A stretch of 64,000 bases of DNA from contig NZ_CP156081.1 in the NCBI RefSeq assembly GCF_039830135.1, positions 3,768,001-3,832,000 of the forward strand. Reading direction: 5' to 3'. This document shows, one piece after another, positions 1 to 64,000 of the stretch; the first letter of the stretch is position 1, and each line of letters begins with the position of its first letter. The position numbers and the translations under genes are program-made. The notes under the pieces were generated by a model that saw only the letters and a program-made list of their open reading frames with translations, was not told the DNA's origin and did not search any database. This DNA comes from Defluviimonas sp. SAOS-178_SWC (lineage in GTDB: Bacteria; Pseudomonadota; Alphaproteobacteria; Rhodobacterales; Rhodobacteraceae).

Positions 1-144
1 GCGACCCTGTCTTTCGCCGACGGGATACGGACCGAGGCCGGCGATGTGTTCGAGATCGAGGCGCCGGGCTTCGGCCTGCCCCTCCGCAACCCCCTCGCCG
101 TCGCCGCGCCCGAAACGCGCGCGCGCGCCGTCACATCCCTCTGA
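1..144 (+). CDS. C-terminal end of a fumarylacetoacetate-hydrolase-family (AraD1/GguC-like) protein, partial
   Basis: The window opens inside an open frame whose last 47 codons end in TGA at 142-144. The fragment contains GDVFEIEAPGFG and LRNPL near its end, which resembles the C-terminus of the FAH-fold proteins often found in sugar-acid operons (AraD1/GguC family). It lies 9 bp upstream of the dehydratase and is probably the preceding operon gene. Some FAH-fold enzymes dehydrate or hydrolyse 2-keto-3-deoxy sugar acids, so it could supply the 2-keto-3-deoxyarabinonate step that is otherwise missing here. That role is inference, because the catalytic part is outside the window. Confidence 0.6.
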   Translation, partial: ATLSFADGIRTEAGDVFEIEAPGFGLPLRNPLAVAAPETRARAVTSL

Positions 145-153
145 GGACGCATC

Positions 154-1896
154 ATGACCTTCAAACCCGCGACATGGCCCCGCAAACTCCGCTCCCAGGA
201 ATGGTTCGGCGGCACCTCCCGCGACGCGATCTACCATCGCGGCTGGATGAAGAACCAGGGTTTCCCGCACGACCTCTTCGACGGCCGGCCCGTCATCGGC
301 ATCCTCAACACCTGGTCTGAACTGACACCCTGCAACGCGCATCTGAACGACCTCGCCCAGCGCGTGAAGCACGGGATCTACGAGGCCGGCGGTTTCCCCG
401 TCGAGGTGCCGGTCTTCTCGACGTCCGAATCCGGCTTCCGCCCGACCGCGATGATGTTTCGCAACCTTGCCGCGATGGCGGTGGAGGAGGCGATGCGCGG
501 CCAGCCGATGGACGGCTGCGTCCTGATGGTCGGCTGCGACAAGACGACGCCGTCGCTGCTGATGGCCGCGGCTTCGACCGACCTGCCGTCGATCGTCGTC
601 ACCGGCGGGCCGATGCTGAACGGCTATTACCGCAATGAACGCGTCGGCTCCGGCACGCATCTGTGGAAATTCTCCGAAGCGGTGAAGGCGGGCGAGATGT
701 CGGCCGACGATTTTCTCGAAGCCGAAGCCTCAATGTCGCGCTCGCCGGGTTCGTGCAACACGATGGGCACAGCCTCGACGATGGCCTCGATGGCCGAGGC
801 GCTCGGCATGGCGCTTTCCGGCAACGCCGCGATCCCGGCGGTGGATTCGCGACGCCGGGTCATGGCGCAGCTGACCGGGCGCCGCATCGTGCAGATGGTG
901 AAGGACGACCTGAAGCCATCCGACGTGATGACGCGCAAAGCCTTCGAGAACGCGATCCGCACCAACGGCGCCATCGGCGGCTCCACCAATGCCGTCGTTC
1001 ACCTTCTCGCCATCGCCGGGCGGGTTGGCGTCGACCTCACGCTCGACGACTGGGATGCGCTCGGGCGCGACGTGGCGACGATCGTCAACCTCATGCCCTC
1101 CGGCAAATACCTGATGGAGGAGTTCTTCTATGCCGGCGGCCTGCCGGTCGTCCTGAAGCGCCTTGGCGAGGCGGGCCTTCTCAACAAGGACGCGCTGACC
1201 GTGGCGGGCGAGACGATCTGGGATCAGGTCAAGGACGTGGTGAACCACAACGAGGATGTGATCCTGCCGCTTGAAAAGGCACTGACCCAACATGGCGGCA
1301 TCGCGGTCCTCAAGGGCAACCTGGCACCGAAAGGGGCCGTGCTGAAACCGTCGGCCGCGAGCCCGCATCTTCTGAAACATCGCGGCCGTGCCGTCGTCTT
1401 CGAGGATATCGACGACTACAAGCGCAAGATCAACGACGACGCGCTCGACATCGACGAGAGCTGCGTGATGGTCCTCAAGAATTGCGGGCCGAAGGGCTAT
1501 CCGGGCATGGCAGAGGTCGGCAACATGGGTCTGCCGCCGAAGGTGCTGAAGAAGGGCATCACCGACATGGTCCGCATCTCGGATGCGCGCATGTCCGGCA
1601 CCGCCTATGGCACCGTCGTCCTTCACACCTCACCCGAAGCGGCCGCCGGGGGGCCGCTTGCCGTCGTCCGCGACGGCGACATGATCGAACTTGACGTGGA
1701 GGCGCGGCGCCTGCACCTCGACATCTCCGACGCGGAACTTGCCGCGCGGCTCGCCGGCTGGACGCCGCTTCAGGACCAGCCCGCCTCCGGCTATGCCTGG
1801 CTCCACCAGACCCACGTCACGGGCGCCGATACCGGGGCCGATCTCGACTTCCTGAAGGGCTGCCGGGGAGCGCCGGTCGGAAAGGATTCGCACTGA
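154..1896 (+). CDS. IlvD/Edd-family L-arabinonate (sugar-acid) dehydratase
   Basis: A 580-aa Fe-S dehydratase of the IlvD/Edd family. It removes water from a sugar acid to give the 2-keto-3-deoxy acid. The protein looks very close to the characterised rhizobial L-arabinonate dehydratase (EC 4.2.1.25), which also accepts D-galactonate and D-fuconate. Cluster cysteines are at about C60 (TPCN), C128 (GCDK) and C201 (GSCN), with D129/K130 as Mg ligands and the catalytic serine in the ARMSGTAYG stretch near residue 480. Its stop overlaps the next start as TGATG. The family and sugar-acid role are secure. Whether arabinonate, galactonate or both is the natural substrate is inferred from the neighbours. 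Confidence 0.92.
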   Translation: MTFKPATWPRKLRSQEWFGGTSRDAIYHRGWMKNQGFPHDLFDGRPVIGILNTWSELTPCNAHLNDLAQRVKHGIYEAGGFPVEVPVFSTSESGFRPTAMMFRNLAAMAVEEAMRGQPMDGCVLMVGCDKTTPSLLMAAASTDLPSIVVTGGPMLNGYYRNERVGSGTHLWKFSEAVKAGEMSADDFLEAEASMSRSPGSCNTMGTASTMASMAEALGMALSGNAAIPAVDSRRRVMAQLTGRRIVQMVKDDLKPSDVMTRKAFENAIRTNGAIGGSTNAVVHLLAIAGRVGVDLTLDDWDALGRDVATIVNLMPSGKYLMEEFFYAGGLPVVLKRLGEAGLLNKDALTVAGETIWDQVKDVVNHNEDVILPLEKALTQHGGIAVLKGNLAPKGAVLKPSAASPHLLKHRGRAVVFEDIDDYKRKINDDALDIDESCVMVLKNCGPKGYPGMAEVGNMGLPPKVLKKGITDMVRISDARMSGTAYGTVVLHTSPEAAAGGPLAVVRDGDMIELDVEARRLHLDISDAELAARLAGWTPLQDQPASGYAWLHQTHVTGADTGADLDFLKGCRGAPVGKDSH

Positions 1897-2831
1897 TGAA
1901 GATCGCGCTCGTCGGCATCGGAAAGATCGCCCGCGACCAGCATATCCCCGCCATTGCCGCCTCCGCCGACTGGGATCTTGCCGCGACCGTCTCCCGTCAC
2001 GGGGCGGTCGAGGGAGTGGAGAGCTTTTCCGACTTCGATGCGATGCTGTCGGCACGGCCCGACATTCCCGCCGTCTCGCTCTGCCTGCCGCCGGTGCCGC
2101 GGTTCGATTATGCCGCAGCGGCCCTGCGCGCGGGCCGGCATGTGATGCTGGAAAAACCCCCGGGCGCAACGCTGTCGGAATGCCATGCGCTCGAGGCGAT
2201 GGCCCGCGACCGGGGACTGTCGCTTTACGCCACCTGGCATTCGCGCGAAGCGGCACAGGTGGCCCCGGCGAAGGCCTGGCTTGCCGGCAAGACGATCCGG
2301 CAGGCGCGCGTCACCTGGAAGGAGGACGTGCGCCGCTGGCATCCCGGGCAGGACTGGATCTGGCGGCCGGGCGGGCTCGGCGTTTTCGATCCCGGCATCA
2401 ACGCGCTGTCGATCCTGACCGAGATCCTGCCGGAACCGGTACACCTGACTCGCGCCCGGCTGACCTTCCCGTCGAACCGCCAGACGCCCATCGCGGCGGA
2501 TTTGGGCTTCGCCCATCCCGGCGGCGCCGACGTTACGGCGGTTTTCGACTGGCGTCAGAAGGGTGAACAGACCTGGACCATCGAAATCGAGACGGACGAG
2601 GGGGCGCTTCTGCTTGCAGAAGGCGGCGCGCGGCTCTCGATCGACGGAGTCGAACAGCCGGTTGCCAAAGCCGAAGGGATGCCGCTCAGCGGCGAATACC
2701 CGCGACTTTACGTCAAGATGGCCGCCCTCGTCGCGCGGGGCGGGATCGACATGGACCTCGCGCCGATGACTCATGTGGCCGATGCCTTTACACTCGGCGA
2801 ACGCCTCGTCACCGACCCTTTTCACGACTGA
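1896..2831 (+). CDS. D-galactose / L-arabinose 1-dehydrogenase, Gfo/Idh/MocA family
   Basis: A 311-aa NAD(P)-dependent oxidoreductase that starts with a Rossmann fold (MKIALVGIGKIARDQHIP) and carries the EKPPGATL stretch around residues 85-95, the usual Gfo/Idh/MocA catalytic-lysine region. Similar proteins are the Pseudomonas D-galactose dehydrogenase and the Azospirillum L-arabinose 1-dehydrogenase. These oxidise the pyranose to the 1,5-lactone and commonly accept both sugars, which differ only at C6. The start overlaps the dehydratase stop by 1 bp, and the next gene follows after 12 bp. It is the likely entry step of the operon, upstream of the lactonase at 5898. Confidence 0.85.
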   Translation: MKIALVGIGKIARDQHIPAIAASADWDLAATVSRHGAVEGVESFSDFDAMLSARPDIPAVSLCLPPVPRFDYAAAALRAGRHVMLEKPPGATLSECHALEAMARDRGLSLYATWHSREAAQVAPAKAWLAGKTIRQARVTWKEDVRRWHPGQDWIWRPGGLGVFDPGINALSILTEILPEPVHLTRARLTFPSNRQTPIAADLGFAHPGGADVTAVFDWRQKGEQTWTIEIETDEGALLLAEGGARLSIDGVEQPVAKAEGMPLSGEYPRLYVKMAALVARGGIDMDLAPMTHVADAFTLGERLVTDPFHD

Positions 2832-2843
2832 ACGGACGACCCC

Positions 2844-4373
2844 ATGCAAGACAAGACCGACCTTGCCCTTCGCGGCCAGCATCTGATTGCGGGCGACTGG
2901 ACCGCAGGTGCGGCGACCTTCCGGTCGGAGCCTGCGCGCGGCCCTGCGCGCGACTTCGCCGTCGGCACGCCGGATCTCGTCGCCCGGGCCTGTGCCGCCG
3001 CGGAGGAGGCGTTCTGGTCCTATGGCTATTCGACGCGAGAGGACCGCGCCGCGTTCCTCAACGCCATCGCCGACGAGATCGAGGCGCGGGGCGAGGCGAT
3101 CACCGAGATCGGCACCTCCGAGACCGGCCTGCCCGAGGCGCGTCTGAACGGCGAACGCGGGCGGACCACCGGCCAGCTTCGCCTCTTCGCGTCCCACATC
3201 CTCAATGGCGATTACCTCGACCGCCGCCATGACGAGGCGCTTCCCGACCGCCAGCCGCTTCCGCGACCCGACTTGCGGATGATCCAGCGGCCCATCGGGC
3301 CGGTCTCGGTCTTCGGCGCCTCGAACTTCCCGCTCGCCTTCTCGACGGCGGGCGGCGACACCGCCGCAGCGCTTGCCGCCGGTTGCCCGGTGGTGGTCAA
3401 GGGCCACTCCGCCCATCCCGGCACCGGCGAAATCGTCGCCGAGGCGGTCGCGGCGGCGATCCGCGCGACCGGAATGCCCGCCGGGGTGTTCTCGCTGATC
3501 CAGGGCGGCCGCCGCGACGTGGGCGAGGCGCTCGTCACCGATCCGCGCATCCGCGCCGTGGGCTTCACCGGCTCGCTCGCCGGCGGCCGCGCGCTCTTCG
3601 ACCTTTGCGCCTCCCGTCCCGACCCGATCCCGTTCTTCGGCGAACTCGGCTCGGTCAACCCGATGTTCCTCCTGCCGTCGGCGCTGAAGGCGCGGGGGCC
3701 GGAGATCGCCAGGGGCTGGGCCGGGTCGCTGACGATGGGCGCGGGCCAGTTCTGCACCAATCCCGGCATCGCGGTCGTCATCGACGGCCCCGACGCCGAC
3801 GCCTTCACCACCGCCGCGACAGAGGCCCTGAAGCCCGTCGGCGCACAGGTCATGCTGACCGACGGCATCGCGAGCGCCTACCGGCAGGGCCGGGACCGGA
3901 TCGCGGGATCACAGGGCGTGCAGGAGGTTCTGACCTCGATGTGCGACCTGAGAAACGCGACGCCCTACCTGTTCGCGACGACCGGCCGGGAGTGGCTTTC
4001 CAACCACGCGCTTGGAGAGGAGGTCTTCGGGCCTCTGGGCCTGATCGTGCGCGCCGCCGATGCCGCCGAGATGGAAGAGATTGCGCGAAGCCTGCAAGGA
4101 CAGCTCACCTGCACCCTGCACCTCGACGCCGGCGACACGGCGCTCGGCCAGAAGCTGATGCCCGTTCTCGAACGGAAAGCCGGCCGGGTGCTGGCGAACG
4201 GCTTTCCGACGGGTGTCGAGGTTTGCGACGCGATGGTCCACGGCGGACCCTACCCCGCCTCGACCAACTTCGGCGCGACCTCGGTCGGCACGCTGTCGAT
4301 CCGGCGCTTCCTGCGCCCGGTCTGCTATCAGAACATGCCAGAAGCGCTCCTGCCCGAGGATCTTCGGGGGTGA
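2844..4373 (+). CDS. 2,5-dioxovalerate (alpha-ketoglutarate semialdehyde) dehydrogenase
   Basis: A 509-aa aldehyde dehydrogenase. Key residues are the oxyanion asparagine N161 (GASNFPLAF), general base E267 (GELGSVNP) and nucleophile C304 (GQFCTNPG). GELGSVNP and the long C-terminal domain are typical of the NADP-type ketoglutarate semialdehyde dehydrogenases. It would convert the semialdehyde made from L-2-keto-3-deoxyarabinonate into 2-oxoglutarate, the last step of oxidative pentose breakdown. Its presence beside dgoK/dgoA argues that the operon handles a pentose as well as a hexose. The stop codon is embedded in the GTGA overlap with dgoK. Confidence 0.88.
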   Translation: MQDKTDLALRGQHLIAGDWTAGAATFRSEPARGPARDFAVGTPDLVARACAAAEEAFWSYGYSTREDRAAFLNAIADEIEARGEAITEIGTSETGLPEARLNGERGRTTGQLRLFASHILNGDYLDRRHDEALPDRQPLPRPDLRMIQRPIGPVSVFGASNFPLAFSTAGGDTAAALAAGCPVVVKGHSAHPGTGEIVAEAVAAAIRATGMPAGVFSLIQGGRRDVGEALVTDPRIRAVGFTGSLAGGRALFDLCASRPDPIPFFGELGSVNPMFLLPSALKARGPEIARGWAGSLTMGAGQFCTNPGIAVVIDGPDADAFTTAATEALKPVGAQVMLTDGIASAYRQGRDRIAGSQGVQEVLTSMCDLRNATPYLFATTGREWLSNHALGEEVFGPLGLIVRAADAAEMEEIARSLQGQLTCTLHLDAGDTALGQKLMPVLERKAGRVLANGFPTGVEVCDAMVHGGPYPASTNFGATSVGTLSIRRFLRPVCYQNMPEALLPEDLRG

Positions 4374-5293
4374 GCGCCGCCTCGCCTCGCCCCGACTGGA
4401 TCGCCGCCGACTGGGGCACCAGCACGCTTCGTGTCTGGGCGATGGCGGCGGATGGCGTCCCCTTGACCGAGGCCAGGTCGGACGACGGCATGGCGCGGCT
4501 CGCACCTGAAGGGTTCGAAGCGGCGCTTTTGCGTCTGGTGGGCCCGTGGTTGTCGGGCCCTGAGCCGGTTCCAGTGGTGATCTGCGGCATGGCGGGCGCA
4601 CGCCAGGGCTGGCGCGAGGCGCCGTACAGGCCGGTGCCATGCCCGCCGCTCGGACCGGAGATGCTGACCTTCGGGGCGAACGACCCGCGCCTTGCCATCG
4701 CCATCGTGCCCGGCCTCAGCCAGGCAAGACCCGCCGACGTGATGCGCGGGGAAGAGACGCAGATCGCCGGCCTTCTTGCCGCCGCGCCGGGCTTCGACGG
4801 CATCGCCTGCCTGCCCGGCACACATACGAAATGGGCGCATCTCAGCGCCGGCGAGGTCGTCGGGTTCCAGACCTGTATGACGGGCGAGCTTTTCGCGCTC
4901 CTTTCCGGCCAGTCGGTCCTGCGGCATTCGGTCGGGACCACGGGCTGGGACAGAGAGGCCTTTGCCGAAGCCGTCGCCGACGCCATGAGCACGCCCCAGA
5001 AGCTCGCCGCCCGGCTTTTCGGCCTCCGGGCCGAGGCGCTCCTGTCCGGGCTCGCGCCGGACCGCGCGCGGGCGCGGCTGTCGGGCCTTCTGATCGGCCT
5101 CGACCTTGCGGCGAGCCGGCCCTACTGGCTCGGGCAGGAGATTGTCCTGATCGGCGAGGGCACGCTTGCCGGAAGGTATGCCGAGGCCCTCGTCGCACAG
5201 GGAGCCGAACCGCGACAGGCAGATGCGACGGAGGTCACGCTCGCCGGGCTGCGGGCCGCGCGCGCGAAACTTGCCGAAAGGGGCTGGCCATGA
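4370..5293 (+). CDS. dgoK: 2-dehydro-3-deoxygalactonokinase
   Basis: A 307-aa sugar-acid kinase that phosphorylates 2-keto-3-deoxygalactonate at C6 in the De Ley-Doudoroff pathway. It shows the N-terminal phosphate-binding stretch [11 protein letters not shown], the LPGTHTKWA motif in the middle and a [13 protein letters not shown] segment near the end. I chose the GTG at 4370, which forms a GTGA overlap with the preceding stop. The open frame extends far upstream inside the aldehyde dehydrogenase gene, but that part is a shadow frame. The end overlaps dgoA by 4 bp (ATGA), so kinase and aldolase are probably translationally coupled. Confidence 0.92.
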
Positions 5294-5901
5294 CCGGACG
5301 CCATATCGTGGCGATCCTGCGCGGCATCCGCCCGGAGGAGGCCGAGGCCGTCACTGAGGCCCTGATCGCCGCCGGGATCACGAAGATCGAGGTGCCGCTC
5401 AACTCGCCCGACCCGTTCGCCAGCATCGAGTGCATGGCCCGCCGGTTCGGGGACGCGGCACTGATCGGCGCGGGCACGGTCCTGTCGCCGGAGGATGTCG
5501 GGCGGGTAAAGGATGCGGGCGGCGCGCTCGTCGTTTCACCCGACTGCAATACCGACGTCATCGCCGCCACGAAGATGCTTGGGCTCCTGTCCTATCCCGG
5601 CGTGATGACCCCCACGGAATGTTTCGCGGCCCTCCGTGCGGGCGCCGACGGGCTTAAGCTTTTTCCGGCCGACCTGATCGGGCCGAAGGGGCTTGCCGCG
5701 CTCCGCGCCGTGCTGCCGGGCGGAACCGAGGTTCTGGCCGTCGGCGGGGTCAGCGCGGACAACATGGCGGAGTGGCGCGCGGCAGGGGCGGCCGGTTTCG
5801 GGCTTGGCACCGCGCTCTATCGGCCGGGCGACGGCCCGGTGGAGGTCAGCGCGAAGGCCACACGGATCGTTGTGGCCTATGACACGGTTTTCGCACCATG
5901 A
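5290..5901 (+). CDS. dgoA: 2-dehydro-3-deoxy-6-phosphogalactonate aldolase
   Basis: A 203-aa class I aldolase of the KDPG/KHG family that splits 2-keto-3-deoxy-6-phosphogalactonate to pyruvate and glyceraldehyde 3-phosphate. The Schiff-base lysine is K123 (DGLKLFPAD) and the catalytic glutamate about E34 (KIEVPLNSP). GAGTVL near residue 60 is also diagnostic. The ATG at 5290 overlaps the dgoK stop as ATGA, and its own stop overlaps the lactonase start as ATGA. Together with dgoK it forms the hexose branch of the operon. Adjacency to dgoK favours the galactose-type over the gluconate-type substrate. Confidence 0.93.
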
Positions 5902-6761
5902 CGGCGATGGTCTACGATCCGCGCCCGTGCGAACTTGGCGAAGGCGCCTTCTGGCATCCCGAACGCGGCCAGCTCTTCTGGTTCGACATCCTCGGCCATC
6001 GCCTGCTCAGCCGCGACGCAACGGGACCGCGCGAATGGGCGTTCGGGGAATGCGTTTCGGCCGCCGGCTGGATCGACCACGACACGTTGCTGATCGCCTC
6101 CGAAACCGCGCTCTTGCGGTTCTCCCTCCTCGCCGGCGAACGGACGCCCGTGGTCGCGATGGAAGCCGACAATCCCGTGACGCGCTCGAACGACGGCCGC
6201 GCCGATCCGTTCGGCGGGTTCTGGATCGGCACGATGGGCAAACGCGCCGAGCCCGGCGCCGGAACGATCTACCGGTTCTTCGATGGGCGGCTGGAGCCGC
6301 TTTTCCGGAACATCACGATCCCGAACGCGATCTGCTTCGCGCCGGACGGAGCAAGGGCCTATTTCGCCGACACGGCCGCGCAGCGGATCATGGTTCAGGC
6401 GCTCGACGCCGAGGGCTGGCCAAAGGGCGCGCCCGAGGTGTTCGTCGATCTCGGGCCCGAAGGGATCGAGCCTGACGGGGCGGTGACCGACAGCGAGGGC
6501 TATCTCTGGAACGCCCAGTGGGGCGCCGGGCGCGTCGCGCGCTACACCCCGGACGGGCGCTTCGACCGGGCGATAGCGGTGCCGGCGCGACAGGTCTCCT
6601 GCCCGGCTTTCGGGGGGGCGGCGCTTGACCGGCTTTATCTCACGACCGCGCGTCAGGGGATGGATGCCGCAGCGCTCCTGGCCGACCCGCTGGCCGGGCA
6701 GACCTTCGTTGCGAATCCCGGCATCCCCGGCCGGCCGGAGCCCCGCATCCGCCTCGGCTGA
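5898..6761 (+). CDS. SMP-30/gluconolactonase-family sugar lactonase
   Basis: A 287-aa six-bladed propeller lactonase of the SMP-30/regucalcin family. It hydrolyses the arabinono- or galactono-lactone made by the dehydrogenase to the free acid. Family signatures are GEGAFW with the metal-binding E15, the [12 protein letters not shown] segment around residues 95-110, and NAICFAPDG followed by YFADT. It is the last gene of the operon, entered through an ATGA overlap. The next gene, ureG, converges from the other strand 25 bp downstream with no clear hairpin between them. The exact lactone is inferred from context. Confidence 0.88.
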
Positions 6762-6786
6762 CCTTCGGCCGGTACGGGCGCGCGGC

Positions 6787-7404
6787 TCAATTCAGGGTCA
6801 GGCCGCCCTCGATCTCCAGAAACCGGATCACATCCCCGATCCCGACCCCGCGCCGGACCTGGGCGAGGACGAAGGGCCGCGTTCCCCGCGCCGCCTTCGT
6901 GTCGCTCTCAAGGAGCGCCAGATCGACGCCGACATGCGGCGCGAGGTCGGTCTTGTTGACGACAAGCAGGTCGGACCGCGCGAGTCCGGGCCCGCGTTTT
7001 CTTGGGATGTCCTGCCCGGCAGCCGTGTCGATCACGTAGATCGTCAGATCCGCGAGTTCCGGGCTGAACGTCGCGGCGAGGTTGTCGCCCCCGCTTTCGA
7101 TCAGGATAAGGTCGAGATCCGGAAACGCGCGGCGCAGGTCCGCCACGGCGGCAAGGTTGATCGAGGCATCCTCGCGGATCGCGGTATGCGGGCAGCCGCC
7201 GGTTTCCACCCCGCGAATGCGCGTCTCGGGAAGCACCTGGGCGCGGACGAGGTAGTCGGCATCCTCCCGGGTATAGATGTCGTTGGTGATAACCGCCATT
7301 GAACAGCGCGGGGCGAGCGCCTTGGCGAGTTGTTCGGTCAGGCTGGTCTTGCCGGCGCCGACCGGGCCGCCGATGCCGACGCGCAGGGGGCCATTGGTGT
7401 TCAT
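6787..7404 (-). CDS. ureG: Urease accessory GTPase UreG
   Basis: A 205-aa SIMIBI-class GTPase that powers nickel insertion into urease together with UreD, UreF and UreE. The P-loop [10 protein letters not shown] lies at residues 13-22, the metal-binding Cys-Pro-His in [11 protein letters not shown], and the guanine-specificity motif [10 protein letters not shown] near residue 150. It is the last gene of the minus-strand urease operon. Its start overlaps the ureF stop by 4 bp, consistent with translational coupling. Length and motifs match canonical UreG, with no anomalies. Confidence 0.97.
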
Positions 7405-8042
7405 GTCCGGAATATCCTTACCTCCATCGTCTCATGCCGCATCGCCGCGAGGTCGGCCCCGAGGGTCGCGCCGCCAAGGTCCGCCTCGTCCGCCCCTGCC
7501 GCGCGCCGGGCAATCTCGACGATCGCAGGGTGCAGCCGGTGCAGAACCGCCTGCCCCTCGGTCTGACCGAGCGGCATGAAGCGGATTGCCGCAGAGACGA
7601 GGTTACCCGCGAAGGCATGCAGGTACTGGGCGATCACCTCCTCCTCCGGCAGGCCGAGCGGTGCGGTGGCCTCGCCCACCGCCACGGGAAGTGCGCGGGC
7701 CGCCAGGTCGCGTCCGGTCAGCGCCGACACCGTGGCCGCGAAGGCCGCACCCTGATCGAGCGTTTCGGCCAGCCGCTCCGCCGAAGGCTGGAGCGCGCGG
7801 GCAAGATCGTCGAGCGCCCCGAGGTCAGCGCCCGTCCGCAGGGCCAGCGACAGGAGCACCGCGTCCTGCCAACCGGCGCCGAAACGAAGGATGTCGGTCA
7901 GCCAGTTCGTCAGAGCGGATGCCGATTTTACCCGCCCGTCGGCAATCGCCCATTCCAGCCCGTGCGAATAGGCGAAGGCACCTGTCGGAAAGGCCGGGGA
8001 CAGGTACTGGATAAGGTCCAGCCGGGCAATCAGCGCGGTCAT
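7401..8042 (-). CDS. ureF: Urease accessory protein UreF
   Basis: A 213-aa all-helical protein with the UreF signature near the N-terminus ([19 protein letters not shown]). UreF joins UreD and UreG in the apo-urease activation complex and gates GTP hydrolysis. It overlaps ureG and ureE by 4 bp on each side, so the three accessory genes are probably translated as a unit. The length is close to the family norm. The sequence shows no membrane segment or signal peptide, as expected for a cytosolic chaperone. Confidence 0.94.
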
Positions 8043-8536
8043 GGATGCGCGTGCGAATGGCCGTGATCATGCCCATGCGACGGCCCGTGATCGTGGCCCA
8101 TCGTGCGACCATGCCCATAGGCTCCGCCTTCGGGGCTGAAGGGAAGCACCACGCGTTCGATCCCGGCGCCGATCTGACGCAACATCGCCTCCAAGACATG
8201 GTCTTCGCGGATGAGCAGCCGGTCCTTGCCGATCTGGCAGGGCGTATGGCGGTTGCCGATATGCCAGGCGAGACGCGGAAGGTCGCCTGTCACCGACAGG
8301 ACCGCCTCGGGCGCGGCAACAACACTGACGAGCCGTCCATCCTCCAGTTCGAAGCAGTCGCCGGCATCGAGGCTGACGGTTTCCGCAAGATCGACGAAGA
8401 TTGCGAACCCTTCGTCGGTGACAAGCCGCTTCCGCCGGAGCATCCGCGCATCGTAGTCGAGCGTCACGCTCGCCTCGGGCGTTGCGGTCGTCGTTCCCTT
8501 GCGGCAGATCGAATGCGTTGCGGGAAGTGCGGTCAT
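8039..8536 (-). CDS. ureE: Urease nickel metallochaperone UreE
   Basis: A 165-aa metallochaperone that delivers Ni(II) to urease. The N-terminal peptide-binding domain covers roughly residues 1-80 and the metal-binding domain (WHIGNRHTPCQI) residues 80-145. The last 20 residues are a His-rich tail of alternating H, G, D and S, containing nine histidines. Such tails bind several nickel ions in many UreE proteins. It is separated from ureC by 9 bp and overlaps ureF by 4 bp. Confidence 0.95.
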   Translation of the reverse strand: MTALPATHSICRKGTTTATPEASVTLDYDARMLRRKRLVTDEGFAIFVDLAETVSLDAGDCFELEDGRLVSVVAAPEAVLSVTGDLPRLAWHIGNRHTPCQIGKDRLLIREDHVLEAMLRQIGAGIERVVLPFSPEGGAYGHGRTMGHDHGPSHGHDHGHSHAHP

Positions 8537-8545
8537 GTCGGGTCC

Positions 8546-10288
8546 TCAATACAGGAAATAGCGCTGCGCGAGCGGCAGTTCGGCGGCCGGTTCACAGGTC
8601 AGCAACTCGCCGTCCGCGCGGACCTCGTAGATCTCGGGATCGACCTCGATGGTCGGGGTCGCCGCGTTCAGCTTCATGTCGGCCTTGCCGATGCCGCGCG
8701 TGCCGGCGACGGCAAGCGTGGTCTTGGCAAGGCCCAGCACGCGGCCGATGCCGTCGGCCTCCGCCGCTTGCGACACGAAAGTCACAGCATTGCGTTCGAC
8801 CGACCGGCCATAGGCGCCGAACATCGGCCGCGTATAGACGGGTTGCGGCGTCGGGATGGAGGCATTCGGATCGCCCATCTGCGCCACCGCGATGACGCCG
8901 CCCAGCAACACCATCTCGGGTTTCGCGCCGAAGAAGGCGGGCGTCCAGAGGACGAGATCGGCGCGCTTGCCCTCCTCGACCGAGCCGATATGGGCGGAGA
9001 TCCCGTGCGCGATGGCCGGGTTGATCGTGTACTTGGCGACGTAGCGCTTGGCGCGGGCATTGTCGTTGGCCCCCGTCTCTTCGGGCAGGCGCCCGCGCTG
9101 CTGCTTCATCTTGGAAGCCGTTTGCCAGGTGCGGGTGATGACCTCGCCCACCCTGCCCATCGCCTGGCTGTCCGACGACAGGATCGAGAAGGCGCCCATG
9201 TCGTGCAGGATATCCTCGGCCGCGATGGTTTCCCGCCGGATGCGGCTTTCGGCGAAGGCCACATCCTCGGGCACCTTGCGGTCGAGGTGATGGCACACCA
9301 TCAGCATGTCGAGGTGTTCCTCGATCGTGTTCACGGTGTAGGGCATCGTCGGGTTGGTCGAGGACGGGATGACGTTCGGCGCGGCGACGACCTTGATGAT
9401 GTCGGGCGCGTGCCCGCCGCCCGCGCCTTCTGTGTGGAAGGCGTGGATGGTGCGCCCCTTGATGGCGGCGAGTGTATTCTCGACGAACCCGCTTTCGTTC
9501 AGGGTGTCGGTGTGGATCATCACCTGCACGTCCATCGCATCGGCCACCGACAGGCAGCAATCGATGGCGCCGGGGGTTGTGCCCCAGTCCTCGTGCAGCT
9601 TCAGCGCACAGGCGCCGGCCTTGACCTGTTCTTCGAGTGCCGCCGGCAGCGAAGCATTGCCCTTCCCCGCGAAAGCGAGGTTCATCGGAAAGGCATCGAC
9701 CGCCTGAAGCATCTGCGCGAGGTGCCAGGGGCCGGGCGTGCAGGTCGTTGCCAGCGTCCCGTGGGCCGGACCAGTGCCGCCGCCGAGCATCGTGGTGATG
9801 CCGGAATGCAGCGCGTCGTCGATCTGCTGGGGGCAGATGAAATGGATATGCGCGTCGAACCCGCCGGCCGTCAGGATCTTGCCCTCGCCCGCGATGATCT
9901 CGGTCCCCGGTCCGATGACGACATCGACGCCCGGCTGCGTGTCCGGGTTTCCGGCCTTGCCGATCCTGGCGATGCGCCCGTCGCGAAGGCCCACATCGGC
10001 CTTGTAGATGCCGGTCCAGTCGAGGATCACCGCATTCGTGATGACTGTGTCCATCGCCCCTTCGGCGCGGGTGCGCTGCGACTGTCCCATCCCGTCGCGG
10101 ATCACCTTGCCGCCGCCGAACTTCACCTCTTCGCCGTAACGCAGGGCGTTCGCACCGCCCGAGGCGCGTTCGGCTATGAGGTCGCGCTCCACCTCGATGA
10201 TGATCTCGGTATCGCCGAGCCGAACGCGGTCACCCGTCGTCGGGCCGAACATGTCCGCATAGGCGGCGCGTGGGAGAGTGTTTGGCAT
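8546..10288 (-). CDS. ureC: Urease catalytic alpha subunit
   Basis: A 580-aa subunit holding the dinickel site that hydrolyses urea to ammonia and carbamate. Nickel ligands and catalytic residues are visible: H147/H149 (GFDAHIHF), the carbamylated lysine K230 ([12 protein letters not shown]), H259 (MIHTDT), H285 (AFHTEG), the flap histidine in MVCHHLDR, and the Asp in SSDSQAMG. It is about ten residues longer than the shortest homologues, with no insertion in a motif. It sits between the 109-aa unknown gene and ureE in the operon and looks fully functional. Confidence 0.98.
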
Positions 10289-10299
10289 GATGATGCTCT

Positions 10300-10629
10300 T
10301 CAGGGCTTGTAGCGGCCTTTTCCGGCGGGGCCTTTCCGATGCAGGCGGGTGACGTTGCTGCGGGTGCGCTTACGGATCGGCTTCAGCGCGGCAAGCGTGG
10401 TGGCGCCGGGACCGGCGCCGCGCCAGAGCGCACGGGAAACGGCGTGCCCGGCATCGCTCGCTGCGCCGGCCTTTTCTGCGACCATGCGCATGTGTTCATC
10501 CGGACCGAGGTTCCACACGCCGATGCCGCCCATCATGCGCATCGCGATGACCATCTGCGCCTCGGCCATCATCGCGGTGAAGACGACAGCACTTTGCCAG
10601 TAATCGACGGGCATCTTCATCCGGAACAT
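10300..10629 (-). CDS. Small conserved-looking protein of unknown function inside the urease operon
   Basis: A 109-aa protein between ureB and ureC, 11 bp upstream of ureC. I do not recognise a named domain. The N-terminal half ([20 protein letters not shown]) is methionine- and alanine-rich and amphipathic, with a short [11 protein letters not shown] segment. The C-terminal half is strongly basic ([15 protein letters not shown]), giving a phasin-like or nucleic-acid-binding look without clear homology. GAGAGGAG precedes the ATG at a good distance, and codon use matches the neighbours, so it is probably translated. Other Rhodobacter-type urease operons also carry extra small ORFs here, as far as I recall. 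Confidence 0.7.
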
Positions 10630-10642
10630 CGCGTGGCTCCTC

Positions 10643-10957
10643 TCAGTCGCTGTCGATCGCGCCCATCACGGCCTTGTTGAACCCAAAGACCCGACGCGCG
10701 CCGGCATAGGGGATCAGCCACACTTCGCGCCTCTGCCCCGGCTCGAACCGGATCGCGGTTCCGGCGGGAATGTCGAGGCGTTTGCCACGCGCCGCGTCGC
10801 GGTCGAAATCGAGGCCGGGATTGGCCTCCGCGAAGTGGTAATGGCTGCCGACCTGCACCGGCCGGTCGCCGGTATTGGCGACAGTCAGGGCCGTGACCTC
10901 GGCAGCCGCGTTCAGCACGATATCGCCCGGCGCCGGAAAGACCTCGCCCGGGATCAT
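10643..10957 (-). CDS. ureB: Urease beta subunit
   Basis: A 104-aa structural subunit of urease, beginning [16 protein letters not shown] as in nearly all UreB proteins and containing the conserved [12 protein letters not shown] stretch. I place the start at 10957 and not at the upstream ATG at 10981, because MIPGEV is the universal start. The ATG at 10957 also overlaps the stop of the 63-aa gene as ATGA. With UreA and UreC it forms the bacterial trimer-of-trimers enzyme. Confidence 0.96.
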
Positions 10958-11145
10958 CCGCGCCGCCTTGCGACGATCCATACGGCGATCGGTGCCGCGA
11001 CGACGAGCGCGAGCAAAAGCGCGTGATCGGGTTCCGAAAACGCATGGGCGACGAGGCTGCCGATTCCCTCCGCATGGTGATCGCCGCTATGGGCAAGGGC
11101 AAAGGTGGGCATCATCATCGCGGCAACGGTCGGGGCGTGTTTCAT
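10954..11145 (-). CDS. 63-aa secreted/membrane peptide resembling the N-terminus of HupE/UreJ
   Basis: A 63-aa protein between ureA and ureB. It begins with a hydrophobic signal-like segment ending in [10 protein letters not shown], a pattern seen at the start of HupE/UreJ nickel-transport proteins. One transmembrane helix follows ([17 protein letters not shown]), and the C-terminus is RRRG. Full UreJ proteins have about 190 residues and six or more helices, so this is either a truncated relative or an independent small histidine-bearing membrane peptide. A good ribosome-binding site (AGGAGAG) precedes the ATG, and the stop overlaps ureB as ATGA, so it is likely translated. Involvement in nickel handling is inferred. 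Confidence 0.7.
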
Positions 11146-11154
11146 GGCACTCTC

Positions 11155-11457
11155 CTATCGGATGGGATGGTGGACGGTGACGAGCTTGGTTCCGTCGGGA
11201 AAGGTCGCCTCGGCCTGGATCGCGTGAATCATCTCGGGGACACCCTCCATGCACTGCTCGGCCGTGACGACATGGGCGCCCGCCTCCATCAGGTCGGCGA
11301 CCGGGCGTCCGTCGCGGGCCCCCTCGACAACGAAATCGGTGATCAGGGCCACCGCTTCCGGATGGTTCAGCTTGACACCACGCGCCAGCCGCCCCCGTGC
11401 GACCATTGCGGCGAGGCTGATCAAAAGCTTGTCCTTTTCGCGGGGTGTCAGGTTCAT
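11155..11457 (-). CDS. ureA: Urease gamma subunit
   Basis: A 100-aa structural subunit of urease starting [12 protein letters not shown], the canonical UreA beginning. The start at 11457 is supported by GAAGAGGA just upstream; the longer frame reaching 11511 overlaps the end of ureD and lacks support. Conserved stretches [10 protein letters not shown] and the C-terminal [13 protein letters not shown] are intact. It follows ureD by 10 bp and precedes the 63-aa membrane-peptide gene by 9 bp. Confidence 0.97.
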
Positions 11458-11467
11458 TCCATCCTCT

Positions 11468-12286
11468 TCAGTTCTGCCAGACCCGCGGCAGCGGCCCCTC
11501 GCGCAGCGCACCCAGAAGCGATACGATCTGCCGGCGCAACCGGAAGGCGTCGGCCGCCATCGCCCGCGCCACGAGCTTTCCGGAAAAAGCCGAAGCGGCC
11601 CAGGTCACGCCGGGCTCCTGCGGCGCGGCGCGCAGTGGGCCGAGCCGGTCTTCGGCCCCCTCGGCGACCAGAACGAGCGAGGCGAAAGCCCGCGCGCCAT
11701 CCAGAACCGCCGCGCCACGACGCAGCGTTTCATCTTCGAGCCGCAGCGGCTCCACGAAAACCGGTCTGCCGTCGCGGGTGATGTGGCGCAGATCGCTCAA
11801 CGCGACGCGCGCCACCGTTTCACCCATTGCCGCGCGGCCGAGAATGACGGTTTCAAGAAGCAAGCAGCCAGCGCCAGCGCCAAGCTCGATCCGCGTGCGC
11901 CGGTTCAGCCGCGCGCCATTGAACAGGATCGTCTCCTGCGGCAGCCAGTCGAGCCAGCCGCCCGCGCCGACCCTGAAATCCGCCGCAACCTCTGCGGGGG
12001 CGCCCATAGCGCGGTAGGCACGTTCGGCCGTCTGCGTTGTCGCCACCGCCCGAACGCCGGGACCAAGGTCGAGCCGGTAGGACAGCGTATCGCCCGACGC
12101 CAGCCCGCCAGACGTATTGAGAAACACCACCTCTGGAACGGTTCCGCCCACATTCGGAAGGATCGCCTTGGCGGAACCTTGCTGGCGCAGATCCTTCAGC
12201 CGGGTCCGCCCGTTCACCTGGGCGAACCCCACCGCAGCGGCGCCGTGGCTGCGTTGATGGACGACCTGGCAAAGCTCTATCGACAC
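11468..12286 (-). CDS. ureD: Urease accessory protein UreD
   Basis: About 272 aa; the scaffold protein that binds apo-urease and recruits UreF and UreG during nickel insertion. Recognisable segments include the [20 protein letters not shown] start region, a [13 protein letters not shown] segment and the [12 protein letters not shown] core. I chose the GTG at 12286 because it gives the usual length. The frame stays open to 12430, but that extension has no family-like sequence and no ATG close to the conserved region. It is the first gene of the urease operon, whose promoter should lie in 12287-12445. Confidence 0.88.
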
Positions 12287-12445
12287 GCATGTCCCCGGAC
12301 TGGTTCGGGGCACTGTCCGGCGCGGCGCGACGGAAACGCAACCGGATCTCAGGGGGCCGCAGGATGCATCGGCGCCGGAATGCGGAAGGGCGCCCAAGTG
12401 ATGGGCGCCTTGCTCATTTAATGGGCACAAGTGCCACGGCGCGAC

Positions 12446-13069
12446 TCAGCCGAGCTTTCGCGCCATCCACTCCAGCATGTGCGGCCGGTAGGCAGTCATT
12501 TCCTCGGCCACAGCGGGCACTGCCTCGACACGCGCCCGATACGCGCGGACTTGCTCGGGCCAGATGATGTCCGCGCCCACGGCGGGGGCGATGAGGTCGA
12601 TCCACGCAAAACTCGCCGGCAGGCCGCAATCGCCAAGTCCGAAAGGAAGATCCGCCCCGGCCGCGAGCTGCCCGACGAAGCGGCCGAGATGCTTGTTGAT
12701 CTCGGCCTCCTGCCGCACCACAACCGCCGGATCGCGACCCGAAGGGGCCACATGGGGAAAGAGCCCGCGCAAGGCAGGCTCCAATCGCGTATCATGATAT
12801 CGTGCGCGTTCACGCATCCGCGCCCGTGCCTCGATACCTTCGGGCAGGAGTGGCGGGCCGTCGAACCGCTCCTCCAGATATTCGATGATCGCCTCTGAAT
12901 CGCCGAGGATGAACCCGTCATGGTCCATCCCCGGCAGACTGCCCTGCGGCACGATGTCGAGGTAGTTCTCCGGCTTCGCGACCTCGCGGAAGGCCACGCC
13001 CTTGTGCCGGAGCGCGATCCGCACCTTGGCGCAGTAAAGGCTCTCGGCCCAGGTATAGAGCGTGATCAT
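12446..13069 (-). CDS. Glutathione S-transferase family protein
   Basis: A 207-aa two-domain GST. The N-terminal thioredoxin-fold domain (residues 1-75) has the cis-proline loop GSLPGM and the glutathione-binding GDSEAIIEYLEE. The helical C-terminal domain fills the rest. The serine/cysteine region near residue 11 (AESLYCAKVRIAL) resembles bacterial beta- or zeta-like enzymes. It begins 7 bp downstream of the substrate-binding-protein gene on the same strand and may be co-transcribed with it. The substrate cannot be told from sequence. Confidence 0.88.
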   Translation of the reverse strand: MITLYTWAESLYCAKVRIALRHKGVAFREVAKPENYLDIVPQGSLPGMDHDGFILGDSEAIIEYLEERFDGPPLLPEGIEARARMRERARYHDTRLEPALRGLFPHVAPSGRDPAVVVRQEAEINKHLGRFVGQLAAGADLPFGLGDCGLPASFAWIDLIAPAVGADIIWPEQVRAYRARVEAVPAVAEEMTAYRPHMLEWMARKLG

Positions 13070-13076
13070 CGCCAGC

Positions 13077-13856
13077 TCAGTTGCCGAGCTTCCACTTCGC
13101 GCCGAGATCGTCGAAGAACCCGGCTTCCTTCTTCAGCGTGATCCAGGTGTTCACGTAGTTGATCCACACCTGATCGTCCTGCGGCAGCAGCATCGCGATC
13201 GGCGTCCGCGCGCGCGGCGCAGAGACCGGCACGATCATCAGTTCGGGATATTGCTCGACCAGTTTCTGCGCCTCGACATTCGAGGTGATATGCGCCTGCG
13301 CCCGCCCCGCGAGCACTTCCTGATAGTCGCGCGCCGGGGCTTCGACGATCTTGTGCTGCGCGTTCGGAAAGAACTGCGTCACCTGCTTTTCCTGCGTCGT
13401 GCCGAGCGTGGCGGCAACGACGACGTCAGGCTTGTCGAGATCGGCCCAATCCTTGAAGCGATCCGCGTCCTTCTTGTTGATCAAGGGCACGGTGGCGAGC
13501 GTGAAATAGCTCTGCGAATACCCCGCCGCCTTGGCGCGGGCGGGCGAGATCGAGGCCGAGCCGGTGATCTGATACTGCCCCGCCGTCACACCGTTGACGA
13601 GTGTCTTCCAGTCGGTCGGCACGAACTCCACCTCCACCCCGAGGTCGGCGGCAAGGGCGGCCATCACGTCGATATCGTAGCCGGTATAGGAATTGCTCGC
13701 CGGGTCCTTCATCGTCATCGGATTCCAGTCGCCGGTGGTGCCGACCTTCATGACACCGGAACTGAGAATGTCCTGAAGCGCCGATTGCGCCCCGGCCGCA
13801 GTGGTCGCGGCGGCCATGAGGCCGATGGCGGCGACGAACGCCTTCAGAAATCCCAT
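13077..13856 (-). CDS. Periplasmic amino-acid-type substrate-binding protein of an ABC transporter
   Basis: A 259-aa protein with a signal peptide (about residues 1-23, cleavage after TTAAGA) and a bacterial SBP family 3 fold. The segments VGTTGDWNPMT, YTGYDIDVMAALAADLG and NVEAQKLVEQYPEL match polar amino-acid and cyclohexadienyl-dehydratase-like binding proteins. It diverges from an ABC ATPase and permease whose genes start 135 bp away, so the three probably form one importer. The ligand is unknown. No arginine- or glutamine-specific signature stands out. Confidence 0.88.
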   Translation of the reverse strand: MGFLKAFVAAIGLMAAATTAAGAQSALQDILSSGVMKVGTTGDWNPMTMKDPASNSYTGYDIDVMAALAADLGVEVEFVPTDWKTLVNGVTAGQYQITGSASISPARAKAAGYSQSYFTLATVPLINKKDADRFKDWADLDKPDVVVAATLGTTQEKQVTQFFPNAQHKIVEAPARDYQEVLAGRAQAHITSNVEAQKLVEQYPELMIVPVSAPRARTPIAMLLPQDDQVWINYVNTWITLKKEAGFFDDLGAKWKLGN

Positions 13857-13991
13857 TGCGCGTCTCCCTGTTGGTCACATTTCCTTCTGGCCCGAATTCT
13901 TCCCTCGAATTCCCGGGCATAGCAAGTCATGGTGCCGTGAACGGACGCGCGGAGGGGTCTCTCGTCCCGCGCAGGAACGGGGTGGGGACGG
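13857..13991 (+). other. Divergent intergenic region between binding protein and ABC ATPase genes
   Basis: A 135-bp region with start codons on both sides. It is somewhat AT-richer than the flanking genes (GTCACATTTCC, GAATTC repeats) and must hold the promoters of both transcription units. Paired GAATTCTTC / GAATTCCCG half-sites near 13896-13915 are visible, but I cannot assign them to a regulator. Confidence 0.45.
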
Positions 13992-14738
13992 ATGACAACG
14001 AAAGACGCGGGGCCGATCATCCGGCTCGACGCCGTGTCGAAATCATTTGGGGATTTCCAGGCGTTGAAGTCCGTCGATTTCGCGGCCGGCAGCGGCGAAC
14101 GGATCGTCATCTGCGGCCCCTCCGGCTCCGGCAAGTCGACGCTGATCCGATGCGTCAACGGGCTCGAGATGCCCGAGGCGGGAACCGTCACCGTGGACGG
14201 CATCCCGGTCGGGCCTGCCACCTTGCGCACGGTGCGCGACCGGGCGGGCATGGTGTTTCAGCAGTTCAATCTCTTCCCGCATCTGACGGTTCTGGAGAAC
14301 CTCACGCTCGGCCCCATCCGCGCGCGCAAGATGCCGCCCGACGCCGCGCGCGACATGGCGATGCGCTATCTGACCCGCGTGCGCATCCCCGAACAGGCGC
14401 AGAAATACCCCCGCCAGCTTTCGGGCGGCCAACAGCAGCGCGTCGCCATCGCCCGCGCGCTCTGCATGGAGCCGAAGATCCTGCTGTTCGACGAGCCGAC
14501 CTCTGCCCTCGATCCCGAAATGATCGCCGAGGTGCTCGACGTGATGGTGGGGCTTGCCGGAACCGGCATGACGATGGTCGTCGTCACCCACGAGATGGGT
14601 TTTGCGCGCAAGGTCGCCGACCGTATGGTCTTCATGGACCACGGCGAGATCGTGGAGGAAGCCCCGCCCGAAGCCTTTTTCACCGCTCCGAAAAGCGCCC
14701 GTTGCCGTGATTTCCTCGACAAGATCCTGAACCACTAG
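13992..14738 (+). CDS. Polar amino-acid ABC transporter ATP-binding protein
   Basis: A 248-aa ABC ATPase with Walker [10 protein letters not shown] (about residue 41), Q-loop [15 protein letters not shown], signature [15 protein letters not shown], Walker [15 protein letters not shown] and the switch histidine in VVTHEMGFA. These are hallmarks of the PAAT (GlnQ/HisP-like) family. It lies 2 bp upstream of the permease gene and pairs with the divergent binding protein. It should sit on the cytoplasmic side of the membrane as a homodimer. Confidence 0.95.
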
Positions 14739-14740
14739 CC

Positions 14741-15478
14741 ATGCGGAAACTTCTTCTCCCCGCCCTCGCGCTCCTCGTCTCCGGTTGCTCGGCCAACTGG
14801 GGCTGGTACGTCGTCAACCCCTCGACGAAATCGGGCTGGACCAACCTGTCGTTCCTGCTTTCGGGCCTGAAATACACCGTCCTCCTGTCGCTCACGGCGA
14901 TCCTCATCTCTGTCAGCCTCGGCCTTCTGGTGGCGCTGCCAGGGCTGTCGCCCAGCCGCTGGTTGAGACGCATGAGCCGAACCTATGTGGAGCTTGTCCG
15001 CGCGGTGCCGCTCCTCGTGATGATCCTCTGGGTCTATTACGGCCTGCCGCAGCTTACCGGACTGACGATCAGCGTCTTCTGGGCCGGCGTCCTCGCGCTC
15101 GCCCTTTCCGACAGCGCCTTCGAGGCCGAGATCTTCCGCGCCGGCATCCAGTCGATTGCCCGCGGACAGTACGAGGCCGCCTGGTCCATCTCGCTCGGCT
15201 ATGTGGACACGATGCGCTACGTGATCCTGCCGCAAGCGATCAAGCGCATCCTTCCCGCGCTCGGCAACCAGCTTGTCTACATGCTGAAGATGTCGTCGCT
15301 CGTCTCGGTGATCGGCATGCAGGAACTGACGCGCAAGGCGAACGAGCTTGTGGTGACGGAATACCGGCCGCTCGAAATCTATACCGTTCTGGTCCTCGAA
15401 TACCTCGTCCTGATCCTCATCGTCTCGGCCGGCGTGCGCTGGCTGGAGCGGCGGCTGGGCAGCGACGAACGGCAATGA
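14741..15478 (+). CDS. Polar amino-acid ABC transporter permease with a lipoprotein-like N-terminus
   Basis: A 245-aa HisM-type permease. After an N-terminal stretch come about five transmembrane segments, with the EAA loop (EAAWSISLGYVDTMRYVILPQAI) around residues 145-170. Unusually, the first 20 residues read as a lipoprotein signal (LLVSGCSANW), ahead of a short periplasmic-looking region before the first permease helix. The single permease gene implies a homodimeric channel. Its stop codon abuts the terminator hairpin that also serves the converging sdh operon. Confidence 0.92.
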   Translation: MRKLLLPALALLVSGCSANWGWYVVNPSTKSGWTNLSFLLSGLKYTVLLSLTAILISVSLGLLVALPGLSPSRWLRRMSRTYVELVRAVPLLVMILWVYYGLPQLTGLTISVFWAGVLALALSDSAFEAEIFRAGIQSIARGQYEAAWSISLGYVDTMRYVILPQAIKRILPALGNQLVYMLKMSSLVSVIGMQELTRKANELVVTEYRPLEIYTVLVLEYLVLILIVSAGVRWLERRLGSDERQ

Positions 15479-15501
15479 AAAAGGCGGGCCGCCGGCCCGC
15501 C
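15478..15501 (-). terminator. Intrinsic terminator of the sdh operon
   Basis: Read on the minus strand, an 8-bp perfect GC stem (GGCGGGCC / GGCCCGCC, 3-nt loop, 15483-15501) is followed at once by five T residues (15482-15478). It lies 25 bp beyond the sdhB stop. The T-tract side overlaps the stop codon of the converging permease gene, so termination is directional for sdh. The hairpin may also stop the permease transcript, though without a T-tract. Confidence 0.8.
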
Positions 15502-15526
15502 TCGATCCATGTCATGCCGACGTCGG

Positions 15527-16303
15527 TCAGACGACGCGCTCGACCATCATCTTCTTGATCTCCGCGATGGCCTTGGCCGGGTTCAGCCCCTTGGGGCAGG
15601 TCTTCGTGCAGTTCATGATCGTGTGGCAGCGATAGAGCTTGAACGGATCCTCAAGCTGGTCCAGCCGCTCACCCGTCGCCTCGTCGCGGCTGTCGATGAT
15701 CCAGCGATAGGCGTGCAAGAGCGCGGCCGGGCCAAGGTAGCGGTCGCCGTTCCACCAGTAGCTGGGGCAGGCGGTCGAGCACGAGGCGCACATCACGCAT
15801 TCATAAAGCCCGTCGAGCTTCTTGCGATCCTCGATCGACTGGCGCCATTCCTTCGCGGGGCGGTTGGTCTTGGTCTCCAGCCACGGCATGATGGAGGCAT
15901 GCTGGGCGTAGAAATGCGTGAGATCGGGGATCAGGTCCTTTACCACCGGCATGTGCGGCAACGGATAGATCTTCACGTCGCCCTTGACCTCATCAAGCCC
16001 GTAGATGCAGGCCAGCGTGTTGATCCCGTCGATATTCATCGCGCAGGACCCGCAGATGCCTTCCCGGCACGACCGGCGGAAGGTCAGCGTCGGGTCGACC
16101 TCGTTCTTGATCTTGATCAGCGCGTCGAGGACCATCGGCCCGCACTGGTCCATGTCGAGGAAATAGGTGTCGACGCGCGGGTTTTCCCCAGTATCCGGGT
16201 TCCAGCGGTAGATCTGGAACTTGCGGACATTCTTGCCCTCGGGCTTCGGCCAGGTCTTGCCGACACGGATTTTCGAATTCTTCGGAAGCGTGAACTGGAC
16301 CAT
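15527..16303 (-). CDS. sdhB: Succinate dehydrogenase iron-sulfur subunit
   Basis: A 258-aa subunit carrying [2Fe-2S], [4Fe-4S] and [3Fe-4S] clusters that move electrons from SdhA to quinone. Cluster ligands are in [15 protein letters not shown] (about residue 74), [17 protein letters not shown] (about 168-184) and [17 protein letters not shown] (about 225-240). The tryptophan pair after the second motif is also conserved. It is the last gene of the operon, 3 bp downstream of a small lipoprotein gene that separates it from sdhA. Length and motifs are normal. Confidence 0.98.
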
Positions 16304-16306
16304 GAT

Positions 16307-16603
16307 TTATCCCTTCCAATCGGGGCGGGTATAGAGCGGCCGGCGCGGCGGCTGGCCGGATTTCTGAAAGACGCAGGCATCGTAGAGCGCCGAGGGATCC
16401 TTGCCCTGGATGAAGTCGGACGAGATCGAAATGTCGCCCTTCACCCTTGGTCCGGACGTGCCGGTGCCGACCGCGATCATGCCGCGCGGACTGGCGGCGA
16501 GATGAGCGCGCTGGAAGCATTCCCGTTCGGCCCGCTCGACCGGTATCGGACCGCAGGCGGCCAGAAGCGGAAACAGCGCAATGGTGGGCATCGCAATCCG
16601 CAT
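16307..16603 (-). CDS. Small lipoprotein encoded between sdhA and sdhB (second of two)
   Basis: A 98-aa predicted lipoprotein with signal peptide MRIAMPTIALFPLLAACGP (lipobox LAAC). It is followed by a soluble region with two further cysteines (RECFQRAH and DACVFQKSG). I do not recognise the family. The ATG at 16603 overlaps the stop of the upstream lipoprotein gene as TGATG, and sdhB begins 3 bp after its stop, so it is embedded in the succinate dehydrogenase transcript. A role in envelope or respiratory assembly is possible but only suggested by position. Confidence 0.75.
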   Translation of the reverse strand: MRIAMPTIALFPLLAACGPIPVERAERECFQRAHLAASPRGMIAVGTGTSGPRVKGDISISSDFIQGKDPSALYDACVFQKSGQPPRRPLYTRPDWKG

Positions 16604-17049
16604 CAGTTCGCCCCCAGCGACGACCGGATGGTGGAGCCGTCCTTGAGGTAGAGAAGCGCGCGCTGTTGTTCGGCCACCGTCAGGGTCGGCCACAACTCGG
16701 CATCGCCTGGCAGCAGCGGATACTGAACCGGCAGCGGCAGATTGCCCCGTGCCGCAACCGGCGCGGCCGCCACGGGCGCTGGCGCCTGGGCACGGACGGG
16801 AACGGGTGCGGGTGTCGAGATGGCCGTTGCGGACGGCCCGTCGCCGACGCAAGCCTTGATCGCCGCCAGTTCCTCGGGCGTTGCATGGATGTTTCCGGTC
16901 ACGCCGGACGCCCGCGCCGCGGCGGCACGCTGATTGAACCCGACCCGGTCACTGCATTCCTGGACCGAGCGGTGCCCATATCCGCCGCCGGACACACAGC
17001 CCGCCAGCACAAGCGATGCCGCAACCCAGAGAGCGGGCGCAGGGCGCAT
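16603..17049 (-). CDS. Proline/alanine-rich lipoprotein encoded between sdhA and sdhB (first of two)
   Basis: A 148-aa predicted lipoprotein: signal peptide with lipobox LAGC near residue 18, and a short N-terminal region with two cysteines (VQECSDRVG, IKACVGDGPS). An Ala/Pro linker spans roughly residues 75-100, followed by a C-terminal segment (ELWPTLTVAEQQRALLYLKDGSTI). I cannot assign a family. It overlaps sdhA by 1 bp (TGATG) and the next lipoprotein gene by 1 bp, so it is transcribed and probably translated with sdh. Confidence 0.75.
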   Translation of the reverse strand: MRPAPALWVAASLVLAGCVSGGGYGHRSVQECSDRVGFNQRAAAARASGVTGNIHATPEELAAIKACVGDGPSATAISTPAPVPVRAQAPAPVAAAPVAARGNLPLPVQYPLLPGDAELWPTLTVAEQQRALLYLKDGSTIRSSLGAN

Positions 17050-18851
17050 CAGTAGACCCTCGCCTTCGGCGCGATCTTCTTCAGGTCGATCCCGCCCTGG
17101 TCCTGCGTCGTGAGCGGATCGAGATGCACCGGACGGGTGGTCAGCGTCACCCTGTTGCCGTCGACCTTCGCCAGCGAATGCACCCGCCAGTTCGCGTCGT
17201 CGCGGTTGGGATAGTCCTCGTGCGCATGGGCGCCCCGGCTCTCCTTCCGCGCCTCGGCCGCAACGATGGTGGCGAGCGCGTTCGGCATCAGGTTGGTCAG
17301 CTCCAGCGTCTCCATCAGGTCGGAGTTCCAGATGAGGCTGCGGTCCGTGACCTTGAGGTCGCCCATCTTGGCCGCGACCGCCGTCATCTTCTCGACGCCC
17401 TCGGCCAGCGTCTTGTCGGTGCGGAACACCGCCGCGTCGGCCTGCATCGTCTTCTGCATCTCGAGCCGGAGATCGGCGGTCGGGATGGAGCCATTGGCAT
17501 TCCGCAACCCGTCGAACCGGTCGAGCGCCTTGTCGACCTCCGCCGTGTTCACCGGCTGGTTGCGGGTCTTCGGATCGACAACCTCGCCCGCGCGGATCGC
17601 GGCGGCGCGGCCGAAGACCACGAGGTCGATGAGGCTGTTGGAGCCGAGCCGGTTGGCGCCGTGAACCGAGGCGCAGCCCGCCTCGCCCACCGCCATCAGG
17701 CCGGGCACGACGGCGTCGGGATCCTTCGCAGTCGGGTTCAGCACCTCGCCCCAGTAGTTCGTCGGGATGCCGCCCATGTTGTAATGCACCGTCGGCAGGA
17801 CCGGGATCGGCTCTTTCGTCAGATCGACACCGGCGAAGATGCGCGCGCTTTCGGAAATGCCGGGCAGGCGCAGCGCCAGGGTTTCCGGCGGCAGGTGGTT
17901 GAGGTGCAGGTGGATATGGTCCTTGTTCGGACCGACGCCCCGGCCTTCGCGGATCTCGATCGTCATGCAGCGGCTGACGACGTCGCGGCTGGCCAGATCC
18001 TTGTAGGTCGGCGCATAGCGCTCCATGAAGCGCTCGCCCTCGGAGTTGGTGAGGTATCCGCCCTCGCCGCGCGCGCCCTCGGTGATGAGGCAGCCGGAGC
18101 CGTAGATGCCGGTCGGGTGGAACTGCACGAACTCCATGTCCTGCAGGGGCAGCCCCGCGCGCGCCACCATGCCGCCGCCGTCGCCGGTGCAGGTATGGGC
18201 GCTGGTCGCCGAGAAATAGGCGCGGCCATAGCCGCCGGTCGCCAGCACCACCATCTTCGCGTTGAAGACATGGATCGTGCCGTCGTCGAGCTTCCAGGCC
18301 ACGACGCCAGTGCAGGCGCCATCGGTCATGATCAGGTCGATCGCGAAATACTCGATGTAGAATTCCGCGTTGTGCTTCAGCGATTGGCCATAGAGCGTGT
18401 GCAGAATCGCATGGCCGGTCCGGTCGGCAGCCGCGCAGGTGCGCTGCACCGGGGGGCCTTCGCCGAATTCGGTCGTGTGGCCGCCGAAGGGACGCTGGTA
18501 GATCTTGCCCTCTTCGGTGCGGCTGAACGGCACGCCGTAATGTTCAAGCTCGTAGACCGCCTTCGGCGCTTCCCGCGCGAGGTATTCCATCGCGTCGGTA
18601 TCGCCGAGCCAGTCGGAGCCCTTGACGGTATCGTACATGTGCCACTGCCAGTGGTCCGGGCCCATGTTCGACAGCGACGCGGCGATGCCGCCCTGGGCCG
18701 CGACGGTGTGGCTCCGGGTCGGGAAAACCTTGGTCACGCAGGCCGTGCGCAGGCCCTGTTCGGCCATGCCGAGCGTCGCGCGCAGGCCAGCGCCGCCGGC
18801 ACCGACGACGACCACGTCGTATTCGTGCGTTTCATAAGGATAAGCGGTCAT
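17049..18851 (-). CDS. sdhA: Succinate dehydrogenase flavoprotein subunit
   Basis: A 600-aa FAD-binding subunit that oxidises succinate to fumarate in the TCA cycle. It has the dinucleotide fold [12 protein letters not shown] at residues 14-25, covalent FAD attachment histidine H48 ([10 protein letters not shown]), the HPTGIYGSG active-site stretch, the catalytic-arginine motif [13 protein letters not shown] and the conserved C-terminal [15 protein letters not shown]. The operon order is sdhC-D-A-(two lipoproteins)-B. Spacing to sdhD is 12 bp. Confidence 0.98.
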
Positions 18852-18863
18852 GTGTCTGGTCCT

Positions 18864-19235
18864 TCAGAGCGCGAGCCGGATCAGCGCGTAAAGCCCGGTG
18901 GCGATCAGCGCATAGGAAAGGCAGATCGTGCCGACGATCAGCGCCTTGCGGGTAAAGCCGTGGGCATAATCCTCGATCATCACCTGGGCGCCGTTCTTGA
19001 AATGGATCATGCCGACAAGGATCGTCAGCCCCGCGACGATGGCCGGGAACGGCCTGCCGTAATAGGCCACGACATCCTCGTAGGGCGCGCCGACGATGCG
19101 GCCGAAGGTGAAGATGAAGAGCGGCACCAGAATGGCGAGAGCCACGGCGCTCACCTGCATGTGCCAGAAGTGCTCGGTCCCGGACTTGGCGGAGCCAAGG
19201 CCAACGGCGCGCTTGCGGTCGGTCAGATATCTCAT
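18864..19235 (-). CDS. sdhD: Succinate dehydrogenase membrane anchor subunit
   Basis: A 123-aa membrane protein with three transmembrane helices (about residues 27-47, 62-80 and 97-120). The histidine in MIHFKNGAQ and the IEDYAHG motif are the quinone/heme-side residues expected of alphaproteobacterial SdhD. It anchors SdhAB and, with SdhC, binds heme b and ubiquinone. It follows sdhC by 10 bp. Confidence 0.94.
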   Translation of the reverse strand: MRYLTDRKRAVGLGSAKSGTEHFWHMQVSAVALAILVPLFIFTFGRIVGAPYEDVVAYYGRPFPAIVAGLTILVGMIHFKNGAQVMIEDYAHGFTRKALIVGTICLSYALIATGLYALIRLAL

Positions 19236-19245
19236 GCCCGCCCCC

Positions 19246-19629
19246 TCAGAGAATGGTGATCGTGATGAGGGTCAGCAGGACCGACCCGATGATGAGACCC
19301 CAGCCCAGCTTTTCGGCCGTCGGGATGTCGAGGCCGCGTCCGCTGTCGAAGTAGAGGTGACGGAGGCCGGCGAGGAAGTGATACCAGACCGCCCAGATCG
19401 AACCGGCGAAGACGAGCTTGCCGAACCACGACCGCACCACGCCGTCGGCGATGGCGAAATAATCGGCGCTCGTTGCGGCTGCGAGAAGCCACCAGACGAT
19501 GAGGAGCGCCGCGACGATCAGCGCGTTGCCCGTGATCCGCGTGAAGATCGAGGTGATGGAGGTCAGCTGCGGCCGGTAGACCTGCAGGTGCGGCGATAGC
19601 GGGCGGTTGCCCCGATTGACATCGGCCAT
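19246..19629 (-). CDS. sdhC: Succinate dehydrogenase cytochrome b556 subunit
   Basis: A 127-aa membrane subunit starting MADVNRGNRPLSPHLQVY, with the usual SPHLxVY and ITSIFTRITG motifs and the heme-ligand region WYHFLAGLRHLYFDSG. The start at 19629 is preceded by AGAGAGGGACC; the frame open to 19713 is upstream non-coding. It is the first gene of the sdh operon and lies about 145-166 bp downstream of a pair of TTGTGATCACAA-like palindromes. Confidence 0.96.
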   Translation of the reverse strand: MADVNRGNRPLSPHLQVYRPQLTSITSIFTRITGNALIVAALLIVWWLLAAATSADYFAIADGVVRSWFGKLVFAGSIWAVWYHFLAGLRHLYFDSGRGLDIPTAEKLGWGLIIGSVLLTLITITIL

Positions 19630-19768
19630 TGTCGGTCCCTCTCTTGCCCGCGCCCGGCCGGAGGGTGGCAGGACGCTTTGGCCCTTGAATAGCGAAAATC
19701 CCGCCCATGTCACGCCGCGATTGGCTCAAAGACGACGATTCCGGGATCGTTAGCGGTAAAAATTACTT

Positions 19769-19780
19769 TTGTGATCACGA
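19769..19780. promoter_or_regulatory. TTGTGATCACGA operator upstream of sdhC (proximal)
   Basis: A 12-bp palindrome, 11 of 12 positions identical to TTGTGATCACAA, in an AT-rich stretch between the DUF1194 gene end and sdhC. It matches the motif found upstream of sucC and of the GntR gene at 37915-38565. Its centre is 21 bp from the neighbouring site at 19790-19801. Confidence 0.7.
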
Positions 19781-19789
19781 GGAAAATTT

Positions 19790-19801
19790 TTGTGATCGCA
19801 A
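19790..19801. promoter_or_regulatory. TTGTGATCGCAA operator upstream of sdhC (distal)
   Basis: Second copy of the palindrome, with one mismatch (G for A at position 9). The centre-to-centre distance of 21 bp puts both sites on the same helix face, two turns apart, as expected for cooperative dimers. The likely binder is the FCD-type GntR regulator encoded at 37915-38565. Confidence 0.65.
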
Positions 19802-19816
19802 ATATGAGAGGCGCCG

Positions 19817-20509
19817 TCACCTTTCGTAACGCACGGGAATCGCCTTCCCCGGAAGGGTCGAAATCTGCCGTTCGGTCTCGCGCCGGAGCTTGCGGCGCAT
19901 CCGTTCGGGGTATTCGTCGTAATCCTCGGCGGTGACCACGAAGGCATTCCCGCCGGTGACGACGTTCTCGGCGAAATACTGCGGCAGGCCGGCGTCGTCG
20001 CCCCGGATCACCAGCGCATTGACGGTGATGGCGAAGCTGTCCATCTCGGCCCTCAGGCCAGCCGGCTCGGACCCTTCGTTGTTGCGTCCGTCGGAGGAGA
20101 TATCCATCACCCGGCGCTTGCAGGCGGGCGCCGCGTCGAACACGCCGAGGCCGAAGGTCATCGCCTGGCCGATGGCGGTGGAATACTCGATCCAGACCCG
20201 CGGCAAGGTCTCGATCCGCCCGGCGAATTCCTCCAGCTCGGCGGCGCTGCCGATCCGGGTCCAGGGCACCGACAGATCCTGCCGCGACGATCCGGTCCAT
20301 TGCATCAGCGCCAGCGCCGCTTCGCCGCGCACCAGCGCCTCGGCCACGACGCCATCGCGCAGGCCCTCGGCGAGGCCCCGCATCTGCACCTCGTATTCGC
20401 GCCGGTCCACGGACCCCGACACATCCACGGCAAACAGAAGCGCAAGCTCGCAACCTGCCGCCGGGGCGGCGAGCGTTGCCAACAGAAGCGATGCGGCGAT
20501 CCCACGCAT
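19817..20509 (-). CDS. DUF1194 (VWA-like) secreted protein
   Basis: A 230-aa protein with a signal peptide (residues 1-18) and a von Willebrand A-type fold. The MIDAS-like motif DVSGSVD is at about residue 28, with MQWTGSS, AIGQAMTFG and MDISSDGRNNEG as further metal-site segments. These match DUF1194, a periplasmic family of unknown role common in Rhodobacterales. A 7-bp hairpin (20513-20532) lies directly upstream of the ATG. The sdh promoter sites lie in the gap after its stop. Confidence 0.88.
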   Translation of the reverse strand: MRGIAASLLLATLAAPAAGCELALLFAVDVSGSVDRREYEVQMRGLAEGLRDGVVAEALVRGEAALALMQWTGSSRQDLSVPWTRIGSAAELEEFAGRIETLPRVWIEYSTAIGQAMTFGLGVFDAAPACKRRVMDISSDGRNNEGSEPAGLRAEMDSFAITVNALVIRGDDAGLPQYFAENVVTGGNAFVVTAEDYDEYPERMRRKLRRETERQISTLPGKAIPVRYER

Positions 20510-20766
20510 GGACCGAAGGTTAGCGCCTTCGGCCTCGCCGCGCGATCACAAAGGCATCAGCCGCGAAACCGTTTCATGCCCGGTTGCGCATTCGTCCCGG
20601 ACGGCAAAGACGAGACGCCCGGATCTCGCGGGTTCACCCTCAAGGCGAAATGCCTTCTGGTCCTTCAGCTTTTACCTGTGGCCGCGACGCCCTCCACCGA
20701 CTATTCAAGACCTGTCGGGTTCGACGCGGGTTCGTCATCCCGCGTGAGGCCGACGGAGAACGGAGG

Positions 20767-21345
20767 ATGAAAACGGTGAACCCCGAAGACATGACCTTTA
20801 GTTTCGAGGATTGGGAAAGGACCATCGGTTTTCTCGAAGGCGGGCGTGATCCGGACCTGTGGCACCAGCTCGTGGACGGGATGAACTACGACGACCCAAG
20901 GGCGCTCGACTATGTGCTGTGGATCGTGCGCCAGCCGGACTGCGATATCGCGACCGCCGCGCTGACCTTCGTCTCGCTCCGCTGCGCGGACCATGTCTGC
21001 GCTGCCCCCCGGCTGCACAGCGGCGCGGACGACCGGGTATCGCGCATCGCGTCCGAAATCTGCGCCCGATCCGAGGCGTCGGGCTACACCCGCGCGAAGA
21101 TCGGCTGGCACGCGCCGGACCATATTCCGACGCCCGCCGCAGTGCTCGCGGACATCCGGGCGAACTGTGCCAAACTCGGCCTGGCGGCGGGACGGACCCA
21201 TCTGCCGATACCCGCGGCGGTTCTTGGCGCCGATTTCGACAAGCCGCCCGCGGCCGCGAGTTATTTCGTCGACGAAGGCGGCTTCACCCATATGAGCGCG
21301 ATGGACCCGTTCATGCAGGCAATCATGGGATTCAGGTCGAACTGA
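20767..21345 (+). CDS. DUF4274-like protein
   Basis: A 192-aa soluble protein. The region around residues 25-65 (LWHQLVDGMNYDDPRALDYVLW, then PDCDIATAALTF) resembles DUF4274, a domain of unknown function. The C-terminal part has IPAAVLGADFDKPPA and ends FMQAIMGFRSN; I do not recognise it. The ATG at 20767 directly follows GGAGG, which is too close. An ATG eight codons later (20791) could be the real start. It is an isolated gene, not clearly in an operon. Confidence 0.7.
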   Translation: MKTVNPEDMTFSFEDWERTIGFLEGGRDPDLWHQLVDGMNYDDPRALDYVLWIVRQPDCDIATAALTFVSLRCADHVCAAPRLHSGADDRVSRIASEICARSEASGYTRAKIGWHAPDHIPTPAAVLADIRANCAKLGLAAGRTHLPIPAAVLGADFDKPPAAASYFVDEGGFTHMSAMDPFMQAIMGFRSN

Positions 21346-21363
21346 CCGTGGCCGCACACCCCG

Positions 21364-22395
21364 TCACAAAGGCATCAGCGCCCAGTAGTCGAGGTCGAGC
21401 AGCACTTCGGGCAGGTATTTCCCATCCTGCCCTTTCAGCGCGAATTCGGGCGCGCCGTGCTTTACCGCCACCAGCCGCAACCGGATCGCGCCGACACCCG
21501 GCGCGGCCGTCCCGGCCTTGTCGAGCACCTCGGACCAGGCGCGCACCGTATCGCCCGAGAAGCAGGGATTCGCATGGGCGCCCGCGTTCAGCGCGACGAT
21601 CATCTGCGCGTTCGCGAGCCCGTTGAACGACAGCGCGCGGGCGAGGCTGATGACGTGCCCGCCATAGATCAGCCGCCGCCCGTCCTCGCGGTTGGTCGCG
21701 TCGAAATGGACCTTGGCGGTGTTCTGCCAGAGGCGCGTGGCGAGCATGTGCTCGGCCTCCTCGATCGTCACGCCATCGACGTGGTCGATCCTCTCGCCGA
21801 CCGCGTAGTCGCCCCAGCGGTGTGGCTCACCTGCCAGCGTGAAGTCGTAGCGGCTGAAATCCAGCCCCACCGGAAGGACGAGGGCGCCCGCCGGGACCGC
21901 CTTCTGAAGCTCGGGCACGACCGTCTCTGGCGCCGGCGCCGCAAGGTCGCGCTTTCGCACCATGACCCAGCGGACATATTCCAGCACCACCTCGTCGTCC
22001 TGGTTCAGTCCGCGCGTGCGTACATAGACCACGCCCGACTTGCCGTTCGAATTCTCCTTGAGCCCGATGACCTGACTTTCGGACCGCAGCGTATCCCCGG
22101 CCCAGACCGGCTTCAGCCAGCGCCCTTCGGCATAGCCGAGATTCGCGATGGCGTTCAGCGAGATATCGGGCACGGTCTTGCCGAAGACCGTGTGGAATGC
22201 GATCAGGTCATCCATCGGCGCGGCCTTGAGCCCGCAGGCCCGCGCGAATGCGTCCGAGGAATACAGGGCATGCCGCGCCGGGTAGAGCGCGTGGTAAAGC
22301 GCCCGCTCCCCCCCGGAAACGGTTCTCGGGACCGCATGCGCGATCACCTCGCCGAGCCTATAATCCTCGAAAAAGCGGCCCGGATTGGTCTTCAT
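21364..22395 (-). CDS. mch: Mesaconyl-CoA hydratase (beta-methylmalyl-CoA dehydratase)
   Basis: A 343-aa double hotdog MaoC-family protein; that length is what I recall for the Rhodobacter sphaeroides enzyme. It hydrates mesaconyl-C1-CoA to beta-methylmalyl-CoA in the ethylmalonyl-CoA pathway of acetyl-CoA assimilation. The start MKTNPGRFFEDYRLGEVI and segments such as YGGHVISLARALSFNGL are typical. I chose the ATG at 22395 because it overlaps the DUF1737 stop as TGATG and fits the known length. It is the last gene of a four-gene unit headed by the malyl-CoA thioesterase/lyase gene. Confidence 0.94.
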   Translation of the reverse strand: MKTNPGRFFEDYRLGEVIAHAVPRTVSGGERALYHALYPARHALYSSDAFARACGLKAAPMDDLIAFHTVFGKTVPDISLNAIANLGYAEGRWLKPVWAGDTLRSESQVIGLKENSNGKSGVVYVRTRGLNQDDEVVLEYVRWVMVRKRDLAAPAPETVVPELQKAVPAGALVLPVGLDFSRYDFTLAGEPHRWGDYAVGERIDHVDGVTIEEAEHMLATRLWQNTAKVHFDATNREDGRRLIYGGHVISLARALSFNGLANAQMIVALNAGAHANPCFSGDTVRAWSEVLDKAGTAAPGVGAIRLRLVAVKHGAPEFALKGQDGKYLPEVLLDLDYWALMPL

Positions 22396-22598
22396 CACAA
22401 TTCTCCCAGATTCGCGTCCGGGGAATAGGTGCCCGGTACGTCCTTCGCGACCGCCTGGCCGCAACGCATGACGCCTTTGCCGGCGTCGAACGCGTAGACC
22501 GGGCCGCCATGCAGTTCCCATCCCTGGTTCAGCGCGGCCGTCACCCTGTGACAGAAGGCCGACGTGTCGTCATCGCTGAGGAAGCGGTAGAGTTTCAT
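22395..22598 (-). CDS. DUF1737 domain protein
   Basis: A 67-aa protein with the DUF1737 pattern (KLYRFLSDDDTSAFCHRVTAALNQG followed by WELHGGP in the middle). The family consists of small soluble proteins of unknown function. It overlaps nnrU by 4 bp and mch by 1 bp, so it is translationally coupled to both. The positioning suggests co-regulation with ethylmalonyl-CoA pathway genes, not a proven role there. Confidence 0.85.
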   Translation of the reverse strand: MKLYRFLSDDDTSAFCHRVTAALNQGWELHGGPVYAFDAGKGVMRCGQAVAKDVPGTYSPDANLGEL

Positions 22599-23152
22599 CC
22601 GTAGGTTCCCAGGAACGGGTTGTGGCCCAGCCAGATATGGACGCCCGCAATCAGCCCGTAGACGACAAGCGCGATCGCCCCGCCGATGGCATCGCTGCGC
22701 AAACCACCCGGCGCGGGCCGCTTCCAGTCCTCCTGCGCATTGATGAGAAGGATCGAGACTACGGCCCAGGCACCGATCCCGCCAAAAAGCACGATGGAGG
22801 CCAGATCGCCGTTGACCAGCAGATGCGCGAACGCCCAGAGGAGGACGCCGAGGAGCATCGGATGACGCAGCCGCGTCTTCACGAGGCCCTTCGAATGCGG
22901 CACACCGAGCAGAAAGATCGCGATCAGCATCAAGAGGTCGGTGAGATGCCCCATACCCGGCAGCGGCGTGTAGACCGGCACGATCTCGGCGCGCCGGTAA
23001 CCGATCACCATCAGGATGATCGCGGCCAGTGAGAGGACCGTGACGACCATCTTTCCCGGCAGGTCGCCCAGCTTCGCCCGAAGTCCCGGCAATACTCTCT
23101 TGAACAAATGTGACGCGACCCAGAGGATCAGCCCAAGGACCAACACCTGCAT
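22595..23152 (-). CDS. NnrU family membrane protein
   Basis: A 185-aa integral membrane protein with about five transmembrane segments, starting MQVLVLGLILWVASHLFKRV. The FLLGVPHSKGLVKTRLRHPMLLG segment carries the NnrU signature. NnrU was first linked to nitric-oxide metabolism, but many copies sit away from denitrification genes, as here. It begins 40 bp after the malyl-CoA gene and overlaps the DUF1737 gene by 4 bp. Its biochemical role remains unclear. Confidence 0.88.
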   Translation of the reverse strand: MQVLVLGLILWVASHLFKRVLPGLRAKLGDLPGKMVVTVLSLAAIILMVIGYRRAEIVPVYTPLPGMGHLTDLLMLIAIFLLGVPHSKGLVKTRLRHPMLLGVLLWAFAHLLVNGDLASIVLFGGIGAWAVVSILLINAQEDWKRPAPGGLRSDAIGGAIALVVYGLIAGVHIWLGHNPFLGTYG

Positions 23153-23192
23153 TTCGAACCTCCCGAACCGTTGAAGACGCGCCAGACTTTCC

Positions 23193-24071
23193 TTATTTCG
23201 CGCGCTCCGCAATAGCCTCCGCGCGGGAAAGGATCTGCCGCGCGGTGACGACATGGAGGTTCTCGACGATCTTTCCGTCGACGACGGCGACGCCCTGCCC
23301 GGCCTGCTCGGCCTCCTCGAAGGCGGCGATCTGGCGGCGGGAGAGGTCGATTTCGGCTTCCGACGGCGCAAAGGCCTCGTTCGCGATTTGAAGCTGGGCG
23401 GGGTGGATCAGGGTCTTGCCGTCAAAGCCCATGTCGCGGCCCTGCGCGCATTCGGAGCGGAGCCCGTCCTCGTCCCTGAAGGCGTTGTAGACACCGTCGA
23501 CGATGGTCCGGCCGAACGCCTTGGCCGCCAGCAGGCAAAGGCCAAGCCCGGCCTGCATCGGCAAGCGATCGGGCCGGAACCGGCTGCCGAGTTCCTTGGC
23601 AAGGTCGTTGGTCCCCATGACCATGCCGCCCAGCCGGGGATGCGCCGCAATCGCGGCGGCGTTCAGCATCCCCGCCGCCGTCTCCATCATCGCCCAGAGC
23701 GGAACGCCGGGGATCAGGGCCGCCACCGAATCGAGATCGGCCGGAGAGGACACCTTGGGGATCAGGATCGCATCGACGTTCGCCCCGGCGCCGATCGCCG
23801 CGGCAATGGCCAGCACGTCCTCCCGCCCCCATGCGGTGTCGAGCCCGTTGACCCGCACGATCCGGGCGCGGTCGCCGAAATCGGCCTCGGCGAGCACCCT
23901 GGCCAGAAGGGCGCGGGCGGCCACCTTCTCCTCCGCCGCCACGGCATCCTCTAGGTCGAAGATGATCGCGTCGCAGTCGAGGCCTTGCGCCTTTTCCAAC
24001 GCCCGCTCCTTCGAGGCGGGGATATAGAGCACCGAACGATACGGGCGCGGACGGTCGTCAATAGCGGGCAT
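23193..24071 (-). CDS. mcl2: HpcH/CitE-family (3S)-malyl-CoA thioesterase or lyase
   Basis: A 292-aa CitE-like TIM-barrel protein beginning PRPYRSVLYIPASKERALEK, with metal/CoA-binding segments DAIIFDLEDAV, IRVNGLDT-like IVRVNGLDTAWG, IPKV and the conserved glutamate in AMMETAAG. It resembles Mcl2, the malyl-CoA thioesterase of Rhodobacter, more than the longer Mcl1 lyase. Mcl2 hydrolyses malyl-CoA to malate in the ethylmalonyl-CoA pathway. The ATG at 24071 has GAGGGG 6 bp upstream; the ATG two codons earlier is overlapped by that ribosome-binding site. It heads the mch operon. Confidence 0.82.
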   Translation of the reverse strand: MPAIDDRPRPYRSVLYIPASKERALEKAQGLDCDAIIFDLEDAVAAEEKVAARALLARVLAEADFGDRARIVRVNGLDTAWGREDVLAIAAAIGAGANVDAILIPKVSSPADLDSVAALIPGVPLWAMMETAAGMLNAAAIAAHPRLGGMVMGTNDLAKELGSRFRPDRLPMQAGLGLCLLAAKAFGRTIVDGVYNAFRDEDGLRSECAQGRDMGFDGKTLIHPAQLQIANEAFAPSEAEIDLSRRQIAAFEEAEQAGQGVAVVDGKIVENLHVVTARQILSRAEAIAERAK

Positions 24072-24291
24072 GGGCATCCCCTCGCAATATTGTTGCGCCA
24101 AGAACCACATTCCCGGCACATTCGGCAAGCCCGAAATTGCCGCATTGCAGAAAAATCGAGAGCCAAACCCTATTTCTCTGGCCGGAAAGCACCCGCCAAC
24201 GGCGCGCAAGATGGCCCGCACTCCTGCTTAACAGGTTTTTGCCGTTCCCGGCGCAGCGTTGCGCCATCGCGAGCTTTGAAGGGGTCAGACC

Positions 24292-24447
24292 ATGAAACAT
24301 AAGCTTTTCGCCTTGTCGCTCGGCTTCGGCGGCGTCATCTTCGCCACGCACCACGCGTTTGCCGAGACGCAGGCGCGATGCGCGACGGGTGAGACGGTGG
24401 TCGATCAGTTTGCGGACCAGCGTCCGGCTGGAGGCAACGGTGCTTGA
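24292..24447 (+). CDS. 51-aa secreted peptide, possibly the truncated remainder of a longer protein
   Basis: A short reading frame with a good ribosome-binding site (GAAGGGG), a clear signal peptide (MKHKLFALSLGFGGVIFATHHAFAE is cut after AFA) and only about 27 mature residues including one cysteine. The start resembles small periplasmic proteins of about 90-100 aa in Rhodobacteraceae that continue with a WTITVT-like core; that part is missing here. The frame ends 43 bp before the TSUP gene on the opposite strand. It may be a 3'-truncated gene or a real short peptide. Confidence 0.5.
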   Translation: MKHKLFALSLGFGGVIFATHHAFAETQARCATGETVVDQFADQRPAGGNGA

Positions 24448-24489
24448 AAGAAGTCGCCGGAATCTCGCAGGGCGGTTCTTTCCGGGGCG

Positions 24490-26509
<2,020 letters not shown>

Positions 26510-26518
26510 CCTTTCTCC

Positions 26519-26540
26519 GGGGGCGCCGCACGGCGCCCCC
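26519..26540 (+). terminator. GC-rich hairpin after mdh
   Basis: A 10-bp perfect inverted repeat (GGGGGCGCCG / CGGCGCCCCC with a CA centre) starts 10 bp after the mdh stop. No T-tract follows, so it may act as a weak or Rho-assisted terminator or protect the mRNA end. It separates mdh from the sucC promoter region. Confidence 0.55.
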
Positions 26541-26614
26541 GACTCACGCTCCGACGCCTTTCGCGGCGGCGCGAATCTCCCTTCCCCAACAAATTTCTCC
26601 CAAGCGCTTCCGGT

Positions 26615-26626
26615 TTGTGATCACAC
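26615..26626. promoter_or_regulatory. TTGTGATCACAC operator upstream of sucC (distal)
   Basis: A 12-bp palindrome matching TTGTGATCACAA at 11 of 12 positions, 135 bp upstream of the sucC ATG. It is paired with the site at 26636-26647 at a centre distance of 21 bp, the same spacing as upstream of sdhC. It is the likely target of the GntR/FCD regulator at 37915-38565. Confidence 0.72.
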
Positions 26627-26635
26627 CATTTCTTG

Positions 26636-26647
26636 CTGTGATCACAA
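26636..26647. promoter_or_regulatory. CTGTGATCACAA operator upstream of sucC (proximal)
   Basis: Second palindrome of the pair, 11 of 12 matches to TTGTGATCACAA, followed by the AT-rich run ATTTGCGGTTTT. The pair lies in a 246-bp non-coding gap between mdh and sucC that otherwise contains only the mdh hairpin. Confidence 0.72.
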
Positions 26648-26755
26648 ATTTGCGGTTTTCGGCCGATCCGGCCGATTTCCCGCATTTATCATTTCTCCGC
26701 CCGCGCCGCTTGTGCCATCACGTGCTCCAAACCGAACGGATACGGGGACATCGCG

Positions 26756-27949
26756 ATGAACATCCACGAATACCAGGCCAAGGCATTGCTGCGCAGCTAC
26801 GGCGCTCCGGTTTCCGACGGCCGCCCGGTCCTGCGGGCGGAAGAGGCCAAGACGGCGGCAGGCGAACTCGACGGCCCGCTCTGGGTCGTCAAGGCGCAGA
26901 TCCATGCCGGCGGCCGCGGCAAGGGCCACTTCAAGGAAGCCGAGGCCGGTGAAAAGGGCGGCGTCCGCCTCGCCAAGTCGGTCGAGGAGGCCGCAGCGCT
27001 CGCCAAGCAGATGCTCGGCCGCACGCTCGTGACGCACCAGACCGGCCCCGCCGGCAAGCAAGTCAACCGCATCTATATCGAGGACGGCTCCGACATCGCG
27101 CGCGAGCTTTACCTCGCCGTTCTCGTCGATCGCGGGACCAGCCGCATCTCCTTCGTCTGCTCGACCGAGGGCGGCATGGATATCGAGGACGTCGCGGCAA
27201 AGACGCCCGAGAAGATCCTGTCCTTCTCCGTCGACCCGGCCTCTGGCCTGTCGGACTTCCACGGCCGCCGCGTCGCCTTCGCGCTCGGGCTGGAGGGCGC
27301 CCAGGTCAAGCAGTGCGTGGGCCTGATCAAGACGCTCTACAAGCTCTTCGTCGAGAAGGACATGGAGATGCTTGAGATCAACCCGCTGATCGTCGGCACC
27401 GACGGCAACCTCAAATGCCTCGACGCCAAGATGGGCTTCGACGGCAACGCGATCTACCGCCACCCCGACATCGCCGCCCTTCGCGACGAGACCGAGGAGG
27501 ACCCGAAGGAACTCGCCGCGTCGAAGTTCGACCTCAACTACATCGCGCTCGACGGCGAGATCGGCTGCATGGTGAACGGCGCCGGTCTTGCGATGGCGAC
27601 GATGGACATCATCAAGCTTTACGGCGCGGAGCCCGCCAACTTCCTCGACGTGGGCGGCGGCGCCACCAAGGAGAAGGTGACCGAGGCCTTCAAGATCATC
27701 ACCTCCGACCCGAACGTGAAGGGCATCCTCGTCAACATCTTCGGCGGCATCATGCGCTGCGACGTCATCGCCGAGGGCGTGATCGCGGCGGTGAAGGAAG
27801 TGGGCCTTCAGGTGCCGCTGGTCGTCCGGCTTGAGGGGACCAACGTCGAGAAGGGCAAGGAGATCATCGAGAATTCCGGCCTGAACGTGATCGCGGGGGA
27901 CAATCTTTCCGACGCCGCACAGAAAATCGTCAAAGCGGTGAAAGGGTAA
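26756..27949 (+). CDS. sucC: Succinyl-CoA synthetase (ADP-forming) beta subunit
   Basis: A 397-aa ATP-grasp subunit that, with SucD, interconverts succinyl-CoA and succinate with nucleotide phosphorylation. It starts [20 protein letters not shown]. Conserved stretches include [49 protein letters not shown] and [10 protein letters not shown]. Its TAA stop overlaps the ATG of an atypical low-GC gene (TAATG), so sucD is not the next gene. Length is normal. Confidence 0.98.
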
Positions 27950-28455
27950 TGGGGTTCCAAGACCTCCCCGGACGTTTCGACGGTCTGTCGGAAGAGGGTG
28001 CTGCAAGAGCAGCGCACCAAGCTGCATATCGAGAAGCGATTGCCCTAATGGCGTTCAGTTCAGCAGAGTACTTTCCGAACGAAGAGATCATCACCGAAGC
28101 ACAACGCCAATTCATCGACCACGTGTTCGCTTTTACGATCAACGCTCGGCGAGCTATTGAAATCAAAGTCGTCAAGGGGATTCAGATCAACGTCGGGCGC
28201 TGGCGCCTCACTGAACAACTCGACGACTTCAATCCAACTACTGACCTGTGGGAAGTAATTAACAAGATCGTACATGCCAGGCATCTGAAGATCTTTGTTA
28301 ATCAACGGAAATCCCAAGTTATGCAGGTTGGGCATGAGTGGCGCTTAACATTTCTTGAAGTTCAATCTGACCGCGGCGAAAAGATCCACGTCGATCCATT
28401 CGGAATGGCGTTTTCTTATGTCGACGCAATGTCAGTGCACTTCCCGGCTCAATAG
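27949..28455 (+). CDS. AT-richer orphan gene of unknown function between sucC and sucD
   Basis: A 168-aa predicted soluble protein. I recognise no domain. It is rich in charged and aromatic residues (AAYREAIALMAFSSAEYF, then VFAFTINARRAIEIKVVKG), with a C-terminal beta-rich part (WRLTFLEVQSD). No signal peptide or membrane segment. Its base composition is visibly closer to 50% GC than the flanking suc genes, with codons such as ATT, AAT, TTT and TTA that they avoid, suggesting transfer. The ATG overlaps the sucC stop by 1 bp and sucD starts 9 bp after its stop, so it is precisely inserted into the operon and likely co-translated. Confidence 0.75.
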   Translation: MGFQDLPGRFDGLSEEGAARAAHQAAYREAIALMAFSSAEYFPNEEIITEAQRQFIDHVFAFTINARRAIEIKVVKGIQINVGRWRLTEQLDDFNPTTDLWEVINKIVHARHLKIFVNQRKSQVMQVGHEWRLTFLEVQSDRGEKIHVDPFGMAFSYVDAMSVHFPAQ

Positions 28456-28464
28456 GGGATAGAT

Positions 28465-29346
28465 ATGTCCGTACTGGTCAACAAGAACACCAAAGTCATC
28501 TGCCAGGGCCTCACCGGCAGCCAAGGCACCTTCCACACCGAACAGGCGATCGCCTACGGCACCAAGATGGTCGGCGGCGTGACGCCGGGCAAAGGCGGCC
28601 AGACCCATATCGGGCTGCCGGTCTTCAATTCGGTGCATGAAGCCAAGCGCGCCACGGAAGCGAATGCGTCGGTGATCTACGTGCCCCCTCCCTTCGCGGC
28701 CGACTCGATCCTCGAGGCGATCGACGCCGAAATGGAGCTGATCGTCTGCATCACCGAGGGCATCCCGGTCCTCGACATGATGAAGGTGAAGCGCGCCATC
28801 GAAGGCTCCAAGAGCCGCCTCGTCGGCCCGAACTGCCCCGGTGTCATCACCCCCGGCGAATGCAAGATCGGCATCATGCCCGGCCATATCCACGCGAAGG
28901 GCTCCTGCGGCGTCGTCTCGCGCTCGGGCACGCTGACCTATGAGGCGGTGAAGCAGACGACCGACCTCGGCCTCGGCCAGTCCTCGGCCGTCGGCATCGG
29001 CGGCGACCCGATCAAGGGGACCGAGCATATCGACGTCCTGAACATGTTCCTCGACGATCCCGAGACCCAGTCGATCATCATGATCGGCGAGATCGGCGGC
29101 AGCGCCGAGGAAGAGGCGGCGGAGTTCCTCAGCCAGCAGAAGAAGAAGGGCCGATGGAAGCCGGTCGCCGGGTTCATCGCCGGCCGCACCGCGCCGAAGG
29201 GCCGCCGCATGGGCCATGCCGGCGCCATCGTGGCGGGCGGCAAGGGCGACGCGGAATCGAAGATCGAGGCGATGAAGAGCGCCGGGATCGTCGTCGCCGA
29301 CAGCCCGGCCACGCTCGGCGAAGCGGTGTTGAAGGCGATCGGCTGA
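28465..29346 (+). CDS. sucD: Succinyl-CoA synthetase (ADP-forming) alpha subunit
   Basis: A 293-aa subunit carrying the phosphohistidine. It begins [21 protein letters not shown] (CoA-binding Rossmann region) and contains [31 protein letters not shown] and the phosphorylation-site motif [12 protein letters not shown]. Together with SucC it makes the heterotetramer. GGGGATAGAT precedes the ATG. It is separated from sucC by the orphan gene at 27949. A perfect 14-bp inverted repeat follows its stop. Confidence 0.98.
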
Positions 29347-29351
29347 TCGAC

Positions 29352-29380
29352 GTTTCGCCCCGGACGGTCCGGGGCGAAAC
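29352..29380 (+). terminator. Perfect 14-bp inverted repeat after sucD
   Basis: Arms GTTTCGCCCCGGAC and GTCCGGGGCGAAAC around a single G, starting 6 bp after the sucD stop and ending 16 bp before the next ATG. It lacks a T-tract but would form a very stable hairpin. It could be a partial terminator or an mRNA-stability element that sets sucCD levels relative to sucAB. Confidence 0.55.
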
Positions 29381-29395
29381 CCGGGGAGGGTAGGA

Positions 29396-30112
29396 ATGCC
29401 GGTTTTTCGTGTCGGTGACAAACTTCACTACTACGCGCACGTCCCGAAATGCGGCGGGTCGTCGGTGGAAGCCTATCTGAAGACCCGCTTCGGCGCGCTC
29501 GGCTTCCTCGACACCCGCTTCCTCGACCTGCCCGAGGCGCGGCGGTGGACGAAATCCTCGCCGCAGCACCTGCCCTTCGCCGCCTTTTCCCGGCTGATCC
29601 CGGAAGACTGGATCGCGTCCTCCTTCGCGGTGGTGCGCCATCCGGTGAAGCGGCTCGTCTCGGCCTTCCAGTACCAGGTGGAGGTCGAGGGCACCGTCGC
29701 CGCGCTCTGGTCCATCGACGAATGGTTCGACGACTGGCTGAAACGGGCCGAGGCCGAACCGTTCCTTTACGACAACCACCTCTGCCCGCAATCAGCCATC
29801 GTGCCGGCGGGCGCGACCATCTTCCGTCTCGAGGACGGGCTCGACAAGATCGTGCCGCATCTCGACGCGCTTGCGGGCGACACCAACGGTCCGCGCAGCA
29901 TCCCGGCCGAGAATGTCCGCAAGAAGGGCATGTCCCCCGATGCCGAGCGCCTGAAACCCTCGTCCGAGACGCTGGCCCGCGTCGCCGAGTTCTACGCCGA
30001 GGACTTCGCCCGCTTCGGCTACGGCGAAAGCACGCCGCCGAAATCCGCCCATCCGAAGCCGAAGGGCCTCGTTGGCCGATTGACCGGCGCCCTTTCGGGG
30101 AAGCGCACATGA
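29396..30112 (+). CDS. Sulfotransferase-family protein (between sucD and sucA)
   Basis: A 238-aa protein with the PAPS-binding 5'-phosphosulfate loop HVPKCGGSSVEAYL (residues 15-28) and the 3'-phosphate motif VVRHPVKRLVSAFQ near residue 80, both typical of the sulfotransferase-2/Stf0-like fold. The last 25 residues are a basic, proline-rich tail. The acceptor is unknown; relatives sulfate glycans or other envelope molecules. It is colinear with the TCA genes, 89 bp upstream of sucA, and has a weakly similar partner at 34913. Family is clear, function is not. Confidence 0.82.
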   Translation: MPVFRVGDKLHYYAHVPKCGGSSVEAYLKTRFGALGFLDTRFLDLPEARRWTKSSPQHLPFAAFSRLIPEDWIASSFAVVRHPVKRLVSAFQYQVEVEGTVAALWSIDEWFDDWLKRAEAEPFLYDNHLCPQSAIVPAGATIFRLEDGLDKIVPHLDALAGDTNGPRSIPAENVRKKGMSPDAERLKPSSETLARVAEFYAEDFARFGYGESTPPKSAHPKPKGLVGRLTGALSGKRT

Positions 30113-30201
30113 CGCCTCCCCTTCACCCGGCTGCACGAGACCCGCGCGGCCATATCCATGATGACAGGAGCGGCCGGGTCTGAGCCCCGCCGAGAGAGAT
30201 C

Positions 30202-33168
30202 ATGACCGAACAGAAACCCAACGACCAGTTCCACGCCTCCTCCTTCCTGCAAGGCGCGAATGCCGAATATGTCGAACAGCTCTACGCGCGGTTCGCCAAT
30301 GACCCGGCGGCCGTGGATGCAAGCTGGGCCGCGTTCTTCCATTCGCTCGGCGACACCGAGACCGATGTCCGCCGCGAGGCGCAGGGCGCGTCCTGGGAGC
30401 GGGCCGACTGGCCGCCGGTTCCGGCCGACGACCTGACCGCCGCGCTGACCGGCGAATGGCCGATCGCGGCGAAGGAGATGAAGGGCGCCGGCGACAAGAT
30501 CAAGGCGAAGGCCGCCGAGGCGGGCGTCGCCGTCACCGAAGACCAGATCAAGCGGGCGGTCCTCGATTCGATCCGCGCCCTGATGATCATCCGCGCCTAC
30601 CGGATCCGCGGCCACCTCGTCGCCGATCTCGATCCGCTCGGCATGAGAAGCGAGAAGCCGCATCCCGAGCTCGACCCGCGCTCCTACGGCTTTTCCGAGG
30701 CCGACATGGACCGGCCGATCTTCATCGACAAGGTTCTCGGCCTCGATTTCGCGTCGATGCGGCAGATCCTCGACATCGTGAAGCGCACCTATTGCGGGAC
30801 TTTCGCGCTCCAATACATGCACATCTCCGATCCCGAGCAGGCCGGCTGGCTGAAGGAACGGATCGAGGGCTACGGCAAGGAAATCGCCTTCACCCGCGAG
30901 GGCCGGAAGGCGATCCTGAACAAGCTCGTCGAGGCCGAGGGCTTCGAGAAGTTCCTGCACGTCAAGTATATGGGCACCAAGCGCTTCGGCCTCGATGGCG
31001 GCGAGGCGCTGATCCCGGCGATGGAACAGATCGTCAAGCGCGGCGGCAATCTCGGCGTGGAGGAGATCGTCGTCGGCATGCCGCATCGCGGCCGCCTCAG
31101 TGTGCTCGCCAACGTGATGGCCAAGCCCTACCGGGCGATCTTCAACGAATTCCAGGGCGGCAGCTTCAAGCCCGAGGATGTCGACGGTTCCGGCGACGTG
31201 AAGTACCACCTCGGCGCCTCGTCCGACCGGACCTTCGACGGCAACACCGTGCACCTGTCGCTGACCGCGAACCCCTCGCACCTCGAGGCGGTGAACCCGG
31301 TCGTTCTCGGCAAGGTCCGCGCCAAGCAGGCGCAGCTGAACGACAGCGACCGCACCAAGGTGCTGCCGATCCTCTTGCACGGCGACGCGGCCTTCGCGGG
31401 GCAAGGCGTGGTGGCCGAATGCTTCGGCCTCTCCGGCCTCGTCGGTCACCGTACCGGCGGCACGATGCATATCGTCGTCAACAACCAGATCGGCTTCACC
31501 ACCGCGCCGCACTTCTCGCGCTCCTCGCCCTACCCGACCGACCTCGCGCTGATGGTCGAGGCGCCGATCTTCCACGTCAACGGCGACGACCCGGAGGCCG
31601 TCGTCCACGCCGCCAAGGTCGCGACCGAGTTCCGCCAGAAGTTCCACAAGGACGTGGTCATCGACATGTTCTGCTACCGCCGCTTCGGTCACAACGAAGG
31701 CGACGAGCCGATGTTCACCAATCCGCAGATGTACAAGGCCATCAAGACCCACAAGACCACGCTCCAGCTCTATACCGAGCGTCTGGTCAAGGACGGCCTG
31801 ATCCCGGAAGGCGAGATCGAGGACATGAAGGCCGCCTTCCAGGCGCATCTGAACGAGGAATTCGAGACCGGCAAGAACTACAAGCCGAACAAGGCCGACT
31901 GGCTCGACGGCCGCTGGTCGCATATGAGCCGGGAAGACGGCGAATACTCGCCCGGCAAGACCGCGATCAGCAAGAAGACGATGACCGAGATCGGCACCGC
32001 GCTGACCCGCGCGCCGGACGGCTTCGACCTCCACAAGACCGTCGCCCGCCAGCTCGAGGCGAAGTCCCAGATGTTCAAGTCCGGTCACGGCTTCGACTGG
32101 GCCACGGCCGAAGCGATTGCCTTCGGAAGCCTCGTGACCGAGGGCTATCCGGTCCGCCTCGCCGGCCAGGACTGCACCCGCGGCACCTTCTCGCAGCGCC
32201 ACTCGGCCTTCATCGACCAGACGACGGAAGAACGCTATTACCCGCTCAACCACGTCAAGGCCGGCCAGGCGCGCTACGAGGTCATCGACTCGATGCTCTC
32301 CGAATACGCGGTCCTCGGCTTCGAATACGGCTACTCGCTGGCCGAGCCGAACGCGCTCGTGATGTGGGAAGCCCAGTTCGGCGACTTCGCCAACGGCGCC
32401 CAGATCATGTTCGACCAGTTCATCTCGTCGGGCGAATCGAAGTGGCTCAGGATGTCCGGCCTCGTCTGCCTTCTGCCGCACGGGTTCGAGGGTCAGGGGC
32501 CCGAACACTCCTCCGGCCGGCTCGAGCGTTTCCTCCAGCAATGCGCGCAGGACAACTGGATCGTCGCCAACTGCTCGACCCCGGCGAACTACTTCCACAT
32601 CCTGCGCCGCCAGGTGCACCGGCCGTTCCGCAAGCCCCTGATCCTGATGACGCCGAAATCGCTGCTGCGCCATCCGCTCTGCGTCTCTGACGCCGAGGAT
32701 TTCACCACCGGGTCCGGCTTCCACCGTGTTCTCTGGGACGACGCGCAGAAGGGGCATTCCGAGACGAAGCTCGTCGCCGACAAGAAGATCAAGCGCGTTG
32801 TGATGTGCTCCGGCAAGGTCTATTTCGACCTTCTGGCCGAACGCGACAAGCGCGGCATCGACGACATCTACCTGCTCCGGCTCGAACAGTTCTACCCCTT
32901 CCCCGCCCAAGCGATGGTGAAGGAGCTTGAGCGCTTCAAGGGCGCCGAGATGATCTGGTGCCAGGAAGAGCCGAAGAACCAGGGCGCCTGGACTTTTGTC
33001 GAGCCCAACCTCGAATGGGTGCTCGGCCGGATCGGCGCCAAATCGGCGCGCCCCCGCTATGTCGGCCGCACCGCCTCCGCCTCGCCCGCGACCGGCCTCG
33101 CCTCGCGCCACAAGGCCGAGCAGGAGGCGCTGGTGAACGAAGCCCTTACCCTGGGAGAGAAAGCCTGA
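30202..33168 (+). CDS. sucA: 2-oxoglutarate dehydrogenase E1 component
   Basis: A 988-aa thiamine-diphosphate enzyme that decarboxylates 2-oxoglutarate. It starts with the E2-binding segment ([18 protein letters not shown]) and has the segments [14 protein letters not shown] and [14 protein letters not shown] with the ThDP/Mg region, VNNQIGFTT, and the C-terminal [20 protein letters not shown] precedes the ATG. Its stop overlaps the sucB start (TGATG). A long open frame on the opposite strand across this gene is a composition artefact. Confidence 0.98.
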
Positions 33169-34706
33169 TGACAACCGAGGTCCGCGTCCCCACGCTCGGC
33201 GAAAGCGTGACCGAGGCGACCGTCGCCACCTGGTTCAAGAAACCGGGCGAGATGGTCGCGGTCGACGAGATGCTGTGCGAACTGGAAACCGACAAGGTGA
33301 CGGTGGAGGTGCCCGCGCCCGCCGCCGGCCGCCTTGCCGAGATCGTCGCGAAGGAAGGCGAAACGGTGGGCGTGAACGCGCTTCTCGCCCAGATCGCCGA
33401 GGCCGGCGATGCCGGCCCCGAAGAGATTACCCCCAAGAAAAGCGCCGCAGCCGCCGCGCCGAAAGCCGAAGAGGGCAAGATGTCTGGCAAGAACACCGAT
33501 GTAATGGTTCCCACCCTCGGCGAAAGCGTGACCGAGGCGACCGTCTCCACCTGGTTCAAGAAGGTCGGCGATGCCGTCGCCGTCGACGAGATGCTGTGCG
33601 AGCTTGAGACCGACAAGGTTTCGGTGGAGGTTCCCTCGCCCGTCGCCGGTGTGCTGGCAGAGATCGTCGCCCCCGAAGGCACGACCGTCGATGCCAAGGC
33701 CCGGCTCGCGGTCGTGGGCGAAGGCGCCGCCGGCGCCGCCCCGGCCCCGGCCAAGGCGGAACCGGCCCCGGCCGCTACGCCCGCCGCCAGCGGCAAGGAC
33801 GTCGAGGACGCGCCCTCGGCGAAGAAGGCGATGGCCGAGGCCGGCCTGACCGCCGCTCAGGTCACCGGCACCGGCAAGGATGGCCGCATCATGAAGGAAG
33901 ACGTGGCCAAGGCCGCTGCCGGCGCCGTCCAGGCCGCGCCCGCTGTCGCCTCCGCCGCGCCCGCCCCGGCCGCCGCGCCGCGCGCCCCGGTCCCGGCCGA
34001 GGATGCCGCCCGAGAGGAGCGCGTGAAGATGACGCGCCTCCGCGCTACCATCGCCCGCCGCCTCAAGGACGCGCAGAACACCGCCGCGATGCTCACGACC
34101 TACAACGAGGTCGACATGTCGGGCATCATGGCGCTCCGGAACGAATACAAGGACCAGTTCGAGAAGAAGCACGGGGTGAAGCTCGGCTTCATGTCCTTCT
34201 TCGTGAAGGCCTGCTGCCACGCGCTGAAGGAGGTGCCCGAGGTCAATGCCGAGATCGACGGCGGCGACGTGGTCTACAAGAACTTCGTCCATATGGGCGT
34301 CGCTGTCGGCACGCCGACCGGCCTCGTCGTCCCGGTCGTCCGCGATGCCGACCAGATGGGCTTCGCCGCGATCGAGAAAAAGATCGCCGAGCTTGGCGTC
34401 CGCGCCCGCGACGGCAAGCTCTCCATGGCCGAGATGCAGGGCGGCAGCTTCACCATCTCGAACGGCGGCGTCTACGGCTCCCTGATGTCCTCGCCGATCC
34501 TGAACCCGCCGCAATCGGGCATCCTCGGCATGCACAAGATCCAGGACCGCCCGGTCGTGGTGAACGGCCAGATCGTGATCCGCCCGATGATGTACCTGGC
34601 GCTGAGCTACGACCACCGCATCGTCGACGGCAAGGGTGCTGTGACCTTCCTCGTCCGGGTGAAAGAGGCGCTGGAAGACCCGCGCAGGCTCCTGATGGAT
34701 TTGTGA
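33168..34706 (+). CDS. sucB: 2-oxoglutarate dehydrogenase E2 (dihydrolipoamide succinyltransferase) with two lipoyl domains
   Basis: A 512-aa E2 with an unusual duplication. Lipoyl domain 1 covers residues 1-78 (lipoyl-lysine K43 in ETDKVTVEV) and lipoyl domain 2 about residues 108-185 (K150 in ETDKVSVEV). An Ala/Pro linker, the peripheral-subunit-binding domain (about 210-245, [14 protein letters not shown]) and the catalytic domain with [11 protein letters not shown] follow. Most characterised SucB proteins have one lipoyl domain and about 400 residues. The two domains are nearly identical over long DNA stretches, consistent with tandem duplication. Start overlaps the sucA stop by 1 bp. Confidence 0.96.
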
Positions 34707-34722
34707 TCCCCGAACAAGCAGC

Positions 34723-34756
34723 TCTGGGACGGGACGCGCCAAGCGCCCCTTCCCAG
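34723..34756 (+). terminator. Hairpin after sucB
   Basis: Outer arms TCTGGGA / TCCCAGA enclose an inner GCGC-CAA-GCGC stem, starting 17 bp after the sucB stop. There is no T-tract. It may attenuate transcription into the downstream sulfotransferase-like gene. Confidence 0.45.
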
Positions 34757-34912
34757 ACCAGTTGGACAAATTTGCCGAGCCGAGACAGGCACAAAAGCAA
34801 AACCGGAATGGCAGACGCCCTTTCTTGCCGCCACCCTTGATGCCGGGCAGATAGCCCGGGCCGCGGCCAAGGGCGGGATCCGCGACCAAAGCCTCTCCCA
34901 CGGAGTGTCACA

Positions 34913-35779
34913 ATGCCTTCGCCTGTTCCCCGCCTCTTCGTCGAACCCGAGGTGCCACAGCCGAAGCGTCGGGCCTTGCAGGAACGCGTTGCGGAACGTC
35001 ACCGGCACATTTTCAGCCGCCCTGAGCAGGTCGCCCGCTATCTGGCATCGATTCACCTGCCCGCAAGCCTGACCTGGTCTTTCCTCAACAACGGGAAGGC
35101 GGGAACCTCCTCGGCGCGGCGCTTTCTCTTCGAACTGGAGTTTGGCGCCCCTCTGACGGTTCACTGGAACGTGCGTCATGACATCAACCCCGATAGCGTC
35201 GTCCATTACCTTCAGGGGGAAACGGGTGTGCTGCGCGCAGCGGTAGCCCTATCGACACCTTTCGCCACTCTCGACGCAGCCTTGCGCCTGACGACGGTTC
35301 GCCATCCGCTGACGCGCGCGGTTTCAGCCTTCGAATACTTGTGCAAGTCCAACGATCTGGCGCATGACTGGTTTGCGGCAGACCGGCTGCGCATGAATGC
35401 GTTGCTGGGCTTCAACTGGGAGTCCGACGCGCGCAGCGCGCGCGGCTTCTCGATGTTTCTCGACTATATCATGTGGACGGGAGAGAGCCTCGGCAACCTC
35501 GCGATCAACCCGCATTGGCGCCCCCAGATCGACAACATCCTCCCGGATCTCTACCGCCCGGATATCGTCGGCCGCCTCGAAGACATGCGAGCCTTCTATC
35601 GCGCCACGGCCGTGCAGCTCGACCGGCCCTTGCCCGCAGACTTCGACCTCCCCCACTCCAACCGACAGGAATATCTCGCCCGCACGGACTGGCTCTCTCC
35701 CGAGGCTCGCAGGAAGATCGGGAAGATTTATGCGCGAGACCTTGACTGGCTCGGCTATGGCCCGGAGGAGGCTGGCTGA
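34913..35779 (+). CDS. Second sulfotransferase-like protein (between sucB and lpd)
   Basis: A 288-aa protein with a degenerate phosphosulfate loop (FLNNGKAGTSSARRF, about residues 56-70) and a clear 3'-phosphate-binding motif (TTVRHPLTRAVSAFEY, about 125-140), so probably a sulfotransferase-fold enzyme. The C-terminal SPEARRKIGKIYARDLDWLGYG resembles the FYAEDFARFGYG end of the protein at 29396. It lies 206 bp beyond sucB and 158 bp before the MAPEG gene. Base composition is a little less GC-rich than its neighbours. The acceptor is unknown. Confidence 0.75.
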   Translation: MPSPVPRLFVEPEVPQPKRRALQERVAERHRHIFSRPEQVARYLASIHLPASLTWSFLNNGKAGTSSARRFLFELEFGAPLTVHWNVRHDINPDSVVHYLQGETGVLRAAVALSTPFATLDAALRLTTVRHPLTRAVSAFEYLCKSNDLAHDWFAADRLRMNALLGFNWESDARSARGFSMFLDYIMWTGESLGNLAINPHWRPQIDNILPDLYRPDIVGRLEDMRAFYRATAVQLDRPLPADFDLPHSNRQEYLARTDWLSPEARRKIGKIYARDLDWLGYGPEEAG

Positions 35780-35937
35780 CATGCCCTTTGCACTTGTTTA
35801 TGACGTCAGCGGCAAGCGCAGGGCGGGACCTCCCCCCATCCCCTCCCTCGCATGGAGGGGGCACCGCCGCTATGGCCTTGACCTCCACGGCGCGGCGGCA
35901 CAGCCTTGGCCACGAAAGGCGCAGAAGGAAAACCGAC

Positions 35938-36333
35938 ATGTCCAGCGAACTGAACATCCTCGCACTCTACGGGCTCTTCACCTGCCTCATCCTGATCCTC
36001 AAGATGACCGGCGCGATGGGGCAGCTCGGCATGGGCTATCTTCTCTCCTCGCGCGACGAACACCGGACGCTGACCGGCATCACCGGCCGCCTCGACAGGG
36101 CGCTCACGAACTCGATCACCGCGATGGCGCTCTTCGCCCCGGCGATCCTGATCCTCGCGCTCAAGGAGGGCTTCGGCGGCGCCACCCTCACCGCCGCGCA
36201 GGTCTTTGTCGTGGCGCGGGTGCTCTACGTGCCGGCCTACGGCCTCGGCCTCACCGGCATCCGCACACTTCTCTGGACCGCTGGTTTCGCCGCGACGGTC
36301 GTCCTCTATCTCATGGCGCTGATGGCCTCATGA
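35938..36333 (+). CDS. MAPEG family membrane protein
   Basis: A 131-aa integral membrane protein with four hydrophobic helices, starting MSSELNILALYGLFTCLILILK. The first loop carries RLDRALTNSITAMALFAPAIL, the arginine/asparagine pattern of the MAPEG (membrane-associated eicosanoid/glutathione metabolism) family. The start at 35938 follows AGAAGGAAAA; the upstream in-frame ATGs lie in non-coding DNA. Bacterial MAPEG proteins mostly have unknown substrates, possibly glutathione-linked. It sits between the sulfotransferase-like gene and lpd. Confidence 0.85.
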   Translation: MSSELNILALYGLFTCLILILKMTGAMGQLGMGYLLSSRDEHRTLTGITGRLDRALTNSITAMALFAPAILILALKEGFGGATLTAAQVFVVARVLYVPAYGLGLTGIRTLLWTAGFAATVVLYLMALMAS

Positions 36334-36366
36334 CCCCTTCTTCTGTTCCGAAATACTCTCGGGGCG

Positions 36367-36468
36367 CGCGGCCCACGGGGGCCGCGGCGGAGGGCAGACG
36401 GCCCCCCGGACCGCCCTCCGCATGTAGCTACGCCTGTAGTTACGGATGTATGACGGATGCGCTACGCC
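36367..36468 (+). repeat. Two GC hairpins followed by an 11-12 bp imperfect tandem repeat upstream of lpd
   Basis: Hairpin 1 at 36367-36386 (CGCGGCCC / GGGCCGCG) and hairpin 2 at 36388-36420 (CGGAGGGC / GCCCTCCG) are preceded by CCGAAATACTCTCGGGG, a short sequence I associate with repetitive extragenic elements in Rhodobacteraceae. They are followed by four degenerate copies of an 11-12 bp unit (TGTAGCTACGCC, TGTAGTTACGGA, TGTATGACGGA, TGCGCTACGCC) at 36423-36468. The element fills most of the MAPEG-lpd gap and could insulate lpd transcription. Confidence 0.55.
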
Positions 36469-36511
36469 ACCCCGACGCAAAACCGACGCCAGATTTCTGA
36501 AGGAGCATCCC

Positions 36512-37900
36512 ATGGCTGAGTTCGACGTGATCATCATCGGCGCCGGTCCCGGCGGATATGTCTCGGCGATCCGCTGCGCCCAGCTCGGGCTCAAGACCGC
36601 CGTAGTCGAGGGCCGCGAGACGCTCGGCGGCACCTGCCTCAACGTCGGCTGCATCCCTTCGAAAGCGCTTCTTCATGCCAGCCACATGCTGCACGAGGCC
36701 GAGCACAACTTCGCAAAGATGGGCCTGAAGGGCAGCGCCCCGTCCGTCGACTGGACGCAGATGCTCGCCTACAAGGACGATGTCATCGGCCAGAACACCA
36801 AGGGCATCGAATTTCTCTTCAAGAAGAACAAGATAACCTGGCTGAAAGGCTGGGGCACGATCCCGGAACCCGGCAAGATCAAGGTCGGGGACGAGGTTCA
36901 TTCGGCCAGGAACATCGTCATCGCCACCGGTTCCGAACCCTCGAGCCTGCCCGGCGTGACCGTGGACGAAAAAACCATCGTCACCTCGACCGGCGCGCTC
37001 GCGCTGCCGAAGGTGCCGAAGTCGATGGTGGTCATCGGCGCCGGCGTCATCGGACTCGAGATGGGGTCGGTCTATGCCCGGCTCGGGGCCGAGGTGACGG
37101 TCGTCGAATATCTCGACGCGATCACCCCCGGCATGGACGGCGACACCGCCAAGACCTTCCAGCGCATCCTCTCACGCCAGGGCCTCAAGTTCATCCTCGG
37201 CGCCGCCGTTCAGAGCGCCGAGGTCAAGCGCGGCAAGGCGACCGTCCGCTACAAACTGCGCAAGGACGACAGCGAGGGGAACCTCGACGCCGAGGTCGTC
37301 CTCGTCGCGACGGGGCGGAAACCCTATACCGAAGGTCTTGGGCTAGGGGCGCTCGGGGTCGAGATGGAGAGCCGTGGCCAGATCAAGACCGACGGCCATT
37401 TCGCCACGAATATCAAGGGGATCTACGCGATCGGCGACGCGATCACCGGCCCGATGCTCGCCCACAAGGCCGAAGACGAGGGCATGGCGCTGGCCGAGAT
37501 CCTCGCCGGCAAGGCCGGTCATGTGAACTACGGCGTGATCCCCGGCGTGATCTACACGACGCCCGAGGTCGCCAGCGTCGGCAAGACCGAGGAGCAGCTG
37601 AAGGAGGAGGGCCGCGCCTACAAGGTCGGTAAGTTCGCCTTCATGGGCAACGGCCGGGCCAAGGCGGTGTTCCAGGGCGAGGGCTTCGTGAAGCTTCTGG
37701 CCGACAAGGAGACCGACCGCGTCCTCGGCGCCCATATCATCGGGCCCGCGGCGGGCGAACTGATCCACGAGATCTGCGTCGGCATGGAGTTCGGCGCCTC
37801 CGCGGAGGACATCGCGCTCACCTGCCACGCCCACCCGACCTTCTCCGAGGCCGTGCGGGAAGCGGCGCTCGCCTGCGGCGACGGGCCGATCCACTCCTGA
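36512..37900 (+). CDS. lpd: Dihydrolipoyl dehydrogenase (E3)
   Basis: A 462-aa flavoprotein disulfide reductase with FAD fold [13 protein letters not shown], redox-active pair C44/C49-like [17 protein letters not shown] fold [15 protein letters not shown] and the C-terminal catalytic HAHPTFSEA motif. It reoxidises dihydrolipoamide of the 2-oxoglutarate dehydrogenase E2, and possibly of other lipoyl complexes. The ATG at 36512 follows GAAGGAGCATCCC. It is the last gene of the TCA cluster and converges on the GntR gene with only 14 bp between stops. Confidence 0.97.
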
Positions 37901-37914
37901 TCGCGCGGCGGTGG

Positions 37915-38565
37915 TCAGGCCGTCAGGTGCCGCAAACCTTGCGTGACGTCGGTGCGGACCGCCAGCCGCAGCGCCGGTTCATCGCCCGCCTTCAGCGCGG
38001 CGATGATCATGCGGTGATGCTGCGGCGGTTCTGACCGCGCAATCCGGGAATAGAGCGCGCGCATCGTCGGCCCGAGCTGCAACCACACCGTCTCGGCCAT
38101 CGCCAGCATCGCCGGTGCCTGGGCGCGCAGATAGAGCGTGCGGTGAAACTCCAGGTTGGTGCGGATATAGGCCACCGCGTCGCGCTTCACCGCCGCCTCG
38201 GCATTGGCCATGTTGATCGTCTGGAGACGTTCGATGAGCGCCAGATGCGCCCGCGGCAGCGCCCGGCTGGCAAGCTCCGTCTCGATCAGCGCCCGGAGCG
38301 TCGCCAGCTCCTCGATTCGCTCATGCGACAGATCCGGCGTCGCGACCCGCCCCGAGGCCGACAGCGTCAGCGCCCCTTCCGCGGCGAGCCGCCTCAGCGC
38401 CTCGCGCGCCGGCGTCATCGACACGCCATAGCTTTTCGCCAACCCCCGCAGCGTCAGCGCCTGGCCGGGCGCCAGTTCGCCATGCATGATCTGCTGGCGC
38501 AGCGACCGGTACAGCCGGTCGTGGGCGGATGCGCCGGTATCGGAAGGTCGCGTCTGGGTCAGCAT
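37915..38565 (-). CDS. GntR-family transcriptional regulator with FCD ligand domain
   Basis: A 216-aa regulator: winged-helix domain at about residues 13-80 (LRGLAKSYGVSMTPAREALRRLAAEG) and an FCD all-helical effector domain at about 85-210, with the metal-binding histidines in LEFHRTLY and HHRMIIAAL. FCD regulators usually sense carboxylic acids. A TTGTGATCACAA-type palindrome lies 7-18 bp upstream of its ATG, and paired copies lie upstream of sdhC and sucC. I infer an autoregulated TCA-cycle regulator. Its effector is unknown; succinate, citrate or 2-oxoglutarate are candidates. Confidence 0.88.
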   Translation of the reverse strand: MLTQTRPSDTGASAHDRLYRSLRQQIMHGELAPGQALTLRGLAKSYGVSMTPAREALRRLAAEGALTLSASGRVATPDLSHERIEELATLRALIETELASRALPRAHLALIERLQTINMANAEAAVKRDAVAYIRTNLEFHRTLYLRAQAPAMLAMAETVWLQLGPTMRALYSRIARSEPPQHHRMIIAALKAGDEPALRLAVRTDVTQGLRHLTA

Positions 38566-38571
38566 GTCGGG

Positions 38572-38583
38572 ATGTGATCACAA
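38572..38583. promoter_or_regulatory. ATGTGATCACAA operator upstream of the GntR gene
   Basis: A palindrome matching TTGTGATCACAA at 11 of 12 positions, 7 bp upstream of the regulator start codon, where bound protein would block transcription or translation initiation. Unlike at sdhC and sucC there is no second copy 21 bp away on either side. Confidence 0.7.
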
Positions 38584-38597
38584 GACCCAGGCCGCCG

Positions 38598-39317
38598 TCA
38601 ATCACCCGTTGCGCCGCTCCCCGGGGCAGCGGCGAAGTCCAGCCGGTGCAATGCGCCGCCATTCTCGCGCAGCCACCGCCGGTGCGGCTGATAGCCCGGC
38701 ATCAGCCGCGCCACGATGGCCCAGAAATCCGGCGAATGGTTCATCTCGGCAAGATGCGCGACCTCGTGCGCGGCCACGTAGTCGAGAACCTCGGGCGGCG
38801 CCATGATCAGCCGCCAGGAGAACATCAGCCCGCCATCGGCCGTGCAAGACCCCCAGCGCGACCGGGTATCGCGCAATGTGATCCGCGAATAGCCACGGCC
38901 GAGCGTCGCGGCATGGCTCTCGCAGGAGGCCTGCAACCGCTGCCGGGCGGCGAGCTTGAGGAAGGCCGCGACCCGCGCGCCCAGCCGTTCGGGATCGGGC
39001 GGCACGAGAAGCGCCTGCGCCTCGATCCTGACCGCGCGCACATTCGCCGGGGTGACGGTCAGATCCCGCCCTTCGAACGGAACCGGCGCTCCAAAAACGA
39101 CGCCCTGCCGCACGGCCGTGCCGCTCAGGACGGCGCGCAGCCATCCGGCCTTGGCTTCGGCGAAGCTCAGCGCCTCGGCCTCCCGCGCGCGCGCGGGCAT
39201 CGACAGGGTCACCCGCCCGTCCAGCCGCGAGACGCGCAGCGAGAACCGTCGCGCCCGGGCCGAACGGCGCAAGGTGATTTCGACGGGCGGTTCGCCCGAC
39301 AGCATGTGGCGGGTCAT
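38598..39317 (-). CDS. YgjP-like zinc metallopeptidase (DUF45/M48-type)
   Basis: A 239-aa cytosolic protein with the zinc-binding motif HEVAHLAEMNH (about residue 185) and the preceding RSRWGSC motif, both diagnostic of the YgjP/DUF45 family. The final conserved PGYQPHRRWLRENG is present too. The ATG at 39317 has AAGGAGGGG just upstream; an ATG four codons later is an alternative. Known members are poorly characterised. It lies upstream of, and divergent from, the TIGR02300 gene. Confidence 0.9.
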   Translation of the reverse strand: MTRHMLSGEPPVEITLRRSARARRFSLRVSRLDGRVTLSMPARAREAEALSFAEAKAGWLRAVLSGTAVRQGVVFGAPVPFEGRDLTVTPANVRAVRIEAQALLVPPDPERLGARVAAFLKLAARQRLQASCESHAATLGRGYSRITLRDTRSRWGSCTADGGLMFSWRLIMAPPEVLDYVAAHEVAHLAEMNHSPDFWAIVARLMPGYQPHRRWLRENGGALHRLDFAAAPGSGATGD

Positions 39318-39476
39318 ACCCCCTCCTTCCGACGGCGCCAGAATACTCGGCCTGCCGGGCGCGAAAAGCCCGAAACGCACCCCCGCGCGAATTGCAGCCG
39401 AAAGCCTTTGACAGCCCCGCCCTCTTGTGGCAGTTGGCTGCGACTCTCGAATAGACGTGCACGGAAGGAGTGTTCC

Positions 39477-39803
39477 ATGCCCAAGGACGAATGGGGCGTC
39501 AAGCGCCTCTGCCCGCACTGCGCCAGCCGGTTCTACGATCTGCAGCGCGACCCGATGACCTGCCCCGAATGCGGTCATACCTTCACGGCCGAAAGCCTCG
39601 TCGCCGGGCGCGGCCGGGCGATGATCTCCGAAAAGACCCCGTCGAAGGATCTCGTCGTGGATGCCGACGACCTGACGGATGACGATGATCTCGACAACGA
39701 TGCGGGCGACGACGATCTCGACGACGATCTTCTCGAGGACGACGACGATGACGTCTCGCTCGACGATATCGCCGATGTCGCGACGAACGAGGACGAAGGC
39801 TGA
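39477..39803 (+). CDS. TIGR02300 family protein, zinc-ribbon N-terminus with acidic tail
   Basis: A 108-aa alphaproteobacterial protein. The N-terminal half has two CxxC pairs (LCPHCASRFYDLQ and MTCPECGHTF) forming a probable zinc ribbon, with FYDLQ in place of the family's usual FYDLN. The C-terminal half is almost entirely Asp/Glu/Leu (DDDDLDNDAGDDDLDDD-like). The start at 39477 follows GGAAGGAG. Function is unknown; the acidic tail suggests protein or nucleic-acid mimicry, which is speculation. A strong hairpin follows its stop. Confidence 0.93.
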   Translation: MPKDEWGVKRLCPHCASRFYDLQRDPMTCPECGHTFTAESLVAGRGRAMISEKTPSKDLVVDADDLTDDDDLDNDAGDDDLDDDLLEDDDDDVSLDDIADVATNEDEG

Positions 39804-39835
39804 CCGGCCGTAAAGGCAGTTTCACGCGGGTTCGG

Positions 39836-39871
39836 AAACGGGTGCGGCCACGGCCGCGCCCGTTTCGTTTT
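39836..39871 (+). terminator. Intrinsic terminator after the TIGR02300 gene
   Basis: A 14-bp stem (AAACGGGTGCGGCC / GGCCGCGCCCGTTT, one G-T pair) with an AC centre, followed by CGTTTTCC. It starts 33 bp after the stop codon and separates the gene from the tRNA. Confidence 0.75.
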
Positions 39872-39985
39872 CCGCTACCGGCCCACCCGGCCCCGAACTT
39901 TCGGCGCGCGCCACTTTTCGCTTGCGCCCCCCGTCCCGCTTGCCTATATCGCCGGGCACACGGGCTGCGCGCCCGGACCTCCGGT

Positions 39986-40061
<76 letters not shown>

Positions 40062-40088
40062 AACAAATCAAAGACTTAGAAGAAAAAC

Positions 40089-40114
40089 AGGCCCGCAAGC
40101 ACGGGTCTTTTCTT
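40089..40114 (+). terminator. Terminator of the tRNA-Ala transcript
   Basis: The stem AGGCCCG / CGGGTCT around a CAAGCA loop is followed by TTTTCTTT, 28 bp downstream of the tRNA 3' end. It is a typical intrinsic terminator. Confidence 0.8.
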
Positions 40115-40193
40115 TGCTGAGTAACGCTTGGGGTAACCGAAAAAGGGCCGGAACCCACGATTCCGACCCTCTGCGCCTCCCATCATTGTAGTG

Positions 40194-40420
40194 CTAGGCG
40201 GATGCCTTACACCGCCCCATGAGTTCAATCTCGTTGATCAGTTCGCCCGCCAGTTCCTCGGCAGTCTCCCCGACGTCTACAACGCCTTTGCCGTCCTGAA
40301 ACTGACCCGACGTGTCGTTAGGCTCCGAGAGGACACCCGTCTGCGGGTTGCAGGAAGTGCACCACCTCGGCGAGGCAAGACGACAGCCTGTCCTCTGCGA
40401 GGCGGGCTGCCGCGTTCCAC
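40194..40420 (-). pseudogene. Possible degraded coding remnant downstream of tRNA-Ala
   Basis: On the minus strand, two overlapping frames read like protein but neither has a start. One gives NAAARLAEDRLSSCLAEVVH and ends at a TAA near 40331. The other gives a run with TSGQFQDGKGVVDVGETAEE and ends at a TAG at 40194-40196. This looks like one gene broken by a frameshift, or two gene ends overlapping, with the 5' parts lost at the DUF3726 gene boundary. The stretch is 361 bp of otherwise gene-free DNA next to a tRNA, a usual site for mobile-element scars. I recognise no family. Confidence 0.35.
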
Positions 40421-40422
40421 CG

Positions 40423-41139
40423 CTAGTCGTTGTCGCTTGCGGCCGCGCCGGCGCCCTTGCGCGACGTTTCCGAGGCGGGCACGGTCGTTCTCATGGCAAG
40501 GACGTTCAGGCCGGACGCGGCGGCGCCGGAAAGCGGAGAGAGCGGGCCGGCCGGCAGGACGGGTGGCACCGCCAAGGTGCCGGCGATCTTCAGAGGCGCT
40601 GACGGTTCAGCCAGAAGCCGAACGGCAGCATCCATGGGCCAGATCCCGGCGGCCGTTACGGCGAGACTGCCCTTCGGCCAGTTCAGCGAGATCGCGCCGC
40701 CGTCGCGCTCCGCGATGAGCGCGAGAAAGGGCACGACAAGGATCGGCCGGTTCACCGGCCCGGTTTCAGGGCCGCCCCTCGCCATCGGTCCTTTGTGCAA
40801 GCCTGCATGATCGCTGAGCGCGGCGCCAAGCGCGATCGGGCAGAGCCCGTCCGCCCCCGGCGCGCGCCAGATGCCGTCTTCAATCACGGGGCTCCGCCCC
40901 TTGTCGTCCTGCCGTGCGGCGTCGAAAAGCGCCAGAAGCGCCCCAGCGCCGTCAAGCCCCTGCGCGGCGAGCCAGCCAGCGGCAAAGCCCGCCTCCTCCG
41001 CCAGCCCCCAGTTCATCCCGGCGCCACGCGCGGCTTTCATCGAAAGCGCCTCGATCTCATTGCGCGAGTACCGGATAGAGGCGGCCGAACTGGGCGGCGG
41101 CCCGGATCGGGTGGGATCGTGGGGATCCGTCTTCATCAT
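40423..41139 (-). CDS. DUF3726 domain protein
   Basis: A 238-aa soluble protein matching the DUF3726 pattern (RYSRNEIEALSMKAARGAGM, then GLAEEAGFAAGWLAAQGLDG). The function is unknown. I use the ATG at 41139, which has GGGGAGGATGG upstream and overlaps the stop of the preceding gene as ATGA; the adjacent ATG at 41136 is equally possible. It is the last gene of a four-gene unit with a 557-aa unknown, an M19-like dipeptidase and an aldehyde dehydrogenase, so it probably serves that pathway. Confidence 0.85.
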   Translation of the reverse strand: MMKTDPHDPTRSGPPPSSAASIRYSRNEIEALSMKAARGAGMNWGLAEEAGFAAGWLAAQGLDGAGALLALFDAARQDDKGRSPVIEDGIWRAPGADGLCPIALGAALSDHAGLHKGPMARGGPETGPVNRPILVVPFLALIAERDGGAISLNWPKGSLAVTAAGIWPMDAAVRLLAEPSAPLKIAGTLAVPPVLPAGPLSPLSGAAASGLNVLAMRTTVPASETSRKGAGAAASDND

Positions 41140-42809
41140 CCATCCTCCCCGGCAAGGTCCGACGGATAGGGCTCCCCCTGAAACAGACTGATGCGCACCC
41201 ACTTGTCGGACCGGGGATCGAAGCGGCTGGCCCCAAAAAAGGCGAGCTTGCAGCGCATGAGGTCGATCGGCAGCATGTCGGCGGCGATCAGGTTGTCCTG
41301 CACCTCGGCGAAGGGGTGACGTTGCGCGATCTGCGCGCGGCGGACCATGTAGCGGTGCTCCGGATGCGCAAGGAGGAACCGGGCGAGCGGCGCCTCGGCG
41401 TCCCAACCGGTCAGAGCCTCGGCCAGTTCGCAGGCGAGCCGCGCGATACAGAGCGGCTGCTCAAGCTCCGCCCCCGGCTCTTCGTGTCGCTCGCCGATCC
41501 TTGGTTCCAGCTTCTCTTCCGAGACATACCAGAACCGCGCCGTATTGTCCCTTTGCGTGAAATCGATCTTCAGCGCCCAGCCGTATCGGTCGCGCAGGAT
41601 GTCGCGCAAGGTGCCGGCCGTCATCGCCCCGTCGATCCGGAATGCGGCCGCTTCGTCCGCGCTCATCGTCGCGGCGAGATCGTCGACCAGCGCCCCGTGC
41701 GGTTCCAGCATCAGCGCAAGCAGCGCCTCCTGACCTTCCAGCGACAGCGCGCCCTTCCCCCAGCGCCAGAGCGCATCCCAGGGATGCGGGTTCGCGCCGG
41801 GCCAGCCGGGCAGATAGCCGCCGATCCGGTCGAGATCGCGCCAGAGGTCGGCGAGCTTCGCAACTTGCAAGGGATGCTCCGAACGCCAGGCCGCAACGTT
41901 GTCCCGAGCGGCGGCGAGCGCGGACCGAAACCCGGCGACAGCGGCGTCCGATACCGCGTTTTGCGCCCGGACCCGCGCCAGCGCCTCCTCGCGGGCGGCC
42001 ATCCAGTTGTTGAGAAGGACCGGATGGCGGACGAGAAACGGCGCCATGCCGAGACCGGTCGAATTGCCGACTCCAAGGCCGCGCTTGAGCGCGGGATCGA
42101 GGCGGACGGCTTTCGCGCCCCCCCGCGCCGCCGCGAGATGCTCGACGATATCGACGGTGAAGGCGCGGGTGAGCCAGACCGACAGCATCTCGGCCTGAAA
42201 AGGCGCCGACAGTTCAGGGCGGCCAGCAATCGCGGTGCGGTCGGCGGCGCCGAACTTCCCCGCGCCGTAGACCGCCGTCGTGCGCATCAGATAGCCGACG
42301 GCGGCAAGCTCCGCCGCGTCGGGCTGCTGCCCGGCGGCAAGACGGCCGACCACATGCGCGAAAAGCCGGACCGAGCGGTTCGCCCGGCTGAGGCTCAGCT
42401 CGCTCGGGCCGATGCGGCCGGCCTCCTGCAAGGGCACATTTGCTTCCAGCCGGTCGAGGTCGGCCGGGCTCGGGCCACCGTCAAAAAGCGCGAAGGTGGC
42501 GTCCCAGGCGGTGGCGATCACCCGGTCGGAGCGCATCTCGTCCGGCAGGTCATGGGCGAAGGCGACGAGGCTGTAGGTCCGCTCCGGCCCCTTGGCACGA
42601 TAGACGGCGCGACCGACGCCCTTCTCGTCGATGTCCCAGACCGGCCGGTCGAAGCGCCAGCCTTCGGCCCGCATCCGCCGAAGAAGGATTCGCAGGAACG
42701 ACAGACGCATCGGATGGGCGCTGCCCATCCGGGCGAGGCGCATGACCTCCGACGGCGACCGGCGGAAGGCGGCAAGGTCGGCGGAGCGTGTGATTTCGGC
42801 CCTGTCCAT
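41136..42809 (-). CDS. 557-aa protein of unknown function, PA5397-like in context
   Basis: A large cytosolic protein without signal peptide or membrane helices. I do not recognise a domain by motif. Notable segments are the early FRRSPSEVMRLARMG, a central AVYGAGKFGAADR, FPGWPGANPHPWDALWRWG-like aromatic clusters and the C-terminal DPRSDKWVRISLFQGEPYP. In pseudomonads and other proteobacteria a protein of similar size often sits between a dipeptidase and dimethylglycine/stachydrine demethylation genes, a parallel from memory only. It lies 9 bp after the dipeptidase gene and overlaps the DUF3726 gene. Confidence 0.75.
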   Translation of the reverse strand: MDRAEITRSADLAAFRRSPSEVMRLARMGSAHPMRLSFLRILLRRMRAEGWRFDRPVWDIDEKGVGRAVYRAKGPERTYSLVAFAHDLPDEMRSDRVIATAWDATFALFDGGPSPADLDRLEANVPLQEAGRIGPSELSLSRANRSVRLFAHVVGRLAAGQQPDAAELAAVGYLMRTTAVYGAGKFGAADRTAIAGRPELSAPFQAEMLSVWLTRAFTVDIVEHLAAARGGAKAVRLDPALKRGLGVGNSTGLGMAPFLVRHPVLLNNWMAAREEALARVRAQNAVSDAAVAGFRSALAAARDNVAAWRSEHPLQVAKLADLWRDLDRIGGYLPGWPGANPHPWDALWRWGKGALSLEGQEALLALMLEPHGALVDDLAATMSADEAAAFRIDGAMTAGTLRDILRDRYGWALKIDFTQRDNTARFWYVSEEKLEPRIGERHEEPGAELEQPLCIARLACELAEALTGWDAEAPLARFLLAHPEHRYMVRRAQIAQRHPFAEVQDNLIAADMLPIDLMRCKLAFFGASRFDPRSDKWVRISLFQGEPYPSDLAGEDG

Positions 42810-42818
42810 CACGCCCCC

Positions 42819-43805
42819 TCACGCCTTTCCCGCAGGCCCGAAGCTCGCTTCGAAGAATCTCAGCCAGTTGCCGCCCATCACCGCCGCGACCGTATCCGCA
42901 TCCATCCCGGTGGCCCGCAGACCGGCGGCAATCCTACTGAAATCCTGATTGTCGGCGAACCAGTCCGGCATCGGCGGGAAGCCCGGCGCCGCCGCGTTCC
43001 CCTCGCCGTAGTCGATCTTCTTGGTCCAGCGACCCACGCGCATCCATTCGACAACACTGTCCGGCTGATCCTGGCACAGGTCCGTGCCAATGCCGATCCG
43101 CTCCGGCCCCATCAGATCGGCCGTACGCGCGATCATGTCGCAAAAGTCCTGCAAGGTGCAGGCGCTGCCATTCTTCAAATGGTGCGGATAGACCGAAAAG
43201 CCAAGCATTCCTCCGCTTTCAGCCAGCGCCTTCAGCACATGCTCCGACTTGTTCCGCAGCGCCGGATGCCAGCTTGCCGGGTTGGCATGGGTGATCGCGA
43301 TCGGCCGGGTGGAATGGGCGATCGCCTCCAGCGTCGAGCGTTCGGCGGAATGGCTCATGTCGATCACAAGGCCCACCCGGTTCATCTCGGCCACAACCTC
43401 GCGCCCCATGCGCGTCAACCCGCCATCCTCGGCCTCGTAACAACCCGTCGCGAGAAGCGACTGGTTGTTGTAGGTCAGCTGCATGAACCGCAGGCCGAGC
43501 GTATGGAGCACCTCGACTAGGCCGATATCGGCCTCGATGCAGGAGGGGTTCTGCGAGCCGAAGAAGATCGCGGTCCGCCCTGTTTCCCGTGCGAGCGCCA
43601 CATCAGCGGCGGTCTTGCCCTGAAAGATCAGATCCGGAAACCGCTCGAACCAGCAGTTCCAGGCCTCGATGTTCAGCACCGTCTCGCGGAATGTCTCATG
43701 ATAGGTGATCGTCACGTGAACCGCATCGACGCCACCCTCGCGCAGCTGGCGGAAGACCTTTTCCGACCAGTTGGCATATTGCAGACCGTCGATGACCGGT
43801 GTCAT
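42819..43805 (-). CDS. M19 (renal-dipeptidase-like) protein lacking the N-terminal His-x-Asp metal motif
   Basis: A 328-aa TIM-barrel protein of the membrane-dipeptidase family, but without a signal or lipid anchor. Later metal and substrate segments are present: the glutamate in NPSCIEADIG, histidines in DMSHSAERS and ITHANPASWH, and GIGTDLCQDQPDS near residue 250. The first metal site, normally His-x-Asp, reads VIDGLQ and keeps only Asp. This variant is typical of dipeptidase-like proteins in betaine/demethylation clusters, so activity may differ. Start overlaps the aldehyde dehydrogenase stop by 4 bp (ATGA). Confidence 0.85.
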   Translation of the reverse strand: MTPVIDGLQYANWSEKVFRQLREGGVDAVHVTITYHETFRETVLNIEAWNCWFERFPDLIFQGKTAADVALARETGRTAIFFGSQNPSCIEADIGLVEVLHTLGLRFMQLTYNNQSLLATGCYEAEDGGLTRMGREVVAEMNRVGLVIDMSHSAERSTLEAIAHSTRPIAITHANPASWHPALRNKSEHVLKALAESGGMLGFSVYPHHLKNGSACTLQDFCDMIARTADLMGPERIGIGTDLCQDQPDSVVEWMRVGRWTKKIDYGEGNAAAPGFPPMPDWFADNQDFSRIAAGLRATGMDADTVAAVMGGNWLRFFEASFGPAGKA

Positions 43806-45256
43806 TCCGGTGCCCCCGCCGCGACATAGGCGGTCTTCACCGTCGTGTAGAACTCCGCCGCATAGCGACCCTGTTCGCGCGGTCCGAAGCTCGACGCGCC
43901 ACGCCCGCCGAAGGGGACGTGATAGTCGGTGCCCGCCGTCGGCAGGTTCACCATCACGCAGCCCGCCCGCATATTGGCGCGGAAATGGTTCGCGCGGGCG
44001 AGCGAGCGGGTCATGATCCCGGCGGTAAGGCCGAATTCGCTGTCGTTGGCGAGGTGGAGCGCCTCGCCGTAGCTGCCAGCGCGGATCACGCAGGTGATCG
44101 GCGCGAACATCTCTTCCCGATTGATCCGCATGTCGTTGCGGGTGCCGGCAAAGACCGTTGGCGCCATGAAGTGGCCCTCGGTCGGACGGTTCACACGGTT
44201 GCCGCCGCACAGAAGCTCCGCCCCTTCGGCCTTGCCGATCCCGACATAGTCGAGGTTCTGCGCCAGCTGGTCCGCGCTGACGACCGGCCCGATCTGGGTG
44301 CCCTCTTCCAGCGCGTGGCCGACCTTCAATGCGCCCGCCGCCGTCACGAGCTTCTCGACGAAGGCGTCATGGATCGTCTCGTGCACGATCAGCCGGCTCG
44401 TGGCCGTGCATTTCTGGCCGGTCCCGCCGAAGGCCGCGTTCGCCGCGTGGGCGACGGCCAGGTCGAGATCGGCATCGTCCATGATCAGCATCGGGTTCTT
44501 CGACCCCATCTCCATCTGAACCTTGGTCATGTTCGCGACCGCCGCCGCCGCGATCCCCCGTCCGACGGGCACCGACCCGGTGAAGCTGATCGCATCGACC
44601 TTCGGGCTTTCAACGAGCCGCTGCCCGACATCGCGCCCCGGCCCCGTGACGAGGTTGAAGAGCCCGACCGGAATGTCCTGCTTGGCGATGATCTCGGTCA
44701 GCGCGACGGCGCTCGCCGGCGTGAGGTTCGCGGGCTTCCAGACGACGGCGTTGCCGAAGGCCAGTGCCGGGGCGATCTTCCAGGCCGGCGTCGCGACGGG
44801 GAAGTTCCAGGGCGAGATCACGGCGACAACGCCGACCGGCTCGCGCCGCACGTCGATCTCGATCCCCGGCCGCACGCTTTCGGCCAGATCGCCCTGATTG
44901 CGCAGCGCTTCCGCCGCGAAATAGGCGAAGAACTGCCCGGCGCGATAGACTTCGCCCTTGCCTTCGGCGGCGGGCTTGCCCTCTTCGCGGGCGATGATCC
45001 GGCCGATCTCCTCGGCCCGCGCCATCAGTTCGGTGCCAATGGCCATCAGCACTTCATGCCGTTTCTGGATACCCGCCGCCCACCAGACCGGCTGCGCGCG
45101 CCGGGCGGCGTCGAGCGCGGCATCGAGCTGTGCGGCACTTGCCTGGTCGTAATGCCCGATCAGGTCGGAAACATCCGAGGGGTTGCGGTTCTCGATGGTC
45201 GCGGCGCCCTTCTGCCAGGCTCCGTCGATGTAAATTCCGGCCGGATTGCGTATCAT
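43802..45256 (-). CDS. NAD(P)-dependent aldehyde dehydrogenase
   Basis: A 484-aa aldehyde dehydrogenase with the oxyanion asparagine in SPWNFPVATPAWKIAPAL, cofactor loop FTGSVPVGRGI, general base glutamate in MEMGSKNPM and the nucleophile in GGTGQKCTATSR. The GSKNPMLIMDDADLD run resembles aldehyde dehydrogenases acting on short semialdehydes such as 2,5-dioxovalerate or succinate semialdehyde. It heads the minus-strand cluster with GGGAGGA before its ATG and is divergent from the LysR gene. The substrate is not determinable here. Confidence 0.9.
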   Translation of the reverse strand: MIRNPAGIYIDGAWQKGAATIENRNPSDVSDLIGHYDQASAAQLDAALDAARRAQPVWWAAGIQKRHEVLMAIGTELMARAEEIGRIIAREEGKPAAEGKGEVYRAGQFFAYFAAEALRNQGDLAESVRPGIEIDVRREPVGVVAVISPWNFPVATPAWKIAPALAFGNAVVWKPANLTPASAVALTEIIAKQDIPVGLFNLVTGPGRDVGQRLVESPKVDAISFTGSVPVGRGIAAAAVANMTKVQMEMGSKNPMLIMDDADLDLAVAHAANAAFGGTGQKCTATSRLIVHETIHDAFVEKLVTAAGALKVGHALEEGTQIGPVVSADQLAQNLDYVGIGKAEGAELLCGGNRVNRPTEGHFMAPTVFAGTRNDMRINREEMFAPITCVIRAGSYGEALHLANDSEFGLTAGIMTRSLARANHFRANMRAGCVMVNLPTAGTDYHVPFGGRGASSFGPREQGRYAAEFYTTVKTAYVAAGAPE

Positions 45257-45296
45257 GGATTCCTCCCGTTCTCTTCACATAGACGGCGGCGTTGCT

Positions 45297-45341
45297 TTCA
45301 GGCAATCTTGAACAATTGAAGTTTTATTCAGGCTTTCTGAA
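45297..45341. promoter_or_regulatory. Tandem LysR-type operator between the aldehyde dehydrogenase and LysR genes
   Basis: Two related sites begin exactly 30 bp apart: TTCAGGCAATCTTGAA (45297-45312) and TTCAGGCTTTCTGAA (45327-45341). The second is a clean T-N11-A inverted repeat (TTCAG/CTGAA) that abuts the LysR ATG; the first lies 41 bp upstream of the aldehyde dehydrogenase ATG. This fits a LysR tetramer activating the divergent gene while repressing its own. Confidence 0.6.
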
Positions 45342-46193
45342 ATGGCCATCACGCTCGGAATGCTGCGTGTCTTCCGCACCGTCGCCGACCAGGGCTCGCT
45401 CGCCGGCGCCGCATCGGTTCTGGGGCGCACCCCCTCGGCGCTGTCGATGACGCTGGCCCAGTTCGAGGAGGAGATCGGCGGCCCGCTGTTCGAGACCGAC
45501 CGCAAGAACCGGCTGACCCCGCTCGGGCTGATGGTGCTCGACGAATGCCAGCGCGCGACGGATGCGTTCGACCGCTCCAGCGGCGCGATCCGCCGCCATG
45601 TGCTGTCGGGCGCCGGACTCGTGCGGATCGCCGCCGTGCCGTCGGCGACCGTGACGCTGCTGCCCGACGCGGTCGCTCGGTTCCGGCGCCTGCACCCGGA
45701 TGTGCGGCTGGAGATCAGCGATGTCGACAGCGCCTCGGTCCTGCGCCGCATCAAGCTCGACGAGGCGGATATCGGCATCCTCTCGGCCGGCATCGCGGAC
45801 AGACCTGCCGGCGCCGTGATCCGTCGGGACGAACTTGGCATCGTCTGCTCGAACGGCGGGCCGATCGCCGGGCGGCGGAACCCGCCGTCCTGGGACCTGC
45901 TCGCGCTGGAACCCCTGATCGCCAACCCCCTGTGCGGCCTCGTCGACCATGATAGCGTCCGCGCGCTGCTGAATGAGGGTCATCTTGAAGCGCGGAACAC
46001 GACGGCGCTTCTCACCTTCGTCAGAAGCGGCCTCGGCGCCACGATCCTGCCCGCGAGCGCCCTCGAAGACCGCGCGGACGGGATCACGTTTCTCGTTCCC
46101 GAAGATCCGCCCGCCTTCCGCGAACTGCGCAAGATCAGGCCCGAAACCCGCCGCCTCAGCCCGGCGGGCGAGGCATTCTGGGACGCGCTCTGA
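45342..46193 (+). CDS. LysR-family transcriptional regulator
   Basis: A 283-aa LysR regulator with an N-terminal winged helix (MAITLGMLRVFRTVADQGSLAG, then AASVLGRTPSALSMTLAQFE) and a periplasmic-binding-protein-like effector domain from about residue 88. It diverges from the aldehyde dehydrogenase gene and probably controls that four-gene cluster. There is no recognisable ribosome-binding site before the ATG; the operator sequence TTCAGGCTTTCTGAA occupies that place. Confidence 0.92.
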   Translation: MAITLGMLRVFRTVADQGSLAGAASVLGRTPSALSMTLAQFEEEIGGPLFETDRKNRLTPLGLMVLDECQRATDAFDRSSGAIRRHVLSGAGLVRIAAVPSATVTLLPDAVARFRRLHPDVRLEISDVDSASVLRRIKLDEADIGILSAGIADRPAGAVIRRDELGIVCSNGGPIAGRRNPPSWDLLALEPLIANPLCGLVDHDSVRALLNEGHLEARNTTALLTFVRSGLGATILPASALEDRADGITFLVPEDPPAFRELRKIRPETRRLSPAGEAFWDAL

Positions 46194-46207
46194 CGGCGCT
46201 GGCGCGG

Positions 46208-47179
46208 TCAGGCGACCCGGTCGCGCGGCGTACGGCCCGCGAAAAAGTCCACGAGGTTGTCCATCACCCTGAACCCCATAGCCTCGCGCGTCTCGCGCGT
46301 GGCAGATCCCAGATGCGGCAGCATGACGAGGTTCGGCGCGGCCATGAGCGCCTCGGGGATGCGCGGCTCGTTCTCGTAAACGTCAAGACCCGCACCGCCG
46401 ATCCGGCCCTCTTCCAGCGCTTCGGCCAGCGCCGCCTCGTCCACGACCTCGCCGCGCGCGGTGTTAATCAGGAACGCGCCGGGCTTCATCAGGCCGAACC
46501 TGCGCGCGTCAATCAGATGGCGGTTGGCCGCGCCTCCGGGGCAGTGGAGCGACACGAAATCGCAACGCGGCAGAAGGTCGTCGATCGCCTCCACCTGCGC
46601 GGCGCCGGTTCTTGCCAGAACCTCGGGCGCCACGGCCGAGCGGTTCTGGACGAGGATCGTCATCCCGAACCCGTGATGGGCACGGTCAGCGACGGCCTGC
46701 CCGATCCGCCCGAATCCGATGATACCCAGCGTGGCCCCGCTGACCTTGGTGCCGATCAAGTGCGTCGGTCGCCATCCGCTCCACGCCCCCGCGCGAAGGT
46801 CGCGCTCGCCCTCGCCCGCGCGCCGTGCCGCCATCAGCATCAGCGTCAACGCAAGATCGGCGGTGCAATCGCTCAGGACGTCGGGTGTGTTGGTGACCGC
46901 AATGCTCTGGCCCTTCGCCGCCGCGACGTCGATATGGCTGAAGCCGACCCCGTAATTCGCAAGGATGCGGGTGCGGATCGCCGGCCGATCGAAGACCTCG
47001 GGCCCGATCCGGTCGGTCACCGTCGGCAGGATCGCGTCAAACGCCCCCAGCGCGTCGCGCAAGGCATCCCGCCCAAGCGGGGTGTCGGCGGTATTGAGCG
47101 TCACGTCGAACGTCTCGGCGAGTTTCACCTCGACCGCTTCCGGCCACCGCCGCGTGATCAAGATCCTTGGTCGTGCCAT
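46208..47179 (-). CDS. D-2-hydroxyacid dehydrogenase (glyoxylate/hydroxypyruvate reductase-like)
   Basis: A 323-aa NAD(P)-dependent dehydrogenase. Signature elements are the Rossmann loop LGIIGFGRIGQAVADRA, the catalytic arginine in INTARGEVVDE, glutamate in LDVYENEPRIP and histidine in LPHLGSATRETR. These fit the glyoxylate/hydroxypyruvate reductase (D-glycerate dehydrogenase) group. I use the second in-frame ATG at 47179, which is properly spaced from AGGAG; the first, at 47185, is too close. The chorismate mutase gene lies 21 bp upstream on the same strand. Confidence 0.9.
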   Translation of the reverse strand: MARPRILITRRWPEAVEVKLAETFDVTLNTADTPLGRDALRDALGAFDAILPTVTDRIGPEVFDRPAIRTRILANYGVGFSHIDVAAAKGQSIAVTNTPDVLSDCTADLALTLMLMAARRAGEGERDLRAGAWSGWRPTHLIGTKVSGATLGIIGFGRIGQAVADRAHHGFGMTILVQNRSAVAPEVLARTGAAQVEAIDDLLPRCDFVSLHCPGGAANRHLIDARRFGLMKPGAFLINTARGEVVDEAALAEALEEGRIGGAGLDVYENEPRIPEALMAAPNLVMLPHLGSATRETREAMGFRVMDNLVDFFAGRTPRDRVA

Positions 47180-47200
47180 TTCCATTCTCCTGCCGGGCCG

Positions 47201-47494
47201 TCAGTTCGGTCCGATTACCGCCTCTTCGCGGGCGATCGACCAGTCGATAAGGTGGCGCCACAACGCCTCTGCCAGCCCGGGATCGAGCCCTTCGGCCATC
47301 GCGCGGGCGCGGACCTGTGCCACGACCTCCTCAACCCGCTCGTCGATCCGCGCGGGAAGGCCCAGCGCGGGCTTGAGTTCGGCCGCACGGTCGATGTACC
47401 CCGAACGCTCGACGAGCAGGGCAACGATCAGCCCGTCGACCCGGTCGATCTCGGCTCTGATCTCGGCCATCGTCCTGCATTCCACCGGCGTCAT
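47201..47494 (-). CDS. AroQ-type chorismate mutase
   Basis: A 97-aa three-helix protein of the chorismate mutase II (AroQ) fold: EIRAEIDRVDGLIVALLVERSGYIDRAAELK in the first two helices, then PARIDERVEEVVAQVRARA with the second active-site arginine. It rearranges chorismate to prephenate for Phe/Tyr synthesis. Isochorismate-pyruvate lyases share the fold and cannot be wholly excluded. AAGGAGAGACGG precedes the ATG. Spacing suggests co-transcription with the hydroxyacid dehydrogenase gene. Confidence 0.85.
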   Translation of the reverse strand: MTPVECRTMAEIRAEIDRVDGLIVALLVERSGYIDRAAELKPALGLPARIDERVEEVVAQVRARAMAEGLDPGLAEALWRHLIDWSIAREEAVIGPN

Positions 47495-47616
47495 CCGTCT
47501 CTCCTTCGCAGTCCGCCCGCCTCATAGCGGCTGCGGCGCCCCGCGACAATGCGGCCCGACGTCAGGCGACGGACGAAAGCCGCCGGAGCTTTGTCGGTGA
47601 TCCCCGGATCGTCCGC

Positions 47617-48507
47617 TCAGACCCATTTCGCGAGCGGCGGCAGGCTCATCAGCACGGCATTGGCATCATGCCCCGTCTCGAGGCCGAACTTGGTGCCGCG
47701 GTCGTAGACGAGGTTGTATTCGGCATAAAGGCCACGATGGACAAGTTGGGCGTCGCGGTCCGCATCGCTCCACGCCGTGCCCATCCGACGCTCGACAAGG
47801 GGAAGGAAGGCCGGCAGGAAGGCACGGCCGACCGCCTGGGTGAAGGCGAAATCGGCCGCCCAGCCGCCAGTGTTGAGATCGTCGTAGAAAATGCCGCCGA
47901 CGCCGCGCGCGCGACCGCGATGCGGGACGAAGAAATATTCGTCGGCCCAGGATTTGAAACGCGGGTAATAGCCCGGATCGTGGGCGTCGCAGGCGGCTTC
48001 GAGCGTGGCATGGAAATGCACCGTATCCTCGGGATACTCGATGCAGGGATTGAGGTCGGCACCGCCGCCGAACCACCAGGCATGCGGCGTCCAGAACATC
48101 CTTGTGTTCATGTGGACGGCCGGCGCATGCGGGTTCTGCATATGGGCGACAAGGCTGATGCCCGAGGCCCAGAAGCGCGGATCGCTCTCCATTCCCGGAA
48201 CGCCGCGCGCCGCCATCGCCGCCTGCGCCCGCGCGCCGAGCCGGCCGTGGACGGTCGACACATTGACCCCGACCTTTTCGAAGACCCGGCCGCCGCGCAT
48301 CACGCTCATCAATCCGCCGCCCGCATCGCCGCCGCCGTTATCGCTGCGCTTCGTCCGCGTCACCTCGAACCGGCCGGGGGCGGCGTCCGACCCGGCGGCG
48401 CGGTTCTCGAGGCCTTCGAAGGCCGCCACGATCTCGTCCCGCAGGCTGCGAAACCACGCCGAGGCGCGCGCCTTTTCCGGTTCCATCTCTTCGTTCATTC
48501 CATCCAT
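47617..48507 (-). CDS. hemF: Oxygen-dependent coproporphyrinogen-III oxidase
   Basis: A 296-aa HemF that oxidatively decarboxylates coproporphyrinogen III in aerobic heme synthesis. Family motifs are GGGDAGGGLMSVMRGGRVFEK-like (seen in part as GGLMSVMRGGRVFEKVGVN), NPHAPAVHMNTRMF, FGGGADLNPC, the YFFVPHRGRARGVGGIFYDDL region and LYAEYNLVYDRGTKFGL. Length is normal. The ATG at 48507 or the one three codons later could be the start. It stands alone, 123 bp upstream of the chorismate mutase gene on the same strand. Confidence 0.97.
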   Translation of the reverse strand: MDGMNEEMEPEKARASAWFRSLRDEIVAAFEGLENRAAGSDAAPGRFEVTRTKRSDNGGGDAGGGLMSVMRGGRVFEKVGVNVSTVHGRLGARAQAAMAARGVPGMESDPRFWASGISLVAHMQNPHAPAVHMNTRMFWTPHAWWFGGGADLNPCIEYPEDTVHFHATLEAACDAHDPGYYPRFKSWADEYFFVPHRGRARGVGGIFYDDLNTGGWAADFAFTQAVGRAFLPAFLPLVERRMGTAWSDADRDAQLVHRGLYAEYNLVYDRGTKFGLETGHDANAVLMSLPPLAKWV

Positions 48508-48647
48508 CCCGGCCCCCTTGCAGTTCGCTTAACAGCTTAGTTCGCGTCCCGCCAGAATGACAAATCCGCGCGGCCGGCGAGCGAGTGTTTGGCCCGCCCG
48601 CGCGGGGCCGCTAGAGTAAGCGTGTCACAATTGCCGCGAGTCGCCCG

Positions 48648-49007
48648 ATGTTCGTTCGTCCCGCCCTGATTGCAGTTGCCCTTGCGGGTCTTTCGGCCTG
48701 CGCCGACACTGCCAACCGCTGCGGCGGGCCGGAGACGCGCGACATCAGGACCATCGACAGGCTCATCGCCGAAACACGCGCCAATCTGGACCGTGGTTAT
48801 ACGCAGGCGCGCGAGGATAGCGGCGCGGCGGTGAATTTCTGCCTCGGCAGCCACCGCTCCAATGTCGGGCTCAGCTTCTGTACCGACTCCGGCACACGGA
48901 CCCGGCCGGTCGCGCTCTACACGGCGGCCGAAACGCGCAAGCTCGAAGCGCTTCTGGCCCGCCGGGATCTGCTCGCCGCCCGCATCGCCGCCTGTGCCCG
49001 ACCCTGA
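48648..49007 (+). CDS. Small lipoprotein, first of a tandem paralogous pair
   Basis: A 119-aa predicted lipoprotein (lipobox LSAC at residue 18). The mature part begins DTANRCGGPETRDIRTIDRL and shares the pattern RTxDRLIAETxANLxRGYT with the following gene, plus two internal cysteines and a C-terminal helix (AETRKLEALLARRDLL). Family not recognised; it resembles small excalibur-like or DUF proteins of Rhodobacteraceae. The next gene starts 16 bp after its stop. Confidence 0.78.
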   Translation: MFVRPALIAVALAGLSACADTANRCGGPETRDIRTIDRLIAETRANLDRGYTQAREDSGAAVNFCLGSHRSNVGLSFCTDSGTRTRPVALYTAAETRKLEALLARRDLLAARIAACARP

Positions 49008-49023
49008 CCGGAAAGTCCGTCCC

Positions 49024-49410
49024 ATGCGCCTTCGCTTCACCCTTCTCCTCACCGCCCTCGTCGCCGCCTGCGGCACACCGCAGGAACAGTGCATCCGCAC
49101 CGCGACGCGCGAACTTCGAACCCTCGACCGGCTGATCGCGGAGACCGAGGCCAATCTGGCGCGCGGCTACACCTACGAGGAGCACGAAATCATGCGCCAC
49201 GAGTGGACGCGCTGCGACGACTGGGTGCGCGGCACGCCGGTCCGGATGTGCTTCGAGCCGGTATGGGATACGGTCAGGCGCCCGGTCGCGATCGACCCGG
49301 AGGCCGAGACGCGCAAGCTCGAAGGATTGCAGGCGCGGCGGAAGGCGCTTGGGCGACAGGCCGATGCCGCCATCGCCGCCTGCCGCGCACGCTATCCGGA
49401 AACTCAGTAA
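49024..49410 (+). CDS. Small lipoprotein, second of a tandem paralogous pair
   Basis: A 128-aa predicted lipoprotein (lipobox LVAAC). It repeats the architecture of the upstream gene: TATRELRTLDRLIAETEANL with RGYTYEEHE, a cysteine-bearing middle (MRHEWTRCDDW, VRMCFEPVW), and AETRKLEGLQARRKALG near the end. The ATG at 49024 follows TCCGTCCC. It arose by duplication. The stop region overlaps the end of the converging SDR gene by 7 bp. Function unknown. Confidence 0.78.
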   Translation: MRLRFTLLLTALVAACGTPQEQCIRTATRELRTLDRLIAETEANLARGYTYEEHEIMRHEWTRCDDWVRGTPVRMCFEPVWDTVRRPVAIDPEAETRKLEGLQARRKALGRQADAAIAACRARYPETQ

Positions 49411-50213
49411 GCCGGGACCGACACGGGATCGATCAGCCCCCGCCCGCCATCGACGGTCAGAATCTGTCCGGTCACGAAGCTCGATCCGCTTGAGGCAAGG
49501 AATTGCGCCGCCTCGGCGACTTCAGACGGGGTCGCAATTCGGCGAAGGGGTGTTCCCCCGGCAATCAGGTCGTGCCAGTCGGGGTTGTCCTTGAGCGCCG
49601 ATTGCATGCTTGCACTCATGATGCTGGCAATGGCGATCCCGTTTACCCGGATGCGCTCTGGCGCCAGCGCCACGGCGAGAGATCGCGTTGCCTGATCAAG
49701 CGCGGCGCCGGCGATGGAATAGGCCAGCAAGTCCGGCTGCGCCCGCCGCGCCGCGAGGCTGGAGACGTTGATGATCGTTCCGACGGGACCATCGGTCTGA
49801 TCCTCCTTCTCGGCCTGAGCGATCATCCGCTTCGCTGCCATCTGGCTCAGCTTCAATGCCGGCAGGAGGTTCTGCTTCCACATCGCGTCAATGGACGCGT
49901 CGTCGGGATTGAGGGGATCCGTCGTCAGCACCGCCCGCTGCGCGTTGACCAGGATGTCGATGCGCTCGAACGCATCGACCGTCGCCGAGAGAAGGTTCGC
50001 GAGCGTCAGTTTCTGGCTGAGGTCGCCACCGAAACAGCGGACCGGCCCGTCTTCCCCGGCCGCCGCTCCGACCTCTTCCGCCAGCTTTGCCTCGTCGCTG
50101 TCGGCAAACATGACGCGGGCGCCGCGATCGACGAAGTGGCGGGCAATGGCGAGCCCGATGCCTTTGGCGGCCCCGGTGACGATGGCGGTCTTGCCGGCAA
50201 TGGACAGGGACAT
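49404..50213 (-). CDS. SDR-fold protein lacking the catalytic lysine
   Basis: A 269-aa short-chain dehydrogenase/reductase: cofactor loop TGAAKGIG at residues 13-20, D64 region (FGGDLS), the catalytic serine in INVSSLAARR (about 151-152) and tyrosine Y165 (LLAYSIAGAALD). The YxxxK lysine is replaced by Gly169, and the NNAG motif reads VNAQRAV. The C-terminal FVTGQILTVDGGRGL is intact. It may bind a cofactor but have altered chemistry. The ATG at 50213 follows GGAGAGTTC at close distance. It follows the rsmC-like gene by 41 bp. Confidence 0.88.
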   Translation of the reverse strand: MSLSIAGKTAIVTGAAKGIGLAIARHFVDRGARVMFADSDEAKLAEEVGAAAGEDGPVRCFGGDLSQKLTLANLLSATVDAFERIDILVNAQRAVLTTDPLNPDDASIDAMWKQNLLPALKLSQMAAKRMIAQAEKEDQTDGPVGTIINVSSLAARRAQPDLLAYSIAGAALDQATRSLAVALAPERIRVNGIAIASIMSASMQSALKDNPDWHDLIAGGTPLRRIATPSEVAEAAQFLASSGSSFVTGQILTVDGGRGLIDPVSVPAY

Positions 50214-50254
50214 GAACTCTCCGGGTTGATTCTGCCGCGGCAGGTTACGGGATT

Positions 50255-51262
50255 TCAGTGGCGCGGGCGAGGCGCGGCCACCGGGCGCGCCGCCGTCAGC
50301 AATTTGAAGCCGCCGTCGCCACCGATCTCGGCCACCTCGCGGAAATGCCTGGCCAGCACCGCCTCGTAGGGAAGATGGCGGTTCGCGACCATCCAAAGAC
50401 GACCCGAGGGCACCAGCATCGCCGCCGCCGCCGCGATGAACGCGGCGCCGAGCGCCGGTTCGGCCGCGCGCCCGGTGTGGAAAGGCGGGTTCATGACCAC
50501 CGCGTCGACCGATGCCTCGGGCCGGAAGCGCGTCGCATCCTCCCAATGGAACCGAGCCCGCGGGTCGGTGATATTGCGCCGCGCACAGTCGAGGGCGGCA
50601 CGGTCGGCCTCGATCAGGTGAACTTCCTCGACGCCCGGCCGGGCGAGCACTTGCGCCGCGAGCCAGCCCCAGCCGGCGCCGAGATCGGCGACCCGCGGGG
50701 GAAGACGGTCCGGGAGTGCTTCGGCAAGCAGGGCGGAGCCGTGATCGACCTTTTCCGCCGAAAACACCCCCGGCGTTGTCACAAAACCCGGTGCCGGATG
50801 CAGGTCCGTCGCGCGCCAGTCGTCGAAGCGCGGCCCGGCATCGAACCGGAAGATCTTGCCGTGCGCCTTCGCGACGGGGGCCGAGACGGCGGCCCGGGCG
50901 CGGATGTCCTTCAGCATCGTGTCGATGCCGTCGGTCTTCTGCCCATCAATCCAGACCGGCCCGCCCGCGACGACCCGGGCCGCCGCCTCGGCCACCATGG
51001 CGCGGGCCGCGCCCCGCGCGCGCGGCACGAAGATGATCGCCGCCGAAAAGCCGTCGGGCGTCCCGGCGATCTGTGGCACCACCGTCCATCCCTGCGCGAC
51101 GAGGGCGTCGTGATCCGGGCGAAAACCCTGCACGATAACCGCACGGTCTTGCGGCAGGTCCGACAGATCGGTCGCGCCACCCGGTCCGAGGACGAGAATG
51201 CTGCCCGAAACAGGCAAATGGTCGGCGCCCTGAAGCGCGAGGGAAAGTCTCGGATGGGTCAT
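50255..51262 (-). CDS. RsmC-type class I SAM-dependent rRNA methyltransferase
   Basis: A 335-aa protein with an N-terminal inactive methyltransferase-like domain (about 1-160) and a C-terminal catalytic domain. The SAM motif is VADLGAGWGWLAAQVL, followed by VHLIEADRAALDCARRN and the base-flipping motif MNPPFHTGRAAEP. This matches RsmC/RlmG-family enzymes that methylate guanine N2 of rRNA (RsmC: G1207 of 16S). Assignment to 16S or 23S rRNA cannot be made with confidence from sequence alone. It lies 19 bp downstream of clpS. Confidence 0.87.
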   Translation of the reverse strand: MTHPRLSLALQGADHLPVSGSILVLGPGGATDLSDLPQDRAVIVQGFRPDHDALVAQGWTVVPQIAGTPDGFSAAIIFVPRARGAARAMVAEAAARVVAGGPVWIDGQKTDGIDTMLKDIRARAAVSAPVAKAHGKIFRFDAGPRFDDWRATDLHPAPGFVTTPGVFSAEKVDHGSALLAEALPDRLPPRVADLGAGWGWLAAQVLARPGVEEVHLIEADRAALDCARRNITDPRARFHWEDATRFRPEASVDAVVMNPPFHTGRAAEPALGAAFIAAAAAMLVPSGRLWMVANRHLPYEAVLARHFREVAEIGGDGGFKLLTAARPVAAPRPRH

Positions 51263-51281
51263 GTGAACCGGAGCCCCGCCC

Positions 51282-51623
51282 CTATTCCTTTTCCATCGTG
51301 CATTGCAGGGGGTGCTGATGCCGCCGGGCGAAATCCATCACCTGCGCCACTTTCGTCTCGGCCACCTCGAAGGAAAAGACGCCGACCACGGCCAGCCCCT
51401 TCTTGTGCACCGTCAGCATGATCTCGAACGCCTGCGCGTGGCTGAGGCCGAAGAACCGCTCGAGGATATGGACGACGAATTCCATCGGCGTGTAGTCGTC
51501 GTTCAGGAGCAGCACCTTGTAGAGGGGCGGCCGCTGCGTCTTCGGACGGGTCTTGGTAATGACCGTGCTTTCGGGGTCATTGCCGTCCTTGCGGTCCGAC
51601 AGGGTGATGGGGCGCAATGACAA
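51282..51623 (-). CDS. clpS: ATP-dependent Clp protease adaptor ClpS (TTG start likely)
   Basis: A 113-aa N-end-rule adaptor that delivers substrates to ClpAP. The conserved core [20 protein letters not shown], the [20 protein letters not shown] region and the [14 protein letters not shown] end are intact. The start I favour is TTG at 51623 ([10 protein letters not shown]), with GAGGAGGGA five bases upstream. The nearest in-frame ATG, at 51677, adds 18 residues ([10 protein letters not shown]) without family resemblance or a ribosome-binding site. It is the first gene of a unit with the methyltransferase and SDR. Confidence 0.93.
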
Positions 51624-51764
51624 GAGCTCCCTCCTCGGGATTCGGGCGCAGGGGTTCGGAATGACAATATAATCCATGGGCCGGATGAGAAAAAGGTTGC
51701 GATTACATCGGCATTGATCCGATCGACCGAAAACGTCAGATTGAGCGCCCTGGGGAGGATGCCC

Positions 51765-52475
51765 ATGCCCGCACTCACCACCATCGCCTTCGATGCCGAC
51801 GACACCCTGTGGCACAATGAACGCTTCTTCCGCCTGACCCAGGACCGGTTCGCGGAACTCCTCGCCGGCTATGCGCCCCGCGATCATCTCGAGGACAGAC
51901 TGCTGGCCGCCGAACGGCGAAATCTCGGGCGGTACGGGTTCGGCATCAAGGGCTTCACGCTGTCGATGATCGAAACCGCCCTCGACGTGACCGGCGACAA
52001 GGTGCCCGCCCAGGTCATCCGGGAGATCGTCGGGGCCGGGCAGGAGATGCTCGATCACCCGATCGAGCTTCTGCCTCATGCCCGCGAGGCGGTCGCGCGC
52101 CTCGCTGCGGATCACCATATCCTCTTGATAACGAAGGGCGACCTTCTCGACCAGGAACGGAAGCTGGCGCAATCGGGGCTTGGCGATCTGTTCGATGGGG
52201 TGGAAATCGTGTCGGACAAGACCGCCGCCGTCTACGCCGCGATCTTCGCCCGCCACGGCCACCTCCCTGAAGCCACGATGATGATCGGCAACTCGCTGAA
52301 ATCCGACGTGCTGCCCGTCCTCGCCCTCGGCGGCTGGGGCGTCCATGTCCCGCATGACCTGACCTGGGCTCTGGAACACGAGGAGCCACCCGCCAGTCAC
52401 GCGCGCTTCCGCAGCCTCGACGATCTCGGGGCGCTCGGCGACCTCGTCGCATCGGTGGAATCGGGCTGCGGCTGA
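51765..52475 (+). CDS. HAD-superfamily hydrolase
   Basis: A 236-aa phosphatase-like protein. Motif I is FDADDTLW, motif II lies in [11 protein letters not shown], and motif III/IV in [11 protein letters not shown] with [16 protein letters not shown]. The helical cap lies between about residues 20 and 95. The ATG at 51765 has GGGGAGG at the right distance; the ATG two codons earlier is overlapped by it. Substrate unknown, as for most of the family; relatives are often annotated as haloacid dehalogenase-like or phosphoglycolate phosphatase-like. Confidence 0.87.
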
Positions 52476-52654
52476 GCCGATCTGGTGGTTGTGCCGGACG
52501 TTGCACCCATATCTGCCCGGCGCGACGGGATTATCTCAGCATTGGCAACAAACACATTGAAACAAGGGTGTTTTCGCATCGCGGCAGCTGTGCTATCGTG
52601 ACGCAAATCAGTGAAGCGCCGGCGCCAATGACCGGGGCATGAGGCAGGAAAAAG

Positions 52655-54508
52655 GTGAGACAGGTGTTTGCTTGTCCGGGGCAGTGCGTCCATCGCACCC
52701 GCATGTTCGTCGCATTCGTGCTGGCGTTTCTTCTGACGCCGATGCTTGCGCTCTCGGCACCCTATGCCGATTTCGTCATCGACGCCCGAACCGGCGAGAT
52801 CCTGCATCAGGACAACGCGGATACCCGCCTTCACCCTGCCTCTCTGACCAAGATGATGACGCTCTACATCGCGTTCGAGGCGATCGAGCACGGCGAGATC
52901 ACGCTCGACAGCAAGGTCACGATCTCCAAGCACGCCGCCTCGCAGCCGCCGTCGCGGCTTGGCCTCAAGGCCGGCCAGACCATCGCGCTGCGCTACCTGA
53001 TCCGCGCCGCCGCGATCAAGTCGGCGAACGATGCCGCCACGGCGATCGGCGAGGCGATCGAAGGGTCCGAGTCCGCCTTTGCCCGGCGCATGAACCGCAC
53101 CGCGAAGCAGCTCGGGATGAGCCGCACGACCTTTGTCAACGCAAACGGCCTCACCGCCGCCGGCCACCTCTCGACCGCGCGTGACATGACCACGCTGGGC
53201 CGGCATGTCTTCTACGACTATCCGCAGTACTACAACATCTTCTCGCGCACCACGGCCGATGCCGGCGTGGCGCAGGTCGCCCACACCAACCGCCGGTTCC
53301 TCGCCTCCTACAAGGGCGCGGACGGAATCAAGACCGGTTACACCGCGGCGGCGGGGTTCAACCTCACCGCATCCGCCCAGCGTGGCAACAAGCGCATCAT
53401 TGCCACGGTGTTCGGCGGCAAATCGACGGCGAGCCGTAACGCTCGGGTGGCGGAACTCATGGATCTCGGCTTCGGAAAGGCCCCGAACCGGGCAACCATC
53501 CAGAAACCCGCGCGGCCAGAATATCTCGCGAGCGCTGCGCCCGCAGACGACGGGATGGCCGAAGCCGTGGCACGCGCGGTCACCACGGCAACCGGCGCCG
53601 TTCCTGCCGGCAAGACCATCCGTCTCAACGTCGCCATCGCGAAAAGCCCGCGCCCGAAGGCACGGCCGCTGCCGGGCACCGAGGCGCCGCCGGAACAACT
53701 GCTTCTCGCGATGCAGGACGACATCAACGCGGCCCTCGCCGAGGCGCAGGAACTGTCCCTTACCGACGCGGCGCCGCCCGCCGTTGTCGTCGAAGCGGCG
53801 GGTGCAACGGAAGCGGCGCCTAATGCCGGCGCCCCCGAGGAGATCGTGGTGGCGGAGGTGCCCGAGCCTGCCGGGCCGATCTTTGCCGCAACGACCGAAG
53901 CGCAGCCTGAAACCACGATCGCCCTCGCCGCCGCTGCCGACGGCCCGGTTCAACCTGTGGACGCCCCCCTCGACCCCGCGACGGCAAATGCTCCGACCCA
54001 GTCCCCGACGCCCCCTTCCGCACCCAGACCGGCCGAACCGGCAGCGGACATCGCGGTGGCAGCGGCCGAACCGGTCGCGACGGACCCGGTTTCGGAGCCC
54101 GAGGTTGTCGTTGCCGAAACTGTCGCCGAACCGGCCGAAGCCCCGGTCGCCATCGCCGCGCCGGATACGCCTGCGCCGAAGTCCCGCCCGGACCAGATCG
54201 TGCTTGCCTCGTTCACCCCGAATGCACCCGTCGCCGAGGAACTGGAGGTCGTGACCCGCGTCTCCACGTCGGGCGGGCGGCAATGGTCGATCAACGTCGG
54301 GCATTTCGGCTCGCGCTACAACGCCGAGCGGGAACTTCTTCAAACCGCTTTGGTCGAGATGAACACGCTCGACGAGGCGCTCAGAAAGGTCGTGGCGCGG
54401 AAGGGCGGCTTCGATGCCAACTTCGTCGGCATGACCGAAGAGATGGCGAACCTCGCCTGCCGCCGGCTGCAAGCCCGGCAGACCGAATGCACGGTGATCG
54501 GGCCCTGA
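52655..54508 (+). CDS. D-alanyl-D-alanine carboxypeptidase (S11) fused to a C-terminal SPOR domain
   Basis: A 617-aa periplasmic peptidoglycan enzyme. The signal anchor is at about residues 17-35; the penicillin-binding domain at about 36-275 has the triad S63-x-x-K66 (ASLTKM), S123-A-N (KSANDA) and K226-T-G (GIKTGYT). A 250-residue Ala/Pro/Glu-rich linker follows, and the last 80 residues (RQWSINVGHFGSRYNAEREL to CTVIG) match SPOR, which binds denuded glycan at the septum. The fusion suggests a divisome-targeted carboxypeptidase. The GTG at 52655 follows AGGAAAAAG; the ATG at 52703 is an alternative. Confidence 0.93.
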   Translation: MRQVFACPGQCVHRTRMFVAFVLAFLLTPMLALSAPYADFVIDARTGEILHQDNADTRLHPASLTKMMTLYIAFEAIEHGEITLDSKVTISKHAASQPPSRLGLKAGQTIALRYLIRAAAIKSANDAATAIGEAIEGSESAFARRMNRTAKQLGMSRTTFVNANGLTAAGHLSTARDMTTLGRHVFYDYPQYYNIFSRTTADAGVAQVAHTNRRFLASYKGADGIKTGYTAAAGFNLTASAQRGNKRIIATVFGGKSTASRNARVAELMDLGFGKAPNRATIQKPARPEYLASAAPADDGMAEAVARAVTTATGAVPAGKTIRLNVAIAKSPRPKARPLPGTEAPPEQLLLAMQDDINAALAEAQELSLTDAAPPAVVVEAAGATEAAPNAGAPEEIVVAEVPEPAGPIFAATTEAQPETTIALAAAADGPVQPVDAPLDPATANAPTQSPTPPSAPRPAEPAADIAVAAAEPVATDPVSEPEVVVAETVAEPAEAPVAIAAPDTPAPKSRPDQIVLASFTPNAPVAEELEVVTRVSTSGGRQWSINVGHFGSRYNAERELLQTALVEMNTLDEALRKVVARKGGFDANFVGMTEEMANLACRRLQARQTECTVIGP

Positions 54509-54518
54509 CCCGTCAGGG
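54503..54518. terminator. Small hairpin at the convergent junction of the carboxypeptidase and ccoS genes
   Basis: Arms CCCTGAC / GTCAGGG with a CC centre contain the stop codons of both converging genes. It is short and followed by TTTCGGG on the plus strand, so at most a weak bidirectional terminator. Confidence 0.4.
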
Positions 54519-54671
54519 TTTCGGGTGATCGTCCCAATCGGAACTGAGGATGCGGTTCGCATCGCCGTCCGGATCGTCGTATTGCCGGTGTTTCAGCGAC
54601 CACAGGAAAGCCGCAAGCCCGATCCCGCCGAGAAGCAGCGAGACGGGGATGAGGTAGACGAGCATTTCCAT
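54513..54671 (-). CDS. ccoS: cbb3-type cytochrome oxidase assembly protein CcoS
   Basis: A 52-aa membrane protein beginning MEMLVYLIPVSLLLGGIGLA, one transmembrane helix followed by the CcoS pattern FLWSLKHRQYDDPDGDANRIL. CcoS is needed for cofactor insertion into the cbb3 oxidase. It is too short for many gene finders. It sits 10 bp downstream of ccoI as the last gene of ccoGHIS. The ATG two codons later (54665) is an alternative start. Confidence 0.95.
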   Translation of the reverse strand: MEMLVYLIPVSLLLGGIGLAAFLWSLKHRQYDDPDGDANRILSSDWDDHPKP

Positions 54672-54681
54672 CCTGGCAGCC

Positions 54682-56865
54682 CTATCTCAACCGAAGCGCG
54701 TTGAGCGAAACCGTGATCGAGGAGGCCGACATCGCCAGCGCCGCGATGAGGGGCGTCGCAAGCCCCACAAGTGCCACCGGCACGGCGACGACGTTGTAAG
54801 CCAGCGAGAGACCGAAGTTCTGCTTGATCCGCCGCCGGGCGATCTGCGCGATCCGCAGCGCGTCGGGCAACGGCGAAAGATCCTGCCCCAGAAGCACGAT
54901 ATCCGAAGCCGTCCGCGCGGCGTCGAGCGCCGTGGCCGGCGAGATGGAAACATGCGCGCCGGCAAGGGCCGCAGTGTCGTTCAGCCCGTCGCCGACCATC
55001 AACACCCGATGCCCCTCTTCCGTCAGCGCCGCGACCCGCGCCGCCTTCTCTTCGGGGCGCATACCGGATTGCCAGACGGGGATGCCGAGCGTCCGCGCCA
55101 GTGCCGCGACCGGCGCCTCACCGTCGCCCGACAGCAGGAAGACGTCCTTGCCCGCGGCGATCAGCGCCCGCACCGCCTCCTCCGCGCCGGGGCGGGGACT
55201 ATCGGCGAAGGCGAACTCGACGGGCGCGCCGTCGCCCTTGCCGAACCAGGTCGCGGTGCGCGCGCCGGGTTCGGCGCCAAGCCATTCGGCGCGGCCGAGC
55301 CGCACCGTCGTGCCGCGCCAGCGCCCCTCGACGCCCGATCCGGGCACTTCGCGGATATCGGTGACCGAGGCGCGGCGAATGCCGGTGGCACTGAGCGCGC
55401 CCGCGAGTGCCCGCGACAGCGGATGCGACGAGGCTTCGGCCAGCGCGGCGACAATCTCCAGATGGGCACGCGGCCATTCGGACAGGTCCAATGGCTCTGG
55501 CGCGCCTAAGGTCAGCGTGCCGGTCTTGTCGAAGATGACGGTATCGACCTCTGCCAGTCGCTCCAGGGCCGTGCCGTCCTTGATCAGGAACCCCTTGCGG
55601 AAGAGTTTACCCGAGGCCGAGGTGACCACCGCCGGCACGGCAAGCGCCAGCGCGCAAGGACAAGTGATGATCAACACCGCCGCCGCGATATTGACCGATA
55701 GCCGCAGGTCCCACGTCAGGTACATCCAGGCCGTGAAGGCCGACAGCGCGAGAAGGTGGACCGAAGGCGAATAGGCCCGCGCCATCCGGTCGGCGAGCGA
55801 GGTGTATTTCGTCCGCGCGTTTTCCGCGACCGCAACAAGGTCGGCCATGCGGTGAAGCGAGGAGTCGCGCCCCGCCGCCGAAACCCGCACGGTCAGCGGG
55901 CCGGTCAGGTTGACCTCGCCCGCGCTCACCACACTGCCTTCGCCGGCCCAGACCGGCAGCGTCTCCCCGGTCAGGAGCGAGCGGTCGATCTCGGATGCGC
56001 CTTCCGTCACGGTTCCGTCCACCGGCATCCGCGCGCCGGGCCGGACGCGGACGAGGTCGCCGACGGCCAGTTCCGCGATGGGAACGATCTTCTCCTCACC
56101 GCCCTCGACCTTCGTCGCGCGGGGCACTTCGAGCGCGGCGAGTTCCTCCGCCGCCGACCGGGCCGCAGCGCGGCTGCGGTAATCGAGGTAGCGGCCCGCC
56201 AGCAGAAAGAAGCACAAGGACACCGCCGCGTCGAAATAGGCGTGGCGGCCGCCTTCGAAGGTCTCGTAGAGGGAGACCGTCGAGGCGAGGATCAGCGCCA
56301 GAGAGATCGGCACATCCATGCCGAGGCGGCGCGCCTTGAGCGAGGTCCAGGCCGAGGCGAAGAACGGTTGCCCGGCAAAGGCGAGTGTCGGCAGCGCGAT
56401 GGCCGCCGAAATCCAGTGGAACAGATCGCGCGTCGCGGCCTCCGCGCCGGACCAGACCGCCACGGACAAGAGCATGATGTTCATCATCGCAAAACCCGCG
56501 ACGCCGAGCCGCATCAACAGATCGCGGCCCCGCTTGTCGGTTTCCGTCACCGACAAAAGACCGGGATCAAGCTCGTGCGCCGGGTAGCCGATGGTCTTCA
56601 GCCGGGCGATCACGTCGTCCGCCGTGACCTCCGGCCCGGCCGCGACCGAAACGCGCTTCAATGTCAGGTTCACCCGCGCCGACGTCACCCCCGGCATCGC
56701 CGCCAATGTGCGCTCCACATCCGAGATGCAGGCCGCGCAATGCGCGGTCGGCAGCGACAGGATCAGGCCCGTCGCCTTTTCGGCCCTCCGCGCGGCGACG
56801 GCTTCGGCGGCGGGGGCCGCGACGCAGGCAGGACAGGCCGAGATCGAGGGCGCGGCCGAGGACAT
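54682..56865 (-). CDS. ccoI: Copper-exporting P1B-type ATPase CcoI (FixI)
   Basis: A 727-aa P-type ATPase supplying copper for the cbb3 oxidase. It has an N-terminal cysteine-rich segment (CPACVAAPA), a heavy-metal-binding domain with HCAACISDVE (about residue 42), eight membrane helices including the metal motif CPCALALAVP, the phosphorylation site DKTGTLTLGAPEP and the hinge GDGLNDTAALAGA. It lies 3 bp downstream of ccoH. Position between ccoH and ccoS identifies it as the assembly ATPase and not a detoxification pump. Confidence 0.95.
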   Translation of the reverse strand: MSSAAPSISACPACVAAPAAEAVAARRAEKATGLILSLPTAHCAACISDVERTLAAMPGVTSARVNLTLKRVSVAAGPEVTADDVIARLKTIGYPAHELDPGLLSVTETDKRGRDLLMRLGVAGFAMMNIMLLSVAVWSGAEAATRDLFHWISAAIALPTLAFAGQPFFASAWTSLKARRLGMDVPISLALILASTVSLYETFEGGRHAYFDAAVSLCFFLLAGRYLDYRSRAAARSAAEELAALEVPRATKVEGGEEKIVPIAELAVGDLVRVRPGARMPVDGTVTEGASEIDRSLLTGETLPVWAGEGSVVSAGEVNLTGPLTVRVSAAGRDSSLHRMADLVAVAENARTKYTSLADRMARAYSPSVHLLALSAFTAWMYLTWDLRLSVNIAAAVLIITCPCALALAVPAVVTSASGKLFRKGFLIKDGTALERLAEVDTVIFDKTGTLTLGAPEPLDLSEWPRAHLEIVAALAEASSHPLSRALAGALSATGIRRASVTDIREVPGSGVEGRWRGTTVRLGRAEWLGAEPGARTATWFGKGDGAPVEFAFADSPRPGAEEAVRALIAAGKDVFLLSGDGEAPVAALARTLGIPVWQSGMRPEEKAARVAALTEEGHRVLMVGDGLNDTAALAGAHVSISPATALDAARTASDIVLLGQDLSPLPDALRIAQIARRRIKQNFGLSLAYNVVAVPVALVGLATPLIAALAMSASSITVSLNALRLR

Positions 56866-56868
56866 GGG

Positions 56869-57324
56869 TCAGCCCTTCACGAAAAGATCGAGACGCTGGT
56901 GGAACCGCGTGCCGTCCTCCGCGAAGGCTTCGAGAAGGATCATCCACTTGCCCGGGGCGAGATCGGCCGGCGCCACGTAATCGCCGTTCCGCCAGGCGAA
57001 GTCCGGCTTCAGGTCGTCGGACGCCTCTGTAGTGCGCCCGACCGTGGCCGAAAGCCGCTCCACCCGGACCGGCAGCCCGTCGGCGTCACGGAAGGCGAGC
57101 CGCAACTCGCCGGCCTCGTAGGTATGGCCAAGGGTCCAGCCGAGCGCCTCCTGCGCGGCGCGCTCGGCATCGAAGGTCTGGCTCGCGACATAGGAGTTCT
57201 TCACTTCGAGTCCGGGGAAGGTGCCGATGGCCTTCACCGCCATCAGCACGTTGACCCCGATGATCACCGCGAAGGCCGACGCGGCGATCAGGAAGACCTT
57301 GCGTCCGGTCAGAGGTGCGGCCAT
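56869..57324 (-). CDS. ccoH: cbb3 oxidase assembly protein CcoH (FixH)
   Basis: A 151-aa protein with one N-terminal transmembrane helix (KVFLIAASAFAVIIGVNVLMA) and a periplasmic beta-domain of the FixH family (FPGLEVKNSYVASQTFD at the start, GKWMILLEAF near the end). It stabilises the assembling oxidase complex together with CcoI. Start at 57324; ccoG ends 1 bp upstream of it. The frame extends further upstream only inside ccoG. Confidence 0.93.
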   Translation of the reverse strand: MAAPLTGRKVFLIAASAFAVIIGVNVLMAVKAIGTFPGLEVKNSYVASQTFDAERAAQEALGWTLGHTYEAGELRLAFRDADGLPVRVERLSATVGRTTEASDDLKPDFAWRNGDYVAPADLAPGKWMILLEAFAEDGTRFHQRLDLFVKG

Positions 57325-57325
57325 G

Positions 57326-58753
57326 TCACTGTCCCTTCCCGTTGAAGACCGTGTCGACACTGACGCGGTCCGTGCTTTCCAGATCCTCGACCCAGAGCCG
57401 GACCGCGGTCCGGTCCTCGGTCGCAGCCGGGCTCCCGGCCCGCGCGGTGACATAGACCCGCTCCGTCTGGGTCTGGTCCGCCGCGACCGTCACGACCATC
57501 TGTTCCGTTCCCTCGAGCGAGATCTGCAGATCCGCCTCCGAACTCAATGATATCTGGAACGGCCGATCCTCGCCATGCTTGTTCCTGAGCCGCACCTCAT
57601 AGGTATTGCGGATCGACCCGTCGGCAAGGACGACGAACGTCGGATTGCGCACCGGCGTGACGTTGAGGTCGATGGGCGAGCGGATGAAGAGCGCGACGAT
57701 CAGGCCGATACCGACGGCCGACCAGAGCGCGGTGTAAAGCAGCGTGCGCGGCCGGAAGATATGCTTCCAGAGGTTCTTCGGGTGCCCGCCGGCGCGCTCC
57801 TCTGCTTCGTCCTTCAGGGCGATGTAGCCGATCAGACCGCGCGGCTTGCCGATCTTGTCCATGACCTCGTCGCAGGCGTCGATGCAGAGCGCGCAGGTGA
57901 TGCATTCGAGCTGCTGGCCGTTGCGGATGTCGATGCCCATCGGGCAGACGTTCACGCAGGCCATGCAGTCGATGCAGTCGCCCTGGCCGGGGTCCAACTC
58001 GCCCTTCTTCAGCTTGCCGCGCGGCTCGCCGCGCCACTCGCGGTAGGCAACGAGAAGCGTGTCCTCGTCCATCATCGCCGCCTGGATGCGCGGCCAGGGA
58101 CAGGCGTAGATGCAGATCTGCTCCCGCGCGAAGCCGCCGAAGAAGAAGGTGGTGGCCGTCAGGATCGCCATCGTGAGATAGGCGATGGGATGGGCCTGCC
58201 CGGTAACGAGATCGACCAGAAGCGTCGGCGCGTCCGTGAAATAGAAGACCCACGCGCCCCCGGTGGCGAGCCCGATCAGGAGCCACAGAACCCATTTCGT
58301 CATGCGGAGCCGGAATTTGCGGAAATCCCATGTCGCGTTCCAGAGCCGCACCCGGGCGTTGCGGTCGCCCTCCACCCAGCGCTCGACGAGGATGAAGAGG
58401 TCGGTCCACACGGTCTGCGGGCAGGCATAGCCGCACCAGACCCTGCCCAGCGCCGACGTGAAGAGGAACAGACCAAGCCCGGCCATGATCAGCAGGCCGG
58501 CGATGAAATAGAACTCGTCCGGCCAGATCTCGATCATGAAGAAGAAGAAGCGGCGATTGGCGAGGTCGATCAGAACCGCCTGATCCGGCAGGTTCGGCCC
58601 GCGGTCCCAGCGGATCCAAGGCGTGATGTAGTAAATGCCGAGCGTGACCGCCATGATCACCCATTTGAGCGAGCGGAACGTGCCCTTCACGCGGCGGGGG
58701 AAGACAGGCTCCCGGGCCGCGTAAAGGGCCGGAGGGGTCTCTGTGGAACTCAT
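57326..58753 (-). CDS. ccoG: cbb3 oxidase accessory protein CcoG (FixG/RdxB)
   Basis: A 475-aa membrane iron-sulfur protein. About five transmembrane helices lie in the first 340 residues, two 4Fe-4S motifs (CIDCMACVNVCPMGID and CITCALCIDACDEVM) fall around residues 255-300, and a C-terminal periplasmic immunoglobulin-like domain follows. CcoG reduces Cu(II) for the copper-insertion machinery of cbb3 oxidase. It is the first gene of ccoGHIS, with an FnrL-type box 64 bp upstream. Confidence 0.95.
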   Translation of the reverse strand: MSSTETPPALYAAREPVFPRRVKGTFRSLKWVIMAVTLGIYYITPWIRWDRGPNLPDQAVLIDLANRRFFFFMIEIWPDEFYFIAGLLIMAGLGLFLFTSALGRVWCGYACPQTVWTDLFILVERWVEGDRNARVRLWNATWDFRKFRLRMTKWVLWLLIGLATGGAWVFYFTDAPTLLVDLVTGQAHPIAYLTMAILTATTFFFGGFAREQICIYACPWPRIQAAMMDEDTLLVAYREWRGEPRGKLKKGELDPGQGDCIDCMACVNVCPMGIDIRNGQQLECITCALCIDACDEVMDKIGKPRGLIGYIALKDEAEERAGGHPKNLWKHIFRPRTLLYTALWSAVGIGLIVALFIRSPIDLNVTPVRNPTFVVLADGSIRNTYEVRLRNKHGEDRPFQISLSSEADLQISLEGTEQMVVTVAADQTQTERVYVTARAGSPAATEDRTAVRLWVEDLESTDRVSVDTVFNGKGQ

Positions 58754-58816
58754 ATTCGGTTTCCTGGATTTATCCGTTCGCGCGGTCTTCCTAGGTGCGA
58801 CGCAACCTCATGAGCC

Positions 58817-58830
58817 TTGATATAGGTCAA
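58817..58830. promoter_or_regulatory. FnrL-type box upstream of ccoG
   Basis: TTGAT-ATAG-GTCAA, the Fnr/FnrL dyad (TTGAN-N4-NTCAA), centred 70 bp upstream of the ccoG ATG and 123 bp upstream of the divergent DUF2270 gene. It predicts induction of the assembly genes under low oxygen. Confidence 0.78.
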
Positions 58831-58946
58831 AATCGCTGCCGGGAATGCGGCGAATGCACCCGCCCGGCGAAGGCCGGACGGGTTTCAGGGCTTGGCGTGA
58901 TGCGCGTCCCGGCATTGAATAGGGGCAGTCGGGGAGGACACGCAAC

Positions 58947-59627
58947 ATGGATAAACGCAGGGCAAGGGACGCGTCGGAATTCACGGCCGCCGAAATCGGC
59001 GCATTGTCGCATCTTTACCGGGCCGAAGTGTATCGCTCGACCATCTGGCGCACGCGGCTGGACACGACCACGAACTGGGCCGTCGTCACGCTGGGCGTCG
59101 CGCTCTCGATCACATTCGCCTCGCCCGGCGCGTCGCCGATGCCATTGCTGATCGTCGGGGTGCTCATCCTGCTCTTCGTGTCGCTCGAGGCGCGGCGCTA
59201 CCGCTATTTCAACGTATGGCGCGCCCGGTCGCGCTGGATTGAAAAGCACTTCTTCGCGCCGATGCTGACCGATGGCGACCTGCACACCGAGGAGGACTGG
59301 CAGGGCATATTGGCAAACGATTACCTGCACCCCGCCTATCACATCGGCTTCATGACCGCGCTGGCCCGGCGCGTTCGGCGCAACTACCTCTGGATTCTCG
59401 GAATTCAGGCCATCGCCTATATCGGCAAGCTCGTCATCCACCCGTTTCCGGTTCAAAGTCTGGAGGACTTCACCGGCCGCGCCGCGATCGGGCCTCTTCC
59501 CGGCGGGATCGTGCTGTTCCTCGGGGCGGTCTACTGCATCGCGGGCGCGGGCCTGGCCTTCTGGGTCGCCCAGGCGGATGCGCGGCGCGCGAAGGTCAGG
59601 GGTGCGAATGCCGAAGCAATGGGTTAA
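58947..59627 (+). CDS. DUF2270 membrane protein
   Basis: A 226-aa protein with about four transmembrane helices (around residues 43-80, 145-165 and 185-210). The ALSHLYRAEVYRSTIWRTRLD start and a NDYLHPAYHIGFMTAL middle section match DUF2270, a family of unknown function. It is encoded opposite to, and between, ccoP and ccoG, splitting the oxidase operon from its assembly operon. A strong terminator follows. A link to respiration is suggested only by position and the shared low-oxygen promoter region. Confidence 0.87.
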   Translation: MDKRRARDASEFTAAEIGALSHLYRAEVYRSTIWRTRLDTTTNWAVVTLGVALSITFASPGASPMPLLIVGVLILLFVSLEARRYRYFNVWRARSRWIEKHFFAPMLTDGDLHTEEDWQGILANDYLHPAYHIGFMTALARRVRRNYLWILGIQAIAYIGKLVIHPFPVQSLEDFTGRAAIGPLPGGIVLFLGAVYCIAGAGLAFWVAQADARRAKVRGANAEAMG

Positions 59628-59694
59628 AAGAAGAGAAAGGCACCGGCGCCCCCAGGAAACGCGCGAACAGGACGGGGCGCCGATGCTCTCCACC

Positions 59695-59716
59695 CGGGGG
59701 GGCCTGAGCCCCCCCG
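59695..59716 (+). terminator. Intrinsic terminator between the DUF2270 gene and ccoP
   Basis: A 9-bp GC stem (CGGGGGGGC / GCCCCCCCG) with a CTGA tetraloop, followed by AATTCTTTT on the plus strand. It lies 68 bp beyond the DUF2270 stop and only 8 bp before the end of converging ccoP, so it probably ends both transcripts. Confidence 0.75.
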
Positions 59717-59723
59717 AATTCTT

Positions 59724-60596
59724 TTACTCGCCGCCACCGCGGCTGTGGACCCAAGCCGCGACCGCGCGGATATCGGCCTCGGACAGGCGTCCGGTCCAGG
59801 CGGGCATCACACCGAAACGGGCATTGGTCACCGAATCAGTGATCGCCGTTTGATCGCCGCCATAGAGCCATATTGCGTCGGTGAGATTCGGCGCGCCTTG
59901 ACTTCTGTCACCTGTCCCGTCCTCGGCGTGGCAGGCCGTGCAGTTGTCGGCAAAGACCGTCGCGCCCTCAGCCGCAAGCGCCGCATCATGTTCCTGCCCG
60001 GAAATCTGCAGGACATATTGCGCGACCTGGTCGATCTGCTCCGGCTCCAGCAATTCGTCGGCGCCGAATTTCGGCATTTCGGAATAGTGGGCGTCCGGAT
60101 CGGTCGTGTTGCGGATGCCGTGGCTGATCGTGGTGTGGATGTCCTCGATCGTGCCGCCCCAGAGCCAGTCGTTGTCCAGCAGGTTCGGGTATCCGACCGC
60201 ACCCGCCGCGCCCGAGCCGTGGCACTGCGCGCACCAGGTGCGGAACACGGCGCCGCCGGCATTCTGGGTGTAGTTGACCAGTTCCGGGTCGGTGGCGATC
60301 GCGGTCAGATCGGCCGCGACCAGCTTCGCCTCGATCGGTGCGTTGGCATCCTCGTAGCGCTGGATCTCAACGGCGACGTCGGCGCGCGTATCCTGGCCGA
60401 GAAGGCCTTGCGTCGCACTCGATACAAGCGGCCAGGCCGGATACGCGATAGTATAGAGGACACCCCAGATGATGGTCAGGTAGAAGGTCCAGAGCCACCA
60501 GCGCGGCAGCGGATTGTTGAACTCCTGGATGCCGTCCCATTCGTGGCCGGTCGTTTCAGGATCGACCTTGGAGGTCTGTACGGGTCTCTTGCTCAT
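59724..60596 (-). CDS. ccoP: cbb3-type cytochrome c oxidase diheme subunit III
   Basis: A 290-aa membrane-anchored cytochrome with an N-terminal helix region ([19 protein letters not shown], residues 31-49) and two class I c-type heme sites, C122-A-Q-C-H126 and C219-T-A-C-H223. Axial methionines are probably in SEMPKFG and FGVMPAWTG. It passes electrons from cytochrome c to CcoO. It overlaps ccoQ by 4 bp and is last in ccoNOQP. Confidence 0.97.
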
Positions 60597-60811
60597 TTCA
60601 ACGCCTCCTGCGCCTTGGCGCCGATGCCCCCCGTCGCGCCATTGTCTCGCGCGGGTTTGTCTTCATGCCGGAACGGGATATTCGCGATGTCCTCGTGGAC
60701 GCGCCGCGATCCGGGCCGGAAGGCCCAGAACACGACGCCGAGGAAGATCAGTGTAAGTGCCAGAAGCACCCAGCTGTCGGCGAATTCCCTCAGAAGCGAA
60801 TAGATGTCCAT
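60593..60811 (-). CDS. ccoQ: cbb3-type cytochrome c oxidase subunit CcoQ
   Basis: A 72-aa single-helix membrane protein ([23 protein letters not shown]), with the typical RPG-S/R after the helix and a polar C-terminus rich in Glu, Lys and Gly. CcoQ stabilises the oxidase, and in Rhodobacter it takes part in redox signalling. It overlaps ccoP by 4 bp and follows ccoO by 10 bp. Confidence 0.93.
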
Positions 60812-60821
60812 CGCCCCCTCC

Positions 60822-61547
60822 TCAGCGGTTCGGGTCGGGCTGGAAGGTCGTGAAATCGACCATCGTCCCCAGAACCTGCAGATAGGCGATCAGCGCATCC
60901 ATTTCGGTGATGCCCGGCTGGCCGTCGAAGTTCGACACGTTGGCCCCCGGATAGCGCTCGATCAGACCGTCGGTGTCGGCATCCGGATCGGCCTGTGCGG
61001 CGAAGTCGGCCTTGGCCAGTTCGATCATCTCCGACGTGTAGGGCACACCCACCAGCGCATCCGTGCTCAGCCGCTCGTCGATATGGGTCAGCTCGATCAG
61101 GCGGTTGGCGAGGAAGCCGTATTTCGGCATCACCGATTCCGGCACGACCGATTGCGGATCGGTCAGATGGTCGACATGCCACTCGTCGGAGTAGCGGCCG
61201 CCCACCCGGGCCAGATCCGGCCCGGTGCGCTTCGATCCCCACTGGAACGGATGGTCGTACATCGATTCCGCGGCGAGGCTGTAGTGCCCGTAACGCTCCA
61301 CCTCGTCGCGCATCGGGCGGATCATCTGGCTGTGGCAGACGTAGCACCCTTCGCGGATGTAGATGTCGCGGCCGGTCAGTTCCAGCGGCGTGTAGGGCCG
61401 CACCCCCTCGACCTTCTCGATCGTGTTCTCGAGATAGAAGAGCGGTGCGATCTCCACGATTCCCCCGACCGTGACCACCGCGAAGGCGCCGATCAGAAGG
61501 GCCGTCGCATTGGTCTCAAGGAACTTGTGCTTGTCAAGAATACCCAT
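60822..61547 (-). CDS. ccoO: cbb3-type cytochrome c oxidase monoheme subunit II
   Basis: A 241-aa membrane-anchored cytochrome c. An N-terminal helix (about residues 15-38) precedes the heme site C68-Y-V-C-H72 ([13 protein letters not shown]); the axial methionine is probably in [10 protein letters not shown]. Start at 61547 ([11 protein letters not shown]); the upstream extension is non-coding. It relays electrons from CcoP to CcoN. It follows ccoN by 13 bp. Confidence 0.97.
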
Positions 61548-61560
61548 GATCCGGGCCCCC

Positions 61561-63162
61561 TTATTCGGCCGGGACAGCGTTGGAAGCGCCAGCCACGGCC
61601 GGCTGCTTCGCAACGGTTGCCCAGAGGTTGTAGACCATGATCAGCGCACCGGCGAGGAAGAGAACCCCGCCCAGACCGCGCACGACGTACATCGGGAACT
61701 TCGCGGCCACGGTGTCGGCGAAGGCGTTCACGAGGAAGCCCTGGCTGTCGACTTCGCGCCACATCAGGCCTTCCATGATGCCCGTCACCCACATCGAGGC
61801 GGCGTAGAGCACGATTCCGATCGTGGCGAGCCAGAAGTGCCAGCTCACGAGGCTCAGGCTATAGAGCCGCTCGCGGTTCCAGAGGCGCGGCACGAGGAAG
61901 TAGAGCGCGCCGAAGGTGATCATGCCGTTCCAGCCAAGGGCGCCGGAATGAACGTGGCCGATGGTCCAGTCGGTGTAGTGGCTGAGCGAGTTCACAGCCT
62001 TGATCGACATCATCGGACCTTCGAAGGTCGACATGCCGTAGAAGCCGACGGACACCACCATCATCCGGATGATCGGATCGGTGCGCAGCTTGTCCCAGGC
62101 GCCCGAGAGCGTCATCAGGCCGTTGATCATGCCACCCCAGGAGGGCATCCAGAGGATGATCGAGAACACCATGCCCAGCGTCGAGGCCCAGTCGGGCAGC
62201 GCGGTGTAGTGCAGGTGGTGCGGACCGGCCCAGATATAAAGGAAGATCAGCGCCCAGAAGTGGATGATGGAGAGTTTGTAGGAATAGACCGGGCGCTCGG
62301 CCTGCTTCGGCACGAAATAGTACATCATGCCGAGGAAGCCCGCGGTCAGGAAGAAGCCCACGGCGTTGTGGCCGTACCACCACTGCGTCATCGCATCCTG
62401 CACGCCGGCGAAGACCTGCACCGACTTGGAGCCGAAAATGGAAACCGGAATGGCGAGGTTGTTGACGACATGCAGCATCGCGACCGTCACGATGAACGAC
62501 AGGTAGAACCAGTTCGCGACGTAGATATGCGGCTCTTTCCGCTTGATGATCGTGCCGAGGAAGACGGCGAGATAGGCGACCCAGACGATGGTCAGCCACC
62601 AGTCCACGTACCATTCGGGTTCGGCGTATTCCTTGGACTGGGTGGCGCCGAGGATGTAGCCGGTCGCGGCCAGAACGATGACGAGCTGGTATCCCCAGAA
62701 GACGAACCAGGCGAGATTGCCGCCCCAGAGGCGGGCAGCCGACGTGCGCTGGACGACATAGAAGGACGACATGATGAGCGCGTTGCCCCCGAAGGCGAAG
62801 ATCACCGCCGAGGTATGCAGCGGCCGGAGCTTGCCGAAATTCAGGTAGCCATGCGTGAGTTCGGAAAAGTTCAGCGCCGGAAAGGCAAGCTGAAAGGCAA
62901 TCGTCACACCGACAAGAAAGCCGACCACCCCCCAGAGCGAGGTCGCGATCACGCCGGCGCGCACCACGCCATCATTGTATTCGTTGACCGGCGCCGACAG
63001 GCTCTCGCCCGTATGGCGCAAGACCCAGAGAAAGGTCAGTGCCGCGGCGAGCATCACCGTCAGCGCGTTCACCATATAGGCCAGGTCGTGCGCGTAATTG
63101 GCGGCAATCGCGGCAAGAACCGTGATGGCGCCAAGCACGGCAAGCTTGATGTAATCCCACAT
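61561..63162 (-). CDS. ccoN: cbb3-type cytochrome c oxidase catalytic subunit I
   Basis: A 533-aa, twelve-helix heme-copper oxidase subunit reducing O2 with high affinity. Heme and CuB ligand segments include [17 protein letters not shown] (low-spin heme side), [16 protein letters not shown] (CuB), [13 protein letters not shown] (CuB His pair) and [12 protein letters not shown]. It heads ccoNOQP. The 210-bp gap to the divergent universal-stress gene contains two FnrL-type boxes, one centred 103 bp upstream of this start. Confidence 0.98.
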
Positions 63163-63258
63163 GTCAGCGTTCCCTCGTCATGCCTTATACGCCCGATTCG
63201 CTAACGCCCGGGCGGCCTTAGATTGGTCGGGTTTTGGACGCGGGGCGAGGGAGACGCC

Positions 63259-63272
63259 TTGATCTGGGTCAA
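63259..63272. promoter_or_regulatory. FnrL-type box, ccoN side
   Basis: TTGAT-CTGG-GTCAA, centred about 103 bp upstream of the ccoN ATG. It fits an activator site for micro-oxic expression of ccoNOQP. Confidence 0.8.
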
Positions 63273-63290
63273 ATCTTCCGCCCGCCGCGC

Positions 63291-63304
63291 TTGATCCGTG
63301 TCAA
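63291..63304. promoter_or_regulatory. FnrL-type box, universal stress protein side
   Basis: TTGAT-CCGT-GTCAA, centred 75 bp upstream of the universal-stress-protein ATG and 32 bp from the ccoN-side box (three helical turns). Two boxes in one divergent region suggest independent activation of each promoter. Confidence 0.78.
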
Positions 63305-63372
63305 AGCCCGCACCTCGGCGATCCCGCTAATCTCGCGTTCACACCTGCAGGTGTATCAAAAGGAGAAGTCCG

Positions 63373-64000
63373 ATGGCCTTCAAGTCCATTCTCACGATCG
63401 TAACCGACCCGAAGGGCGCGGCCTCCCAGATCGACGCCGCCGTCGCGCTGGCCAGGCGCGAGGACGCCCACCTCGACGTGCTTTGCATAGGCGTCGACCG
63501 CACCCAGACCGGATATTACTACGCTGGTGCCACGGCGATCCTGACCCAGGAAGCCTACAATCAGGCCAAGGAGGAGGCCGCAGCCGCCGAAGCCGCCGTG
63601 CGCGAGCGGCTGAAACCCGAGGATATCCGCTGGGGTGTCGACACCGCCGTCGCCCAGATCGGCGCGCTCGGCGGGCCGGTGGCGATGCTCGCCCGGTTCT
63701 CCGACCTCGTGGTGCTCTCCAAACCCTACGGAAAGAGCGGCAACCAGGCCGCCGAAGCGATCCTTGAAGCCGCGCTCTTCGAGGGGCGCGCGCCCGTTCT
63801 CGTCCTTCCGGACGGATACGAAGCCGCCGATTTCGGCAAGCGCGTCGTGCTGGCCTGGAACCAGAGCGACGAGGCGCTGATCGCCACCCGCGCGGCCATG
63901 CCGTTGCTCAAGGCCGCGACGGCCGTCGACATCACGATCATCGACCCGCCGAGCCACGGACCCGAACGCTCCGATCCCGGCGGGATGCTATCGCAGCTTC
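63373..64000 (+). CDS. Universal stress protein, partial at the window end
   Basis: The first 209 codons of a UspA-family protein; the frame is still open at 64000. Domain 1 (residues 1-140) begins MAFKSILTIVTDPKGAASQID and ends in the FEGRAPVLVLPDG strand. A second domain starts with KRVVLAWNQSDEALIATRAA, so this is a tandem Usp protein of about 270-280 aa. It is divergent from ccoN and has an FnrL-type box upstream, so it is probably induced at low oxygen. AAAAGGAGAAG precedes the ATG. Confidence 0.92.
   Translation, partial: MAFKSILTIVTDPKGAASQIDAAVALARREDAHLDVLCIGVDRTQTGYYYAGATAILTQEAYNQAKEEAAAAEAAVRERLKPEDIRWGVDTAVAQIGALGGPVAMLARFSDLVVLSKPYGKSGNQAAEAILEAALFEGRAPVLVLPDGYEAADFGKRVVLAWNQSDEALIATRAAMPLLKAATAVDITIIDPPSHGPERSDPGGMLSQL

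Follow-up and report, generated by a model that had tools for sequence, protein, structure and literature searches.

A putative AkgR operator system in a Defluviimonas genome, with paired sites upstream of sdh and suc and a single site at akgR

Which regulator recognizes the palindrome that recurs beside the TCA-cycle genes of this Defluviimonas genome, and in which direction would it act? The stretch of DNA that we analyzed, 64,000 nucleotides long and referred to here as the window, had been read as encoding an autoregulated FCD-type GntR regulator that co-controls succinate dehydrogenase and the suc operon, a proposal that our comparative evidence supports.

Palindromic sites in the window

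The sdh genes lie on the minus strand, namely sdhB (15527..16303; Pfam Fer2_3 and 4Fe-4S), sdhA (17049..18851; FAD_binding_2 and Succ_DH_flav_C), sdhD (18864..19235; Sdh_cyt), and sdhC (19246..19629; Sdh_cyt on the longer ORF 19246-19713, with 19629 identified as the start from the sequence), which is the first gene of the run. Upstream of sdhC are two putative AkgR operators, one promoter-proximal (19769..19780) and one distal (19790..19801, a sequence match). On the plus strand, mdh (25547..26509; Ldh_1_N/C on the longer ORF 25121-26509, its start placed by inspection) directly precedes sucC (26756..27949; ATP-grasp_2 and Ligase_CoA), and the gap between them holds a second pair, comprising distal (26615..26626) and proximal (26636..26647) putative operators assigned by sequence match; no site precedes mdh itself, as had been noted. 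Further along the plus strand are sucD (28465..29346; CoA_binding and Ligase_CoA), sucA for the 2-oxoglutarate dehydrogenase E1 (30202..33168; E1_dh, Transket_pyr, and OxoGdeHyase_C), an ORF with sucB for the E2 acyltransferase (32958..34706; 2-oxoacid_dh, Biotin_lipoyl, and E3_binding), whose true start probably lies further in, after sucA, and lpd for dihydrolipoyl dehydrogenase (36446..37900; Pyr_redox_2 and Pyr_redox_dim). Convergent with lpd is the akgR orthologue (37915..38565, minus strand), and a single putative operator (38572..38583) ends 6 nt before its ATG (38565, minus strand).

The sequence-only reading had described the same 12-bp palindrome five times. All five of its coordinates are right, but each copy in the window is one base off TTGTGATCACAA, and this exact 12-mer has no match anywhere in the 4.34-Mb genome, so the statement is not literally true. 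We therefore used the 10-mer and 8-mer cores for searches. The inner 10-mer, TGTGATCACA, is exact in three of the five sites (both suc sites and the one at the regulator gene) and has three exact copies in the 4.34-Mb genome, all in the window; the sdh sites deviate from it, as TGTGATCACG and TGTGATCGCA. The 8-mer core, GTGATCAC, is exact in four of the five sites, the remaining one being GTGATCGC. By the gene positions determined in the window, all five sites are intergenic, upstream of sdhC, sucC, and the GntR/FCD gene, and both pairs measure 21 bp from center to center; the earlier account was right on both points.

Dinucleotide shuffling of the window, repeated 100 times, never produced five matches (≤2 mismatches); the mean was 0.76 and the largest count 3. 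Genome-wide, the 10-mer with ≤1 mismatch matched 31 places, versus 7 for the reversed pattern. Among the 26 near-matches outside the five sites, none had a listed neighbor within 50 bp; 14 lay in coding-like frames by a GC3 heuristic, as did 3 of the remaining 12 on a second look. We claim no further AkgR target among them.

Identity of the regulator

The protein encoded at 37915-38565 matches PF00392 (GntR; 60.2 bits) and PF07729 (FCD; 58.1 bits). An 82%-identical transcription factor is encoded ∼750 bp past sdhB in G051, a genome that we take to be Rhodobacter sphaeroides because a 165-aa fragment of PDB 4l9y, presumably from that organism, matches it at 100%; G051 also has exact 21-bp pairs before sucC and before sdhC. 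Judged by identity and by linkage to the sdh and suc genes, the regulator is the orthologue of R. sphaeroides AkgR, which we take to be RSP_0981. AkgR is said to be one of two regulators controlling central carbon metabolism in these bacteria and, in work by Imam, Noguera, and Donohue (mBio, 2015), reportedly activates its targets directly. RSP_0981 appears in PMC4344238 as a GntR transcription factor predicted to control sucCD, sdh, and 2-oxoglutarate dehydrogenase; the part of PMC6365646 that concerns AkgR states that its sites contain GTGATCAC, and AkgR is termed a transcriptional activator in a published paper. The protein encoded at the locus studied here has GntR and FCD domains and, judged by identity and linkage, is orthologous to RSP_0981; the sites have the core GTGATCAC and stand upstream of sdhC and of sucC, the latter in the sucC-sucD-sucA-sucB-lpd run. 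The sequence-only reading had named no regulator with such a site; the identity with the G051 protein and the shared core supply one.

Conservation of the paired sites

We compared 149 genomes of the same family (Rhodobacteraceae). Exact 21-bp pairs were found in 126 of them, and in none with the reversed-pattern control; 218 pairs were spaced at 21 bp, versus a total of 50 over the remaining 30 spacings. The suggested check, whether paired sites track the GntR orthologue, was run on these genomes and came out in its favor: with pairs of any spacing, 130 genomes had both, 13 had neither, and 3 + 3 were discordant (Fisher p 1.8e-13, with the genomes treated as independent). When only exact 21-bp pairs were counted, the numbers were 123 with both, 10 with the orthologue and no pair, 3 with a pair and no orthologue, and 13 with neither. 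The three genomes with pairs and no orthologue (G019, G096, and G114) are drafts of ∼210, 50, and 320 contigs, respectively, while those with the orthologue and no pair comprise one that carries both pairs with 1 mismatch (G040) and two that are 76% (G122) and 73% (G147) complete.

Within the family, 89 pairs were fetched, a count that sets aside 16 non-family loci (L207-L214 and L218-L225). All 82 of those spaced at 20-21 bp stand upstream of sdh (36), sucC (44), sucA (1), or fumC (1), and the 7 spaced at 18, 24, 27, or 31 bp were followed by none of these genes in the fetched stretch. Two of the non-family loci, L208 and L210, are pairs at 21 bp and had none of the queried TCA genes downstream. 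In the protein conservation view, on which we base no claim, 53 of the 80 loci were picked by hand.

Promoter geometry and direction of control

The sequence-only reading was silent on the sign of regulation. At sdh, GTGAC begins +57 to +64 from the center of the proximal site in 26 of 36 regions (≤6 in 30 shuffles) and is absent from this common place in the other 10; at a 16-bp spacing after it, T is found in 23 of the 26 and A in 22. A CGTGACA-N16-TAtnaa element upstream of sdh is conserved in the relatives, and in the window the corresponding inferred promoter (19686..19713, minus strand) comprises a -35 GTGACA (19708-19713), a 16-bp spacer, and a -10 TATTCA (19686-19691). Here the center of the proximal operator would be ∼95 bp ahead of the inferred start, with the distal one 21 bp further out; relative to the start predicted from the conserved promoter, the pair would lie at ∼96 and 117 bp upstream, an activator position. 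The sucC promoter yielded no clear consensus, with [GCA]TTT near +50 in 23 of 44 regions and no convincing -35/-10 pair. This arrangement points to activation at sdh and, with less certainty, at suc.

A different arrangement is seen at akgR. A site with ≤1 mismatch lies near the akgR start in 62 of 80 close relatives, whereas 14 of the 80 have none within 2 mismatches, so self-control is not universal. TTGA[CT] and the akgR ATG could both be placed in 76 relatives; in 68 of these the element lies 34-36 nt ahead of the ATG, and 55 of 60 have the site beginning 17-19 nt after the element. In the window, this element is the inferred -35 TTGACG (38596..38601, minus strand), and the operator lies between it and the start codon. 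The -35 overlaps the stop codon of an upstream YgjP-like gene, the TGA of TTGAC being that codon, so its conservation is partly coding. From this geometry we infer that, in most of the 80 close relatives, akgR has an apparently leaderless promoter whose -10 region lies under the single site, a position from which self-repression is predicted. A permissive akgR-promoter pattern was left out of the counts: it hit 127 of the 149 genomes, but picked up other positions as well, frequently several in one genome. R. sphaeroides akgR (G051) lacks such an operator, with nothing closer than 5 mismatches there.

Proposed mechanism and alternatives

The explanation that we consider highly probable is that the five sites are AkgR operators, the pairs activating sdh and suc and the single site repressing akgR. 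Each 21-bp pair would be bound by two AkgR dimers on one face of the DNA helix, which, positioned upstream of the sdh and suc promoters, would activate them, as the layout and the published activator role suggest; one dimer on the single site, sitting over the -10 region of the apparently leaderless akgR promoter, would repress it. The regulator would thereby be under negative feedback, and the TCA-cycle steps from 2-oxoglutarate to fumarate would be controlled jointly.

That AkgR instead represses sdh and suc, with the pairs serving as distant operators that loop to or block an unseen promoter, seems unlikely to us. Many FCD regulators are repressors, the sucC promoter has no clear consensus, and GTGAC is missing from its usual position in 10 of 36 sdh regions; yet the sdh pair would lie ∼96/117 bp upstream of the inferred start rather than over the promoter, and AkgR is an activator in the published description. 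Another FCD/GntR paralogue might read the sites, making the adjacent gene a bystander, since the palindrome is common to distant FCD regulators (a Pseudomonas simiae regulator proposed to use GTGATCAC is 32% identical to AkgR; PMC6365646). The genome encodes 15 other FCD/GntR matches, the best paralogue being 39% identical, and in three genomes pairs were found and the orthologue was not; however, pairs and this orthologue are mostly present or absent together, and the site at akgR's own start recurs in 62 of 80 close relatives, leaving a paralogue quite improbable. We give still less credence to a CRP/FNR-type protein as owner of the sites. TGTGA and TCACA are CRP half-sites, but here they abut without a spacer, whereas CRP requires 6 bp between them; a TGTGA-N6-TCACA spacing, the CRP consensus, is found at none of the five sites, and the pairs co-occur with the GntR gene. 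Five near-copies within one window could also be chance or mobile repeats, which we regard as the most far-fetched reading: no shuffle reached five matches, 126 of the 149 genomes have 21-bp pairs, whose spacers could take any sequence, and the pairs are conserved at the same genes across genera.

Returning to AkgR as the owner of the sites, we lean toward a broader proposal, in which operator layout alone would set two opposite modes: (i) a tandem pair two helical turns apart, ∼96/117 bp upstream, would turn sdh on (and suc by the same layout), and (ii) a single site over the -10 region of a leaderless promoter would turn akgR off. The feedback would be common in Rhodobacteraceae relatives and lost in R. 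sphaeroides, and loss of akgR would go with loss of the pairs from both operons. A fixed operator grammar of this kind would allow the AkgR regulon, with such additions as the fumC of one genome, to be read from the sequence by itself. Further, it predicts that R. sphaeroides, the species studied, is atypical in lacking akgR feedback, which would alter how its dynamics are extrapolated to relatives.

Comparison with known systems

The regulator shares the GntR fold with the FadR-type proteins PdhR and LldR, and PdhR likewise regulates central carbon genes; the PdhR/LldR operator differs from the palindrome described here. Identity with either was rejected on NCBIfam scores, from an equivalog model in the case of PdhR, far under the cut-off (23.9 versus 330 bits for PdhR and 21 versus 311 bits for LldR). 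CceR (RSP_1663), as presented in PMC4344238, likewise has sdh and mdh among its predicted targets in R. sphaeroides, but it belongs to the LacI family and its motif, [A/G/T]GTT-N6-8-AAC[A/C/T], is not the palindrome found here. The deoxyribonate regulator PS417_07240 of P. simiae has the palindrome GTGATCAC proposed as its site, whereas, unlike AkgR, it controls deoxyribonate oxidation genes; the passage of PMC6365646 on this site places a single palindrome at -47 to -40 relative to the start codon and mentions no pair. The closest likeness is to the AkgR regulon of R. sphaeroides, with which the present system shares an orthologous regulator (82% identical in G051), the core GTGATCAC, two pairs at 21 bp, and the targets sdh and sucCD-sucAB-lpd. 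The two differ in that akgR lies here beside lpd rather than sdhB, and has its own operator here only. While the AkgR system itself is already known from that related bacterium, the strict paired layout and the probable self-shutoff of akgR look like new details.

The palindrome and the genes around it

The five sites at 19769 and 19790 (upstream of sdhC), 26615 and 26636 (upstream of sucC), and 38572 (beside a GntR/FCD regulator gene, 37915–38565, minus strand), as located by the sequence-only reading, were confirmed in the sequence. They are not, as it had held, identical copies of one 12-bp palindrome: each differs by one mismatch from TTGTGATCACAA, and the exact 12-mer occurs nowhere in the 4.34-Mb genome. 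The exact 10-mer TGTGATCACA has three copies genome-wide, every one among the five sites; with up to one mismatch, it occurs at 31 places versus 7 for the reversed pattern, and among these 31 places the 21-bp distance between sites is confined to the regions upstream of sdhC and sucC. Five matches with at most two mismatches were reached in 0 of 100 window shuffles.

Pfam domains place sdhB, sdhA, sdhD, and sdhC on the minus strand and mdh, sucC, sucD, sucA, and lpd on the plus strand, with sucB within an ORF at 32958–34706. The regulator has GntR and FCD domains; none of the 10 listed NCBIfam models matched it above its own cut-off, and its 15 further, weaker matches (paralogues) in the same genome reach 39% identity at the nearest. 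Minus-strand ORFs between sdhC and mdh (19817–24221) carry DUF1194, mesaconyl-CoA hydratase-like, NnrU, and HpcH/HpaI (malyl-CoA lyase-like) domains.

Identity of the regulator

One of the 149 genomes drawn from the Rhodobacteraceae, G051, encodes a 165-aa malyl-CoA lyase fragment of PDB entry 4l9y at 100% identity; the source organism of that entry is presumably Rhodobacter sphaeroides, and we take G051 to be this species. Its relative of the window's regulator is 82% identical and is encoded about 750 bp past sdhB, with space for one small gene between them, which would fit sdhB being RSP_0979 and the regulator RSP_0981. We take the latter to be AkgR, which, according to Imam et al. in 2015, reportedly activates TCA genes directly. 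Exact 21-bp pairs (two operator copies 21 bp apart, centre to centre) stand at both sucC and sdhC in G051. For RSP_0981, a GntR regulator, control of sucCD, sdh, and 2-oxoglutarate dehydrogenase has been predicted (PMC4344238). The sequence-only finding holds up and was soundly argued, but its palindromes mark the AkgR regulon, which is already known by name.

Co-occurrence of the regulator and paired sites

An AkgR orthologue (E at most 1e-45) was found in 133 of the 149 family genomes. The expectation that paired sites track this orthologue was borne out: with pairs of any spacing, 130 genomes had both, 13 neither, 3 the regulator only, and 3 a pair only (Fisher p 1.8e-13, with genomes treated as independent), and with exact 21-bp pairs only, these counts were 123, 13, 10, and 3. 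Among the regulator-only genomes, both pairs are present in G040 at one mismatch; completeness is 76% for G122 and 73% for G147. The same search found no orthologue in G019, G096, and G114, which have exact pairs; these are drafts (91%, 77%, and 100% complete, in about 210, 50, and 320 contigs), so the orthologue was possibly missed.

Of the 13 genomes with neither, 12 have a close sucC, the match in G021 being only 51%. Within 400 bp upstream of sucC in 11 of them, the best pair at 20–22-bp spacing had 5–7 mismatches of 16, and at least 32 of 100 shuffles did as well or better. A decayed pair upstream of sucC in G017 (locus L232, G017:C38; three mismatches, 20-bp spacing, 0 of 100 shuffles) is possibly a relic, the regulator having gone undetected in that genome. 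Upstream of sdhA, the best pair in all 13 had 4–6 mismatches; the least shuffle-like, in G048 and G102 (7 and 8 of 100 shuffles), were not at the usual distance. In a class-wide draw of 289 genomes, the only 4 with the orthologue belong to this same family, against none of the 285 outside it; some pair occurred in 22 of the 289, including 18 outside the family, at mostly scattered spacings.

Spacing and targets of the pairs

At least one exact GTGATCAC-N13-GTGATCAC is present in 126 of the 149 family genomes, the reversed pattern in none, and any pair with a spacer of N2 to N32 in 133. Summed over these genomes, the 21-bp spacing accounts for 218 pairs and the other 30 spacings together for 50. 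Targets were surveyed for 89 own-family pairs with fetched surroundings, the window's two included, in a non-random sample of pairs first listed by the searches and pairs fetched by place. All 82 pairs spaced by 20 or 21 bp have TCA genes downstream (sucC 44, sdh 36, fumC 1, sucA 1), and the seven with spacings of 18, 24, 27, or 31 bp precede none of these genes within the fetched stretches. The median distance from pair centre to start codon, extrapolated from tblastn, is 124 (110–182) for sucC and 147 (122–206) for sdhC.

At locus L122 (G042:C16, 1501–1529), a 21-bp pair lies 140 bp before fumC; fumarase probably belongs to the AkgR regulon in G042. At L182 (G136:C1), a gene matching sucA at 47% identity follows a 21-bp pair after about 166 bp, in the usual place of sucC. 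Pairs spaced by 31 bp, or about three turns, lie near genes matching no TCA query at L196 (G042:C12) and L197 (G136:C8). Outside the family, the 21-bp pairs at L208 and L210 precede other genes. A gene whose product shares 27% identity with the window's regulator follows 166 bp after the pair at L208 (G295, another family), which has the same core and spacing; the palindrome may be common to FCD relatives.

Operator position at the inferred sdh promoter

Measured from the proximal site's centre, a GTGAC 5-mer starts between +57 and +64, an 8-nt stretch, in 26 of 36 sdh regions and is absent there from the remaining 10; no 5-mer exceeded 6 in any of 30 shuffled sets. Alignment on GTGAC gives CGTGACA-N16-TA(t)naA, in which 23 of the 26 have the T and 22 the A of the -10, and the inferred elements in the window are 19708–19713 (-35, GTGACA) and 19686–19691 (-10). 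With transcription assumed to start about 12 nt beyond the first -10 base, the operators would lie near -96 and -117, which suggests an activator-type placement. Regions upstream of sucC yielded no comparable promoter consensus.

The single site at akgR

Among the best 80 of 516 relatives of akgR, hence close kin, TGTGATCACA occurs near the gene start with up to one mismatch in 62 (50 of them exact) and with two mismatches in 4 more; 14 have none. With the start taken as the most upstream in-frame ATG, 76 relatives allowed both this codon and a TTGA[CT] to be located; in 68 of them TTGA[CT] lies 34–36 nt before the ATG; the operator starts 17–19 nt after TTGA[CT] in 55 of 60. We derived no recognisable -10; one would be expected to begin about 23 nt from where the -35 starts, a position at which the operator would cover it, and transcription would start at or next to the ATG. 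The arrangement predicts that akgR is a leaderless, self-repressed gene. The TGA of TTGAC also terminates the reading frame of the YgjP-like metallopeptidase gene upstream (38598–39578), which ends inside the inferred -35, a caveat on the conservation of the motif. A relative of this gene is directly upstream of the regulator gene in G051 too.

In G051, the TTGA is kept 36 nt before the ATG, and the best site has five mismatches; the model species thus seems to lack the predicted self-repression. The site is absent, too, at the akgR start of Defluviimonas denitrificans (locus L012), from the same genus as the window.

Comparison with the known AkgR regulon

Neither tandem spacing nor AkgR autoregulation is reported in those parts of the AkgR literature that were searched, and the primary AkgR paper may contain both. 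To the known regulon, the comparisons made here would add the predicted self-repression of akgR, the putative activator-type operator placement at sdh, and a candidate pair grammar of two helical turns, linked to sdh and suc and in rare cases to fumC or sucA.
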